Origin: Globomyces pollinis-pini
Lineage: Eukaryota > Chytridiomycota > Chytridiomycetes > Rhizophydiales > Globomycetaceae
Assembly (NCBI GenBank): GCA_025399215.1
Contig: MU621169.1
Location: forward strand, 1 to 64,000
Direction of reading: 5' to 3'
Length of the DNA stretch: 64,000 nucleotides
The notes under the pieces were generated by a model, which saw only the letters and a list, made by a program, of their open reading frames with translations, searched no databases and was not told where the DNA came from. Both the position numbers and the translations under genes were made by a program. Below are positions 1 to 64,000 of this stretch, piece by piece. Position 1 is the first letter of the stretch. Every line of letters starts with the position of its first letter.

Positions 1-462
1 CCTTTTACTGCCATCTTGGACTGCGATATGTTTTTTATGTGGTTTGGAAGGTTTAGTGATTGGCGTTGGATTCGATTTTTCGGAAAATTTGGTTCCGTTC
101 TGTTGGATGATATCTTTTGACGAATGATGTCGAATTTCTCTTAGATTTTCGTTTCTCATCATCTTCGTTTCATTTCTATCATTGAACATGTACTTGGAAT
201 TCCTTAATGGTTCTCTGTTTGTCTGCTAGTTTCAACGGTTCATCGTCAACTTGACCCTGAAATGTTTTTTGACTGATATCATATATATTTTAGTACACTT
301 CTTTCAAAAGAGGCATTGACTATCGCAATAACTGTTTTCATGAACATACTAAAAGTCAGTCAGTGCATGAGGCTTGTTAAAGAAGGATGAGTTTGGTTAG
401 TTCCTTGTACAACCTAACGTTTTCTATAAATTAAGGAATCTTGATTAATTCTTCAACTAATC
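1..462. other. Non-coding stretch, no gene recognised
   Basis: I see no conserved protein, RNA gene or repeat in this left edge. Reading frames are short and unrelated to known families. The right part is presumably the promoter of the cysteine-rich microprotein that starts at 463. A gene continuing from the left of the window cannot be excluded. Confidence 0.4.
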
Positions 463-597
463 ATGCCATATAAAAGACAACCACCACCACAGGTCATAGT
501 TATTAAGGAAAAAAGGAGAGGTGGGTTCTGGACAGGATTTTGCCAAGGCTGCTTGTGTTGTTGCTGCCTCGATTGTTTGTGTTGTTGTTGTGATTAG
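463..597 (+). CDS. CYSTM-family cysteine-rich membrane microprotein (44 aa)
   Basis: A 44-residue ORF with no intron. The layout is that of fungal CYSTM proteins: a Pro-rich N-terminus (QPPPQ at residues 6-10), a hydrophobic-basic stretch (VIVIKEKRR, 11-19), an aromatic/Gly turn, then a C-terminal run in which 10 of the last 18 residues are Cys (LCCCC and LCCCC blocks either side of LDC). CYSTM proteins are tail-anchored membrane modules linked in yeast and plants to stress tolerance and metal or redox buffering. That role is inferred here from family resemblance only. It lies alone upstream of the convergent peptidase gene ending at 745. The codons of the Cys block are almost all TGT, as expected in an AT-rich genome. 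Confidence 0.7.
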   Translation: MPYKRQPPPQVIVIKEKRRGGFWTGFCQGCLCCCCLDCLCCCCD

Positions 598-744
598 CTA
601 TCAATAAATATTATAATGTATATATGTCCGATTTGCAACGAATTGAATCAAATTCTTTATTTTAAATAACCAGACGATGAACTAAACTCCCAAGTATTGT
701 TCCAAAAGCCAGTAGCTAAAATACCACCTAATACTTAATACATA

Positions 745-3700
745 TCATGCATTACCAGCACCCTTAGTTCCTCCTTCAACAATCCCGTCAGCAGTCCAAC
801 CTGTACTTGGGTCACCATATTCATTCCCTACAATCAAGTAATCAGCTACTTGAAGACCGGTCTGAAATGGAATTGACCAAGCAGCACGTAACAGTCCAGA
901 TTCATCGACACCTGTCACAAATAGACATAGCCTTGTTCGTGCTTGAGATGGGGCCAAAAATAGAGCACCAGTTCCTGGTTGATCAAACGTATTTCCACCG
1001 ATTTTGATTCCCCCATTAGGTGTAAATGATACTACGGTTAGTGTTTGGCTTGAATACTCAATTTCGAAGCACCACCTTGAGTTCTGCGTAGAGTGTAATA
1101 ATTGTCTCTTGGATCACCTAACACAATCAAATTATATTTTGCAGATATTCCATCCAAAACATCAATATCCTTGATTATTTGAGTAGAACCTCGCCCAGCA
1201 ATGTACCAATTCTGCGCAATCTGTCTTGCTAGTTTACGATAAAGGTATATATCGGAAGTCGGAGCGGTTGGAATAACAATTCTAAATGGCTCTGAAAAAA
1301 TTAATGAGATTGGCCCATATGTTGTTGGATTTCGTTCTCGAGAAATCCAAAGCAAGTCAGATGCAAGCTATGCTGTTAACATATTTATAAATTACTTCCC
1401 ATCCTTCCTCCGTTTTCAAGTAAGAAGGCCCTGCTTCTTCAGGCGGTGTCAAAAATTGAGTGCCATCTATAGACCAAGTGGTGATATCACCTTGACGGCT
1501 GTCTTTGACGAATCCGAACCTACGCACATTTGATGTTGTTAGTTCCCAATGATTGTTATGAATCCGATGAACTTTAATAGTGGCAAATCTATTATCAACT
1601 ACACAAACACATTACTTGAATGGAACTTCAAGTTGTAAAATTCTGATACCACCTCTGGTTCCACTTGAGGCAGGATTCAAAGTGGCCACGGTAAATGGGT
1701 TTGGCAGTTTTGGTAATGATAGTTTGGGATTGATATTCGGATGAATTATATCATTCAAAAAATGAGTTGCAATATTGTCGTTTAGAATTCCGGTATACCA
1801 ATGACCTTTACCAGGGTCTTCCACATACCTGATAGAATTTAGTTTTCCATTCCATTCATTGATCATTCGAAACAGTCGGCGAGTGTGGTAAGCTGGCACA
1901 TTATCATCATCACCGCCTGATCGTGCTAGAATTGGTATCCCACCCTATTGCTTAGAACATGCTTAACTTACAAGGTTGGCTGCATAAAGATCCAAGTCAT
2001 TTTCACTAATTGATGATTCCATTATCTGCGATTAAATATGATTCATTACTCCTCTCATGATGGGGTCCGTATATGCAAAGCCCAAATGTAAAAAGTAAGG
2101 CACATACAATTGAATTTTCGTATAACCCGAAGCAGGGATCACTAATTGATCAGAAAAGTTGTATACCAGCTAGTGTTCGGTCTGGATAATGACTGGCACA
2201 CCACCAAGCACCATGGCCACCGTTAGAGTGTCCAACAAAAATTAAACGTTCAATTTGGGGTAAATAGTCCATCTTTAAAGACTCTGGAACCCCTGGTGCA
2301 AACCTTAGTGCATCAATCGATGCATCAATGTTCTTATAAGAAGGTCCATGCCAATCAAATCCCCTACGAATAAGTCAAATATAAAACTACCATGGCGTTC
2401 TACCAGTAGCGAAAATAATCTATGTCATAAACCAATTTCTCTTACCCAGGCATACTCTTGTCTATTCACAGCATCAGTCCAAAAATTATTATCGTTAATA
2501 TCCACCCCAGCACTAACGAAATTAAACAACAGTTATACCCATGTAATGCAACAACGACTGGACATTTCTTCTGTTCAAAGTCATTACAACCAATTTTTGG
2601 AGGTTTTACGATAGCTGTTGAAATATATTAGAATAAGTTCTTACTCACCTTCTTGAATTGCATTATCAAAACCATCAAACGTAATTCGATAAGATTCAAC
2701 ACCCCAAGTATGCCGATTTAATATAAAGGTTCCAACACTTATTGTGAATATTTCTTCTTGATCATTATCATATAACAACAATTCCAGCGAAATTGTCCCA
2801 TCAAAGTTTTTTGGAACACCAATAAATTTAAACGGGACAGCAAATACTTGGCCAGGTGCCAGCATAATTGTATACATTGTTTTTGAATTGATTCGTAACT
2901 GCGATTGTTAGTTAATGTAATGACAAACCTCTTGTCCACTAGAGTCTTTAGCAACTACACGAATAACTTGTTTCCACCCTCGTTCTGTATTTACATCATA
3001 TTTTGCAATCTGTGGCCTTTGAGATAAGGGCAATGGTAAAAATCCATTTTTTATGGTAATCGAACCGTATTCTGTTATTAATTTATCGTCCATCAATTCC
3101 GGTAAAATTGTATCGTTAGGATACACTATCATGCCTAAATTCAAATCTGGTATGATTCGTTTGATTGATCCAGTAAATGACAATTTTGGAGGTGTTGAAC
3201 CTCCATGAATTCTAACATCCAGAACCATACAAATATATATATGGTGGGTTCCTGGAGTTAAATATACAGATGATTCTGCGGCATGTTTGTACCCAAATGG
3301 ATTACCCGGATAAGCAAAGTTGTCAATTTTAAAAGTGATGGGACCGTCAAATTGAAACAAATATGTTCTACATGATTATCGTATGTTGTGGTTCTTTTAC
3401 CCTTCATCAACAATCGAGAAAGTAGATCTGAAATATATTGAATGTTGAATTGCAGTCCATCCAAAGGAATAACGTAAATTTTCCCAGCGTATATTCTCAT
3501 AAATCAAGTTTCCCACTATTCCATCTGGACTAGTTTGTACTCTTTGCCATTTTACATATCCACCTACAGAATGAGTAGCTTGTATCATACCTGTAGAGTA
3601 ATTAACAATACATTTGAAAACCATCTGCTAATTCTGAAGTATATTCTTCTGTTTCTGAGTATTGAAGATTTTCAAATCCTCCTAAATATTATTATTCTAA

Positions 3701-3931
3701 TTTGTTTTACCATATGAACTCAATGGATCGTCACCCAGCTCTCTTGTTCCGTGAGGAAATGGCCCCAGAGCCTTTTTGGTCAGTTCAGATAGATACCTAA
3801 GTCATTAAGCACGAATTAGGACTAAACCTCCCAATCCGTTGGAAACAGAGTTGCAGTGACCAATGAAGCTAATAGTATGGTGATCTACTGGTTAACCGAA
3901 ACTCCCAAACCAGTGAGTTTATGAGTAACAT
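745..3931 (-). CDS. Secreted S9-like prolyl oligopeptidase/alpha-beta hydrolase
   Basis: Multi-exon gene read leftward from ATG 3931. Exon 1 and exon 2 give a clean signal peptide (MLLINSLITILLASLVTA), followed by WEALGPFPHGTRELG and then GGFENLQYSE, matching fungal secreted S9-like hydrolases of about 900 aa. A beta-rich N-terminal half covers about 2640-3700. The catalytic half has an oxyanion-region LHGAGVD (about 2510-2560), the nucleophile elbow GHSNGG (about 2220-2240), a probable Asp loop in ARSGGDDDN (about 1905-1930) and the His in GKGHWY (about 1800-1815). The C-terminus is VADYLIVGNEYG followed by a Gly-rich tail. At least ten introns, most 25-34 nt, were placed by keeping the homologous frame. 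One is the double intron at 3772-3827. The protein probably acts in the secretory pathway or outside the cell; substrate unknown. Confidence 0.8.
3772..3827 (-). other. Back-to-back intron pair (31+25 nt) in the S9-like gene
   Basis: On the minus strand the exon ending PTDWE is followed by a complete GT..AG unit (3827-3797, 31 nt) and immediately by a second complete GT..AG unit (3796-3772, 25 nt), then the exon ALGPFPHG. Reading the second unit as exon gives a stop codon after three codons. Family conservation of the WE-x-LGPFP junction requires both units to be removed. Confidence 0.75.
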
Positions 3932-4167
3932 TGCCTGCAATGAATTAATTTTGATTCAACGATACTTAATTTCTAATCGAATTCTGTGACCTGGGAAACT
4001 GTATGTGATCATGACCTACAGCCCACAGATGGCAACGTTTTTCCGAGACATTAAATTTCAACAGTGATCATAAAGATTCAGTTCTAAATTATATTCAAAT
4101 TGAAATAGAATCATTAAAAATTAACTATATTGTACTGATTTAATAGATGAATGCCAAGTTTATTAAC

Positions 4168-4701
4168 TTATTCGTCATCTTCATCTTCTTCGTCTTCAGC
4201 GTTATCAATGTTATAATAACGTAATTCGTAAGAAGTTTTGCCGTTGGCAACAGCACGGAGCCATTCCTTAAGACCGTGTTTCTTCAAGAATTTCTTGGTC
4301 AAGTACTTGACGTAACGTTTGGCAAATGGAACATTTGGGGCAACAGTGACGGTGATGATGTTGGCAGCACGAGTGATGGCGACAGATTCGGTCAAGTTAC
4401 CGGTACGACCACCAACCTTGATGCGATCGTGAAGGAATTTTTCCTAGACATTAAATACAACAAATATTTTACGAAAGCAGCAATGTCGAAGATACCATCG
4501 GTAGCAGCTTTAGAAGCATCGAGGGTGAATTTGGAAGGAGTCTTCTTGGTAACCTAAAACAATGAGCTTCTTGTCCTACTCGTTGGCAGTTGAGCAAACG
4601 CATTTAAGCTACTCTTTTGTCCTGAGCAAAGTCAAGAGGCAACTTCAATGGATCGTGCTGCTGCATTAAAGTTCACTTACAGTTTTCTTGGTAACAGCCA
4701 T
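4168..4701 (-). CDS. RPL22: 60S ribosomal protein eL22
   Basis: Three exons. Exon 1 encodes MAVTKKT; exon 2 [25 protein letters not shown]; exon 3 [17 protein letters not shown] through the typical eL22 core ([34 protein letters not shown]) to an acidic tail EDEEDEDDE. This is a component of the large ribosomal subunit that contacts rRNA domain III. Total length about 125 residues, normal for the family. Intron 1 (4554-4680, 127 nt) is long for this genome and sits right after the start, as is common in fungal ribosomal protein genes. Intron 2 is a standard 29 nt. Codon use is noticeably richer in G/C-ending codons than its neighbours, consistent with high expression. Confidence 0.95.
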
Positions 4702-4966
4702 TTGGAAAAGTAAAGATTGATACGTAAAAAAAAAGAATTAAACTCAGCGTGGCGTGTGGCTTCCTCGGGGAATTTTCAGTTTAAGGGATTATTGTATTTA
4801 TCATTCAACACAGAATGGAATATACCCATTTGTATTAATGCGAAATAGAAATCAACACACTGATGGTGTTTTTATCCAGAAAAATAACTGTAAACCAAAT
4901 AAAAACCGTTATTGAATGGAAGGTATATTAAACTACGTTGCTTAATCACGTTAATAAAGTTGAACA

Positions 4967-6130
4967 TTAATTCCGATCACGCCGTCTATCATGAACATCA
5001 TCTCTGTCACGTCGTCTATCATATGAATCACTACCATATCGACTCTTCTGATAATCATCCTTTTTGCTATCTCTTTTGTAATAATCAGCATCATTGTCTT
5101 TTTTATCATAATTATCACTCAATTTATCCCTACAATTACGTTTAGTGATATTGTACCTTTGGCTTTTTCTCTTTTCTTCATGCTCATCATCACTGTGAGA
5201 TTTCACTCTCTTTCGATCACGAGATGTCCTGTTTAAGATTAGAAAATGAAAACCCACGTTTCTAAATCATCAGAGTACTTTCGATGCGACTTTGATTTCT
5301 CTTTTTTGGCTTTTTTCGATTTCTTCTCTTTTTTAGACTTTTTTCGTTTCTCGTCTGCTAAATAGGCGTGCATAGGATCATCATAATTTACTTCTTCTTG
5401 ATCGCTATCCGACTTCTTTGCGTCCGGATTTAAATGGACAGGTAAAATAGCCTATCAGGATTAATAATTTTCCTACTAAAATGAAAAGGGTGCGTGTATT
5501 CAAAAAGGTTGAATCTGATTATTACATTACGGCGCTCTTTCTCCCTTTGAAGAAATTCCTCTTCATCCTCCTTCTCACCCTTTTTGGGCCCTTTATATGA
5601 TAATACATGATCCACTCTAACAATTCGATTTAATATCTGGCAATAATAAGATCTAGTACAAAATACCTCCACTCTATTCATTAATCATCCAGATACACAG
5701 AATACCCATTAAAGTTATCTACACTAAGCACAGTAGAACGTTGATCCTCAAATCCTACCAAATTAGAAAGTAAATATACATACCAATAAAACAAAATCCT
5801 TTTGATTTTCCAGTTGCTTTATCTCTAACTAGATTGATGTCGATTACCTCCCCAAATCTGATTTAGAATTAAACTTCCTCTGATTCTTACTGGGAAAACA
5901 TACAAATAAGATCACCTTATCTTTAGATAAAACTTCATACCTTCGGTGAGATCAAAAGGCAATCCTCCAACGTAAATATACGCAGAATCCTGAAATTAAA
6001 TATCAGTTTATACCTTGAATTGGTCATGCCATGAAGCAACTCCTATCAATCCTTTATCCAGTTCTATCTGGTTCAGTCGTTGAATATCTCGAATGTTGCT
6101 ATGGTTCAGCTCCTTCAAAACTTACTTCAT
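4967..6130 (-). CDS. IST3: IST3/Snu17/RBMX2-like RRM protein (RES complex, spliceosome)
   Basis: The start is split by an intron: ATG-AA at 6130 joins, after a 27-nt intron, to NIRDIQRLNQIELDKG. One RRM follows: RNP2 in SAYIYVGGLPFDLTEGD, RNP1 in KATGKSKGFCFIGF, then EDQRSTVLSVDNFNG and IVRVDHVLSYKGPKK. This is diagnostic for RBMX2/Ist3, the RES complex subunit that contacts the U2 snRNP SF3b region and promotes first-step splicing of short or weak introns. The C-terminus is a long Lys/Glu, Arg/Asp and Ser-rich tail (about 4967-5400), as in metazoan RBMX2 and longer than in yeast. A 25-nt micro-exon (LICMFS) lies between a 25-nt and a 33-nt intron near 5880-5930. The gene is head-to-head with the next gene, with only 25 nt between the two ATGs. 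Confidence 0.9.
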
Positions 6131-6155
6131 TGTAACGAAAAAAGTTTTTAGAGGA

Positions 6156-8100
6156 ATGTTCAACATGGACTTCACTTCCAAATATATTCAAGGATTGGAA
6201 GAAAAGCTACAACTGTACAAGGATATAATGTTGGCGAATGATGAAAAGATCCACCAACTGAAGCAACGTTATTATCAGCAATTAGAACAATCAAATTTAT
6301 TGGAAGTTACCTCCCAATCACCTACATTAAATTTCAAAGAAGAAAATATGTCTCCAAAAATATCTACGTATTCGGTGCCGGGAGTTGCTAGTAGCCAAGA
6401 TCTTGGTATTGTCCAGAATGACGATTTTGAAATGGAATTATGGACAAATATGATGGAAGATACCAATCCCGGTTCGGTCAAACTATTAGGAAAGAAAAAA
6501 TATCTGTTGATTAAAGAAGCTATTCAACAATTCTTGATTGATCAGTTGGGTATAACCTTAGGAATTTCATTATTTAGGAACTCAAGCATCAAATTGTGTA
6601 AAGTTAGACCCAAGAACAGGTCAGTTAGAAGAATGTATACCAATTACTTTATTATCTTTATTTGATGAATGGTTTTCTGACAAGATATCGAGTGGACTCC
6701 TTTCGGACGATTATTCAGTATATTTGTCCCTATTAATATTAGCCTAATCCCAAGCAAAGTAATAGAAAGAGTACTTCAAGTGTTTCAAAAGCTGAAAACG
6801 CAACAGATTTAAAAATAACGGCATATTCAGTCTTGTTAAGACAATCATTCAAGAATTTTAGGACATCTACTATTCATCGAGATGCTACCGAACTATTTTT
6901 AATGGAAAACAATGAAGAAAGCAAATTGGTTAAGGGTTTTAGCAACCATTTGGTATTAGGGGTTCCAAATTATTTAGCAGACTCTTATTTGGATTACATG
7001 CAAACCAAATTCAACTTGAAACTTGTAGACTCAAATATCACAGTGGATGAAATATCTGGTAGCAATCAGCGATCAAAACGAAGTTCCAGAACTGAAAGTG
7101 AATTTGACTACAATCTAGATCAAATGGAAAAGTCCAATTCGACATCGAAAAGCTCTATATCCAAATCAAAAAGCACGAGTAGTAGTGAAATTGATTATGT
7201 ACCATCTAAGAAACGGGAAAAATCATCATCGACTTCGAGTGAACCCAAAAGCATAAAAGTGAGTGTTCAAAAACGACCAAAAAAAGCCAAAATTGAATAT
7301 AGTGATGATGAATTGGTGCCATGGATAGGTATATAAGATTAAAGGTAACAAAAATAGAAGTCGTACAAGAAACATATCCAGATTTCTATTCTATGTTTCC
7401 AAACTCTACTGAACTATTTTACAACAATTATCTAAAGCAAATGAACATCAAATCCAAGATACCAACAGGAATGATCCCTAAAACCACCCAAGAAGATTTT
7501 TTCCAGCAATTCAAAGTCGAGTTTGTAAAGGAAGATTGGACCTGGTTAACAAAAGAACAAAAAATCTCTACTACAACAATATCAGAACAAACTATTCCCA
7601 TTGAAAATTTAATGCATATACAACCCACCAAAAGTTTCTATGATATCTACCCGACAAAGTATTCGGAACTACAAGGACTAAAGAGTTCTTGCTGCATTGG
7701 GATGACTATGGATCTAATCGGATGGAGAAATATGGTGACCGAACTCGATCCTAATTTCTTCAAAACATATTCACATGTCATACAACGATACCTCCTTAAT
7801 GGGATTTTACAATTTCTCGAAACAGAACTCACTCCATTTGGTATACTATCACGAGTGGTTTTTGAATTGGATTCTTGTTTATTAGTATATATTCCATCGT
7901 TTTTGAAATCTCAATTTGGAAATTGGTTTCGATACCATTTGAACAATTTGTTTGTTAATTTTAAAATGGTGGAATTGAATTGGGTGATTTATTCAGATGA
8001 TGATGGGTTGGATGATGTGGATGAGGATGAAGATGAGTTGGAATCAGTAATAGATGATGATGATGATAATGGATTGGATGGATTTACATCGCATAGTTAA
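6156..8100 (+). CDS. Unknown protein, Ser/Lys-rich centre and acidic tail
   Basis: I do not recognise this family. Four exons, joined by 28-nt (6551-6578), 25-nt (6718-6742) and 29-nt (7328-7356) introns, give one continuous frame from MFNMDFTSKYIQGLEEKLQ to the stop at 8100, roughly 620 residues. A predicted coiled coil lies at the N-terminus (residues 5-45). A mostly globular segment follows, with GTQASNCVKLDPRTGQLEE and CIPITLLSLFDEWFSDK. Next are a Ser/Lys/Arg-rich linker (about 7070-7300; KRSSRTESE, SKSKSTSSS, KKREKSS), a second globular half beginning EVVQETYPDFYSMFPNS, and a tail of about 35 residues that is mostly Asp/Glu. The basic linker and acidic tail suggest a nuclear protein; no enzymatic motif is visible. 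An alternative start is the internal ATG at 6165. Confidence 0.65.
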
Positions 8101-8253
8101 TAATATATCTTTCGACGTTTCTCATTGTGCTTACTCTGTCGTTTAGTAATGTTTCCAATGTGGAAGATTGGTAAGAGTGAGACTCAAAAAAGTCATTGTT
8201 TAGTAAGCTAGTGTATCAAAGTATATTTAATAAGAAAAAGGAAATAAATCTTA

Positions 8254-9712
8254 ACGTCTAGCCCCATAGTTAGACTCAGACATGGATGCCATAGCCGAAT
8301 CGCTCAGTAAAGGATCACGGATTTCCCAAGTATTATTCTTACATCCAACTGCAAATTCTAAATCCTCTTTTGTAATAGAATCCCAATATTTGTAGACCAT
8401 CATAACAGCCAAGAGATTGAAGATTGTAGAGAAAAACATCCCATCGAGGTAATGCTTTACAACATTGCATATGGTGTTTGAGAACACAAAAGCAACTACT
8501 TGGGCACAAATAGCAAAAGAGGCTGCTAACATGATGTCAACTATAAAATTAGATGATTGTTCAGTAATATGTGATGAAGTTTGATAAAATGTATAAGTAA
8601 AGGTCACTAGATGACGATGTTTAGTTTGGAATTTGTGAGCCGTAGATTATTTGTCAAATTTGAATTTCCAATAAAAACATCCTGAATGTTATTTATAAAA
8701 ATTAAATGAAAGATCCTCTTTCTTATTATGCATATAAATAACAAAGTCGTATATAATGACAAAATAAAGCGATTGTGAAAGTAAGTGTGTAGTAATAGTC
8801 GGTGTAATGAGATTTAGAGTCCAGAAGTTGTTTAAAATCTTTGTTCTACTTTATATTTGCAGATCCGGTTCCCATTTAAACTATAGTAGTTCGATATGTG
8901 AGTGTTTTAGTCTGAGATTGCAAGAGCTTTGCAATTGAACAAAGACAAGTATGGTCTGGATGATAGAAATAGTACAACAATAGAATTTAATACTTACATA
9001 TAGGGGAGCGTTCGTTCAGGGACGAAAAAACAAGGATGATCTGTAATACAAAGTAAATGAAGACAAAAGCAGCACCAAAGACAAAGTATAAAGTCCACAT
9101 GATTGCAGGGTTAGAAGAAGAAAAGCCAAAGATACTCTTCATTGTGGCAATATTAATAAAGTAGGAAGCAACAAAAATAACCAATGTGGAAATTCTAAGC
9201 AACTAAAGCAAGTTAATCAATAAGATCGATACCCATAGTGATTTAGGGGTTCCATCCTCTATGAATTGGAAAGGAACAAATCCATTGACGAAGAGACACC
9301 AAAGTGTAGAGATAGCCAACGAGGAATGAGTGGCAACAAAATACTATGATTAGAAAATGGATCATACAGGATAGAGGGATGAAGAGAATGGAATAATTCC
9401 GGAAATGACTAAGAATTCAGCAACAATAGTGACAGCATATAGGTAGAAGAACAGGACAATTTCTTTCCTTCCGACAGCAGTGAATTTGAATTTGATATGA
9501 GAGATCATGATAGCTGTCATGATGAGAGCGATTATATGAATGACTAGAGTAGCAGGTTCAAAAATGAGTAAACCGATATCAATATTTCTAGCATAGCAAG
9601 CAGGTTCTTTACCACCGTTGATGAGAGGACAAAAAGGAAGGGCGATTTGGTTACAAAAGTAGTCAAACGAACCAAATGAGAAAGGAACAGGAGCAGCTAC
9701 AATGTAAGACAT
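8254..9712 (-). CDS. CHS7: Chitin synthase export chaperone (Chs7 family)
   Basis: Starts at ATG 9712 with SFGSFDYFCNQIALPFCPL, followed by the family hallmarks CYARNIDIG, IFEPATLVIHIIALIMTAIMISH and KFTAVGRKEIVLFFYLY. The C-terminal block ICNVVKHYLDGMFFSTIF..LAVMMVYKYWDSITKEDLEF is near-diagnostic. Seven hydrophobic segments can be counted. Chs7 is an ER membrane protein needed for folding and export of class IV chitin synthases, so it ties this genome to chitin cell-wall synthesis. Two introns are 24 and about 30 nt. A third (8607-8997, 391 nt) lies before the last exon and is among the longest in the window. It contains no internal AG|GT unit structure that I could see. Confidence 0.93.
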
Positions 9713-10030
9713 TTGTCAAGAGAGAAAGAATTCAGAAGGGGAAGGAAGGATATGTACGCCACTGTTTACAGCCCATTGAGTGGATTGTTGGGATGGACTT
9801 ATAAGTAGAAGTTATTATAGAGTAATCCAATGGTTTGTAATGATCTTCAAATTCTTGCCTTTATTAGAGTGTCATGTATGTCCAATTTGAATGAAATTGA
9901 ATGCGATGGGAACAAACTGTTTCAATCTTTGTTTAGTCTACTGAAACACCACAATTAATTATAACCACGAAATCAATTACTAACACCCATATACCACGTC
10001 TTCTTTATCACCACAAACTGAATAAATATC
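9713..10030. promoter_or_regulatory. Shared divergent upstream region of CHS7 and ABC transporter 1
   Basis: This 318-nt spacer separates two divergent start codons. It is AT-rich, with no ORF, RNA gene or repeat I can support. It presumably holds both promoters; no specific site could be assigned. Confidence 0.4.
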
Positions 10031-13000
10031 ATGAACAATTGCTCTTCTGGTGTACTATGGGCCTCTCTCTCATCGCAATGTCCTCCTCACTTCTACTGTC
10101 CTCTGTCTAATAATTACTCTGAATTGTGTCAACCGGACCCTATTTGTCTAGCCTCTCGTTTGCAATCTACTCTCAATCCTTCACCATGTTCTCCTCAGTC
10201 TCCTCTGGAACCTATGTTATGTCCCAACTCTACTTACTGTCCTTCACCTAATGTCTCCATACCTTGTCCGGCTAATCACTTCTGTCCAGCTGGTTCTATT
10301 AACCCTGTTAAATGCTCTTTCTTCTCATACTGTCCTGCTTCTTCTCACTATGAACAATTTTATGGTGGTATTCTACTAATTGCTATAATTGACTCTCTCC
10401 TCTTGGTCTTGTACTTGTATTCAAAATACTCACTTCAAATCCATAAATACTTTAATGCCTTATTTATTAAACCTGTCACAACATCACGACACACTCCTAC
10501 AAATGAAGGAATGACGACAGATAAAAAATCGAATGATATCAATGATCGTTCATCCGATAATCAACAATCTCCATTACTAGAAAATCACGACAAAATTACC
10601 ATCACAGAAATGCCCCTAAAACGATCCCGTTCATATATACCAAAACCAATTAATATTATTAACGCATTTATCGAAAGCAGATTAAACTCTAACGCAACCA
10701 TTAAGATACAATTCTCCGACTTGTCTTTTGAATTACCTAATGGCCTGAAGATTCTTCAAGGTGTTTCTGGCGAGTTTCATCCAGGAAAATTTACAGCTAT
10801 AATGGGTCCCTCCGGTGCAGGAAGTAATTCTTTATTTTATTTAAATATTATAGGTAATCTCTCGTTCTTTAATATTAGAAACAACTTTTTTGAATGTTTT
10901 GCTGGGAAAAATTCAGGGAACATCAGGAAAAGTAATTATCAATGATTGTGAAGGATCTTTGGCTGATTTGAAAAAGGTACTTCAGCACGGGAATGTTTAT
11001 ATTATATTAGGTATTTAAATTCTTGGAATAACATGGCAGGTTGTCGGATTTGTGCCTCAACAAGACATCATGTTACCAGAATTAACTGTTCGAGAAAACA
11101 TTTATCATTCCTGTCGTACACGAGCACCCCGGGCTTGGTCTAACGAAAAAATAAACGACTACGTTGATAAATTGTTACATGTGTTAAGGTATTGTACATG
11201 AATTTAACTGTAGTCTATCGCATGTTGCTGATAGTCTGATTGGTAACCACGAAATGCGTGGCATTTCTGGTGGTCAACGGAAAAGGGTAAATGTAGGAAT
11301 GGAACTGGCGTCTTTGCCATTATCGTTGTTCTTAGATGAACCAACTTCCGGATTGGATGCTACTGCATCTTTGAATATTGTTAACTTATTGAAGAATTTG
11401 GCTGAATTGAATTTGACCACTGTTGCTGTTATTCATCAACCTCGTATAGAGATTTATGATCAATTAGACGATATTTTGTTATTGATTCCTGGTGGTCGCA
11501 CAGCCTATTTGGGACCAAAAGACTATATTGAAGAGTATTTTGGTAAATTTGGATATGAGGTATGGTGATATTTTAGCGTTAATATTAGTTTTGCCCTTCA
11601 AAAAATCCAGCAGATATTCTAATGGATATTGTCAGTCACAGAACCAAACCACGCGAAGGTTTTAGAAATTTATCTCCCTCAGACTTGGCGGAAAAGTGGG
11701 AAGCATTCAAAACAAATTCACAAACAAATGATGGACAACCACAACAACGTAAAATCTTTCGAGTCAAGACCAAGGAAACTGATGGTCCAGAGCATACTTT
11801 GACTTTAAAGACCCATTTGCCAAAAGATCAGGTGCGTGAGGACAATGAACGGCTGGCTCGAGCAACTTTTTCTTTATCAAGACAGAAGAGTTTGAACCGA
11901 CACAGATCTGTGAACGATGCTAAGGGTGCTACTGATGAAGCTCTAAACCTTCTTCATAATGATGAATCAAACAGACTGAAAAACGAGACAGAAACTGACC
12001 GCTTGAACTATCCACAATCCAACGAGTCAGACGCAAGTGACATAATTCAATTACAGAGCTTAACAAATGCCAATACTAATCTAAATAGAACTCTGTCGCG
12101 ATATACTAGAAAACCGACGAGTCTCGACAGACATTTCTTTAATAATGAACGCACACAAATCACACAACCCAAACGATTATTTTTGGACGCGATATCAGAT
12201 GCACAGTGTTCTGGTACACTCAATAGAGAAACTAAATTTAAATCATGGACACCTACATACGAACGACGTAAAAGTATGGTTGTGCTGCCCACCGTTAACA
12301 ACATATTTGACGTGGAAGTATCTTTAGCTAAACTCAAACAGTCAGAACCAGAACCATCAACAACACCTCGTGATCGAAGGAACAGTATTTTGGTTTTACC
12401 AATTGCAGATGGAATCTCATACAAAGATATTGGTCCAGTGATGTTAGACAACAGTCCAATCTGCATCAATCCGAACTTGGTAGTATATCCGATTCCGAAC
12501 GATGCCACATACGATGATATCATGGCCGAACTGGATGAAAATATTGAGGATGATATTAAAGATATGCAACATACCGATTTACTTGTTCAAGACCCAACTG
12601 TCGTATTGGCTGTGATGCAGAAAGATATTTCAAAAGTGACACGACGACAGTTGCTCGAATTGTGCGAGACTCGCCATGCAGGATTCCTAACGCAATTGTG
12701 GATTTGTACAGTAAGATCGTTCTTGCAACAGTATCGACAAGTGGATTCGTTTTGTTTAGAAATGTTCATCCCATCAGTATGTGGAATTTTACAAGGTATA
12801 TCTTTACAATATTTGGCTGGAAGTCCATATCGCGGTACGTTGGTGAAGCCCTTGGATATAATTTCGCCAGCTAGTATGGAAACAAGGCTTACCGAATCTA
12901 TCTTTGCCATTAGCATGGTTGTTTCTTTTGCTGCCGCACCAGCTTCCTGTAATGTGTTTGGTATGGAGAAACTAGTGTATTATCGTGAAGCTGCTTCGGG

Positions 13001-13551
13001 TCACCAATCATTGGCGTACTTTCTAGCAAAGACTTTAGCTGCTCTTCCTCGAATTGCCTTGGGTGCTTTGCATATGGTTGCCTTCTTCACTCCATTAATT
13101 GGGCCAAGAACTGCTTTTGGTACACTTTACATCATGATATTATTGCTCTTTTACTGCATCTTTGGCATTGGCTCCATAATTTCTATCATTCGTGATCGTG
13201 ATAATCAACACATTCTTGCTACGTTACTTGCCGTCATCCCCGCAGTCTACTGTGGTCATGGTATATGCAAACAAAAATTTAATTCTAGATCCATCTTTGA
13301 CTGATTCCTCACCTTTTACTCAGTTCCTTCTGGCCATTTCCTTCAATCGTTATTTTGGCGAACTCTACTATTCAAATGAAGTGGTTCCTTACCGAGGCAT
13401 CTATCAAGTAGATGATATATCGGCTAAACTAACCGGATTTGTCTTGGAGCGCCCATGGTTTGATTTGGGAATGATGTTTGTCATCGGAGGTGTATTACGA
13501 GTTATTGCCTATATTTGCCTGATCGGAGTGAATAGGGCTAAACAACGCTAA
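10031..13551 (+). CDS. ABCG half-transporter, ADP1/plant ABCG28-like (copy 1)
   Basis: About 1,106 residues from six exons. The N-terminal lumenal region is Cys-rich with CPxxFYCP-type repeats (residues about 10-110), as in plant ABCG24/28 and yeast Adp1. One transmembrane segment follows, then an ABCG nucleotide-binding domain: Walker A GPSGAGKTT split by a double intron, Q-loop VPQQD, signature ISGGQRKRV, Walker B LFLDEPTSGLDA and H-loop AVIHQPR. The membrane domain (about 12680-13540) has about six helices, ending FNRYFGELYY..GFVLERPWFD. Between them is an unusually long linker (about 11640-12640, roughly 330 residues), hydrophilic and Ser/Thr/Asn-rich, which copy 2 largely lacks. Substrate unknown; the family suggests export at the ER or plasma membrane as a dimer. 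Two of the five introns are back-to-back doubles. Confidence 0.9.
10824..10878 (+). other. Back-to-back intron pair (30+25 nt) inside the Walker A codon run of ABC copy 1
   Basis: GT..AG units at 10824-10853 and 10854-10878 abut with no exon between them. Removing both joins GPSGAG to KTTFLNVLAGK and restores Walker A. Removing only the first shifts the frame so that TTFLNVLAGK is lost. Confidence 0.8.
10977..11039 (+). other. Back-to-back intron pair (34+29 nt) in ABC copy 1
   Basis: Units at 10977-11010 and 11011-11039 abut as AG|GT. Both must go to join LADLKK to VVGFVPQQD (Q-loop). The equivalent intron in ABC copy 2 (about 16021-16055) is a single 35-nt unit. Confidence 0.78.
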
Positions 13552-13654
13552 TACTATTATTCCTCTCTAAAATAAATTGCATTTAAATTTGATATGCGGT
13601 TTTGAGTTTCAATTATAAATAACTTCCTCATTTATAATGGAGCACATCAGTTTA

Positions 13655-14425
13655 TTAAAATGAACGACCAGCTCCACCTGAAGCGTCAAGATTAGAACCA
13701 GTGACCCAGCTGCCAGAACATGGCACTGCAAGGTAAGCAACTGTTTCAGCAATATCCTCTGGAGTCCCCAATCTCTTGAACAAAGAGGCATCTATACCAA
13801 TATTGGCAAGCACATCACCACCCGATGAAAGCATGTCACTCTCGGTGAATCCTGGGGACACTGCATTGACACGAATCCCTCTTGGCGCCAATTCACTTGC
13901 TAATGCTCGTGTAAGACCGTCGATGGCTGCCTTGGACATGGTGTACACCGATATATCAGGCCTGCCTTCTTTTGATACAATAGATGAGATGTTGATGATT
14001 GCACCGCCATTGGTAAGTTTTGGCACAGCAGCACGAGTAATGAAGAAAGTTCCATTTACATTCACACCCATAGTTTTATGGTATTGAGAATCAGTTTCCA
14101 AATGAATAGGAGATCCCAAGTATACACCAGCATTATTAACGAGAACATCTAAACGGCCAAAGGTTTTGAAAGTTTCGTCAACAATACGGTTTGCATCTTC
14201 AACCTTTGATACATCACCCTTGATTGCAATTGCTTTGACACCCATCAATTCAATTTCAGAGATAACCTTGAGTGCTGCCTCCTCATTCGCGTTATAATTG
14301 ATTGCAATGTTGGCACCTAAAGATGCCAACTTAAGGGCAATACCACGCCCAATACCACGCGAACCACCCGTCACTAGGGCTACATTTTGATTAAGATCTT
14401 TAGGAAGGCGAGAATAGAAAGTCAT
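13655..14425 (-). CDS. Short-chain dehydrogenase/reductase (FabG-like, classical SDR)
   Basis: Intronless, 256 residues. Rossmann cofactor motif TGGSRGIG at residues 19-26, NNAG at 97-100, catalytic Ser at 147/148 and YTMSK with Tyr161/Lys165. All four classical SDR elements are intact. The region after the glycine motif has NYNANEEAA, with no acidic residue at the end of beta-2, which favours NADP(H). It resembles 3-oxoacyl-ACP reductase-like or glucose/sorbitol-type SDRs common in bacteria and in dikaryotic fungi; substrate cannot be assigned. It lies between, and antisense to, the two ABCG paralogs. Absence of introns and a somewhat higher GC content than its neighbours raise the possibility of horizontal acquisition, but this is only suggestive. 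Confidence 0.9.
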   Translation of the reverse strand: MTFYSRLPKDLNQNVALVTGGSRGIGRGIALKLASLGANIAINYNANEEAALKVISEIELMGVKAIAIKGDVSKVEDANRIVDETFKTFGRLDVLVNNAGVYLGSPIHLETDSQYHKTMGVNVNGTFFITRAAVPKLTNGGAIINISSIVSKEGRPDISVYTMSKAAIDGLTRALASELAPRGIRVNAVSPGFTESDMLSSGGDVLANIGIDASLFKRLGTPEDIAETVAYLAVPCSGSWVTGSNLDASGGAGRSF

Positions 14426-15243
14426 TTTTGTTTGGTACTTTCATTCAATACCATACTATTTAAGCTAATTGCGGAAAAATTTAAATGATCTGAAAGTGTA
14501 CTTTTAGCCGTTACTCCTCTCATTCGTATTTAGAATATTCTGGAATGTACTGGAGAATTAGTTTATAATTGCAAATTGTCGAGGGGCGATTTTTAGGCGA
14601 AGTGGTGCAACTTAGATTTTTTTGTACAACCCTCAGACAATCCTGTGCACTTCCACTAAGGATTATGACACAATGCTATTGCTGCAAATCTACAGTGGTA
14701 GATATGATATCACTATATATAATCAATTCTCGCAACACGGAATTTGTTGTTCTTTTAATATGCCCTTTGACAAGATATGCTGTTAATTTTGACTAGAAAT
14801 TCAGCACATTCTTACATTTTAATTGCTATCGACCTTTCCTATAATGACTTGAAGGATAAATCTAGATCTAATTCGTCAGATAAATTTCCTAAAAATCACT
14901 GTCCAAAATTACTGCCAATCTTTGGAAAAGATCTAAAATCATTTGGATGGCTGCCTGTTTATTGTGTTGATGACATGTTTGCAGTGGGAGCCAGCAACAA
15001 TACAACGCGACACTATCGCCAAGGCCACACTTTGATCCTGATATCTAAGAAAACATTTATGCTACATAAAGTACATGAATTATTTATTCAATCGTAAAGT
15101 GGCAGATCGATACACAGAGTGATGGATGGATGTCAATTGAAAATGGTTAAGCCACCACAGTACTTAACTCGTCATTTTCAACTATTAAAATAATTCATAA
15201 ACTAATTGTTGATTATTGACCCAAAGAATTGATATTGAAGCGA
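14426..15243. other. Intergenic region between SDR and ABC copy 2
   Basis: About 820 nt without a convincing gene. Two overlapping plus-strand ORFs (75 and 106 codons) have no recognisable domain and no homology-supported introns. I regard them as chance ORFs. The region should contain the SDR promoter (left side) and the ABC copy 2 promoter (right side). Confidence 0.4.
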
Positions 15244-17858
15244 ATGAATTCAACAACTTGTCTATCGAACATTGTATTTCAACAATTTGATACTCCTTGT
15301 CCCCTTCGTTTTTATTGTCCTAACCAGAATACAAATCAGGTTATAAATCAAATATGTGCTCCTACTATTGATTGTTACAGAGACCGTTTAGCTAAAAAAA
15401 TATGCACATCCCAAGGACAATTGGAAGGAATTCCTTGTCCAGAGGGAAACTACTGTCCCAACACAACTTCTTTAATCACATGTCCTCAAGGATATTACTG
15501 TCCTATTGGAACTATATCCCCAATTCAATGTAGTTTTCTTTCCGATTGTCCAATTGGTTCTCACAAAGAAATATTTTATGGTGGAATCTTCTTCTTCATC
15601 CTCATTGACTTCTGTTTGATAATCATCTTTTCTTTCACCCATTCAACAACCTTAAATGTCAAAAAAACAACTTCAAAGTATAGCTTGTTGCAATATTTTC
15701 AAAGTCATGACGATTATACATTAAAGAGCAACCTGAAAATTTCATTTCAAGAACTTGGACTTACATTGCCAAATGGAAAGGTTATTTTGCAGGGTGTTAC
15801 AGGGGAATTTTATCCAGGAAAGTTCACAGGAATAATGGGCCCTTCAGGAGCTGGAAGTAATCGTAGATTTATATTAATTGCTTTTTAGGTACTTGAAATT
15901 TTAGTAAATTGATATTTTCTAGAGACAACCTTTTTAAATGTATTGCTAGATAGAGTATATCATAGCTCTGGTAGAGTGTTTTTAAATGGAGTTGAAGGTA
16001 GATTATCGCAATACAGAAAGGTAGATAGATATTGCTAAATTTTTATGACAATTAGCTATTGGGATTTGTACCTCAAGAAGATATTATGCTTCCTGAATTA
16101 ACCGTTCGAGAAAATATTTATCACTCTTGTCGGATGCGCTCACAAAACAATTGGAATTCAGACCAGGTGTCCAATTACGTGGATGTCATTTTAAAGAGTC
16201 TAGAGTATTAATGTTGTGGTCATTTAATTTCATTTAGTTTATGGGATGTTCAGAATAGCATTATAGGCGATGAAGAAGATAGGGGTGTATCTGGTGGGCA
16301 GAAGAAACGTGTTAATATTGGAATGGAATTGGCAGGGTTACCGTTAGCTCTCTTTTTAGACGAACCAACATCTGGGCTTGATGCAACTGGTATGTTCAAT
16401 TGTATGTATGATTTTATACTAGCTGCTTTGAATATTGCAACGATGTTGAAACAAATAGCAAGCTTGAATTTAACAACTGTGGCGGTAATTCATCAACCAA
16501 GAGTAGAAATTTACAATCAAATGGATGACATATTGCTCTTGATTCCTGGAGGTAGAACTGCTTATCATGGCCCGAAAGCGCATATTGAAGAATATTTCAT
16601 TAAACTAGGATACGAGGTAATAAGAGACATATTTATTCTTTAGGTATTCACTCACTACTTATCACCAGTTTGCGGATAGGAAAAACCCAGCAGATTTACT
16701 AATGGATATTGTGAGTGGAGAAGTGGATACGAGAGACGGTTATATAAACCACAGTGCTTCAGATTTGGCAACTTATTGGGAAGAGTTTAAATTCAAAAGT
16801 AGATCTGAACTTGCAGTAGGGATTAGTTCCATGTCGAGACGTATCTTCAGGATTGATGCGACGAACTCTGCTGATGGGCACTCTGCTACAAATTCTGATG
16901 ATCCTAATGGATCGCTTTTAGAATCTGATTCAAATGTGATTGATAGTTCTATTTTGTCACAACTTGCAGCAAATAAGACCGCCAATGGTTTTGTACAATT
17001 CTACTACTGTTTGACTAGATCCTTCACACAGCAATGGAGGAAACTGACCAATTTAATAACTGAAATAATTGTTTCAATTATATGTGGTGCTATTGTAGGT
17101 TCAACGACGGCTTCTAAATCTGGTCGGTTGTATAGTGGAGTTTTTGTCCAACCTTTTGAATTAATATCCCCTTCGTCGAAGGAACGCGATCCTGTTGTTG
17201 CCTATTTTTATATTGGTCTTCTTGTTTGTATTGCATGTGCGTCTTCAGGTTGTAATGTCTTTGGTACAGAGTTAGGCATATTTGAAAGAGAGACGAACGC
17301 AGGACATAATCGCACTGCATACTTTTTAGCTAAAACTATATCTGTGATACCTAGAATTCTCATGTCATCTTTACACTTTACAGGCGTATGGTATGCGCTG
17401 GTGAACCCGCGTATTTCCTTCTTAAATATGTATTGCATGATATTCTTCAACTATTATTGCGTATGGGGAATATCTGCAGTTGTATCCGTGATGGCAAGGC
17501 AGCGAAGTCATGCAATTTTAGCAACAACAATTTCAGTCTTACCAGCTTTATATTGTGGTTCATGTAATTATATTCCAAAGTCTAACATCATGTAGCTCCA
17601 TTGTTGAGTGAAGATTCCTCGGTCAATAGAGCAATTTTAAATCTCTCTTTCAATCGTTATGCTGCAGAATTTTTCTATTCACTTGAATTGGACAATTATA
17701 AGGATGTTTATCAAATTGATACAGTATCAGCAAAATACTCTGGGTATACGTTAAACAGGCCATACTTTGATCTTCTAGTTATGTTTGGATTTGGTACTTT
17801 CCTAAGAATACTATCATACTTTGCATTGATATTCTGCAATCGTGGTAAGCATTTATAG
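15244..17858 (+). CDS. ABCG half-transporter, ADP1/plant ABCG28-like (copy 2)
   Basis: Paralog of the gene at 10031, with the same order: a Cys-rich lumenal region (CPLRFYCP, CPEGNYCP, CPQGYYCP), one TM helix, and an NBD with GPSGAGKTT (split by a double intron), VPQED, VSGGQKKRV, LFLDEPTSGLDA and VIHQPR. The ABC2 membrane domain ends FNRYAAEFFYS..GYTLNRPYFD. About 790 residues; the NBD-TMD linker is short (about 16730-16990), so copy 1 is longer mainly because of its linker. The ATG at 15244 (MNSTTCLSN) aligns with copy 1's MNNCSSG start. Intron positions are largely shared with copy 1. Copy 2 has an extra intron in the Walker B-to-H-loop stretch (about 16391-16423) and a doubled intron at 16617-16668 where copy 1 has a single one. 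Same-strand neighbours point to tandem duplication. Confidence 0.9.
15857..15922 (+). other. Back-to-back intron pair (32+34 nt) in Walker A of ABC copy 2
   Basis: Same position and phase as the double intron of ABC copy 1. Units at 15857-15888 and 15889-15922 abut. Both must be removed to join GPSGAG to KTTFLNV. Reading unit 2 as exon gives an immediate stop. Confidence 0.8.
16617..16668 (+). other. Back-to-back intron pair (27+25 nt) in ABC copy 2; single in copy 1
   Basis: Units at 16617-16643 and 16644-16668 abut. Removing both joins KLGYE to FADRKNPADLLMDIV. Copy 1 has one 29-nt intron at exactly this place (KFGYE | FCPSKNPADILMDIV). Confidence 0.78.
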
Positions 17859-18042
17859 GGAAAAGACAATCGTAAACATATTCAACTAGTAGATATAAAT
17901 TAATAAAATCACTCTCTGTGCACTATTTAAACGATTCAAGTTTTACATAGCAAATTTCGTAAATTATGAATATTCCAACAATATATACTTGCAAAACGAA
18001 CCAATTTATTACTGAACAAAACAAACAAAATTCAAAACATTC

Positions 18043-18929
18043 TTATCCATCAGCAACCAAAGCATTTGCTGTTTTATCTTTTCCCCTACAATTGATGCAA
18101 TCAGCTTTCAATGATTCTCGTGACGGTTTGAATTCATTCATCACCAAGACCAATTGACAATACACAAAGATAATTGCTCCAATATTTGGCAAATCTAATC
18201 CCCAAACAGTATTACAGATTGACAGAACTGTAACGGTGGCCATTAAGAGACAAATACCAACCAATCGTAATTGTTGCTTATGAATGACATTATGAAGCAT
18301 CAGCACGTCTTGATTAAGTTTTCGATTGGTGTGTAATGCTTCCTCAAATTTTACCATTATACAATAGCCAGATATAACGTCAACCAAAAGCCAGAAGGTG
18401 TATAATGCAACTACAGACCAATTAAAAGATACCTAATAACTCTTTAGTAATGATTCTTTGCTTTAAGGTTTTTTTGAACGTTTGGAAATTAAAAGTGGAT
18501 ACTTACAAATCCAACTGATAGAATTGATTCGTCAATCTTGACACTATACGTGACGTATATGTAAATATAATATAATGCAAGTGATACGCAAAACACAGTT
18601 GTTGATATCCATTTGTTCTTCCTGTTGTACATAAACTCGCCACGACTTGCGATATAAGAATATTTGCATGCATCTTTCCATGCCCAAATACAATCAGCCA
18701 TTAAACAAAAGATTTTCTTTGTTGATACATTCAAGTTATCAGATAAAAGAATTCCAAAATAAGAAATACCAAAAGCAATGCAATCCAATATCACAGTTAG
18801 AACCAATAAGGACTTCCAGCTATAATCAATATTAGCCTTGTTGCCCAGCAACATCACAATGAATGTGGCAAACGATACATTCCCAATAGTGGAGTTGATT
18901 GTATCTATAAACTCTTTGGAAGATGTCAT
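18043..18929 (-). CDS. Polytopic membrane protein, unknown family
   Basis: Two exons joined by a 74-nt intron (18433-18506) give about 270 residues. At least seven hydrophobic segments are visible: NVSFATFIVMLLG, LLVLTVILDCIAFGISYFG, a segment around ADCIWAW, TTVFCVSLALYYIYIYVTY, VVALYTFWLLVDVISG, VGICLLMATVTVLSIC and IGAIIFVYCQLVLV. The C-terminal tail is hydrophilic. No transporter or receptor signature is seen. It has the same strand, general plan and short extracellular-type N-terminus as the next gene, so the two may be distant tandem relatives resembling orphan 7TM proteins expanded in early fungi. Function not assigned. Confidence 0.6.
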
Positions 18930-19047
18930 TAATTTAGTTTAATTTTCAGTCATAAAAAACGCGACATGACAGCTAAACAACACAAATGAGTTAAACCATT
19001 ATATATAACACTTGATCATTAAACCTTTTTTTGCCTAAAATTTGAGT

Positions 19048-19890
19048 TTATTTTGTTGGAGCACTAATTTTCCCATTTGAACTAACCATTGAACTAGTAG
19101 TCTCCCTTTTCGACATTGTATCTTCAGCAAATTTGTACACGGCATATAATTTTAGGAAATCGCAAACTCTCAAGATGCAGCTTGTCATGATGGCAGCGGT
19201 TGGATCAAGGACACTAACGAGAGGAATAATTTGAGATGTAATCTTGGCTGCTGTAGCAAAAAGTTCAAGAAAAGCGTATCGATATGTGCTTGTTAATAAA
19301 ATATCATAAACTCCTTTTTTGGCTCTGTTCTTTTTAATCGTTTGATTTTTCATTTTTTGTTTCATTTTAATGCCAAATAAAACTACCAACATGATACAGA
19401 TGAATAAATCTACACTTGCGAAGGCTACTTGATTAGCACTGATGACCGCGATCGAACACCTCCCCAACGTATTCAATCCAACCTTGGCGAAAAGCCATGC
19501 TAATGATGCTACTCCGCTTCCAATAATGATAATAGCTAAACTTCCATACACCACGATTGGTTGCTCGGAATAGGCTATTCGAACTCTGAGCCATTGAATA
19601 ATCCATGACAATATTAATTGAATTTGAGTTCCAACTCCGCCAAGATACATTCTAAACGTACAGAACTCGGTAGATACAGGGAATATTGTCACTGATCCTC
19701 TTACTAATAAGCAAAAGGTTATGATACAGTTGAGTATCAAGTTAAGTGTCATCACTTGTGTTGGTTTTTGGCGATACATTTTGATAGAACCGAATACTAG
19801 TTGTAGAGAGAGAATTGATATAGAAAATTGCAGACTAGAGTCTAATAGAAACTTTGTCAGGTTATCCACAGTGATACTAATGGTGGACAT
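19048..19890 (-). CDS. Seven-TM-like membrane protein, unknown family
   Basis: A single exon of 280 residues starting MSTISITVDNLTKFL. About seven hydrophobic helices: residues 17-37, 46-66, 84-103, 113-137, 153-175, a segment near 205-225 and 230-250. A basic cytoplasmic loop (KMKQKMKNQTIKKNRAKK) precedes the sixth helix, a layout seen in GPCR-like proteins. No DRY/NPxxY or other family motif is present, so I do not call it a GPCR. It is unusual here in having no intron. The tail after the last helix is Ser/Thr-rich. It sits directly upstream of the other polytopic protein on the same strand. Confidence 0.6.
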   Translation of the reverse strand: MSTISITVDNLTKFLLDSSLQFSISILSLQLVFGSIKMYRQKPTQVMTLNLILNCIITFCLLVRGSVTIFPVSTEFCTFRMYLGGVGTQIQLILSWIIQWLRVRIAYSEQPIVVYGSLAIIIIGSGVASLAWLFAKVGLNTLGRCSIAVISANQVAFASVDLFICIMLVVLFGIKMKQKMKNQTIKKNRAKKGVYDILLTSTYRYAFLELFATAAKITSQIIPLVSVLDPTAAIMTSCILRVCDFLKLYAVYKFAEDTMSKRETTSSMVSSNGKISAPTK

Positions 19891-20148
19891 TGGTGGAAAG
19901 TTGGAAAAACGCGTCCAAAATATCTGAATGACGACAGTTTTTTGTCTCTTTTAAATAAAATTCTATTGTGAAAATAATGTCCATCTTATTCTATGGTCCA
20001 TTCAGTGCTGATGAAATTTTATTATAAGTGAAATAACTGACTTTTTCTTAAGGATTCATATAAAGTGTCACGTTTCAAAACCTAACGAAAACGAAATTTC
20101 TTGTTCAAACAATTATGACATAAGTAAATTATATTTAATCCAACATGG

Positions 20149-20889
20149 TTACAAAAAGAAATCATCGTTTTCATCTTTAGTTTCAGCTACCAAATCATCG
20201 TCATTTTCAATCTTGGTATTCAATCGCAAGACAGCATCGTCCACCAATAAACCTAAACACGTAAATTCATAAACATCAACATACCATCTTCATCCGCCTT
20301 TTTAATCAATTCAATAACTTTTGATTTGATATCATTTGATTGTATTTCGTTCTCTTCAGTAACGTTTGATGGATATAATGATATGTATTTGATGTCGACT
20401 GGATAGAATCGAATGTATTTCAAATTAAATTCCAAATCATTGAATTCTTTTTTTAAATCCAGATAAGTATCATCTGTTTCTGATAAATCTTCCAATGTTT
20501 TGTTAACTTGTTTTAATCTTCTTCTCGTCTTCTTTTCCTCTATATCCTATAAACTATGTTCCCAACTTACCAACAAATTTAATATATTGATATTTTTCTT
20601 TCAATTTAGTCTCTTTTGCTAGTTGTCCATTTGATATAATTTGTTGTTCTAAAGCTTTGATAGAACGCTCCAATTCTACCTTTTTGGTTGCTGATAGATT
20701 ATCTCCCTAGTTATTAAAATTGCTTATTGAAATTACTTTTGAAGTCAGTAACCGTCTAACGTCCCTAATCTTTTTTTTAATTACTGAATTAGATGGTTGT
20801 TTCGACTCTTTTTTGTGAACGTTCTGGTTGTATTTCTTTGTTACTGGTTTGTCCTTTTGTAATTCATTCGTCTGTTTTGGTTTCCCCAT
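20149..20889 (-). CDS. EFG1: rRNA-processing protein Efg1
   Basis: Starts MGKPKQTNELQKDKP. The family core is SNSVIKKKIRDVRRLL, then LSATKKVELERSIKALEQQI, YQYIKFVDIEEKKTRRRLKQ, a predicted long coiled coil, RFYPVDIKYISLYP and an acidic C-terminus ending ENDDDFFL. This order of basic N-terminus, helical core and acidic tail is that of Efg1, a nucleolar protein required for early 18S rRNA maturation from the 35S precursor. Length about 215 residues, normal for the family. Three introns of about 29-34 nt were inferred. The start codon lies only about 50 nt from the stop of BUB3 on the same strand. Confidence 0.85.
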
Positions 20890-20941
20890 TCTCTAAAAAA
20901 AAAGAAAAAAAAATATACGTTTGGCAAATATCTTCAATATA

Positions 20942-22230
20942 TTAACGAGTTTTAGACTTTGGAGCTGCTTCGTTTGCAGCTATTGATCGTAAAAAGATAG
21001 CATCTTGAGGATGGCTACAAATCAGTCTCGATATTCTTACTCTTTTTCCCCTTCTTCAAAGGTATAAGAAGACGCAACTGCCAATTGTGTTCCATCGCAA
21101 TTAAACGAAAGTGAAGAGATACTGGTAGGGTATGCAGGATATTGACGTAATCGTTTTTTGTTTAATCCATCCCTAAAATGGTAAATGAAATCATAACTTA
21201 CCAGATACTGACCACTCCATCGCCACCACCAGATGCAAATGTTTCTTGATGTTGTGGGTGGTATGTAAGAGCATTTACAGGATATATAAACTCACATTCA
21301 TCCACCTAATACGTGTTATTCAAATCGAGAATACTTTTTGTCTGTGGCATTTAAAGCTGAACTTTTTGGATTGATCGGCGGTATCGAAAAAATCTACTGC
21401 AACTACGGGAATGTTAGCATTTATGAAATTAGGTGTATATGTAATGATAAAGAGCATCAAATTTAATACAAATGTAGCAAAAGTATAAGTTGATCATTTT
21501 TCTTGTTCAATATATAACTTACCACGCCCTTCAATTGAACTAGTAGCATAACCTTTTCCATTTGGTATACAGGCGATTTTTCTAGTCATATACTTCAAAT
21601 TCGATTCCTTGGTTTCCAAAGGTGCACTTGTATTTCTTAAATCATATACTAGGATAATTCGATTTGCCAATGCAACCACCATTTTCTCTTTGCAAACATC
21701 CAATGAAAACACCTTTTCAGTTTGTTCCAAAGTGGTCATCAAAGGATCTGAGTTTCGATCATCCCATAACTTGATAGATTTATCCCAACTGCCGGTGATA
21801 GTCATATCTATGGAATGATTAGTCCAAATGCTTGAAACCTGATGTCGTCCGAATACAACTTATTGGCAATTCATGAGATCCAATCTCCGATTGAACATCA
21901 GATTTCAAATCAATTCTATGTTTGTATTAAATAAACCAAAAACAAACTTTGTCAATTTCAAATCTAATCCTCCAGAGTATAGACAATCGCCATTGGTTGA
22001 AAAATCCACATCCAAGACTGCAGCTTTATGTAAATACATTGTTTTTTTGACATTTAAATTAGATTGATGATGTGCTTGATATATCCCCACAGTCTGAAAA
22101 TTAATAAACTGGAAACTACTTTATTCCATGATGACACAACTAAGAGAGTAGGATCTACTGGACTGAAGAGAACTTTTGAGATAGCATCCATTGGAGGTTC
22201 TACTACTTCTATTTCGCCTGCTCTGCTCAT
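20942..22230 (-). CDS. BUB3: Spindle-checkpoint WD40 protein Bub3
   Basis: Starts [20 protein letters not shown], as in Bub3. WD repeats follow: [19 protein letters not shown], then [44 protein letters not shown], and the diagnostic [27 protein letters not shown]. Late in the protein are [29 protein letters not shown] and KKRLRQYP, ending PKSKTR. Bub3 binds phosphorylated MELT repeats of Knl1 and GLEBS motifs of Bub1/Mad3 at kinetochores. The invariant Glu/Arg of the SSIEGR repeat is present. About 325 residues in seven or eight exons with 25-30 nt introns. Confidence 0.92.
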
Positions 22231-24745
22231 CAAACCTTGAACTGTTGAAGAAAAATTTTACGAAATGAAATCTTTCAAGATTGGAAGGATTAGGGAAGCT
22301 AACGCTGATATGGATTATATTTTCGAAAAGTAACTTTACTTTGACGTTATGCAGCATAACGTTATGTATGGTGTGATAGTCTTAAACATTTATAAAAACT
22401 TCCTTGTCTGACTTTAACATTTAGAAAAACATCCTTAGCGGTTCTCAATTTGGGTTGGTAACCATCGTTTAAATATGTGGATAAAGTGATTTGTAAAGAG
22501 ATATTGACATTATATCACAGAGGCGATAGTGATGAGAAGGTAATTTCAGTTGAATTCATGGTTGACATACTTTCATAATCATCCAGATAACAAAGAATAT
22601 GAGTTAGATACTTTAAGCAATCCAAAAACAGTTTCAAGATTTTCCCAATTCTAGATTTCTTGGCATCCGTTAGGGGAGTGATAAGATAGATAAGAGTCAA
22701 ACCCAAACAACCAAATCCAGTTAGCATCACATGAGACTTTGAAGATGATGGTTATTGAGGACGTATAGTAGTAGTTGTAACAATCATATTCTGTTATTCA
22801 AGGTGAGTCAACTGGGAGGGTAGTAATCAGTGACCTTATTGTGCGACAACCAAACGACATATCAATATGGAATAAGACTTTAAATAAAACTATTGCATGA
22901 ATAGTAAGGAGATATGTAAATAGTTGGATTTGATGTAAAATACACAAAGGTAAAGAATGACCACATCAACTGCTCACATGCATCGGATCAACCTCCAAAA
23001 CAGTCATGAGATGCGGCCAAATAAACCTCGTTTTGTTACAGTTCATTTGTAGGAGTTGATCGTTCAAATGAAATCTGTTCCTAATGTTGGAATACTGTAA
23101 ATTGTTTTCATTTTAAATAAAAAATTTGTTCAATGAATTTGGTTACTCGGGTCGTGTTCGTACATGACATTGACGGAAATTGGGTGAGAGTGATTCAAAA
23201 TCTATCATCTACTGAGTCTTCACAAATATGTCTGACTTACCAAGTGGAGTAATTGAATCTTAGTCAAGAGTTCCGAACCTCTATTACCTCATGGTTGGGC
23301 ACAAGCATTGGACACATATACAATTCATCTGGTGATGAAGATAACCATCAGTTACACGTTCACCCGTCCTCCTTGTTTCATTTATGGTGGTAGATGATGT
23401 TTTCATGTGTTAACTCTATTAATGCCACACCGCTTTCATCGTTTCATTTGTATTAAATGAAATGAAATTACACCAGAGATTAAATGAGTTAAATATGGGC
23501 TTCAGAATTAAATATATTTATAATCTTTCTAGCGACTGTTACTCTATGCTTCTAAAAGTACACTGAAACAAATATGTGGTGTTGATTATTGTGTTCGCTT
23601 TTCTTGTAGAGGCCTCAAAAGAATCTCCATTGCGTTCTTCGGCTCTGGCAGTTCGTACAAAAATTCCCCGATCATTGAGAGTGCATTGAATGGAATCTCA
23701 CATTTCTCTTTATTCTTTCTGGTATGAATCTCTATCCGATTCGTCAGTTTTGAAAAGTTGGGTGATTCAAGTTCAGCTCTTGAGGGGTGAGTATTATTCG
23801 TTCGATAATCTGTTAAAATTTCATTCTAAAAGTTATGGTTTTAAAATGTTACGTTCTGAAGCTCGTTTAATAGTGTGTTTATCTTGATTTTTTCAATGAC
23901 ACTTCTTGAGATCTGATCTTGTCTATTAAGTTGATGTGGAATCCCATTTTTGATCGATTTCTTTTTCTTGGTGTATTCAAGTTGATTGATGAGTCGATCA
24001 TAGTTGAACATGACAATGTTGGTGTTTGTGTGGAAATTGATTTTTTCATTTTTTACTAGCTATAAATCCAAATTGGGTTTTTTGTCAAATAGCCAAATAT
24101 GATTGTGGGTTAAACGGTCATGACTATCTTAGTTCAAGAAGCAACCAAAGTATCGCCAATAAACAAGGAGTTGTTGCCTTTTTTTTCAAGGCTGAACAAT
24201 GTGTCAGAATTCGTAAGTGAACTAAGTAAAAAATAATAAGGAACGAAGACAGTAGTTAATTGTGATATATTTAAGATCAATTTTAACGAAATGAAGTAAT
24301 TCAAACAAGGGTAAAAAATTAATGCACTGATCAAAAAGCCCAGATCAATAAGATAAAATCAGAAAAAATTCTCTTTTGAGACCAGCGGGTACTTTCGGCC
24401 GCCCCAACAAAGAACAAAATCAACAACCAAAGAAAAAGGAAAGTTGAACAAAGAAGAGCAAAGGTAGAAAAAGCAAAATTAATAAATAAGGATCCAAGTT
24501 GAATAAGGTTCAATAAGAAGCAGAGGGACAGAGAAAGTGAGAAATGGCGGGATAAATTCTTCACGAGCCACCACATGGCAATTCGAAAAATAATAAAAAA
24601 GCACATGGTTGGGGGGTTTGCACCGACCCATTGAACGCATTTGTATCACCCAAATGAGTCAGCCATATTCATTATACCACACGATAAAATCTTATAAAAG
24701 CACCACTTAAAACCAATACAAAACTTAAAAAAACTATAGCTTAGA
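22231..24745. other. Long gene-poor region upstream of the GATA factor
   Basis: About 2.5 kb, the largest gene-poor stretch in the window. The only notable ORF is on the minus strand at 22515-22730 (about 67 residues from an inner ATG, MLTGFGCLGLTLIYLITPL), which could be the first exon of a small membrane protein; no homology is recognised. Elsewhere I see no conserved exon, RNA gene or repeat. A long upstream region is typical for regulated transcription-factor genes, so much of it may be cis-regulatory DNA for the GATA gene. Confidence 0.4.
24693..24699 (+). promoter_or_regulatory. TATA box of the GATA factor gene
   Basis: TATAAAA about 47 nt upstream of the ATG at 24746, followed by an A-rich leader with no other ATG. 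The spacing suits a short 5' leader. Confidence 0.5.
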
Positions 24746-25561
24746 ATGCTAACTAATCAACCCCAATTGTTTCAAACTTGGTACTCAACTCAACAGGATC
24801 AGTCATTCAATGCTTGGCCTTTTGATTCATTGGATGACTCTTCTGATCCTTTCAATTATTCTACTTTGTCTGATTTTGTTAAATTGGAAGATAGTCCTTT
24901 ACTCTCACCCATCGCTAGTCCTACTTTGTTTAATCCATTCTTTCCATATCAATCGGATACCCAAACTGTAAACTCAATTGCTCCTTCTGCTATCTCGCCT
25001 GTCACTACTCCTCCTTCCCCTGTTGTCTCACACACTTCTCCCACTTGCCCAAACGATCAATTATCACAACCCAAATCTCCAAAATCTGAAGTTTCTGATG
25101 CAGATTCTAACTTGACTCCTTCTGAAAGAAAAAAGATGCGAGAATGGTCCAGAAATCTTACTTGTTTCAATTGTAAAACTACAAAAACTCCACTTTGGCG
25201 TCGAACTCACGATAGACAACATAGTCTATGCAATGCTTGTGGGTTGTATTACAAACAGTACAATACACATCGCCCTGTAGCTTATAAAGATCGCCATCCT
25301 AGAGTGTCCAAGAAAACAGATACAGATTCCAATCCTGGCCTTTCAAAGCAAAGAACTTTCCAATATATCCAAAGTCAAGTGATTGGAGCCATGGGGCAGA
25401 AACCAAAGCCAATTGTGGAAGCCAATACCGCGCCAGTGAATCCAATGCTCAAGTCATTCTTAGAGAAAGTGAAACAGAGTAGTATTGATTTTCCAAATGG
25501 AACGGTAACCATGAATTGGGCACAGCTACAAGCCCTCTTGGATGCAACAAAATCTTCCTAA
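24746..25561 (+). CDS. GATA-type zinc-finger transcription factor
   Basis: An intronless ORF of 271 residues. One GATA finger at residues 140-165: CFNC, an 18-residue loop containing TPLWRRTHDR, then CNACGLYYKQYNTHRP. The loop length and LWRR motif are those of fungal GATA factors. The N-terminal 130 residues are rich in Ser, Pro, Thr and acidic residues (for example KLEDSPLLSPIASPT), a likely activation domain. The C-terminal region carries KDRHPRVSKK just after the finger, then a helical segment with MLKSFLEKVKQ. Fungal GATA factors bind HGATAR and control nitrogen, light or iron responses; which applies here cannot be told. A TATA box lies 47 nt upstream. Confidence 0.92.
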   Translation: MLTNQPQLFQTWYSTQQDQSFNAWPFDSLDDSSDPFNYSTLSDFVKLEDSPLLSPIASPTLFNPFFPYQSDTQTVNSIAPSAISPVTTPPSPVVSHTSPTCPNDQLSQPKSPKSEVSDADSNLTPSERKKMREWSRNLTCFNCKTTKTPLWRRTHDRQHSLCNACGLYYKQYNTHRPVAYKDRHPRVSKKTDTDSNPGLSKQRTFQYIQSQVIGAMGQKPKPIVEANTAPVNPMLKSFLEKVKQSSIDFPNGTVTMNWAQLQALLDATKSS

Positions 25562-26397
25562 AGAGTTTCTTTTTCTGTTATATTATCTGTAAAGTTTCTG
25601 CATAATAAATCTTTTTATTTCATATACACTTTTGCATCTATTGAGTTGTATTTACCAGCAAAATGAACTTAGAACGCTATATATCAGTCTTTATAAAATG
25701 CTGTGTAGTTAATAAACCTTTTGGAATCACGTTCAAAACTGTACTACTGTGATATTCGCTCAGGGCAAATTCTAGGATAAGAATCACAGAATGAATAAAA
25801 GTTGGTGATATCTATTTTAGTTTGGCATTTTACAAAATAATAGAGACTTGAAATGTGCATAATCAAGAGATAATTAGTCGTACGTATACAATATTATACT
25901 GAACGAACAGATCAAAAACTGCTCTTTCTACATTCAATTGAACAAATTCAGCAAAGTCTTTAGCTATTCCAATAGAACATAATAACAGATCTGGGCACGT
26001 TAAAACAAAATCAATGTACGTTGATCAGTGGCTAAACAGACCATTAATCGTGTTCTAAAGTTATATATCCATTGATATCATTCCTCCTTTGAAAGCAAAA
26101 ATTCACCAGATCAGCAGGATTGTGCTACCAGATGGATTGAACATTGACGTTTTGTGAGAAACCGCGTGAACACTTATGGAACTAACCTTTATATTTCAAT
26201 ATTCCGGAAAGCTCATGTCTATGACTATTAGCCTGTTAGATCTTCACACTAAGATCCTAGTTAAAAATTTGAAGTGGTAATGAAAGTACTGATATTTGCC
26301 CCAACTAAAGCATGCCTCAATGTATGAAAACTATCTGCATCTCGAAAGAATATAATATCGTGAATTCTAGAATTAAATAAATTGAATAATTGTTTAT
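25562..26397. other. Intergenic region, no gene seen
   Basis: About 840 nt between the convergent GATA factor and MICAL-like genes. Just after the GATA stop there is AATAAA-like sequence (near 25601) consistent with a polyadenylation region. I find no exon with homology and no repeat in the rest. Confidence 0.4.
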
Positions 26398-28115
26398 TTA
26401 TTGATCTTTTTTGAGCACTGCATCTACAAATCGAGGAGGTAACGTATGAATGGCAGTTTCATTATTATATCTTGACAGAAACAATGCTGGATGATAACGA
26501 TATAGAGGATCAGTTTTCCATTCATGACCAGATATAACAGTATTATCCATAAAGACACTCCATTCTGAAGTCAAGAAAGCATTCTTTCTCTCTTCATCTA
26601 CCAAATGTTTATCACCATTACTAATAGCACTTAAATGAGCAGCCCAAACTCCATCAATGGCACTATGAAATCCACGATTGATACCTAATCCTTGCGGCCA
26701 ATATGGGTTTTGAAAGGTGTCCCCAACAGGAACCACTAATGCATCCATAACGTGTTCATCGACAGAGTTTAACCATTGATGAGTTTGAACACAGACTCCT
26801 CTTGCTGAAAAATCAAACATTTGAATTCCATTTTTATCACAATATTCAGCATCTTGATGAACACCACAAACCTTTGCAATCAATCTTCCCATTTCACGTA
26901 ATTTATCGAAATTCACATTATCAGCCTGAAGTGTTTCTTTCACTGTTGATTTCACTTCAGCAATCACACCATACTCTTTTAATTCTTTAATTTTGGTAGC
27001 AGCAGCAAAAAAGTGATTGGTAGTACCTCTCATGTATTCCAATGATTCCAATTTAAGGTTTTGATCTGCTAAAGGACCTAATGCAGTTGATTTCCAAAGA
27101 GCACTTTGACGTGTCAATACAAATTCTTGTAATTTATTTTCTTTTACCGTTTTAGAAAAATTCATATTGATGACAATACCTATAGTGTTAAAAAGATTCG
27201 AATACCAATAGCTTGACTAAATCTTTGTAATTTTCTATCAAATCCCAAGTTTCGAATCAATTTTGATGATTCCCCTTCAGCAACAATCAAAGAATCGAAA
27301 TCAATAATTTTTGATTGATGAAATAGATTCAATTCTGTTTCATTTTCAAATGGATGACGAATGATAGCACCATCTTTTGATAAATATTTTTCAAAATAAT
27401 CGACTTTAGAAATTTTTTCGAATTGATAGATATCTGTTTCTCCAGGTGTTAGATCATCCAATTCAACCACTTTTGATGCTTTTAGTTTAAGATACTGTTT
27501 GGCTTGATCTGTTGGTAACGTCCAAACTTTCCATTTATGTTGATCTAGACCTTTTAAATTTGATTGTTCCATATTGATAGTTTTCAACATTATTGGATCA
27601 ATAATTCCACAAACTCCAAATCCAAAATGAACTTTGACTTGTAACATCAAAGCTACTTTTAATAAAACTAATTGAAGTTCTTTTGTACCAATATGAGAAT
27701 GACCATGAGGTTTAAAAGTTGGTATCCAAATTTTTAAACCAAAATCCATTAAATCTTCAGTTAAATTTGAAAACATCTTTAAAACGTTATGTCGACTAAA
27801 TAAAGTTCTTAATTCAATTAAAGTCACTTGATGACCTAACATGGCAGCTTCTACTGCAGCTCTTAATCCACATGGACCACCACCAGAGATGAGAATATTT
27901 GATGGTACCGTTACTTTTTCATATCTTGAAAATCGTTTGTCTAGAATGGTAAACAAGGATTTTTTGGAATATGGTAACATGGGTAATACTTTTTCTTTTA
28001 AACTTTCATAAGTTGGTGTAATGGTTCTTATTGATTCGAAAATATCAATCATTTCCAATGGTTCTGTTGTATCTAAAAATTTCAAAAAACTTTCTTTTAA
28101 ATCGATTGAAGGCAT
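26398..28115 (-). CDS. MICAL-like FAD monooxygenase, catalytic domain only
   Basis: Two exons joined across a 26-nt intron (27180-27205), giving 563 residues. An N-terminal helical region of about 70 residues precedes the FAD GxGxxG motif ILISGGGPCGLRAAVEAAMLG..VTLIE. MICAL-type motifs follow: RTLFSRHNVLKMF, IGTKELQLVLLKVALML, a second FAD motif around DSLIVAEGESSKLIRNLGF, and the C-terminal substrate/FAD segment NPYWPQGLGINRGFHSAIDGVW. These match the flavin monooxygenase domain of animal MICALs, which oxidise actin methionines. CH, LIM and coiled-coil domains are absent. It is also related to aromatic hydroxylases of the p-hydroxybenzoate hydroxylase fold, so actin as substrate is an inference. 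Confidence 0.8.
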
Positions 28116-28593
28116 GATTAAACAACTATCTGTCAGTAAATAGAGTTATCGTTACTTGTTGGTGTTGTACTGGTGGTGGTGTTTGTGTTTAAATAAGTCT
28201 TTGATGGATGCTTTTATCAATTGCTTTTCATTGCTTTATTGCTTTTCGCGAAAAAGCATATTTTTAATTGACCGTTTTCTTGATCAACTTACACAAAGCA
28301 AAGATATCATCTTGGAACAATCACACAAGATATGTATGGTGTATAGTTGAATCGTATTCAAATTAACAAACCAATCCAGTTTTGATAACGAAAAAAAATG
28401 AATATATCGTATTGAGTTTTTTAAAAGACTCAATACAAAAAACTATACAAGATCAAATCAAATACCCAATTTTCGGTAGTTGACGCGAGAAATTCTATTC
28501 AATGCATCAAAAAAATAAAATAACGCAACTTATTATATATGATGTCTTTATTAATACCGAAAACTAATATAGTATTTAAAAAAATGAATTAAA
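28116..28593. other. Intergenic region between SPA2 and the MICAL-like gene
   Basis: About 480 nt, AT-rich, with one ORF of about 64 codons and no homology. It should hold the MICAL-like promoter and the 3' end of SPA2. No repeat or RNA gene seen. Confidence 0.35.
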
Positions 28594-31277
28594 TTAATAT
28601 TTAAGAATAGCCAATAACTCTTTAGCTTGCTACCAATCAACAATAATATAAGTCATACCTTTGCCATTTCATAAGAAGAATTTGCTAATTTCTGTTTGGT
28701 AGTTTTATCATTTGGAGCATCATAAATGATATCACCCAAATCTAGAAATTCGTTTCGAATATCCGATAAAATAAGTGCAATCTCATCAGCTTCGTTTGCT
28801 ACTTGATCACTAATCTCGGGTGAGGTATCTAAAGTGCCTTGAGTTTCATAGATGATGTTATCAACATTGGTGGCAACTTTGTTGATATAGTCTAGTAATT
28901 CGTCTCCAGTTGCTCCAGGATCTTTCATGGCTTGTAATAGTTTTTGTATTGTATGTGCGATACTGTCGATTTGATCGCCAAGGTATCCCTATTCATTAAT
29001 CATTCTAAAGTATACTTGTAATTCTGGTAAATTCATTGGTGGTAATTCATCGCCATTTTTAGGTTGTGCAAACGAACGGACAGTATCTCGTTTCGAACTA
29101 CGTGATAACGTCTCTTTATTTCCAAACGATTCCGCTGGTTTCATATTCACCAAAATATCTTTTAATAAATCAACTATATCGGCTACACTATCCGTCAACA
29201 AACCAACTTCATCTTCAATGATTTTTGATGTTTTTGATGATCCAGATTTAGCATGGTTTTTAGTTGCTTCCATTAGTATTTGTAGATTCTCTGATAATCG
29301 ATCTTTAACATCCACAATCGCATCTTTATCTGCATTTGCAATCTTGGGATCATCTTCCATCACCTCACATTCTTGTGTGATTTTCTTACATGTCAATAGA
29401 ATCTGTTTCATTTTTGTTAATACACCTTTAGGATCTATTTTGGCAGTATTGATTAAATCGTTTGTGTTATTTTCGTATTCGATATAGTAATCTTCGATTC
29501 GATCCTCATCAGATTTGCCGTTGGTGAGTGGGTTGGGAAGCGGTTGTGGTGATGGAGTAGGTGATAACATTTTGGGTGATAATACAGTTTTTGATGATCG
29601 TATCGATGCAGTCTATAAAATTAAATTGATGGGAAAAATTAATACCTTTGGTGGTATGTAAGCATTCTCCTTTGATTTCTTTAATTCAGTTTCCAGATTC
29701 ACATTCTCTGCTTTCAACTTTGCAACTAATTTCTCCAATTCCACCTTCTCAGCCTTCAGAGCTGATGCATCACCTGTATTCTTCTGCATATCCGTTTTCA
29801 ACAAATCCATCGTGTTTTGAAGAGCAGCACGTTGTGAATCAGATGCCTTTAGTTGTGTAGTCAATGCTTGAACATCTTCCAACAAATCTTGTGACTCTTT
29901 CTTGATTGAATCTAATGTCTATACGTTTAAAAAAGAATGTAACATACTCTTCTAGTTTCTGCTAAATCATCTCGCAATTCGTTATTGGATCGATCCAAAG
30001 CAACAAGTTTTAATTCAGCATCTTTTGCAATCTTATTCTATTAAATTATCAACAAAATACCTTTTGTTCTCTTTTGAAATCATCCAGTAAAAGATCATAA
30101 TCATTTTGTAATTGAATGAAATTCTTTTCATTACTATTTTTTGATGCTTCAGCCGATTTTAAATCCTATAAATACTGTTAGAAATTCGAGAATAGATATA
30201 CTTTTTTCAATTGATTATAATCCAATTCCAATTTTTCATAATCTTTCCTTGATTGTTTGTTCAATTGATTATAATCCAATTCCAATTTTTCGTAATCTTT
30301 ACGCAATTGTTTACTATCTTGATTCATCATTTCAGATTCTTTAACTTGTTTTTCAAGCATAGCAATTTTGAATTCATAATCGGATCGTAATTGTGAAATC
30401 ACTTCATCATTATTATCACTTCTTGAACTAGCTTCTTGTGATGGTCTACGAGATCGAGGTTCACGAGAATTTTCCCTGGTGGATCGAGATGGTCGATAAT
30501 TATCTTGTGATGGTTCTCTTCTACGTCTACCGCTAGGTTCACTAGCAGCTGTGTTTCGTTCCCGTTCCTATCTGTCAGTAATGATGTTGTCTACATCTGT
30601 TTGTCGCCTGGAAGAAGGTGATTTCGCATCTCTCGATCGAGATGATGGAGGCCTCTGCTGTGATTCATCACTATTCTTTATAGCCTACCAAAAATCAATA
30701 CAAACCAAAGTATAAATATCAAAAATGAATTGAAAGATGGAAAACGTTGAAATGAAACTTACACCATATCTGGAATTATAATCACTAGCAATGGTTGGGA
30801 AACGACGTTCGATTTCCAAATACAATTGTGCAGCCAAATCTTTAAACTTTGGTTCTTGTAACGTTGCCATTTTCTGTCTTGCCTGATTTCTTTTCGGTGC
30901 CAAATCGTTACGTATTGGTAAAAATGGAACTAGAAAACATTAGTATTTATTCAATGTTTGGTAAAAGGTAAATTTGCCAGAGAAATTAAGTTTAAAAAAT
31001 CAATATGCATTCATTGATTGGTAAAGTTGTCATCAAAGGTAAGTTTAAAACATCAGTATGTAAAGTTGTTTTGAATACCATCTTTGGAATCATTTAATCT
31101 TCTGTTTAATTCATCGTTTAAATCATTGGAAACATCTAGGAATTGTTCGATAGGTAGTCTGTTTATTCTTGCCATTGCAGTAGCTAAACCTTGACCTTGA
31201 CCGGATGCGAAATAGGATTCGAGGTAATCTCTTAGCAGAGCATAATGAGCAGCCAGTTGTTCTTGATCCGTTGGCAT
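28594..31277 (-). CDS. SPA2: Spa2-like polarisome scaffold
   Basis: Starts MPTDQEQLAAHYALLRDYL. Two Spa2-homology (GIT-type) repeats follow: RINRLPIEQFLDVSNDLNDEL and KRNQARQKMATLQEPKFKDL..LYLEIERRFP. Next are an Arg/Ser-rich disordered segment (about 30430-30650), a long coiled coil (about 29610-30410) and a C-terminal helical domain of the GIT1/Spa2 type (about 28590-29560; LPELQVYFRMINE..GYLGDQIDSIAHTIQKLL). Spa2 is the scaffold of the polarisome at growing tips, binding formins and MAPK kinases. Roughly 690 residues in about ten exons. The intron after KDG (31066 to about 30934) is over 100 nt, long for this genome. The coiled coil contains an exact internal repeat, DYEKLELDYNQL, encoded by a direct DNA repeat at about 30204-30300. 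Confidence 0.85.
30204..30300. repeat. Direct repeat, about 49 bp x2, in the SPA2 coiled coil
   Basis: Two near-identical consecutive copies of about 49 bp, differing at a few positions, both encoding KDYEKLELDYNQL in the SPA2 frame. An in-frame tandem duplication that lengthens the coiled coil by about two heptads. Confidence 0.75.
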
Positions 31278-32005
31278 GATTCTAAATCAACTCTCAAATT
31301 TTGAATTTTTTTTGTTGGTTTTTGGTTTAGTTTGGTGGCTTTGTCTCTCCATTTGTAGTGTTGGGCTCAAGCGGTCAACTGCCTTTTAGAGGGGTGTTTG
31401 ATTAGGGATTTTTTATTCTATTCTGGATTGGCGGTTTGTTTGGTTGATGATGTGCAAAGAGTGTTTTTTAGTGGTTAATGGTACTTGCTTTGACGCGTTT
31501 ATTTTCATGTATTCTTCATCACATTAACTGTTTGAGGTTTTTATGAAACTTACTAGATACAATCGGATGCATGATTCACTATTACATTTCTAAATGTACC
31601 GTTCTCAAATTTCATCATCACAATCCCTCTTGTGATTCTTTAATTGTTCATCAATTCTGATGAATTCAAATCTTCTTGACTTCATTTGAGTCCATCTAAT
31701 TAATTTTTTTTCCACTCTGTAACAAGATGATACGTTTTTCCTAAAAAGGTCTGTTTTACGCGGGTAGTGTGCCAAGTTTGAATTTTGGTTGAATTCTTTC
31801 CAACTCACTAAAAGAACTCAGTAAATAAACGCTCAGACAATCAAGCGTAATCAACAATCAATGGTACTTTAAATTACAATATTAACAAATGGTATAACAT
31901 CAACAAATGGAAAGATATTATAGTACTTGAGAGTAAAAATACATGACAAATATATTAGATGAAAGCGTGTCCATCCCATGATAACGTGATGACAATCACT
32001 TTTCC
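31278..32005. other. Intergenic region between SPA2 and the DUF1769 gene
   Basis: About 730 nt upstream of SPA2. A 67-codon minus-strand ORF at 31605-31808 (Lys/Arg-rich) has no recognisable domain and no supported splice partner. I leave it uncalled. The remainder shows no structure I can support. Confidence 0.35.
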
Positions 32006-33131
32006 TCATTCCTCAACAAGTTTGAATTCAATGACAAACAGGGTAGTATCCAACGATTTCGATTTCGCCATAAACCGCACCGGTTGATGATTCAAGTATC
32101 GAGTGATATCGATATGTATGCCTAGCAATGAGCATTCATAGAAACTAACCCAAGGAGAGTTGAAAAGTATTGAAATCGATGGAAGGTCCGAAAAACTAGA
32201 ATGAGGATAGGGTGAATACATCGAAATGGTAGACATGGTCAGGGTTGAAATGAATGTTTTTGGATAGGTTGGAGTTTAAGAAATAGGCGCGTCGATCACT
32301 AGCTGATTTTAAAGGGTGATTGGTTAATAGTTTTGTATCTTCCAAAAGTTCTTTTTGGGTAGTGTTGAAATTGTAAGGATGAGGTGGATGCGTGACGGAT
32401 ACAATGTTCATGGCACAAAGGATGGGACTTTGGAGCCATGGTTTATCAGAGTAAAGGTCAGCTTTTAGGCCTGGATCGATGAGATTGGCTACGGCTAAGC
32501 CTATTGAGCTTCCTAAGTCGTGTTAGATTTATATAGATAAATTGGAATCAAGAGGGAGGTTTTGCATCATGAATGTGGACTTGTTTACAAATACATATCA
32601 ATGATGATGTCACAAGCATGATGAGTTGTATATTGAGGATAGAGATGTACAAAGAAAATCCCAGTGTGAAGGATTGTAATATAGACAACTATTTATAAAT
32701 AAGGATATTGATTGTTTGAGTAGTAAAAATGGGGATAGAGATAAGAATATTGACTGATTTTCTAGTATAAATGAGGATATAGAATGATTGAGTAGTTCTT
32801 ACCAAAAGGTGGGTTAATTTTGTGATCAAAGAAAGCACCGAATACGATATCGTCTACGGGAAAAGCCTGAATGATGAGTACAAGGGAATTACTTTTTTAA
32901 ATTGACAAGATATTTGCATAGAGAATAATCTGATACGATTATGAAAGTAAATTAGATTATTTGAATTAAAGTTTTTAATTCTGACTGGATGATTAGGTAT
33001 TTGGTAATACCTAATATTGAAGCATTTAAATGATTTGATGATAATATTGTAGGATTATTTAAATTGTTTATATCAGATTTTTGTAGATTATTTTGATTTG
33101 TACCAATTGATACTAGTAGTAATTTTTTCAT
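32006..33131 (-). CDS. DUF1769 (UPF0590) family protein
   Basis: Start ATG 33131 gives MKKLLLVSIGTNQNNLQKSD, then across a 26-nt intron ILVRIKNFNSNN..RIRLFSMQISCQFKK. Across another 26-nt intron comes AFPVDDIVFGAFFDHKINPPFG, then SSIGLAVANLIDPGLKADLYSDKPWLQSP, HFNPDHVYHFDVF, LGIHIDITRYLNHQPVRFM and TLFVIEFKLVEE at the stop. This order (VRIKNF, VDDIVFGN, lYSDKPWa.SP, YL..QPlRF) is that of DUF1769, a widespread fungal family of unknown function. One intron (32513-32812) is 300 nt and contains imperfect repeats of a motif resembling GATTGAGTAGT; the others are about 26 nt. Confidence 0.8.
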
Positions 33132-33533
33132 TTTTTAAAGTTTTAGTTGTTTATTGATAATAATAAATTTGATAATTTTGAATTTTTGATTAATAATTTT
33201 TGATTATTTAAATTTAGATTATTGATTAGATTCTATTAGAGAATTAGTATTTTATTGAGATTACTTTTTTACTTTTATTTTTATTTTTAATTAAAGATAA
33301 TAAATGTTTTTTGTTGATTTGAATTTCATTTGAAGATAATAAATTTAATTTTAATTCTTTAATAATTTCTTGTATTTCGTTCATTTTTTACTTACTAGTT
33401 AGGGTTATTTATAAATTAGTAACTAGGGTTACTACTTTTTAGTTAGGGTTACTTTTGAGTTAGGGTTACTTTTTAGTTAGGGTTGAGTGACTTCATTTGG
33501 GCTTGGGTTCTTCCACCCCCCTCTTTTTACCAA
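33132..33533. other. Very AT-rich divergent upstream region (DUF1769 / Pif1-like gene)
   Basis: The left 250 nt is extremely AT-rich and low in complexity. The right 135 nt carries the telomere-like motif cluster described separately, then a short pyrimidine-rich run just before ATG 33534. A minus-strand ORF of about 45 codons near 33250-33386 could not be joined to DUF1769 in frame, so I do not call it. Confidence 0.45.
33399..33485 (+). promoter_or_regulatory. Cluster of five TAGGGTTA (telobox-like) motifs
   Basis: Copies of TAGGGTT(A/G) at 33400, 33424, 33444, 33461 and 33478, all in the same orientation with 17-24 nt spacing. Several are extended to TTAGGGTTACTTT. The cluster ends 48 nt before the ATG of the Pif1-like gene. 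The same extended motif precedes the proteasome alpha-4 gene. Confidence 0.6.
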
Positions 33534-36500
33534 ATGTTCAATCAAGAGTCAAATGTAGATAATTCAAATTCAAATAATTTAAATTTGAATAGAAGATTAT
33601 CCTTAGATTTATTAATTCAAAATAATTTATTAAATCAAAACAGAAGAGCTTCAATACATACTCCATACCAAAATAATTATCAAAATAATAATTATATACT
33701 AAATTATCAAAATAATTTAAACATTCAAAATAACAATCAAAATAACAATTTAAATAATCAAAATATTAATACAAACAGTAATCAAAACAGTATTTCAAAT
33801 CATGATTACAACTTGGATTTATTCTCTTCAATAGTATCAGATTCAATCCCTGATAAACAATCTCAAAGAGCTCCCCAAAAAATGTACGCTCTCAGAATCG
33901 CTACTATACCCGGTATTTACTTGACTTGGACGATGGCTAAATCTTTAATTGAAGGTAACTAAAATATTAATTCAACTCTATTATTCAACTTTATCTTGAT
34001 TTACTTTAACTCAATCATCATTATAAATGAATTCATCTCAATCATTATTACAAATGAATTCATCTCACTCTATCTTGATTTATCATCATAATTTAATCAA
34101 AATAACCTTAATCGTCAAATAAAAACTAATATTTCAAGGTATGTAAAGTCTCATCAATTCACTCTCATTAGGCTGTCCAGGTGCAAAATACAAAGGATTC
34201 TTCACATTGGAAGAATGTATGGCATTCATTAGAGACCAATTCCCAGATTCAACATTCTCAAAAAATGATAATGGCGATTTTATAATGGATGACCCAACTC
34301 CCGTCTACGAAGTATTCATCATCACTTAACCATTAGTTGATTGAAGAGGCTCGTGCAAAGAAAGAAAAAACGGCTGGATTGGTCATTCATGATGATGTGT
34401 CTTGCTTTGATTATCATGACTCTCAAGTTGAACGATTGAGAGGTTTGTTTCGTAATCATCCTTATGTAAACGTGACTTTGAATCCTGCACAATCCTCTGC
34501 TTTGGAATTGGTCAAAAATCGTCAAAATGTTTATATTATTGGAAATGTAAGTGTTTTATTATCAACGTTTGATTCTCACTACTATATGAAAGTTTATTGC
34601 TTCTTTATTATTGTCTTTGACAGAATTCTTTACTTTACTCTTACAAATCTGTCAGTTAATCAGTATTCTTTCTTTCTCTGCTATAATTTTTACAGTACTT
34701 CTTTTTATAATCTTTGTCAGATATTCTATTTATTTGTCTCAAACTGTTTTCTACATTACCTTATTTTCATATACTATGGTATCTAATACACACACTATTC
34801 ATATTATTACATATCCTTATGGTATATATTATGACATATACTAATGGTATCTAATACACACATTATTCATATTAATTCTACATAAACAATTGATGCAAAC
34901 ATTTCTATTATCCTAGACAACATACTAAACCGATAGAAAACAAGCGGAAAGGACGTACTATTATCACACATTTGTGCATATCTATCCACCACACAATCAA
35001 TTTTCCACGTCACATCCGCTTCCATTATCGATTCACTTTACTTCAACTGTAACTCCACATTTGGATGGACAGGAATGGGAAAGACACTGGGCACCCAAAA
35101 ACAAATATTGATGAAAGTACGTAAAAACACCTTGGCACGAAAAATCTGGGCAGATATTTCTGTATTGATTGTTCGTCAAGCAACCATGTTATCAGCATTC
35201 ATGATGGACACGATGGATTTTCTAGCACGTGAGATTCGGAAAGTAGAGAAACCTTTTGGTGGTATTCAATTGATTTTCATGAGTGAACCTTATGGATTGA
35301 CACCAAGACCATTACCTGTCGTTTCATGTCCTCTATGCGGTCAAGCGCATCGTTTAGCCACTTTGCAAACCAATACCGTTGGTGGATTGATTACATGTAC
35401 AAATGAAACTTGTCGACAAGGTTTTATCAATTCCATGTTGTTATTATCTTATGAAGCTTCATGTTGGGATCATATTCATTTCTACCCTATACAATTACCA
35501 AAAGTTTATGAACCTGATACTGGTTTGGCTAACCTTTTAAATATCACAAATTCTCATGTAGAAATCACCAGACAATTATCTACTTTGTTGAATCGAGCTA
35601 AACCATATGATCCACTTGATTTCGTAATTATTTGTATATTGAATGTATAGGATGCCATTACTATCTGTCCCTCCTATGAAGAAGCATTTAAACTGAATGA
35701 TGGTAAGTTACATGAACTTCCAGGTGATGCATTCAAATATGAAGCTCAAGATATTGTATTAAACAATTTCGATTTTTCATCCAGAGCACAACAAAAAGAA
35801 GGACCGACTGATGAATTGTTATGGTTGAAACCCAATGTGCGTGTGATGTTATTGAATAGTGGCAAAGGAGTGATGCAAATGGGTAGTGTTGTAGGATTTA
35901 AACAAGTGGATGAGATTGAAATGGATTCATTTGCAAAAGAGGCTGCAAAGGGATACAAGGCGATTGAGAAGCATGTACGGGATTGGTTGGTTAAACATCC
36001 GCAATTACCTATTGTCAAGTTTGATGATGGGGTCGTTAAGGTAGTTGCTTGTCATGTATGGATCATTCATTCCAATGGACGTGCTGTTGCTTGGAGAATT
36101 CAAGCCCCATTACGTCTTTCATATGCTATTTGTCTGTATAAAGCACAATCATTGAAATTCAAATCTATCTTGGTATGTTGATGATTCATTTTAAATATAG
36201 ATTTCTGGTCAATATGAATGGCAACCAAATCAAATTTACAATTCATTGATGTTGGCACATACCTTTGATTCCATCCACGTTGATGGTATTACTGAACAAC
36301 ATTTGACATTTGATGATCGAATGATTGATTTCAATGGTTCCTTGATCCCCAACCAAGTTTGTAAAGGGATTCTCACCAATCGTATCATTGAACCTGACCT
36401 ACCCGTGAATATATTTGGGAAACGCAATTCCATTGTTTCCACCATGAATTCAGGTAAAAAACGAAGGGCTTCCAAAGTCTCTTTGAGTGGATATTCACCA

Positions 36501-36971
36501 TCACCAGATGAAGACAAGACTCGATTATTAGCCAATCAAGATCCTAATTTTGTACGATATCAACAATTATCTCAACGTCGACATTCATATCAACCATTAA
36601 CATCATACCAAGAACAACAATATGCATTTGTACAATCTCAAAACAATCCAACTTTTCAAATGCCACTATTGAATTCAAGTTTATCATCTAATTTGATGGT
36701 ACCCAATCCCATCAACCCTATCACCCAATCACCCACCTATCGACCCATCAAAACCGAACCACTCTCGTTATCCATCTCACCCAACCTACAACATCATACC
36801 GGTCCCAAATCCGCGGGACCGTTGCAACAATCGTTTCAATACCCACCGCAAATGACGCCGTTTTTGGATGCTTCGTATCGTGATATGCCATCAGATGATA
36901 TTCTACAGACAATGTCGCCGGCGGGGGATCCCAATCGGCCATTGTGGTCGACTCCGCAATGGACTCCTTGA
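33534..36971 (+). CDS. RNase H1-N domain fused to a degenerate Pif1-like helicase
   Basis: About 916 residues after removing introns at 33955-34171, 34322-34353 (approx.), 34547-34936, 35624-35650 and 36173-36200. Order: an Asn-rich N-terminus; an RNase H1 N-terminal/viroplasmin-type hybrid-binding domain (YALRIATIPGIYLTW..CPGAKYKGF); a Pif1 SF1 helicase framework. Every catalytic motif is altered: Walker A reads GNKTSGKD (Asp for Ser/Thr), the DEAD-equivalent reads LIVRQATML where Pif1 has IDEVSML, motif III reads MSEPYGLTP instead of GDxxQLPP, the FRQ motif reads YEP, and the late IHKSQG and VALSR motifs read LYKAQS and NSLML. A CPLC..CTNETC zinc-ribbon-like insert (about 35328-35420) interrupts the domain. 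The tail is Gln/Pro/Ser-rich. Probably a nucleic-acid-binding pseudo-helicase with a regulatory role (inference). Confidence 0.8.
33955..34171 (+). other. Compound intron (184+33 nt) in the Pif1-like gene
   Basis: The intron after SLIEG ends with a complete 33-nt GT..AG unit (34139-34171) directly abutting an upstream AG at 34138. The upstream part (33955-34138) has imperfect repeats of AATGAATTCATCTCA. Whether the junction is used as a splice point cannot be told from sequence alone. Confidence 0.45.
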
Positions 36972-37190
36972 TACCCTACCGCATCATGGGTGTGATGTTG
37001 TCTTTTTCATTCATATTTACCATTCAATAGTTTTTTCTTGTATGATAACATTCATTTAATACATTATTTGCATTGTTTTAAATAACTTTTTTGTATTAGA
37101 TTTTTTAAAAATGTATTGATGATGTATAAAAAAGATTATTGCCACCATTCCAAGCAACCTAACCCAGTCCCTACACAACTCGCCTACATG

Positions 37191-37977
37191 TCAGATCAAA
37201 GGTGTGTTTACGATGATTTTAAAGGCAGGGATTGAAGTTTGAATTTGTTCATCATTTTTTCCAGGTTTGATTGGTCCAGCATCATGGAAATAAGTTGTTT
37301 CTACTCTAAATCGTATCCAAGCATCTCTATCAAAAAACAATTCTAGTAAATGTTAGTTTTTGGTTTGGGTTTTTTTGTTGGAAAGGTTGATGATGTGTGT
37401 TTGGATTGTATTTTTTGTGTGTGTGGGGTTTTTTACCAGTTCCTTGATAATCCCAATAAAATAAACCTTCCTCTTTATGACTACCACCATCAATTTGAAT
37501 CATCCTTACAATTTCACATCCGTTCCTCTAAAAAATTCAGCAGGTATAAATATATCTGTAAAAAATTGTAATGATACTAAAATGATTTAAAAAAGTTGTG
37601 GTATACTTCTGATGCCAGTATCTTCATGACAATCTCTAATCGTTCCCACCAATATTTCATCCTTGAATGGTCGAAATACAATCAAACGAAACGTTACTTT
37701 TCAATAAAAAACCGATAAAATTATACCTTCAGATTGATAAGCACCATCTTGACAAGCATGTACCATTGGATCTGAAGTTGACAAGATATCAAAGACTCTA
37801 ATACAAAAACCAACATTATGTAATACCTAAATGATTTGAAATTGGTTTTTTTAATATGTTGAATACTTTATTTGCATATTTACTGTTGAGTTCATCTTCG
37901 ATCGCTTGGTTTTGTGGTTGTGAGAATGCTGATGGTGGAACTCTGACATGATCTTGAATGGTGGATAGAATAAACAT
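37191..37977 (-). CDS. RPC25: RNA polymerase III subunit Rpc25/RPC8
   Basis: Starts MFILSTIQDHVRVPPSAFSQ and continues AIEDELNSKYANKV, then HNVGFCIRVFDIL, QSEVTFRLIVFRPFKDEILVG, a variable S1/OB domain and a C-terminal WIRFRVETTYFHDAGP with PAFKIIVNTPLI at the stop. This is the RPC8/Rpc25 family (homologous to Rpb7 and archaeal RpoE'), which with Rpc17 forms the stalk of RNA polymerase III used for initiation of tRNA and 5S rRNA genes. About 205 residues; several introns of 25-35 nt split it, so no single ORF shows it. The gene is convergent with the Pif1-like gene, 219 nt apart. Confidence 0.87.
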
Positions 37978-38379
37978 TTTGGATTCAAATCTATATTGAA
38001 TTCAGTAAAAAAAAAGAAAAATTGTTGACTTTTGGGATTGATTTGATGGAATGTGGTTGATTTACTCTATATATTCTTACTAGTGTGATGGAAATTGTTG
38101 TACAGATACCTTGAACAATCCATATCAGTAAAAAGTACACCATTCATTAGATTCGAAAATGCTAAATTCAGATTATGATTGGAATTCAACTGGTTTAATT
38201 TCCAAATGTTGGTGAATTTATCATTACAATGTGGAGATAGCAACAGAATCTTTTTTGATATAGTTTGACTGTGACATGTAGTATGCGTATATCTCAACAT
38301 CCAATACAATGTTGACTCTAAACCTTATCAAATCAAGAATCAATTCATTAAAATTCCGAATTTATTATTATGATTCATT
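37978..38379. other. Intergenic region upstream of RPC25
   Basis: About 400 nt. A minus-strand ORF (38067-38309, 80 codons, His/Asn/Thr-rich) begins with a non-ATG codon and has no recognisable domain. I treat it as chance. Confidence 0.35.
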
Positions 38380-38841
38380 TTAAATATTTTCAAATTTGAT
38401 TTCCAAAACATCTAGACCAAGTTTTTTACGATGAACCTTTTCATGTTTTTTTAAATTACCAGCTTGTGTGAATGACCTACCACAATCTGGATAACTACAT
38501 GAATATGGTTTTTCTCCTGTATGAATTCTTTCATGAATCTTTAATGTAGATCGATACCCTCTTGTTTGATTACATCCTTCAAATGAACATTTAAATCGTT
38601 TTCGTTTATCTTTGATAAATAATTCATCCTTTTCAATATCTTTATCAATCATTTGTGTTGTTGACATGGTATTGTCATTGTTAAAGTTGAGATTTGTATT
38701 TAATGAATTTGTTGATGAAATTATTGTTTCACTACTATCATCGTTATTGAGTTGATTGAAATCTTCGTTGTATAATACTCCAAGAAAGTCTTTTAAAAAT
38801 TCCCTTTCTTCCATTGTTGGTTTTGAATTAGAAGTTAACAT
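38380..38841 (-). CDS. Two-finger C2H2 zinc-finger protein
   Basis: A single exon of 153 residues. An acidic Asn/Ser-rich N-terminus of about 75 residues, a basic stretch (KDKRKRF), then two C2H2 fingers of C-x4-C-x12-H-x3-H type: [25 protein letters not shown] and [25 protein letters not shown], joined by the canonical TGEKP linker. The protein ends soon after the second finger. Likely a DNA-binding transcription factor; closest in style to fungal Zap1/Loz1- or TFIIIA-like fingers, but too short to place. Target unknown. Confidence 0.85.
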
Positions 38842-39286
38842 GATTGATATAATCTAAAACGGTTAGATATTCAATTGATTTTGATTGGATGTTAATGGGG
38901 TTTCAATCTTCTTTTACTTACATCAATTTTGAAGGTTAAACAATAAGAGACGCGTTTTAATAGTTAACAGTCATAAGCCACTTAAGTAGGTTAAATTCAA
39001 ACATTGAGGATGGCTGTTGTAAACAGTAATGACATGTCAATTCTAAAGTTGGATTTTGTCATAAACATTGAAGTTGTACTAAAGAATTGGTATTATTCGA
39101 AAGTAACAGCAAAATCATCAGAAAACTTCATTTGCTAAATACATATAGCTACATACCATAATGATCTCAATTTAGGCATATATGCTGAAGCTTACTATAT
39201 GACTGAATGCACACTCCATTACTGTAGTAACAAATTGAAAAAAAGTTTAAAAAAGAAATATAAACCATTAAAAAGAGTCAAGAGGA
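38842..39286. other. Divergent upstream region of the C2H2 gene and TRMU
   Basis: About 445 nt between divergent ATGs, AT-rich, with no ORF, repeat or RNA gene I can support. Confidence 0.35.
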
Positions 39287-40651
39287 ATGTTAAAACGACT
39301 CATCCATTCACATTCAAGTTCAATTAGTAAAGGACCAATAGTAGTTGGCATGTCTGGTGGAGTAGATTCAAGTGTATCAGCACTTTTATTAAAAAAAATG
39401 GTACAATAGAAATATTAATGAAAGGGATATGATGTATTGGGTGTTTATATGAGGAATTGGGATAATAGAGATGAAAATGGAGTATGTCCTTCTGAACAAG
39501 ACTGGATGGATGTCAAACAAACTTGTGATAAGTTAAAAATTCCTTGTGAACAAGTAAAGTCAATAATATTAATTTTAGGTGGATTTATCAAAGGAGTATT
39601 GGACAATGGTTTTTGATCCATTTCTAGACTTATTAGCAAGTGGTGCAACTCCAAATCCAGATGTAGGATGTAATCAATTCATTAAATTTGGTGCATTTTT
39701 GGAGAAATGTAAAGACTTGTATCAAATCAATCAAATTGCTTTTGGACATTACGCTCAAAAACAAACCAAATTGGAATCTTTGGATTGTCAATTATTAAAA
39801 GGTTTTGAAATGAATGGTTTATAGTAGCTATTGATCAAACGAAAGACCAAACATATTATCTAAGTCAAATCTCTCAACAGTCATTACAAAAAACTATTTT
39901 TCCTATTGGTCATTTGTTGAAGTCACAAGTGAAGGAGATTGCGCGATTAAACGGACTTGAAAAGATTTCAAGCAAAAGAGAGAGTATGGGCATTTGTTTT
40001 ATTGGTAAAAGACCGTTTGGAAGCTTTGTTAGTAAACTATCGTTACAAATACTTACCTTCAGGTGAGTATATTCAACAAACTCCAGGTCACATTGTCACT
40101 TTAGAAGGAGAGATTGTTGGTACACATCAAGGTTTATCTTCATTTACAATTGGTCAAAATGCAAGAATATCTGGTAGCACAAATAAGTATAATCTTCTTT
40201 TTTCTCATCAATTAGATGGTTTATAGCTCATAAAGATGTGCACAGAAATCAAATGGTCGTGGTTCCCAGTGGTAATCATATCGCATTGCAGAGGCGAGTA
40301 ATCTTCAGTTCCATTCATTGGATAAATCAAAGGCCAAAATCCAAAAATAGTAAGGAAATTAAGCGTAACAACAGTGCATGTCAAGTTCCGTTATCGTACA
40401 GAATCAAGTAAGATCATTCTTCTAAACTGTAGAGCCTGCAATAGTGGAAGTTGATGATGAAGGGGTTAAGGTTGAATTCAAGGAATCACAGATTGGGTTA
40501 ACTGTGGGACAAGTATGTTTGATGCTTTAATTCATATTTTTAGACTATAGCTATCTATGATGGTAATGTGTGCCTTGGTGGAGGAGTTGTTCATAAGCTG
40601 GGACGATGGGATTATGAAGGATCTGAAGATATCATACCTAAAAACCTCTAA
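39287..40651 (+). CDS. TRMU: Mitochondrial tRNA 2-thiouridylase (MnmA/TRMU/Slm3)
   Basis: Starts MLKRLIHSHSSSISKG, a plausible basic/Ser mitochondrial presequence, then the pyrophosphatase P-loop GMSGGVDSSVSALLL. Family motifs: GYDVLGVYMRNWDN, CEQVDLSKEYW, SGATPNPDVGCNQFIKFG with the first catalytic Cys, AFGHYAQ, DQTKDQTYYLSQI, and ESMGICFIGKRPFGSFVSEYI with the persulfide Cys, then HQGLSSFTIGQNARI. The enzyme transfers sulfur to U34 of mitochondrial tRNA Lys, Glu and Gln. Both catalytic cysteines are present. The C-terminal barrel (about 40240-40651) is less well resolved. Introns of 23-31 nt were placed by homology, among the shortest in the window. Confidence 0.9.
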
Positions 40652-40930
40652 CTTCGAGCCAATTCCAATTATTTATAAAAAATTCTAACAATACCTAATA
40701 GGGATTATTAAAATTAGCATGATTCCCAAAATAAATCACATTTGTAAAATTCCACTAAGGTGAATACATTTTATTCCTGATACTCCAATATGGTTCTAAC
40801 TTTGAGTATATAAATACACTGCTAATGAAAATCAAGATTGAAAGTTTATGATAGTCTCCACTGTTAAATGTAAAGATTCTAAAAACCCAGATACAGTTGT
40901 TCGAAGCAATTTCAAACTAGAGGATTGAAA

Positions 40931-41308
40931 ATGGCTTTAGAGTGAGTAATTTCAAGATATATACATTAACAGGAGGTTACTAGACACTTGCATCGATTTC
41001 ATTAATATTTCTGGTTTGTTCTCCTTATCCACTTGCAATACGTTCAAACAAATCAATGCATGTTTCGCAGTAGGAAATGGAATAGTAAGCTTCCTGAGGT
41101 TAGTTCATATGGTTGGTACACTTCATGTTGCATTTTGTCTGATTTTGAAAAGGAACAAAAAATTGAATTCAGTCTCGAATTGATCTTAGAACTACAGATG
41201 AAAAAAGGGAATTCAAGTCAAAATGCAGTTGGTTTTATTCTTACTTTCGACCTTAAATATGATCTCCGAAATCAGAGTCAGTCAGCTCATAGTCATTTGT
41301 CTTATTAG
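40931..41308 (+). CDS. Possible small spliced gene, F-box-like start (weak)
   Basis: Two canonical introns (40942-40972, 31 nt, and a 29-nt one near 41069-41097) give a frame of about 105 residues starting MALERLLDTCIDFINISGLF and continuing SLSTCNTFKQINACFAV. This looks faintly like an F-box helix pair, then SSYGWYTSCCILSDFEKEQK. There is no firm homology. The last 56 nt would overlap the 3' end of the antisense membrane-protein gene. It could also be a pseudogene or 3' flanking noise. Confidence 0.3.
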
Positions 41309-41915
41309 GGACCATCCATCTACGAGTAGTGAATACTCCAACTACAACACCAATTGCAAGGAATCCAACTGATGTAACTGCATACATCATCCAATCAGGG
41401 CCTCCTGATGTTTTCACTTCATTGCCAATCTGGATTTGTTGCGATTCTACCTTGGTAATCCAATTAGTTCCAATGGGATCAACGATAAACGGAGTACCCA
41501 AGTCAAATCCATCCAAGAACATAGAATATCTACCTGGAGGAATATCTGAATTTAAATCAAATGATCCTATAAATGGTTCAGTTGTACTGTCTATCATTAG
41601 ATTTGCTACATTCTGTATTTGTTGCACCGGTTCTGATATAGTCTTAATTTGAACATTTGGGGTTCTTAGAATCACATTATCTGGCTCAACTTGATCCCAT
41701 AATTTCAAAAAGATTGTTGATCCAGGTTTTGTATGTTGTAATGAGAAAGTATTATCATTGCATATTGGTGAAGGACTAAGAGTTAGAAATTTGATTTACT
41801 TTGAGCAACCCAAAACTGAATCATAATCATTAGATATTTTCCAAGCAATAATTTTTGAATTTACTTTTAAAAAGGAAAGAAAGAATGCAATAAAATACGA
41901 GAGATTGTAATTCAT
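41253..41915 (-). CDS. Type I membrane glycoprotein, unknown family
   Basis: Two exons joined by a 24-nt intron give about 212 residues. The start at 41915 gives a hydrophobic signal sequence (MNYNLSYFIAFFLSFLKV), an ectodomain of about 130 residues with two Cys near the N-terminus and a beta-rich look (SIFLKLWDQVEPDNVIL, PPGRYSMFLDGFDLG), then one TM helix (MMYAVTSVGFLAIGVVVGVF) followed by TTRR and a short acidic cytosolic tail (YELTDSDFGDHI). The layout resembles small fungal Knh1-like or Ser/Thr-rich surface proteins, but no motif allows assignment. Orientation is inferred from the positive-inside TTRRW after the helix. Confidence 0.7.
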
Positions 41916-42236
41916 TTCAGTAAAGAATTTTCAGAGATTTTTGAATTGGATTCTTGATGATGATGTCAGAGTGATTGATCATGAATAATAATTGATTTAA
42001 GAATTCAATTAATCAACAATCATGAATGATTTACTAGCGTTAAAGAAGGTTTAAGAGTAAACTCTGATTAATGTAGAATCCTCCATTGCAAGTGTTGATG
42101 AGCCAATCAATCCTAATTTAAAATATTCAATCCAAAGAGAATTAATAAAGAAACAAAAAGAATTCTAAAGTTTTTATTGGTAAGTTCATTATGTGTGTTC
42201 GTTTTGCTGTTTGCTGCTTTTTGTCAAAAACAAAAC
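41916..42236. other. Divergent upstream region, membrane protein / HOB3
   Basis: About 320 nt. Possible ORFs here are short and cannot be joined in frame to HOB3, whose start MSWNGF is fixed by homology. No repeat or RNA gene seen. Confidence 0.35.
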
Positions 42237-43241
42237 ATGAGTTGGTAATTCAACAAACACTGACCAATAGGAATGGATTTGTGAAAGCTGTTAGTAGAGC
42301 TACAACAACTGTTATGCAGCAAGCTGGGGCTGTTGAGAAAACTGTATTTTGTTTGTTCTTAATCATCTAGATTGATAAAGATTATGAAGAGGAAGAAGCT
42401 AAATTTCGATTGTTTGTTTATTGATAGTATCTTAGTTGATTCTTAGGTGAGTGCTAGACGTTTTATTTATTTCTTAGGTAATAAATCGATCAGTCTAAAA
42501 TTTAAGGTTAGAAACAAGGATTGAAAACTTACACAATCAAGCAAAAGGTTATTTGGATGCTGTTCGACAAATGACAAGTGCTCAAAAGAGTATTGCAGAT
42601 ACGATTGACCAGTTTTACGACGATAATGCACCTTTATCTAAAGCTGCTCGATCTTATAAAGATGCTATGATTCAAATGGATGAATATTTAAGACTCGACC
42701 TTGTAGAAACAATATATACTCATCATTTTAGGACAACACTTACCGACTTGCAGTGATGGAACCAATTGGCAGAATGGTATTCAAGGTCATTAATATGTAT
42801 GTAGGTCGGAGTACTGCCTTTTGTAAATGAAGTTATAAAGAAAAGAAAGTTGAAATTGTTGGATTATGATCGAACACGTACAACCGTGAAAAAATTGATT
42901 GATAAACCGTCTGAAGATCCTTCAAAATTAGCAAAAGTATGTTGAATCAAATGTTAAGTATTTCATAGGCCGAAGCAGATTGTACACACGCAAGAAATCA
43001 GTATGAACCATTAAATCAACAACTGGTTACAGAAATCCCTCAGCTTATAGATATGCAAATTCCTTACTTGAATCCGTCGTTCGAAGCATTAGTAAAATCA
43101 CAATTAGCTTTCAATGAAGGGGCATTTCATAAGTTAGATGCCATCAAAAAATCATTCCCTAGTAATTCGGATGTAGGATTGGAAGGAAGAGTAGAAGGTG
43201 TATTGCAACAAATGCGCGAGCTATCTATATGTAAATCTTAG
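42237..43241 (+). CDS. HOB3: BAR-domain protein Hob3/Rvs161
   Basis: The start codon exon holds only ATG-AGT-TG; after a 26-nt intron it continues NGFVKAVSRATTTVMQQAG, matching the MSWKGFKKA start of Hob3. BAR-domain signatures follow: VEKTIDKDYEEEEAKFR, NLHNQAKGYLDAVRQMTSAQ, SIADTIDQFY, VGVLPFVNEVIKKRKLKLLDYDR, KLIDKPSEDPSKLAKAE and PYLNPSFEALVKSQL, ending MRELSICKS. There is no SH3 domain, so this is the Rvs161/amphiphysin-BAR-only type. It bends membrane at endocytic sites and helps actin and polarity in fungi. About 250 residues, normal length. One intron is a triple back-to-back array (42412-42506). Confidence 0.92.
42412..42506 (+). other. Triple back-to-back intron array (35+31+29 nt) in HOB3
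   Basis: Three complete GT..AG units abut at 42412-42446, 42447-42477 and 42478-42506. Removing the whole block joins EEEAKFR with LLETRIENLHNQ, as required by the Hob3 family. Partial removal leaves stops or frame shifts. Confidence 0.75.
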
Positions 43242-43418
43242 TGATTCTTGAATAACTTGTCTGTCAAAATAAACTCCTTCTCTTTCATAAATATAGAGAT
43301 CTGTTGCAATTTCTGAAAAGATTTTTTGATTTAATATGGTTTAGCAAGTTATTGATATTGGTGTCATGTTGTACTTTTAAGGTTGGTGCTGTTTAGTTTA
43401 ATTTCACCAAAAACTCAA

Positions 43419-44335
43419 ATGCCCCGGTATGAACCACTTCCAAGCAACGCAAATACAGCAAATACAGCTCCAGAACCACCGAGGTATTTCTTTGAGTTTT
43501 AAACAAAGATATCAACCATTAAATGTAGAAAATCCAAATCCTCCATCTGCACCATTAAGACACACCACCAGGCAAAGATCACCATTCAATTGCACTGTAA
43601 AATTATTAATCATCCAAGTAACCATTATTTTAGTGTTTCTTTGATGTTCTTGATCCTTGTATAAGAAATGCAAACAACATTATTCCTGACAAAAAGAAAG
43701 TTGCTGGTTACTTGTCAGGATTCTTGGTAAAAATCCCGTCAACTTGACATATGATTAGTTTGGAATTGCCTGGTGGATATTCATAGATGGTGCTGTTTTC
43801 AATGCTGTAAAGGTATTCAAACAGCCAAGAATTTGATCTATTAGTCTTCAAATCCGGATTCGAAAATGAACACCTTAGCAGTTGAAGATTGGATTCCTGG
43901 GATATTATCTACTTTGGCACTATTCGTTGTCAATTTAATTGACCGAGAGAGTTTAAGCGCTGATGATTCGGCTTATGAAAGCGGCAACGTAGCTATGGTA
44001 TAGAATATCTTGTACTAAATCTTTAATAGAAAGCAAGAGCGTGTGCATTTAGCGGTATCGCCATTGCCTTTGGATCGTAACTACTATCGCATTTAAATTA
44101 TAGAATTGGTGGAGCATTGGCAATATTTAGTTTAAAATATGTTATTCCTGGATATGAAGGTGATGCTCTTTATTTAGTTGAGTGTTTTGATATTAATAGT
44201 AGGGTCAAGCAATTGCTGCTCAAAGTATCCTAATATTTGCAAGGTATGGTCACTGATTACATAGTTAATACGTTTATAGTTCTATGGTACTTTGGTTTGG
44301 AAAAAATAGTACAGATGGACAAATATCTTTGTGAA
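43419..44335 (+). CDS. VPS68: Vps68/TMEM50 family membrane protein
   Basis: A Pro-rich cytosolic N-terminus (MPRYEPLPSNANTANTAPE), then CFFDVLDPCIRNANNIIPDKKKVAGYLSGFLFGIAWWIFIDGAVF, VEDWIPGILSTLALFVVNLID, LSADDSAYESGNVAMKARAC, and IGGALAIFSLKYVIPGYEGDALYLGQAI ending in a final TM with SSMVLWFG. The WW-FIDGAVF, DWIPGI-ST and YVIPGY blocks are those of the UPF0220/TMEM50/Vps68 family: four TM helices, acting with ESCRT on vacuolar and endosomal sorting in yeast. About 205 residues in seven or eight exons with introns of 25-38 nt. It lies directly downstream of HOB3 on the same strand; both concern endocytic membranes. Confidence 0.88.
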
Positions 44336-44566
44336 TGGTAACCATTACTTAAAAAATAAATTTAATGGTCAATGTTTTGGTCTTCCAATTAATACTTGCT
44401 ATCACGATTCTTCTATTACCATTAATTTTCTGTTGTTAGTTTAAGCCAACTACACTATATGAGTTATTATTTGAATTCATAGCACATAATGTGAACCGAT
44501 CAATCATGATAAAAAAATCACGTCAAAAAGTTAGAAAGACACTGTTCCATTCCAACTGAAAACAAA

Positions 44567-44910
44567 ATGAGTCATTTCACAATGAACTACTCGAATAAAG
44601 AGACTTTATTGCCATCTTCACCAATGACTCATGTGGATGATAGATTTGACTGGGAAGAAGCCAAACGCAATTCAATTGGGTCACGTAATCTCTCTCAAGC
44701 ATGTTTCGAAACCAACAATTCAACTACGCGAACTCAATTAAGACTTGTTGGTCAATGCAATGCAGTTTTGACATATGTGAATCCAATAGTACGTTTTAGT
44801 TTCATTAACATATCAGGGTCAGCGATTCGCTTTTCTCAAAACAAATGAACCAGATGAAAATCCAGTCTTTTTGCCATCGCTTTCAAAAATTCTGTATGGG
44901 TTTCCTTAAG
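44567..44910 (+). CDS. Small hypothetical protein, two exons
   Basis: ATG at 44567 gives MSHFTMNYSNKETLLPSS, and a 28-nt intron after YVNPI continues GQRFAFLKTNEPDENPVF to the stop after LYGFP, about 105 residues. No TM helix and no known motif; the central part (TRTQLRLVGQCNAVLTYV) could be beta-structured. The intron has good GT..AG ends and typical length, which supports a real gene. Convergent with NAMPT, 121 nt apart. Function unknown. Confidence 0.5.
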
Positions 44911-45031
44911 TTGTATGATTGGTGTGTAATGTAATAAACTTCAGTTCAATGTATCTCATACCGACCATTTGGACTAACAAACTTGCAATGAGTTAAGAAA
45001 ACATAATTGACATTTTATTTCCAAAAATGAA

Positions 45032-46790
45032 TCAGTTTAACATCATTGCTTGATTGACATCTTTTTGGGCTTTCACTACACGTTCAATTTTTTCAGCCAA
45101 CTCTTGGGAAATCACATTGTGAACTTTAGGACTTGCATTCCATTGGTTTCTAGTTCGGGATCGTACCACATCAAAACTGTCCCATTTGCACACTTTTCCA
45201 TGATCATATACAGTTACCAGTTCATTATTGTTGTAAGAAGTTGATTCGGCTGGGAACACTACAGGAGGCTATGAAGTTAGAAAATGCATTTGAGATTACT
45301 TGTCCAGGAAGTCGATTAACTACTGTAGATCCTGGGATACTCCTTTTTCCGCTATCGGTTTTTGGCATTTTCATGACATCTCTGTGAATCATTATTAGAG
45401 TATGAATATGAATACCTTTCGACTCCATCCATATATGTTATCTTTGATAGCTTTGTTGCAAACGACATTGTATCACGATTTACTTTTTGAAGCAATCCAG
45501 CACCCATTCCATATGCAACGTTTTGAGCTGAATATCCTGCCTCTTCCACTTCGTCTAGAATTGCTCCCAAGGTATTGATATTTATTCCATCACCTTGAAT
45601 AACTCCAACACCGTTGATGACCTTGAATCCTTTGGAATTAACTGTTGATCCAAAAACACTATCCGCAGCCCTGATATTCAGTTTTTTCCAGTCTATACCG
45701 TAATGCTTGAAGAACAACCGAAACTGGGTCACCACTATCTGGCCTTAAAACCAAAAAACCACCCTTTTCTACTTTCAAAGAAGCTACACTCGGTAAAACT
45801 TGTTCCAAAGCATTTGTGTAATCATAAGAGTCCATGACACATGCACAAACGCCGGATCCATATTCTTCCAGCAATCTAGTCATGGCGAGCTAAATCTTTA
45901 ATATATTATCTGTAACCTTTTCATTCCGAAATGCTGTCATAATAGAGTGCTCCGTTGCAGGAATTGAGGTGGCTACTGGTTTACCATTATTCAATTTGTA
46001 CTGCACATACCAAGCTACAGTGTCAGTTTGAAACATTAATTACCTGCGCTTAAGGTGTCCGATCCATCAAAGTTTATCTGGTGATTTAAAAATAAAAACC
46101 CTTACAAGATGTGACACCCCACCAATAATTGATTGTTCTAAACTGGTGCAACCTCTGAATCCAAAATCATGCAATCTGCTATTCAAAGTCCATGCTCCAC
46201 TTTCATCTACAGATTCAGCATAAGCAGCTTCGATTAATGTTTTGCAACGTCGTGACAGAGTTGCAACAGTGGAAGGATACCTTTAATTAATTATCACATG
46301 AATTAACTCATACCATATCATTGTTAAGATTGTTTCCAAGTATGTGACAAGTCGAGAATATTCACCCTCTGCAGTGATTTGGTAAACGGGGACGTGTGGA
46401 TAAATCACAGAACCTTCAGGCAAAGATTCGATTTTAACAGGGAAATAGCCGTTATTTTCAGCAACAAATTTAAGAAAGAGGTCTTTTGGAAATGGGAAGG
46501 AGGAGTACCCAGCATTATGAGTTTCAAAGAACGATGCTGCCAATTCAACATCTTCTACAGTGTATTGCTTAGCAATATGATTCTCGATTATGTATCTAAT
46601 CCCGTAAAATACAATTCTTTGATCTTCAGTATCTTTATCATAGCCTAATGTTGTTACTTTTGGTGATCAATATACCAGTACGAAATTCCCCATAAGCAAT
46701 CATTTTCTTTGCTTCAGGATAGAGGAATGGGTGGGTAGTTTTGTAAGAATCCGTCATTAACGGAAGAGGTAGTCCAAGGAATCCAGACAT
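45032..46790 (-). CDS. NAMPT: Nicotinamide phosphoribosyltransferase (NAMPT)
   Basis: The start at 46790 gives MSGFLGLPLPLMTDSYKTTHPFLYP (MTDSYKxTH is the family start motif). It continues GYDKDTEDQRIVFYGIRYII, LPEGSVIYPHVPVYQI, LNSRLHDFGFRGCTSLEQS, ATSIPATEHSIMTAF, GFLVLRPDSGDPV, GVIQGDGININTL and YGMGAGLLQKVNRDTMSF. The HDFGFRG, PATEHS, RPDSG and GMGAGLLQKV motifs are NAMPT-type rather than nicotinate phosphoribosyltransferase-type. The catalytic His region and the ribose-phosphate-binding Arg/Asp are present. It makes NMN from nicotinamide and PRPP for NAD salvage. About 490 residues, as in animals and bacteria. Most fungi instead use nicotinamidase, so this is notable. About ten exons with introns of 30-34 nt argue for long residence in the genome. 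Confidence 0.9.
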
Positions 46791-47065
46791 TGTTGTTGTG
46801 AAAGGGAAGGAAGAAATCCAAGATTGATCACCACGCCCCAAAGATTCCCAATTCTAAATTCCGTTCACATCCAAAATTTGGACGGTTTAAATAGCAGTTC
46901 CGTACCTAGAATTCAAAATCTGAATGATCAATACAGGATTTAAGAATTCCACAAGTGTGAACATCTTGCTGTACATTAATATTATTATAGTATCTTTATT
47001 TAGTATTCAAACAATATTAACTGCTGATTATTTCCATCCAAAAAAGGTGGAAAGTAAAGAAGGAT

Positions 47066-49324
47066 TTAAGGACTAAATGGAATTTGATATAAAGATTGTC
47101 GGTGGTTTCTTCGCCGGTTATGAACTTCCGTTTTGGTCATAGTTAACTCTAACTGCTTAGCTTTTATCAAAGGATTCATTGAGAGCAAATCTGCATAGTT
47201 CACCACCTTCTTGGGTCCGGTAGACCGCGATTGTATAGGCGGTTTCAAGAAGTGAAATCTATCAGAGGGTTTAACGAAACAATCTGATAGATTTTGAATT
47301 TTGACGTCTATCGTTTGCTTGTACTTTTTGGCACTACCAACGGCACTCAATGATGTTGGGGTTGGGCTGATACACCCAGCATCTTGATGCAATTGGTACG
47401 CATAATCTGCCCTTTTCAAAGTTAGGATATGAGTCATTGACAAGTTCGCTTGGAAGTTGGCCAATTTATTCTGGGTGGTTGATACTTTTGCTGAAATATG
47501 GTTAGTTTTTTGTTGCTGTTTAGCCTTCCACTGTGTTAATCTTCTTGATTTTGAAATTTCTTCTTGGATTTTAGTTTCTAAGAATGCTTTTCTTATCTTG
47601 GTAGAATTAGTTTCGGTTGAGAATTGTGAAGTTTCCTCCATAAGATATGTATATTTGCTGAGCAATGATGGATCATCTGGTGGAAAAACTCTATCATAGT
47701 TTCCTAGTCTTGAATTTTCCCATTCTTCAAATTTTTTTAGTATAGCTGGATTATACTTTCGGTAGTATCTTTCTAACGACTTCTTTTGAAGCTCTAGCCG
47801 CTTTTCTGATGTCTTACTATTACAATTGGTTGCATTTTCCTCCGCTTCATTGGATAGCAAATCAGTTTGTGAATTATTTAGAGTTATCTCACTACTTCCT
47901 ATGTCATTAAGGGCACCTTTTGAGCTAATTGTGTCTTGCGTTGGAGTTCCCTTTGATTTTAATGAACCTCCTTTCTGAGATTTCAACAAACGATTTAAGC
48001 TATAAGATAAAAATCTATACTATTTAATACCTTTTTGCCTTTTGGTCTCTCAAGTAACGTTTTGGTGAACTTGAGTTTAGACTAAGAAGGTTAAGCGCAT
48101 CTTTGATAACACCGGATTTAATCTCTTTGTCCAATAACGCGTCACAAGTGAATGATGGTGAGTGATTGACTTCTAATACCCAAGGTTTAAGTTTTGAATC
48201 CAATAGTATATCAAACCCTAAGATTTCAAAACATTGAGACCCAAAATGGTTAAAGGAAGACTTTTGATCTGTTGGAAACCACGGTTTGACAAGTCTGCTT
48301 AATGCTGGTTGTACTATGAGGATAGTCTTAACAACAACATCTTGAATTTTTTTCCAAATTGTGTCCTTGTCTATCCCATTTTTGGATTCTAGTTCATCGA
48401 GTACTGCCTGAATAGTTCTTTTACTACCTTTCTCGTCATCTCTGATAAAATCTTTCGAATTTTTGTTTATCGCATAGTTTGTTAAATGCATGCAAATTTG
48501 ATCTAAATTACGCTTTGAAGGGACTTGGTAAGGTTCTGTAGCGAATCTAGCCAGCCCATCTTTATACACAAATACGCGAAGTGGATTCATAGATGTTACT
48601 AACACATAAACTCTAAAATCGAATTTGTAACCATCAATCAAGCATGGTGAAGAGATGTAGCTTTGAACTACCATATCAATATTTTCCAAATTGTTTAATT
48701 CGCTTGGATCTTTGAACAGAAATATTCCTTTCCCTTGTGATCCATGATCTGGTTTACTGATAAAACACTGCCCTTTCTTTGGTTTAAAAGAACTTTTAAA
48801 ATCTGCCAAGTCTCCAGGCAATATCCAACTGAGGATTAATTGCTCGTTTAATTACGATTTTGGGAAAAAATTATAGTCTTTGGGGAACTTCCGAGATAGT
48901 AGCGACACTTTGCGCGCCAGATGATCTTTTCTACATATTTCCTAGTTCATCGTAAATAAATCTAGTTTAGTTACATGCATTCCAGGAAAATGATTAATTT
49001 TTTGAAATGATTTCCTAATGTTGAGTTGAAAAGGTAACTCCATACCTAAAACATTAATATTGGACTATTGAATTACATATCTAATATTCTTTCTAATGAT
49101 ACTCCTGTGTCTATCCAAAACAATGCCCAGTCAGAGTTATCATCAACTATTTGATAATTAGACTCTTTCGCGACACTTTTCAAAATATCGTATTTACAAT
49201 TAGATAAATTAATATTAATTGATTTAGATTTAGATGAGGACTTTTCTTTTGCTAGCATGTGAAGCAATTGGTTGTTAAGATTAATCGTGTAAGGAAAATA
49301 CAATGCTTTGAGTGACATCATCAT
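47066..49324 (-). CDS. TTLL6/13-type tubulin polyglutamylase
   Basis: About 700 residues. The core reads KINHFPGMHELCRKDHLARKV, FPKDYNFFPKSWILPGDLADF, CFISKPDHGSQGKGIFLFKD, VVQSYISSPCLIDGYKFDFRVYVLVTS, LRVFVYKDGLARFATEPY, CMHLTNYAINK, FEILGFDILLDSKLKPWVLEVNHSPSF. The ATP-grasp residues (K in ISKPDHGSQGKG, R in DFRVYVL, E/N in LEVNHSPSF) are intact. The HFPGM, HLTNYAINK and EVNHSPS forms place it with TTLL4/6/13-like polyglutamylases rather than with glycylases or tubulin-tyrosine ligase. It modifies axonemal or centriolar microtubules, implying flagella. The C-terminal third (about 47066-47990) is Lys/Ser/Gln-rich and unlike anything I know. An intron after ILDM is a 31+31 nt double. The start codon is 105 nt from that of UFD2, divergent. 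Confidence 0.9.
49015..49076 (-). other. Back-to-back intron pair (31+31 nt) in the TTLL gene
   Basis: On the minus strand, unit 1 (49076-49046) and unit 2 (49045-49015) are each 31 nt with GT..AG ends and abut. Removing both joins RILDM to KSFQKINHFPGM, matching the family pattern (E/D)MKxxQKINHFPGM. Retaining unit 2 gives an in-frame stop. Confidence 0.8.
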
Positions 49325-49429
49325 TTAAAAACTAGTTAATCTCTATGGTAATTAAATAAAGGGTTGAACCTTTGAAAGTAGTCAGAATTGAAGTATATCA
49401 TTTGTTCAGTACCATTTTTCTTCCTCAAA

Positions 49430-52400
49430 ATGGAATCAAACCCGGAGACTGAGGCTGAGAAAGTAATGAAATATATGCTAAATCCGTGATAGATCCGCCA
49501 GAAGAGATTAGCAGCTTTTGCTAACTTATCACCTACTTCTAGTAATCGATCAAAAGAATCCTCAAAACCTCTCACAAAACAACCCATGAAATCCTTAGAA
49601 GAAGCATTCGCCACCACAAAAACAGTACCAAAACAGCCAATCAAAAACAAAAGTGCAGCTACTAGTCCTTCAGTTCCATCGAAATCTCCATTGGAAGTGT
49701 TTTTATCGTATTCAGATAACGAATGGGAACACATAATCTGTGATAGTGTCTTAACCGTTGCACTTACCAATCAACCCAACAAGATTTTCATTCAATCTGT
49801 TGCTGAAGAGTTACAAAATGAAAACCGTGAATTACAGATGATAAGTGAACATTGGGAACGAATACTCTATGCAAGACTTACACTCTCGGAAAACAATTCT
49901 TCGGATATGCCTGTATTGTTCGATTATTTGGTTCAAGCTTGGATTAGAATAAATGTTCGAATTCAAAATTTGACTAAACTATGCCAAGATCAGTCAACCA
50001 TTGAGGTGACCTCAGTTGCAACTCGTCGATTAGAAAAACTGAAGGAGTTTTCAGCACTTACCATGAATTATACAAGCTTAGTAATACATCCTGATATGAT
50101 TGATATGTTTCCTCAAAATCACTCGTAACGCAAATAACAAACTAAACCATTTTCGTAGATTCGGGGCTGGATATTGGGGTGCTCAAATGGCACAGCTTGA
50201 TGATATAGAGTCAAAGTATCCTCGCGAGTTTGTTATTGCGTTTATCAAACGATTTGCAGATGAAGGATTGGCTGAGGTAATGCATAAACTATATAACAAG
50301 CTAAGATTTTGAATTCAACGGTCAAAAGTATTTTGACTGTAATGAGGTCCAAGAGGATCTATGATAATCATCAAAATTGTTTCAGAGTATGTCAATGAGC
50401 AACTACTTACGTGAATTAGGCGTTTACATTTCTGATTTCTTTCAAAGAATTTGCGGAATTAGTAAGTTAATATTGATTCTGATATTAGATTCCTACTTTT
50501 AACGATTGGAATCCCGATTTTGCCAATGCTAGAAGTGTAGAATTTCTTAGCATATTAGGTCCACTTCTAAGTCAAACTTCCATATTTCCTGATTCAGATC
50601 CTGCATTAGCAGATCGCTACTTTGGTGGAGATGGGACATACCCAGACAGTATGTTTGAGCCTGACGGTCGTGGTCTTGGTTCGCGTAACTTGGGAAATGT
50701 TAACAGCGCGATGATGTCATTAAGAGATGCGTCAAACTTGGTTCAGGTAAACATCACATATAATAATAGACTTGTGAATAGATGAATCTACATTCTATCT
50801 TTCTGTCTTTGATTAAAACTGGTCCAGCAGCGAAGGAGAAAGTTCTGTCTTATCTTTGGAGAGTTTTGACCTTAAATGCTAAACGTGGTCAATTGCAGGT
50901 ACAACTAGTTAACACTCAAGCAAAAGGTTAACCGAATTGAAGTTTCAACTGACGGATATATGCACAATTTACTTCAAGTATGCAAAAAATTAAGTGAACC
51001 AATTATGGATTTATCATTTTCTAAAATTGGATTGATTGATTCGTCCTTTTTTCTTCACTCTAATCGCTTTGACCATTCGGAAACAACTAGAATCAATGTA
51101 GATAACGAGTCTTGCAAGCAAATCACAAAAGAATGGCTTGACACTCATCCTATCTCACCGCCAAACTTTGTGACGGAAATATTTTTCTTGACTCTGTCTT
51201 ATCATCATTTTGGATTACTTTCAACAATCAGATACTACAAAAACTTTGTCAAAGAATTGGAAGACATGCAAAAGAACGGTGCTAGACATGCAGCTATGAG
51301 AGATAGTGGACAATGGGCTACTCTTGACCCAATGATGAGAAATGCTAATGAACAAGGAATGATTCGATTACAGAAAGAGCTTGATAAGTTGCTGGGTATT
51401 AAGTTAGCAATGGAAGCGGGACTTTTTGACAAAGCTATGTTGGAGCAATCTATTCAATTCTACGGTTTAGTCATGGTCTGGTTAATCAAATGTGCGGCTG
51501 GGTCTAATTCTAAGTTGGAATGGTTTAAAGTTGCACAAGGAAACCCTCTTGGGTAAAGTTGAAATAATCTCACTTTAGTCTATCATTGTTTCCTTTGGCT
51601 CCAACACCTGTTATTGAGTTTATAACATTGCCTGAATGGATTATCGAGGATATTTGTGAATTTTATCTGTTCTTGATGAGGTAGAGTGGTTTTCTAGCTA
51701 ACTTCTTATTAGATATCAAGCCCCAATCTTTGAGCATCATCCAAGAAATGAATTCATTGCATTTAGCATGGTGATGCTTTCAAACAGTGCATTGATCAAA
51801 AACCCTTATTTAAAGAGTAAGCTGGTTGAGGTAATGTATCTTCAACTAACGCAAGATTCTCTACTCGTTTACGTTACCATTATGGAGAACTGCATCAGGA
51901 GAAACTTTGGGTAGATTAGATGCCCCATTTGTCACACATCCCTACGCAAAGACGCATTTAGTTCCTGCTATTTTAGGATTTTACATCGAAGTGGAGCAAA
52001 CTGGGATGTCTTCTCAGTTCTATGATAAATTCAATATTCGTTACAATATTTCCCAAATTCTAAAATCACTTTGGTTAGATCATGCTCATCGATCAATTAT
52101 TGTAAAACTATCACAGTATGTTACCAATTTACCCTAACTTGCTTAGTAACACCGACTTTTTCGTCAAATTTGTCGCATTACTTATGAACGATACAACGTT
52201 CCTTCTTGATGAATCATTGTCAAAACTAAAAGAAATTGGTACAATCCAAACGGAGCTTAGCATTCCGTTAGCTGTAAGTTTAACAATTGTTTTCATGTTT
52301 TTTAGAGCACTGCAACTCAACAAGAGCGACAAACCAGACAAGAGCGAGAAGGTGCGTTACAGAGTGCGGAGCGACAAGCAATGTCATATATGTCTTTAGC

Positions 52401-53225
52401 GAATGAAACCGTCCATATGTTAAGTTACCTCACTGGTAATCCTGAGATAGTTGGACCGTTTATGGCCAATGAAATTGTTGATAGATTGGCAGCGATGTTG
52501 GACTTTAACTTGGTAGCTTTAGCTGGACCTCGATGCACAGAATTGAAGGTAATATCAATTTTAGGAAATGATAATTGATAATTAGGTTAAAAATCCCGAA
52601 AAATATCGCTTTGATCCTCGAAAATTGCTCAGCGAACTTGTTGATATTTTTATTCACCTTTCCCATCGAAGTGAATTTGTTGCAGCTGTAGCTCGAGATG
52701 AGAGATCGTTTGATAAAGCAGTTTTTCAACGTGCTGCATCGATTTTGAATAAGCACAGTTTGAAATCTCCCGTAAATGTTTTTCTACTAACTATGACAGG
52801 ATGAACTTAGTCAATTGATTGCGTTTGTTGGGCATGTAGAAGTAGCAGTACGGGAGAATGTCATGGAAGAAGAAGAGTTGGGTGATATTCCCGATGAATT
52901 TTTAGGTATTATTGTCGTCTTTAATCTTTTTAGATCCGTTACTATTTACATTAATGGAGGATCCAGTCACCTTACCGAGCGGTGTCAACATTGACTTATC
53001 AACGCTTCGCTCTCATTTACTTTCGGACCAACATGATCCAGTATGTGAATAACTTTCTTATTTTAGTTCAATCGACAACCATTAAAACTGGAAGACGCGA
53101 TTCCAAGTAACCCAATTACTTTTGTCATCTAACGCAAAATAGATGTAGAATTGAAAAAGAAAATTGTAGAATGGAAGGAATTGAAACGTAAAAACAAACA
53201 AGGCACAGCGATGGATTTGAGTTAA
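49430..53225 (+). CDS. UFD2: Ubiquitin elongation factor E4 (Ufd2/UBE4)
   Basis: The start [11 protein letters not shown] joins across a 30-nt intron to [17 protein letters not shown], the usual N-terminal E4 motif (EKIRxKRLA). A long helical Ufd2 core follows with conserved [54 protein letters not shown], and ending in a U-box: [60 protein letters not shown]. About 1,050 residues in some 20 exons, nearly all introns 26-47 nt. Ufd2 extends ubiquitin chains on substrates bound by Cdc48/p97 for proteasomal degradation. One exon of 33 nt ([11 protein letters not shown]) lies between two short introns near 50310-50342. Confidence 0.93.
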
Positions 53226-53375
53226 TGGTTTCAATAAAATTTTTGTCGCATATTCTTATTCATTATCCATTTATTTAAAACGAATAGTTATTATTTTTTG
53301 GAATATAGGTAGTTCAGTCAGATGTTTTGCGTAAATAACAAAAAGTAGACGCGACTGTTCAACTTCTTTAAATAA

Positions 53376-54655
53376 ATGCTGTCGTCTAGTAAAAAGTCAC
53401 CACAACCTACCAAAGTCACCAACAACTTCTTTGATGAAGCGATGGAATTATCCGAATCTGACGAAGATCAAGAATTGGATACAAATTATAGTCAACAATT
53501 ATTAGGTTTGAAGAAATATGTTAATAAAAGATATCAATCGAGGAGACTCTCCACCCAGTGCCAAACTATCTATATCTGAAGATGGATATGAAGAAGATGT
53601 GATTGTAATTTTTAAATCAGTTAATTTCAATACAGGAAAAGGAAATAACCAAAAATCGTTTGAATACAACCCGACAACCTATAAATAATGAACCAGAAAA
53701 ATCCATTGCAAGAGATTTAAAAATCAATCATCAATTTAATGGTCAAGATGAAGATGAAGAAGTTGAAGAATCGTTAGTGATCAAATTTTTTAAGCTTTTT
53801 TTAGGCAATTTCATACTACTAAAGATGTTGAAGATGATTTGAAACAGTTAATGGAATATATTCTACAATACAGTCCTCAAGATCACGAATTGAATCCTGA
53901 ATTAAGGCCATTCATTCCTGATTTTATTCCCTGTATAGGTGATATAGATGCCTTTATCAAGGTTTGATGGAATCTTTTGATCTTTTTAATGATTGAATAG
54001 ATTCCTAAAATAGACAATGATACAGATTTGATTGGATTAGCAATCCTGGATGAACCTGCAGCAAGTCAATCGGATCCTTCAGGTAAACTATGCATATACA
54101 TTGATATAAAGTACTTGATTTGCATTTACGTGCATTAAGTAAAGCTACAACTGTATTACCAACAGTTGTTCGTAGTTTGGATTCAACCCTGTTATCAAAA
54201 GATGCTAAACCGATTGATGGTTGGATTCATAGTATTCGTGAATTACACAACAAAAAACCATTACCCAGTGTGAATTACTCTCATTCGATGCCTGATATTG
54301 AACATTTGATGCAGGTTAAGATGGTGTGACTTATTTTTTAGGTTTGGCCTCCAGAAATAGAGACAGCATTGGAACAAAACGAGGTTTACAATAGTATAAA
54401 ATTCATTCGTTTTAGGAAGACATATTACCGAAACCAGAAATGGAATTGCCGTTAACAAAGTACATTGAGTTACTCTCTATTCTACTTGATATTCCTATTT
54501 TTAATGGTGGAAAGGATAAATTAGCTACAAAAAAGAGTAATTCATTGATTGAATCCATTCATGTGATTTTTACTCTTTACTCTGAATTTAAAAACTCGGA
54601 TCATTTCAAGGCGATGGATAGAAGTAATACTAGACCAGTGAATACTATCCAATAA
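53376..54655 (+). CDS. IFT46: Intraflagellar transport protein IFT46
   Basis: A disordered acidic N-terminus (FFDEAMELSESDEDQELD), then the IFT46 core: HTTKDVEDDLKQLMEYILQYSPQ, LNPELRPFIPDFIPCIGDIDAFIKIPK, LIGLAILDEPAASQSDPSVLDLHLRALSK, KPIDGWIHSIRELHNKKPLPSVNYSHSMPDIEHLM, PEMELPLTKYIELLSILLDIPI and IESIHVIFTLYSEFKNSDHFKAM. The order and motif spacing match IFT46, a core IFT-B subunit that carries outer-arm dynein cargo into flagella. About 330 residues in eight or nine exons, introns 25-40 nt. Its presence, with the TTLL enzyme about 4 kb away, shows flagellar machinery is retained. Confidence 0.93.
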
Positions 54656-54739
54656 AGATATAATAGTGTAAAATGTTATTCAAAGCATAAGAAGAATTCA
54701 AGTAGGAATCAATACTTTATTACAATCGAATTCAGTCTT

Positions 54740-55057
54740 CTATAATCCTCCACGTAATGCAAGAACTAAATGAAGAACAGTACCACCTTGAATTCCGTAT
54801 TCATTTGCAGTTTTATCATCTGCCATTTGCTTTCCCCCTACAATCAACCTGAAATAAGCATGAGTTGAAATACCGTTGTTGAGATGGAGGAATTCCTTCT
54901 TTCTCTTCCACTTTTTCTTTGATTCTGGAAACAAGATCGTTTGGTTCAATGTCGATCTCAACCTTTGACTATTAATACATCTTCTATAATACCTCTTTCC
55001 CTGTAAGTGTCTTACTATTAACTAATTCAAATTGTATACCTTAACTTTTATAATCAT
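54740..55057 (-). CDS. NEDD8: NEDD8/Rub1 ubiquitin-like modifier precursor
   Basis: Four tiny exons: MIIKVK | TLTGKE | [30 protein letters not shown] | [35 protein letters not shown]. Introns are 25-30 nt. The residue before the RLIVGGKQM strand, the DDKTA loop and the terminal LALRGG are NEDD8-specific (ubiquitin has LRLRGG: Ala in place of Arg72 distinguishes NEDD8). The mature C-terminus is the GG pair; a single trailing Leu must be trimmed by a UCH/DEN1-type protease. NEDD8 activates cullin-RING ligases. 77 residues before processing. Divergent from the ALKBH8-like gene with 95 nt between start codons. Confidence 0.93.
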
Positions 55058-55152
55058 TGAATTTGAATGGGGAAAATTTTCACTCTTTCAATCAATTCCA
55101 ACACCAATTCATTGAGAATACTTGAATTGAAGAGGAAAATAAGGAAAATTAT

Positions 55153-55912
55153 ATGACAACAGAAGATGTTTACGAAGGAATTAGTATTGCCAATCATTAT
55201 CCTAATGATTTGAAGTCTATCGGATTGCATGTCATTCCCAATTTTATATCCAACCAAGAAGAACATGATTTAATGGAGTTTTTAGATTCGCAAAAGTGGA
55301 ATGGACTTGGAATTGCACCTAACCCAGAATTGAAACGTCGAACTCAACAATATGGCTATTTATTTTCATATAGATACAGACAAATCCAGTCTGATCAAAC
55401 TCAATTACCAGAACCATTTCTTCCACTTCTTTCCAAATTCAATGCACACAAGTATTACTTACAGAATCAATATAACCATTTGGTGATCAATGAATACGAA
55501 AAGAATCAAGGGTATATCAAATAATCAATAATGGAATAGAATCATGCCACATATAGATGCACCAAAGATATTTGGTGATACTATTGCATCACTATCCATG
55601 CTTTCAGATTGTGTTATGACTTTTACTGAAAAACAAGATGAGTCAATAGAGTATAAAGTTCATTTGCCACGATATTCTGTAATAGTAATGACAGGTATTA
55701 ATGCAAAATGTATTGATTTGTAGGTATTTCATATAGTGACTCATTGTAAAGGATATTGCAGATATAAGTTAAAACATTCCATATCAAAAAACGATCAAGA
55801 TAAAATAGATGATTTGATAATTGATCGTAGCAGAAGAGTGTCAATAACGTTTCGACAGGTTTTGCCTTTAGAGACGAAAAACAGTTCATCAAATATTGAT
55901 AGTATGGAGTGA
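55153..55912 (+). CDS. ALKBH8-like AlkB 2-oxoglutarate/Fe(II) dioxygenase
   Basis: Three exons, about 224 residues: LKSIGLHVIPNFISNQEEHDLMEFLDSQKWNG, RRTQQYGYLFSYRYRQI, NHLVINEYEKNQGIMPHIDAPKIFGDTIASLSMLSDCVMTF, LPRYSVIVMTGYCRYKLKHSISKN and RSRRVSITFRQV. The HxD metal pair (PHIDAP), distal His (LKHSI) and 2OG-binding Arg pair (RRVSITFR) are intact. Best match in style is the AlkB domain of ALKBH8, which hydroxylates wobble mcm5U in tRNA. The RRM and methyltransferase domains of animal ALKBH8 are missing. The last intron is a 29+28 nt double; removing both units is needed to join MTG to YCRYKLKH. Confidence 0.83.
55695..55751 (+). other. Back-to-back intron pair (29+28 nt) in the AlkB gene
   Basis: Units at 55695-55723 and 55724-55751 abut as AG|GT. 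Both must be removed to reach the catalytic His exon YCRYKLKHSI; keeping unit 2 gives a stop after six residues. Confidence 0.8.
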
Positions 55913-56120
55913 ATCAATTTAAGAATACTCTACTAGCCATCCCATATGCATACATAGATAAAGAATTTACTAAAATATCAAACTGCTATTAGAGTTTAAC
56001 ATTTTTTCCTCAAGACTTTATCCATCTGTAAATTAGTGAGAATGATACATTTATTGAATTATGATAAAATAAGAATATTGGGTAAACGCACATGGCTGTA
56101 GTAAGAAGATTGATTTGAGA

Positions 56121-56630
56121 TTAATAATCTTCATCATCAGTAGAAGGTGCATATCTATTTGTATTTTCAAACAAATCATCGTCATCATTGTCTGAATCAT
56201 CTGAATCCTGTACAGGATCCACAACATCTGTAAATTCGACTGGCCTGAAAATGAGAAACAAAAAGTTATTTACCATTTGTTTAACTTTTTCAGATGTTTG
56301 ATGTCTTGATTGAATAATATGTGAATAATAGATCCATGTATTTTTGAAGACTGACTTTCAGAGCTTAATTCAAAAATTATATATCCACCTATAAGGTTTA
56401 GTGATGGTAAGAAATACCTAAATATATAAGTTTTATGATTATAAATTACCTTTTTTAACCCACATTAATTTTTTAAAAGCAGCAGGTAATTCCAGTAAGT
56501 AATTAACACCATCAGCAGTACAGTCGAATAAACCACCACCTCTAATATCCAATACTTTACCAATTTTCTGATTTTGATTAGGTTCAGGATTTATAGTAGT
56601 GACATCACTTGTAGTTTTCCTTCGTCCCAT
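56121..56630 (-). CDS. eIF1AD-like S1/OB-fold protein
   Basis: Starts MGRRKTTSDVTTINPEPNQNQKIGKVLDIRGGGLFDCTADGVNYLLELPAAFKKLMWVKKGNL, an S1-IF1 OB-fold of the eIF1AD type (its pattern is QxIxxVLxxRGxNLHEV, LVSMPxKFRKNIWIKRG), then GGYIIFELSSESQSSKIHGSI..IIQSRHQTSEKVKQM and an acidic tail ending STDDEDY. eIF1AD is a small nuclear/nucleolar protein related to translation factor eIF1A, implicated in late 40S maturation. About 135 residues in three exons. The acidic C-terminus is shared with animal eIF1AD. Confidence 0.75.
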
Positions 56631-56934
56631 ATTTAAAAAAGAATGTTATTGATATGATTGGATAGAACCTTTGTGGCTGAAAATATTCTCCGAGTTTTGT
56701 ATAAAATTGAATTTCAAATTTTTCTTTTAAAATAGAAAATCAAGAAAGTGATTGAGAATGAAAGAATTTGATTTTCAATGACTTTGATGATTTCTATTGT
56801 AAGAAATGTAATTATTATCATAGTATATCATAAGATAGAAATGTAATTATTATGATAGTATATCAAATGATGAAGTATCTCTAGCTACCCAGCTCACCAT
56901 GAATGTTGAAAAACATTTTGCATTAAACGAGTAT

Positions 56935-57042
56935 TTACTACTGATGATATTACTATAATAAACAACTGAGTTACTACTGATGATATTACTATAATAAACA
57001 ACTGAGTTACTACTGATGATATTACTATAATAAACAACTGAG
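56935..57042. repeat. Perfect tandem repeat, 36 bp x 3
   Basis: Three identical contiguous 36-bp copies (56935-56970, 56971-57006, 57007-57042), each beginning TTACTACTGATGATATTACT and ending AACAACTGAG. There are no spacers, so this is a minisatellite and not a CRISPR array. It lies 84 nt upstream of the proteasome alpha-4 start. Confidence 0.95.
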
Positions 57043-57072
57043 AACAGTCATAAGAAGAGTAAAAATCAGAGA

Positions 57073-57089
57073 GGTAGGGTTAGGGTTAC
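57073..57089 (+). promoter_or_regulatory. Telobox-like motif upstream of proteasome alpha-4
   Basis: GGTAGGGTTAGGGTTAC, continuing as TTTC, 37 nt before the ATG at 57126. The core TTAGGGTTACTTT is identical to copies upstream of the Pif1-like gene at about 33460. Confidence 0.55.
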
Positions 57090-57125
57090 TTTCAAACCCT
57101 GGTTCAATTACTTTTTAACTTTTTA

Positions 57126-57987
57126 ATGTCTCGAAGATACGATTCTCAAACTACTATATTCTCCCCTGATGGTACTAATCCTTTACATTGATTATAGGTC
57201 GTTTATTTCAAGTAGAATACGCTTTAGAAGCTATCTCTCATGCCGGTTTAGCATTAGGTATCTTAGCAAAAGATGGTATCGTATTAGCGGCTGAAAAGAA
57301 AACTACTTCAAAATTACTAGAAGTCATCTCTAGAGAAAAAATTTATAAATTAAATGAGTAATCATCTCATAGTTCATCCTTTTTTAGTAATATCTGTTGT
57401 GCCGTCGCTGGAATTACTTCAGATGCAAACAATCTTATCAACCATTCCAGATTGGAAGCTCAGAAATTTTTGTATCGTTACAATGAATCAATCCCTGTGG
57501 AACAACTCGTACAGAATCTATGTAATCTTAAGCAAAGTTACACCCAATACGGAGGTGTGTTTTTCTCATGGCCTTACCATAGGACTTCGACCTTTTGGAG
57601 TTTCATTTTTATTTGCTGGATGGGATCAAGATCATGGATTTCAATTATATCACTCAGATCCTTCAGGAAATTATTCAGGTTGGAAGGCCACATGTGTTGG
57701 ATCTAACTCATCTAATGGATCCTCCTTCTTAAAAACAGACTACAAAGAAGATATCACCCTAAAGGAAGCGAAATCTTTAGCCATCAAAGTTTTGACAAAA
57801 ACTATGGATGGAACTAGTCTTACTTCAGAAAAATGTATGTATTACTTTACTTATTATAGTGGAATTTGCAACACTTACTAGAGATGCTAATGGGTCAATA
57901 GTTTTCAATCCTTACACGGAAAAGGAGATTGATGATTTGTTGAAAGAGGAAGGTGTTCCTTCAACAGCTACACAGGCAAACCCTTAA
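57126..57987 (+). CDS. PRE9: 20S proteasome subunit alpha-4 (Pre9/PSMA4)
   Basis: [16 protein letters not shown] joins across a 27-nt intron to [40 protein letters not shown], the universal alpha-subunit signature. Then [84 protein letters not shown] and an acidic C-terminus. The GI(T/L)SDANxLIN and RLEAQ motifs identify the alpha-4 (PSMA4/alpha3 in yeast nomenclature, Pre9) subunit of the outer proteasome ring, whose N-terminus gates the channel. About 245 residues in five exons with introns of 26-29 nt. A telobox-like motif and a 36-bp minisatellite precede it. Confidence 0.93.
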
Positions 57988-58167
57988 GTTGATTCATTCT
58001 AATACAAATGAAATGTAATGAGATTATCTTTTCCATTTATCTTGAACAATTATATAAGAATAAGCAACTGTGACCATACAAGTACGAATCCATAATTCAT
58101 TTAGTTTGTATGTCACCTCTTCCATTTTAGCTCTTTTTCAAACTTTTTTCAATAAACTACTCCGATT

Positions 58168-59468
58168 ATGATTCCTATGGCATTCTCAAATTGCATTCGA
58201 TTTTCCAACAGAAATCTTTCCAAATTCATATCTTATAAGAGCTATTTCAATCTTGCGCAATTCACTGGAGCGAGGAATTTCAAGAAAATAGTTCCACTAC
58301 ACAAACAATTAAGCACCGATACTTCTACTTTAGGAATCCCTTTGTCAAAACGTATTAAAGGAATCAGAGATGTAAAGGATATTGACAATACTGCAAACAA
58401 ACAGACTGCAAGTATCCCACAAGGTATGTGTTCAATTTGAATTTCTTGTTCAAAATTTTAACCATCGACTGATGACATCTCTTACTTTTACTAATAATGT
58501 TTAGGAAATGTATCTGAATTTCCTCCAGCCCCTCTGAAAGCCATTGCATATTGCACAGCAGAAATGTATGATTTCCCAAAACTGTTCAAATTATTGAAAG
58601 AGGAATACACTCCTTTACCATATTTAGCAGACGATGTCTATCATTTAAAGTTAACCAAATCTGACGACCTTGAATCTCCAGATTGCTTTATTTTTAGTAT
58701 ATATTTGCGTATCTAAGTCCATTTAGGCAATGGAACTTTTGTCAGCTGGGGAGCATCAGAATCACAAATAGCACATTTATTGGCTTTAGTGAAAAATGTA
58801 GAGATGAATTCATATGCCATTGAAACTGAATGGTTTGATTTTTATGTTGATCAGAATCAGGTACATCATTGTTTTTTAATTGTATTGTAGCCTGGCGGTA
58901 TGAGTACAGACACAATTGTTCTTGGTTCAGACTTATCAATTGAACAAGCAAAGTTTGTTTATTCAGCTGGAATTACTAGAAGGTATAAATTTTCTCAGCT
59001 TACATTGTCCAGCGTTAAATTAGGTTCTTTAGAAAATTTGTTGGAAGTTCATCTAACCAAAAACAAACATATTCCTAAAACATTACTATTAGGAAAACAT
59101 TTGGGTATCAGTCGTGATCAAATGTTACGTAATTTGGGTGAATTATTTCAATTGAGAGCTATGGTGAATTTAAACTCGGATTTATTGGATTTACCTGATT
59201 TTTGCTGGAGTAGTTCACAAATGGAATTGTACTTTGAAATGATTTCGAAAAATTTAGATGTCCGGTATGATTTTGATTTTATATTGATATTAGCCCTCGA
59301 ATTGCTGTCTTTAACAAAAAATTAGATTATGCTAATGAAATTGCGGATATGATTCGCAATCATTTACATGAACAGCATTCATTGAAATTAGAATGGGCTA
59401 TTATTATTTTGATTTCGGTTGAAATCTTATTCTCAGTTTTGCACTACCTAGAAACGGGCCAGTTTTAA
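58168..59468 (+). CDS. RMD1/RMND1 family mitochondrial protein (DUF155)
   Basis: Starts MIPMAFSNCIRFSNRNLSKF with a Ser/Arg/Asn-rich presequence, consistent with mitochondrial import. The DUF155 domain follows: FPPAPLKAIAYCTAEMYDFPKLFKLL, GNGTFVSWGASESQIAHLL, SYAIETEWFDFYVDQ, DTIVLGSD..EQAKFVYSAGITRRYKFSQL, LGSLENLLE, then IAVFNKKLDYANEIADMIRNHLHEQHSLKLEWAIIILISVEILFSVL with a C-terminal TM helix. This is the Rmd1/RMND1/Sif2 family, inner-membrane proteins supporting mitochondrial translation (RMND1, Rmd9 partner) or, for cytosolic Rmd1, sporulation-linked roles; the presequence favours the mitochondrial type. About 380 residues, five or six exons. Confidence 0.87.
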
Positions 59469-59589
59469 TTTAGTGTGGGATAGTTTATATATTTTTCGTT
59501 AATATTATTCACAAACATCTTTCTTATATGAATTATTTTAATAGATTACTAACTAAAACGAGATTTATTAAGACGGATAACTCTACTAC

Positions 59590-62500
59590 TTAAAAATTCT
59601 CTTTATGGAACTTAAAGAGCGTAGGTTTATCCTTATTGCTAATTGTTGCACCTTTAGTCTTCACAGTGACTCCTTTAGAGAGTTTAGAAGAGTATCGCTT
59701 TGATGCAGCACTTAATTCTTGAGCAACTGGCGCTGGACCACACAAAAAGACACCAATTTCACTTCCTTTGTGCTTTGTAGCCTTCTCTTTGAAAATTCTA
59801 TTCCAGTTTGGTCTTCCGGCAAATTGATTGTATGCCTGAGCTTTCACGTCTTTTAGATTCACTTCTCCAGTCACATACATGTTAAGTTCTAATCGTGTTG
59901 CTAATTCGGATATTGTTAATATTTGATCGAAAAAATCCTTGAAACTATCAAATTCCATCTGATCTCGGCAAATCCAATAGAAATAGATTTGCATAGAGGT
60001 TGGTTCTACCGCAGAATTATTTCCACGAATTCTCATTGCAATTGACTTGAGAATTGAAATGAATGGAGTTACACCAATACCAGCTCCAACAAGTAATACA
60101 GTTTCATAATCAAACACTTCTTCACTTGCAGAACCAAATGGTCCATCAACTCTTAATACGATTGGTGTAGGCTCCACTGTTACTGCTTGATACATAGGGC
60201 CATCATTTGTTGGTGCGGGTGCAGCTAATGGGATTTTTTCATCTCCTCGTGGTGGTGCATGTCCAAGTATTTGACGAAGTCTATATGTCCAATCCATATC
60301 CATACGGCATCGAATATGACATGAAAAGAAGTTTTCTTCGGGAGCGGAAGTAATAGTGAAAGGATGATATTCAGATTCGTTTATATCAGGACAGCATAAA
60401 AACAAATACTGACCTGCTTTGTATCGAAACTTCTTATTTCCATTTACAAGTTGCATTTTCAATCCCAAAACATCTTTACCAACCATGTTAGCTTCAATGA
60501 TTTTCACATCAACTTTTGATCTTCTAGCCATAATAAACTTTTCCAAGGCCATAAACATGATTGGGAAGATCGAAAATTGCCAAAATCGCGAGCCATGAAT
60601 CCATAAGATTGCATAAGCTGGCATCCAAAGTTTGTGTAGTTTTAAAAAGATTTTATATCCATCAAACCTAAATCCTAGTACTCGATAGATTTTGCGTTTT
60701 AAAAATGCGGTGGAGAACATGGCGGCAAACAAAGTGGTGGCTATGAATCCTGTCGGACCAGGAAGATTAAAGAGGGCACTAACATAAAATGGAATCGCTC
60801 GATATTGCTGTAGATAGTAGAAATCTAAAAAGTGCATTGTAATGTGACCTACTGCAGATATTCCAATCGTATATCCAACCCATTTGTGGATAGTTATATT
60901 GTCATCTAAAGGAAGTTTTTCACTAACTGGTGTCGTTCGTAAAAATGATAAGAAGTTCCTCAAAACTGGAATCAAAATAAATGAGAGATTGAAATCGAGA
61001 ATCAGTCCAAACATCTTTGCGAAAGGGAAATAAGGGGGGTGATCTCCTTCCAAATGCATCAAATATCCATACAATCCCGCACCAGCTACACAAGATACAT
61101 AAAACGCACCGAAAAGCATTCTTGGTTCATTCCATAAATACCACTCATGAATTTTGGATAAGTATGGATGTTTCTCAGCCCAATTAGATTTAGCGGGAGT
61201 GGTTAGTAAATCGACTGTTGATCCATTGGCCAATTCATCAACTGAACCAGCTCTTGATAAGGCACCTTGCGATTCTATCTGTTTCTTCTTCACCATTCGG
61301 AGCCCAAATAACCCGAATGCTGCCAATAATCCACTACCAACAACTGCAATTCCAGCAATTGTCAAATTTGTAAAATGATCCTCCGAAACCACAATTGTCG
61401 CTTTTTGCTCTCGGTTTGTGAATGCGTTATTTCGAGTGCTCATGTAATGAAATGTACCCACATTATCCATTTGGACCAAACCAACATTTACATACGCTGG
61501 AGCTCTATTTAATGTCTAATTTAAATCAGCTATAGAGACATTTACCTTACAATTGTTGTTGTCATTTGTATCAGTGGTTTGGTCATCACAAGCAGTTTGG
61601 TCCAAGAATGCCATTTTGGCTATGAGGTCATTATTGTTTGTAAAATGCAATGCCGTCTTGTTCGTTTGAGTCAGTGGATCTAAATTTAACGGCTTGTTCT
61701 TCCCAAGACCTCCAATCACCACTATATTGCTTCTATCCGTTCCTGTTCTTCCATTACCTAACAATTATTGACCAAAATACATTACCAGCGTTGTTTTGAT
61801 TGTTTGCATCTGATCCGGTCCATTGAATATGAAGAAAATCATTCTTTCCTATTTTGACAACTGGTGGTACAAAATCGTATTCCACTGCCGGATACGTTTG
61901 TTGGATGTTTCCTCTACGACCTCTCACATTTAGGTTGACTATTTTACAGTCGTTTCCTTTTCTGATTCCACAGGTCAAATTGGCAGGTCGTTTACGAATT
62001 TGGAATACGTGTGTTCGATCTTCAAAAGTTCTTCCGAATTGTGCGGTATTGACATTCAGTCTCAACGGTCCAGTTACATTAGCCCCTAACCCAACAAAAT
62101 CACTTGTAGGATTAGTTCTCAATACAGAATTCGGGCCATTTGATGAAGCAAAAGTGTTGAAATGATCAGTAAAGTCATAAGTAGAAACATTGTAACGAAG
62201 TCTAATGATGCATTTTGCTCCATCAGCATGTAGTCCAAATGGAATTTGCCACATGAAGTTAGGGGATGAAGTTTGCCCATCTGCATTACCATTGTGATTG
62301 TTTCTAAGTATCAAAAAAATTGCAACTACCTTGTTGTTGGACATATTGAGCATTCTGGAGGGGGAACATTCCACGCACCAGAAAAAGTCCAAGTTTGCTT
62401 GTTGTACTGACAATCTTTTTGGTTGTTATATTGTGGATCTGAGCAAGATCCATAATTCATGACATTTTGACTTTTTTCTTGGTAATCTGGGCATTGACTT

Positions 62501-63188
62501 GGTGTGTCAGTGCAAACCCAAATATCTCTCCAAGGAGTTGGATGCCAATAAGGATAATAGTCACGCTCTTCTGTACATTCTAAGCCATGTCTAGTCCCGG
62601 CTGCATTTTGCCTTGTATAAATGGCTGTTGTTCCTTGTAGATTTTGATCAGCGAGATATAATCCATTGTTTCGCTGTCTAACTTTGCATTGGTTATACCA
62701 TAGATGATTTTCGTGTTGACCATATTGGTTTATGTTTGGGTCTGTTGCATCCGTTGGAATGGTGTTCGTTGTGTTCCCATTACGAATATTTGTTGAAAAC
62801 GGCCCATCGTCGCACATATATTGCATAACAAATTGATTGTGTAAAAATGGGCTTTGAGATCCATGCTGATTATTCCATTCAATCCAAAGATGTGATCCCT
62901 CATAATATTGCATAGTTCCTTCCCCAGCTCCAGGATACCCCGGCCGATATTGATTTGTGCCATCTGTTGTCAAGCAATTTGGAATACAGGCATCTCCAAC
63001 CTAATATTAGCCTATGAATTTACCTGGTATCCGGAATTATCATTATTTTGACTATCAAATAGTCTGTTATCATTGTTTACCGTGTTACTTTGTTCAAACA
63101 ACTTGTTATTTGATCCTCTAGGATGCTGTAAATAGCTGTCTGACTTTACAATGCTAATAAGGAGGGTAACCAACTGTAGCTTGTACAT
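59590..63188 (-). CDS. DD3-3-type ectodomain fused to an NADPH oxidase (NOX)
   Basis: 1,163 residues in five exons (introns 23, 26, 28 and 30 nt). A signal peptide (MYKLQLVTLLISIVKS) leads into a DD3-3-type secreted domain: SYLQHPRGSNNKLFE, NRLFDSQNNDNSGYQVGD, WIEWNNQHGSQSP, ECTEERDYYPYWHPTPWRDIWV, ending GTFHYMSTRNNAFTNREQK. A TM helix (about 61370-61300) and a NOX core follow: heme His pairs in HKWVGYTIGISAVGHITMH and LHKLWMPAYAILWIHG, FAD site HPFTITSAPE, NADPH site LLVGAGIGVTPF, CGPAPVA, and the diagnostic NOX C-terminus FHKENF. It should pass electrons from cytosolic NADPH across the membrane to O2, with the DD3-3 domain outside. DD3-3 is a Dictyostelium-type domain of unknown function; its fusion to NOX recalls DUOX in layout. 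Confidence 0.87.
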
Positions 63189-63546
63189 TAACAAAGATTA
63201 TTATATGGGGAGAAAGGTTGAATTCGACGCGATTGTTTATGACACTCATTTAGATCTAACACAACACAACACAACATATGCAATACGTTCATAAGTAGTC
63301 TCAAGCTAAAGGATTTCAAAGATTGTTAATAATCAACGTATATTAGTTTGATGACCCTGCGTTAAATCAAGCAATAAATTGAATTGAGAATGAGATGTTT
63401 GACGGATCAAATCTACAATACCACTATATCGCTTACTCAACTGCTTTACCAGTTGCACTATTTGCAACTCCTTTTGTTCATACATGAATTTTTGTGTTGT
63501 TCATCTTTTGGTTATTTAACATTCATGGTGTACTCTTTTTCCTTTG

Positions 63547-64000
63547 ATGCCCAAAAGTCCGAAGAAGAAATCCATCAACCAAAAGCCAGATTCATTATTT
63601 TATTGTTGCTATTTGTTACTTTCGAAAGCGGAGGGATGCTCAAATTGTGTATATGTCGGATCAACACCAAATCCAATGAGGCGAATCAGACAACACAATG
63701 GTGATATAACTGGTTCATATTGAGCTATTAATTTTGCTAGGAGGTGCGAAGAAGACAATGAAGAAGAGACCATGGGATATGATAGTTGTTGTATATGGTT
63801 TCCCATCAAAGTTTGCAGCATTACAATTCGAATGGGCATGGCAAAACCCTCACAAATCCAGGTAATTTCGTATAATTGCTGAGAATTTATAGAGCATTTA
63901 AGGAAAATAACTTTTGTGATTTCAATGGGAAATATCGTGAGCGTTTTTTGGACTGCAAGTTGAGAGTTTTGTCAATTATGCTGCATCTAGAGCTGTATAG
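63547..64000 (+). CDS. SLX1: Structure-specific endonuclease subunit Slx1 (5' part)
   Basis: [56 protein letters not shown] is the GIY-YIG nuclease fold, with the [17 protein letters not shown] signature carrying the catalytic Arg and Tyr. After a 28-nt intron come [41 protein letters not shown], which contains the catalytic Glu in FEWAWQ, then across another short intron [26 protein letters not shown]. Slx1 with Slx4 resolves branched DNA. The family-typical C-terminal RING/PHD-like zinc domain would lie beyond the window. The first residue is taken at 63547 because the upstream reading frame in this phase has no homology. Confidence 0.9.

Follow-up and report, generated by a model that had tools for sequence, protein, structure and literature searches.

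Introns of this chytrid are mostly about 28 nt long, and several longer intervening sequences look like such introns placed end to end. Are these blocks single introns that happen to hold an AG|GT, or rows of complete introns with no coding base between them, and how would such rows be removed and come about? The question was addressed in a window of 64,000 nucleotides of genomic DNA, in a 344-kb gene-finder decode and by genome-wide motif counts.

Tandem blocks in the window and their removal

The initial annotation had listed eight blocks, each split at AG|GT into smaller units. All eight are present with the coordinates and unit lengths it gave (Table 1); 3772-3827 and 49015-49076 lie on the reverse strand and the other six on the forward strand. 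Every unit starts with GT and ends with AG, and each of the nine inner junctions is AG|GT, that is, a complete acceptor followed by a complete donor. All nine inner acceptors read TAG (p 0.0003), and GTA stands at eight of the nine inner donors (p 0.0002). A branch-point-like motif was detected in 11 of 16 non-last units, as compared to 291 of 426 single introns and 685 of 2130 shuffled introns; in last units it was found in only 7 of 13. Overall, the units mostly carry a GTA donor and a TAG acceptor, and about two thirds have the branch-point-like motif at the usual distance. An Rfam search of the window gave no match and an ARAGORN search of the window no tRNA.

Table 1. Tandem micro-introns of the window and the single introns at corresponding positions of the ABC transporter paralogues
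Position	Strand	Feature	Length (nt)	Gene and remarks
3772..3827	-	tandem micro-intron, two units	31+25	S9-like peptidase (WE|ALGPFPHGTREL; WE|ALGPF)
10824..10853	+	Walker A block, unit 1	30	ABC transporter copy 1
10854..10878	+	Walker A block, unit 2	25	ABC transporter copy 1
10977..11010	+	second block, unit 1	34	ABC transporter copy 1; copy 2 has a single intron here
11011..11039	+	second block, unit 2	29	ABC transporter copy 1
11560..11588	+	single intron	29	ABC transporter copy 1; position double in copy 2
15857..15888	+	Walker A block, unit 1	32	ABC transporter copy 2
15889..15922	+	Walker A block, unit 2	34	ABC transporter copy 2
16021..16055	+	single intron	35	ABC transporter copy 2; position double in copy 1
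16617..16643	+	second block, unit 1	27	ABC transporter copy 2
16644..16668	+	second block, unit 2	25	ABC transporter copy 2
42412..42506	+	tandem micro-intron, three units	35+31+29	Hob3-like BAR gene; gene finder: no call
49015..49076	-	tandem micro-intron, two units	31+31	TTLL gene; gene finder: no call
55695..55751	+	tandem micro-intron, two units	29+28	AlkB-like gene; gene finder: no call

The view that protein homology demands removal of the whole block was borne out at all eight loci. With 10824-10878, 10977-11039, 15857-15922 and 16617-16668 removed, the Walker A motif GPSGAGKTTFLN is intact, and the two spliced ABC transporter copies match ABC_tran (Pfam) at 98 and 94 bits. The public model HDV02_004891 likewise splices out 15857-15922 and 16617-16668. 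Removal of 42412-42506 gives a BAR domain match of 148 bits. At 55695-55751, the Pfam 2OG-FeII_Oxy_2 score is 24 bits with the first exon alone and 80 bits with the spliced AlkB-like protein; here the splicing also took out an ordinary 28-nt intron. Without 49015-49076, the alignment with TTLL6 is gapless around the junction; a Pfam search with the shorter TTLL fragment of this locus gave no match. Removal of 3772-3827 joins WE to ALGPFPHGTREL in frame, and the LGPF motif of the S9-like peptidase is present in 32 of 50 homologues inspected. Keeping a unit had been said to cause a stop or a frameshift. As regards stops, this held at the two loci where partial or no-removal choices were tried, for 5 of 5 choices at the Hob3-like gene and 3 of 3 at the AlkB-like gene.

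Excess of zero-length exons over chance

A self-trained gene finder found 16 zero-length exons in 344 kb of sequence, as compared to 12 exons for all lengths from 1 to 30 nt together. Shuffled controls (25 runs) gave a mean of 1.16 zero-length exons and a maximum of 3. Four zero-exon junctions are common to this decode and to the nine of the window, where the gene finder missed four of the eight blocks. Homology testing covered the gene-finder blocks other than L002, L014 and L029.

Introns of 46-76 nt were called 40 times, and 14 of these can be split at AG|GT so that each unit measures 20-45 nt, with a mean of 2.8 and a maximum of 9 in 300 shuffles; at high margin, 7 of 13 were divisible. 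When control tetramers were counted in the same 40 introns, GGTA (14) and TAGG (12) were high because both overlap AGGT, and the other seven occurred 0-3 times. For introns of 77-130 nt, 1 of 33 was divisible (shuffle mean 0.17), an excess that is not significant. It was therefore too strong to call most introns of 50-100 nt tandem. The chance rate of AG|GT, guessed at about one in seven, is put lower by the shuffles, at about 1 in 14 for introns of 46-76 nt. A model-free gap test counted 19 gap-0 cases (mean 8.7), and carries little weight given that one control motif also reached 19 (mean 11.4).

Motifs were also counted throughout the genome of the chytrid Globomyces sp. JEL0801. The pattern AGGTAN{18,30}TAGGTA gave 733 matches, as compared to 149 with N{38,50}, a count that also takes in rows counted over two units, and 104 with N{90,102}. 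By arithmetic, ordinary introns followed by an exon beginning with GTA may be the source of about 70 of the 733. The motif TAAC..AG|GTA..TAAC gave 130 matches against control counts of 45 (junction insert of 1 base), 38 (insert of 3 bases) and 55. Reversed patterns gave 646, 601 and 591 in the spacing series, and 476, 269, 366 and 224 in the TAAC series. The reversed words thus show no spacing effect; their counts nearly equal the forward count at N{18,30} and are higher than the forward counts for all four TAAC-type motifs. Because the base make-up of the reversed words differs, this control was rejected as a yardstick. The initial annotation had counted the lack of a genome-wide AG|GT excess at such distances among the outcomes that would refute it; the spacing counts do not refute it, and the recurrence of adjoining complete introns with zero-length exons is supported genome-wide.

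Longer rows and an apparent one-nucleotide exon

Rows of four units were observed in Ssu72 and in gamma-tubulin, which has a further row of two, and a row of three in kynurenine aminotransferase. All three genes are conserved and align gaplessly at the junction, and the four-unit rows retain signals in each unit. By frame and homology, the arrays hold two to four complete introns, each about 24-36 nt long, whose AG|GT junctions contain no coding base, with block lengths of 52-124 nt; one candidate six-unit row, C12:42083-42255, stands outside this set. Six chain loci were read by frame; when decoded alone, as 800-nt pieces that are too short, five of the six gave no gene. One of them, L035, has two units and not three, its last acceptor having been picked to fit the frame.

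In AHA1 (L034), a 31-nt intron is followed by a 1-nt exon, a single A, and then by adjoining introns of 28, 24 and 26 nt. The frame, and an alignment that is gapless at the junction, suggest that the protein requires this exon, in which case at least one unit must be handled alone. A homologue of Cse1 contains a 79-nt intron without AG|GT in a conserved stretch that aligns gaplessly at the junction. Longer introns can thus be spliced as such, and the proposal that they must be removed stepwise fails.

Likeness of neighbouring units and paralogous positions

In one array, the candidate six-unit row of C12 (C12:42083), two neighbouring 28-nt units are identical. Adjacent units are also alike in the motif-selected arrays (p 0.0009). 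They are not clearly alike in the combined set from the gene finder and the initial annotation (p 0.07), nor in the spacing chains when the C12 array was left out (p 0.19). A pooled similarity test (p 0.0002) was set aside as biased by motif selection, and the sets were split instead. One array searched against the genome matched only itself, the search skipping very common words. Judging by the identical neighbours, in-place duplication seems to occur, with at least one array pointing to it. The idea that introns duplicate in place thus draws support from the C12 array and from the motif-selected arrays, whereas most doublets give no clear sign of it.

Of the five intron positions shared by the two ABC transporter paralogues, two have different numbers of units, and the Walker A position is double in both copies. 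The synonymous sites of the paralogues are saturated, with differences at 95 of 138 fourfold sites.

A model for the arrays

We propose that these blocks are tandem micro-intron arrays made up of complete introns, which are probably spliced out singly and in no set order. The complete signals of the units and the apparent 1-nt exon of AHA1 favour removal in steps. The spliceosome would pair the nearest sites and take out each unit as an ordinary intron. Loss of one unit would place an exon directly beside either the donor of the following unit or the acceptor of the preceding one. Therefore, the same mRNA would be obtained regardless of order, even with direct pairing of the outermost sites. 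By sequence, removal between the outermost sites keeps the frame everywhere except in AHA1, through its 1-nt exon. Since the mRNA would be the same whatever the route, unit number would be invisible in it, and units could duplicate, get lost and diverge almost freely. Intron positions might then resemble microsatellites, the repeat being a whole working intron that is duplicated in place at AG|GT and remains individually spliceable, with copy number drifting while the mRNA stays unchanged. We hold this last reading tentatively, as a serious candidate that falls somewhat short of being probable.

Units could instead have been inserted anew at AG|GT junctions acting as proto-splice sites, in the manner of introners or of reverse-spliced introns. 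Any intron provides a suitable insertion site in its AG|GT junction, and the similarity of adjacent units is in most cases not above chance. However, the identical neighbours of the C12 array and the likeness within the motif-selected arrays speak against insertion, as does the array that found only itself in the genome. We regard this origin as possible but lean against it.

It is unlikely that the arrays, though real, are removed in one step from the outermost donor to the last branch point and acceptor, the inner sites being unused relics. One-step removal would give the expected mRNA in every block except AHA1, the 79-nt intron shows that longer single introns are tolerated, and most doublets are short enough for the spliceosome. 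However, the inner sites are still at consensus, four-unit rows keep signals in each unit, and with the AHA1 exon one unit or more would have to be spliced separately. The Walker A double kept in both saturated paralogues also argues against relics, although re-gain or chance is possible there. Finally, although single cases among introns of 46-76 nt may be due to a chance AG|GT at the rate given above and the 77-130 nt class shows no significant excess, chance is rejected as a general explanation and is most improbable, in view of the zero-length exon and divisibility counts, the genome-wide motif counts and the three- and four-unit rows in conserved genes.

Comparison with known systems

Recursive, or ratchet, splicing uses zero-nucleotide exons, typically in very long introns such as those of Drosophila. 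The arrays proposed here are similar in that an acceptor directly adjoins a donor, and removal of the first part would recreate a donor at the exon. In contrast, the parts here are complete introns with a length of about 28 nt, up to four units stand in a row, and the blocks span 52-124 nt rather than many kilobases.

Introners are new introns that are copies of existing sequence and have spread to many positions. Unlike introners, the only copies seen here are neighbours, the one searched array having no other match.

According to published accounts, fungal stwintrons consist of two small spliceosomal introns removed by successive reactions; they are nested, the inner intron interrupting a splice element of the outer one, the order is fixed, and an extra base is left behind when the [D1,2] type is removed in one step (PMC12403724, PMC7138796, PMC5639578, PMC9024468). 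The present blocks are likewise complex intervening sequences made of small spliceosomal introns in a fungus. However, their units abut, and no donor, branch point or acceptor is interrupted, all nine window junctions being complete on both sides. Neither the order of removal nor its occurrence in one step would alter the mRNA, and the sequence calls for two obligatory successive reactions nowhere except in AHA1.

In Cryptococcus, introns multiplied in the repetitive region of one gene by DNA repeat expansion (PMC2395259). Local copying of an existing intron would be common to both cases, but here units accumulate at a single intron position, and at many loci. Single-nucleotide exons are reported for Arabidopsis (PMC4674806) and Fusarium (PMC12940212). 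The exon apparently needed at AHA1 resembles them but adjoins several zero-exon introns in a row. A literature search with most subscription journals outside its coverage gave no account of spliceosomal micro-introns that abut in rows.

Implications

Two of the public gene models start at a tandem block or downstream of one, HDV02_004891 at MGPSGAGK and HDV02_004885 downstream of the S9 block. Gene finders commonly disallow zero-length exons. Given such models and this rule, abutting micro-introns may have been overlooked in other compact genomes. If units are indeed removed individually, genes would gain introns without any change in protein. If the microsatellite-like reading is correct, rows of four or more introns would come at no coding cost, and rare slips would leave 1-nt exons. 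The arrays would then offer a natural test of a single AG|GT serving as both acceptor and donor with about 28 nt on each side, and a test bed for nearest-site pairing at abutting introns and for intron multiplication by local duplication.

Ordinary introns of the genome

The genome assembly comprises 459 contigs (18.5 Mb). A small gene finder was trained on the window and on 20 stretches of 10 kb, then retrained with eight more, giving a total of 344 kb. In these 344 kb, 358 of the 439 called introns measured 23–40 nt, with GTA(A/T) as donor and TAG as acceptor signal. A YTAAY motif was observed in 123 of 253 introns and, where present, was mostly located 10–17 nt from the 3′ end. The U2 snRNA of this genome contains a GUAGUA stretch, which we take to be the branch-point partner. 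Two single introns devoid of AG|GT, one of them at DLEGS|DTDTRRR of a Cse1 homologue, form a second size class next to the 23–40-nt majority.

Features located in the window and in other contigs of the same genome
Feature	Location	Strand or direction	Remark
Two ABC transporter paralogues	window 10031-17858	same direction	
Single intron without AG|GT, 81 nt	window 58424-58504		
Ferric-reductase-like ORF	window 59593-61515		100% identity to HDV02_004911, Globomyces sp. JEL0801 (chytrid, order Rhizophydiales)
Single intron without AG|GT, 79 nt (Cse1 homologue)	L016:7286-7364	-	
AHA1 homologue L034	C119:18801-19600	-	three units, a separate unit and a 1-nt exon; open frame
L031, L032, L033, L036			four units each; open frame
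L035			two units; open frame

Adjoining introns in the window

The initial annotation had described eight blocks in the window, in which complete GT..AG introns (units) meet at AG|GT with no coding base in between. All eight were correct in coordinates and unit lengths, and every unit starts with GT and ends with AG. At the inner junctions, acceptors were TAG in 9/9 cases and donors GTA in 8/9. When zero-length exons were allowed, the four ABC transporter blocks were called unaided by the gene finder as adjoining introns, restoring GPSGAGKTTFLN. The S9-like, Hob3-like, TTLL and AlkB-like blocks were missed by the gene finder and were checked by hand. Removing the three-unit Hob3-like block restored a BAR domain (148 bits), and the spliced AlkB-like protein scored 80 bits to its oxygenase family. 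Without its block, the TTLL junction was gap-free as compared to TTLL6, while the S9-like gene read WE|ALGPFPHGTREL, the motif of homologues; LGPF was present in 32 of the 50 S9-like homologues looked at.

In the public model HDV02_004891, 15857-15922 and 16617-16668 are each taken out whole. Because this model begins just before tandem block 15857-15922, and HDV02_004885 downstream of S9 block 3772-3827, tandem blocks may truncate annotation.

Between the two ABC transporter paralogues, the other strand carries a gene that is presumably short-chain-dehydrogenase-like. The window also contains a perfect intergenic tandem repeat (3 x 36 bp, 56935-57042) and a 17-bp repeat with TTAGGG (33433-33484, 3.1 copies, consensus TACTTTTTAGTTAGGGT), upstream of a gene which we take to be helicase-like.

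Excess over chance

Among called introns of 46–76 nt, 14 of 40 could be split at AG|GT into 20–45-nt units, as compared to a mean of 2.8 and a maximum of 9 in 300 dinucleotide shuffles. For introns of 77–130 nt, the corresponding values were 1 of 33 and 0.17, which is not significant. A decode allowing exons of any length of at least 0 called 455 introns and gave 16 zero-length exons versus 12 for lengths 1–30 together. Of the 13 blocks that hold these 16, 11 are doubles; the other two are a triple and a quadruple. After shuffling the interiors of 76 long spans (25 runs), zero-length exons averaged 1.16 with a maximum of 3, and exons of 1–30 nt remained at 15.

The genome-wide test for AG|GT at unit spacing proposed by the initial annotation gave 733 matches to AGGTAN{18,30}TAGGTA versus 149 and 104 at other spacings. 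The motif TAACN{3,9}AGGTAN{10,24}TAAC matched 130 times genome-wide, as compared to 45 with one base inserted, 38 with three inserted and 55 with AGGTA changed to GAGTA. The 12 zero-length junctions from outside the window (280 kb) scale to roughly 800 for the whole genome. This value would be somewhat lower once chance calls are roughly subtracted, and is perhaps too low given that the gene finder recovered four of the window's nine junctions.

Rows of three and four units

Of the 130 TAAC-motif matches, the 100 listed first included six runs of adjoining matches, and at all six loci (L031-L036) removal of the row left one open frame. Ssu72 (L032) reads SFGTGSA|VRLPGPS across 29+33+34+26 nt with a gap-free junction; L036 gave a RasGAP reading (34.8 bits). 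Gene-finder calls added independent cases: four units in a row plus a doublet in gamma-tubulin (L016; 183 residues gap-free against a tubulin gamma-1 chain), and a triple in kynurenine aminotransferase (L027; TGWK|IGW). Homology checks covered three of the nine gene-finder blocks outside the window, two in L016 and one in L027. The L021 block is presumably kinase-like and the two L025 blocks are taken to be IFT88-like; those of L002, L014 and L029 are candidate blocks.

A branch-point-like motif occurred in 291 of 426 single introns versus 685 of 2130 shuffled ones. It was found in 11/16 non-last and 7/13 last units of the gene-finder set, in 6/9 and 4/8 of the window blocks (the two sets overlap by four blocks), and, for the spacing search, in 62 of the 100 units listed first. 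The units are complete introns.

Removal of the units

In the simplest reading, the spliceosome would pair sites that lie close together and handle every unit as it does any ordinary intron. Since the units meet at AG|GT, taking out any one of them would leave a valid neighbour, and the order of removal would be irrelevant. One-step removal of a whole block is possible in principle, since the 79-nt Cse1-homologue intron lacks AG|GT, and would usually be silent. The AHA1 homologue bears on this point. It gives NVNNWHW if read as a 31-nt intron, a single A and adjoining introns of 28+24+26 nt, and the product aligns gap-free at the 1-nt-exon site. Splicing the outermost sites together in one step would lose both the A and the frame. 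From sequence, this exon is the strongest argument for recognition of the units one at a time. The earlier idea of a spliceosome set to about 30-nt introns, removing longer ones stepwise, is not needed in view of the 79-nt intron.

Origin of the arrays

The two ABC transporter genes share 383 of 778 aligned residues and differ at 95 of 138 fourfold sites. Their gene-finder models have five common intron positions: Walker A is double in both, two are double versus single, and two are single in both. Unit number therefore changes. Duplication in place, as put forward by the initial annotation, likely happens, since two neighbours are identical among six candidate units of 27–29 nt in a row (C12:42083-42255), and, in the motif-selected set, neighbouring units resemble each other more than they do those of other arrays (p 0.0009). 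This likeness was not clear in the gene-finder plus first-reader set (p 0.07) or, once the C12 array was left out, in the spacing chains (p 0.19), and duplication need not account for most arrays. The main rival is insertion of new introns at existing AG|GT sites. In the spacing search, the 100 matches listed first (of 733) included 15 adjoining-unit chains. Among matches listed, C12:39221-48388 holds four adjoining-unit runs and one further match in about 9 kb, a possible hot spot.

Comparison with known systems

According to PMC12403724, stwintrons are removed in a fixed order, and one-step removal of the [D1,2] type leaves an extra G. In contrast, the abutting units described here would be removable in any order. 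No description of rows of abutting spliceosomal micro-introns was found in the available parts of PMC12403724, PMC7138796, PMC5639578, PMC9024468 and PMC2395259, nor in the portion covered of the literature on recursive splicing, single-nucleotide exons (PMC4674806, PMC12940212) and introners (PMC9860276). We class these rows with complex or recursive introns, a known kind.
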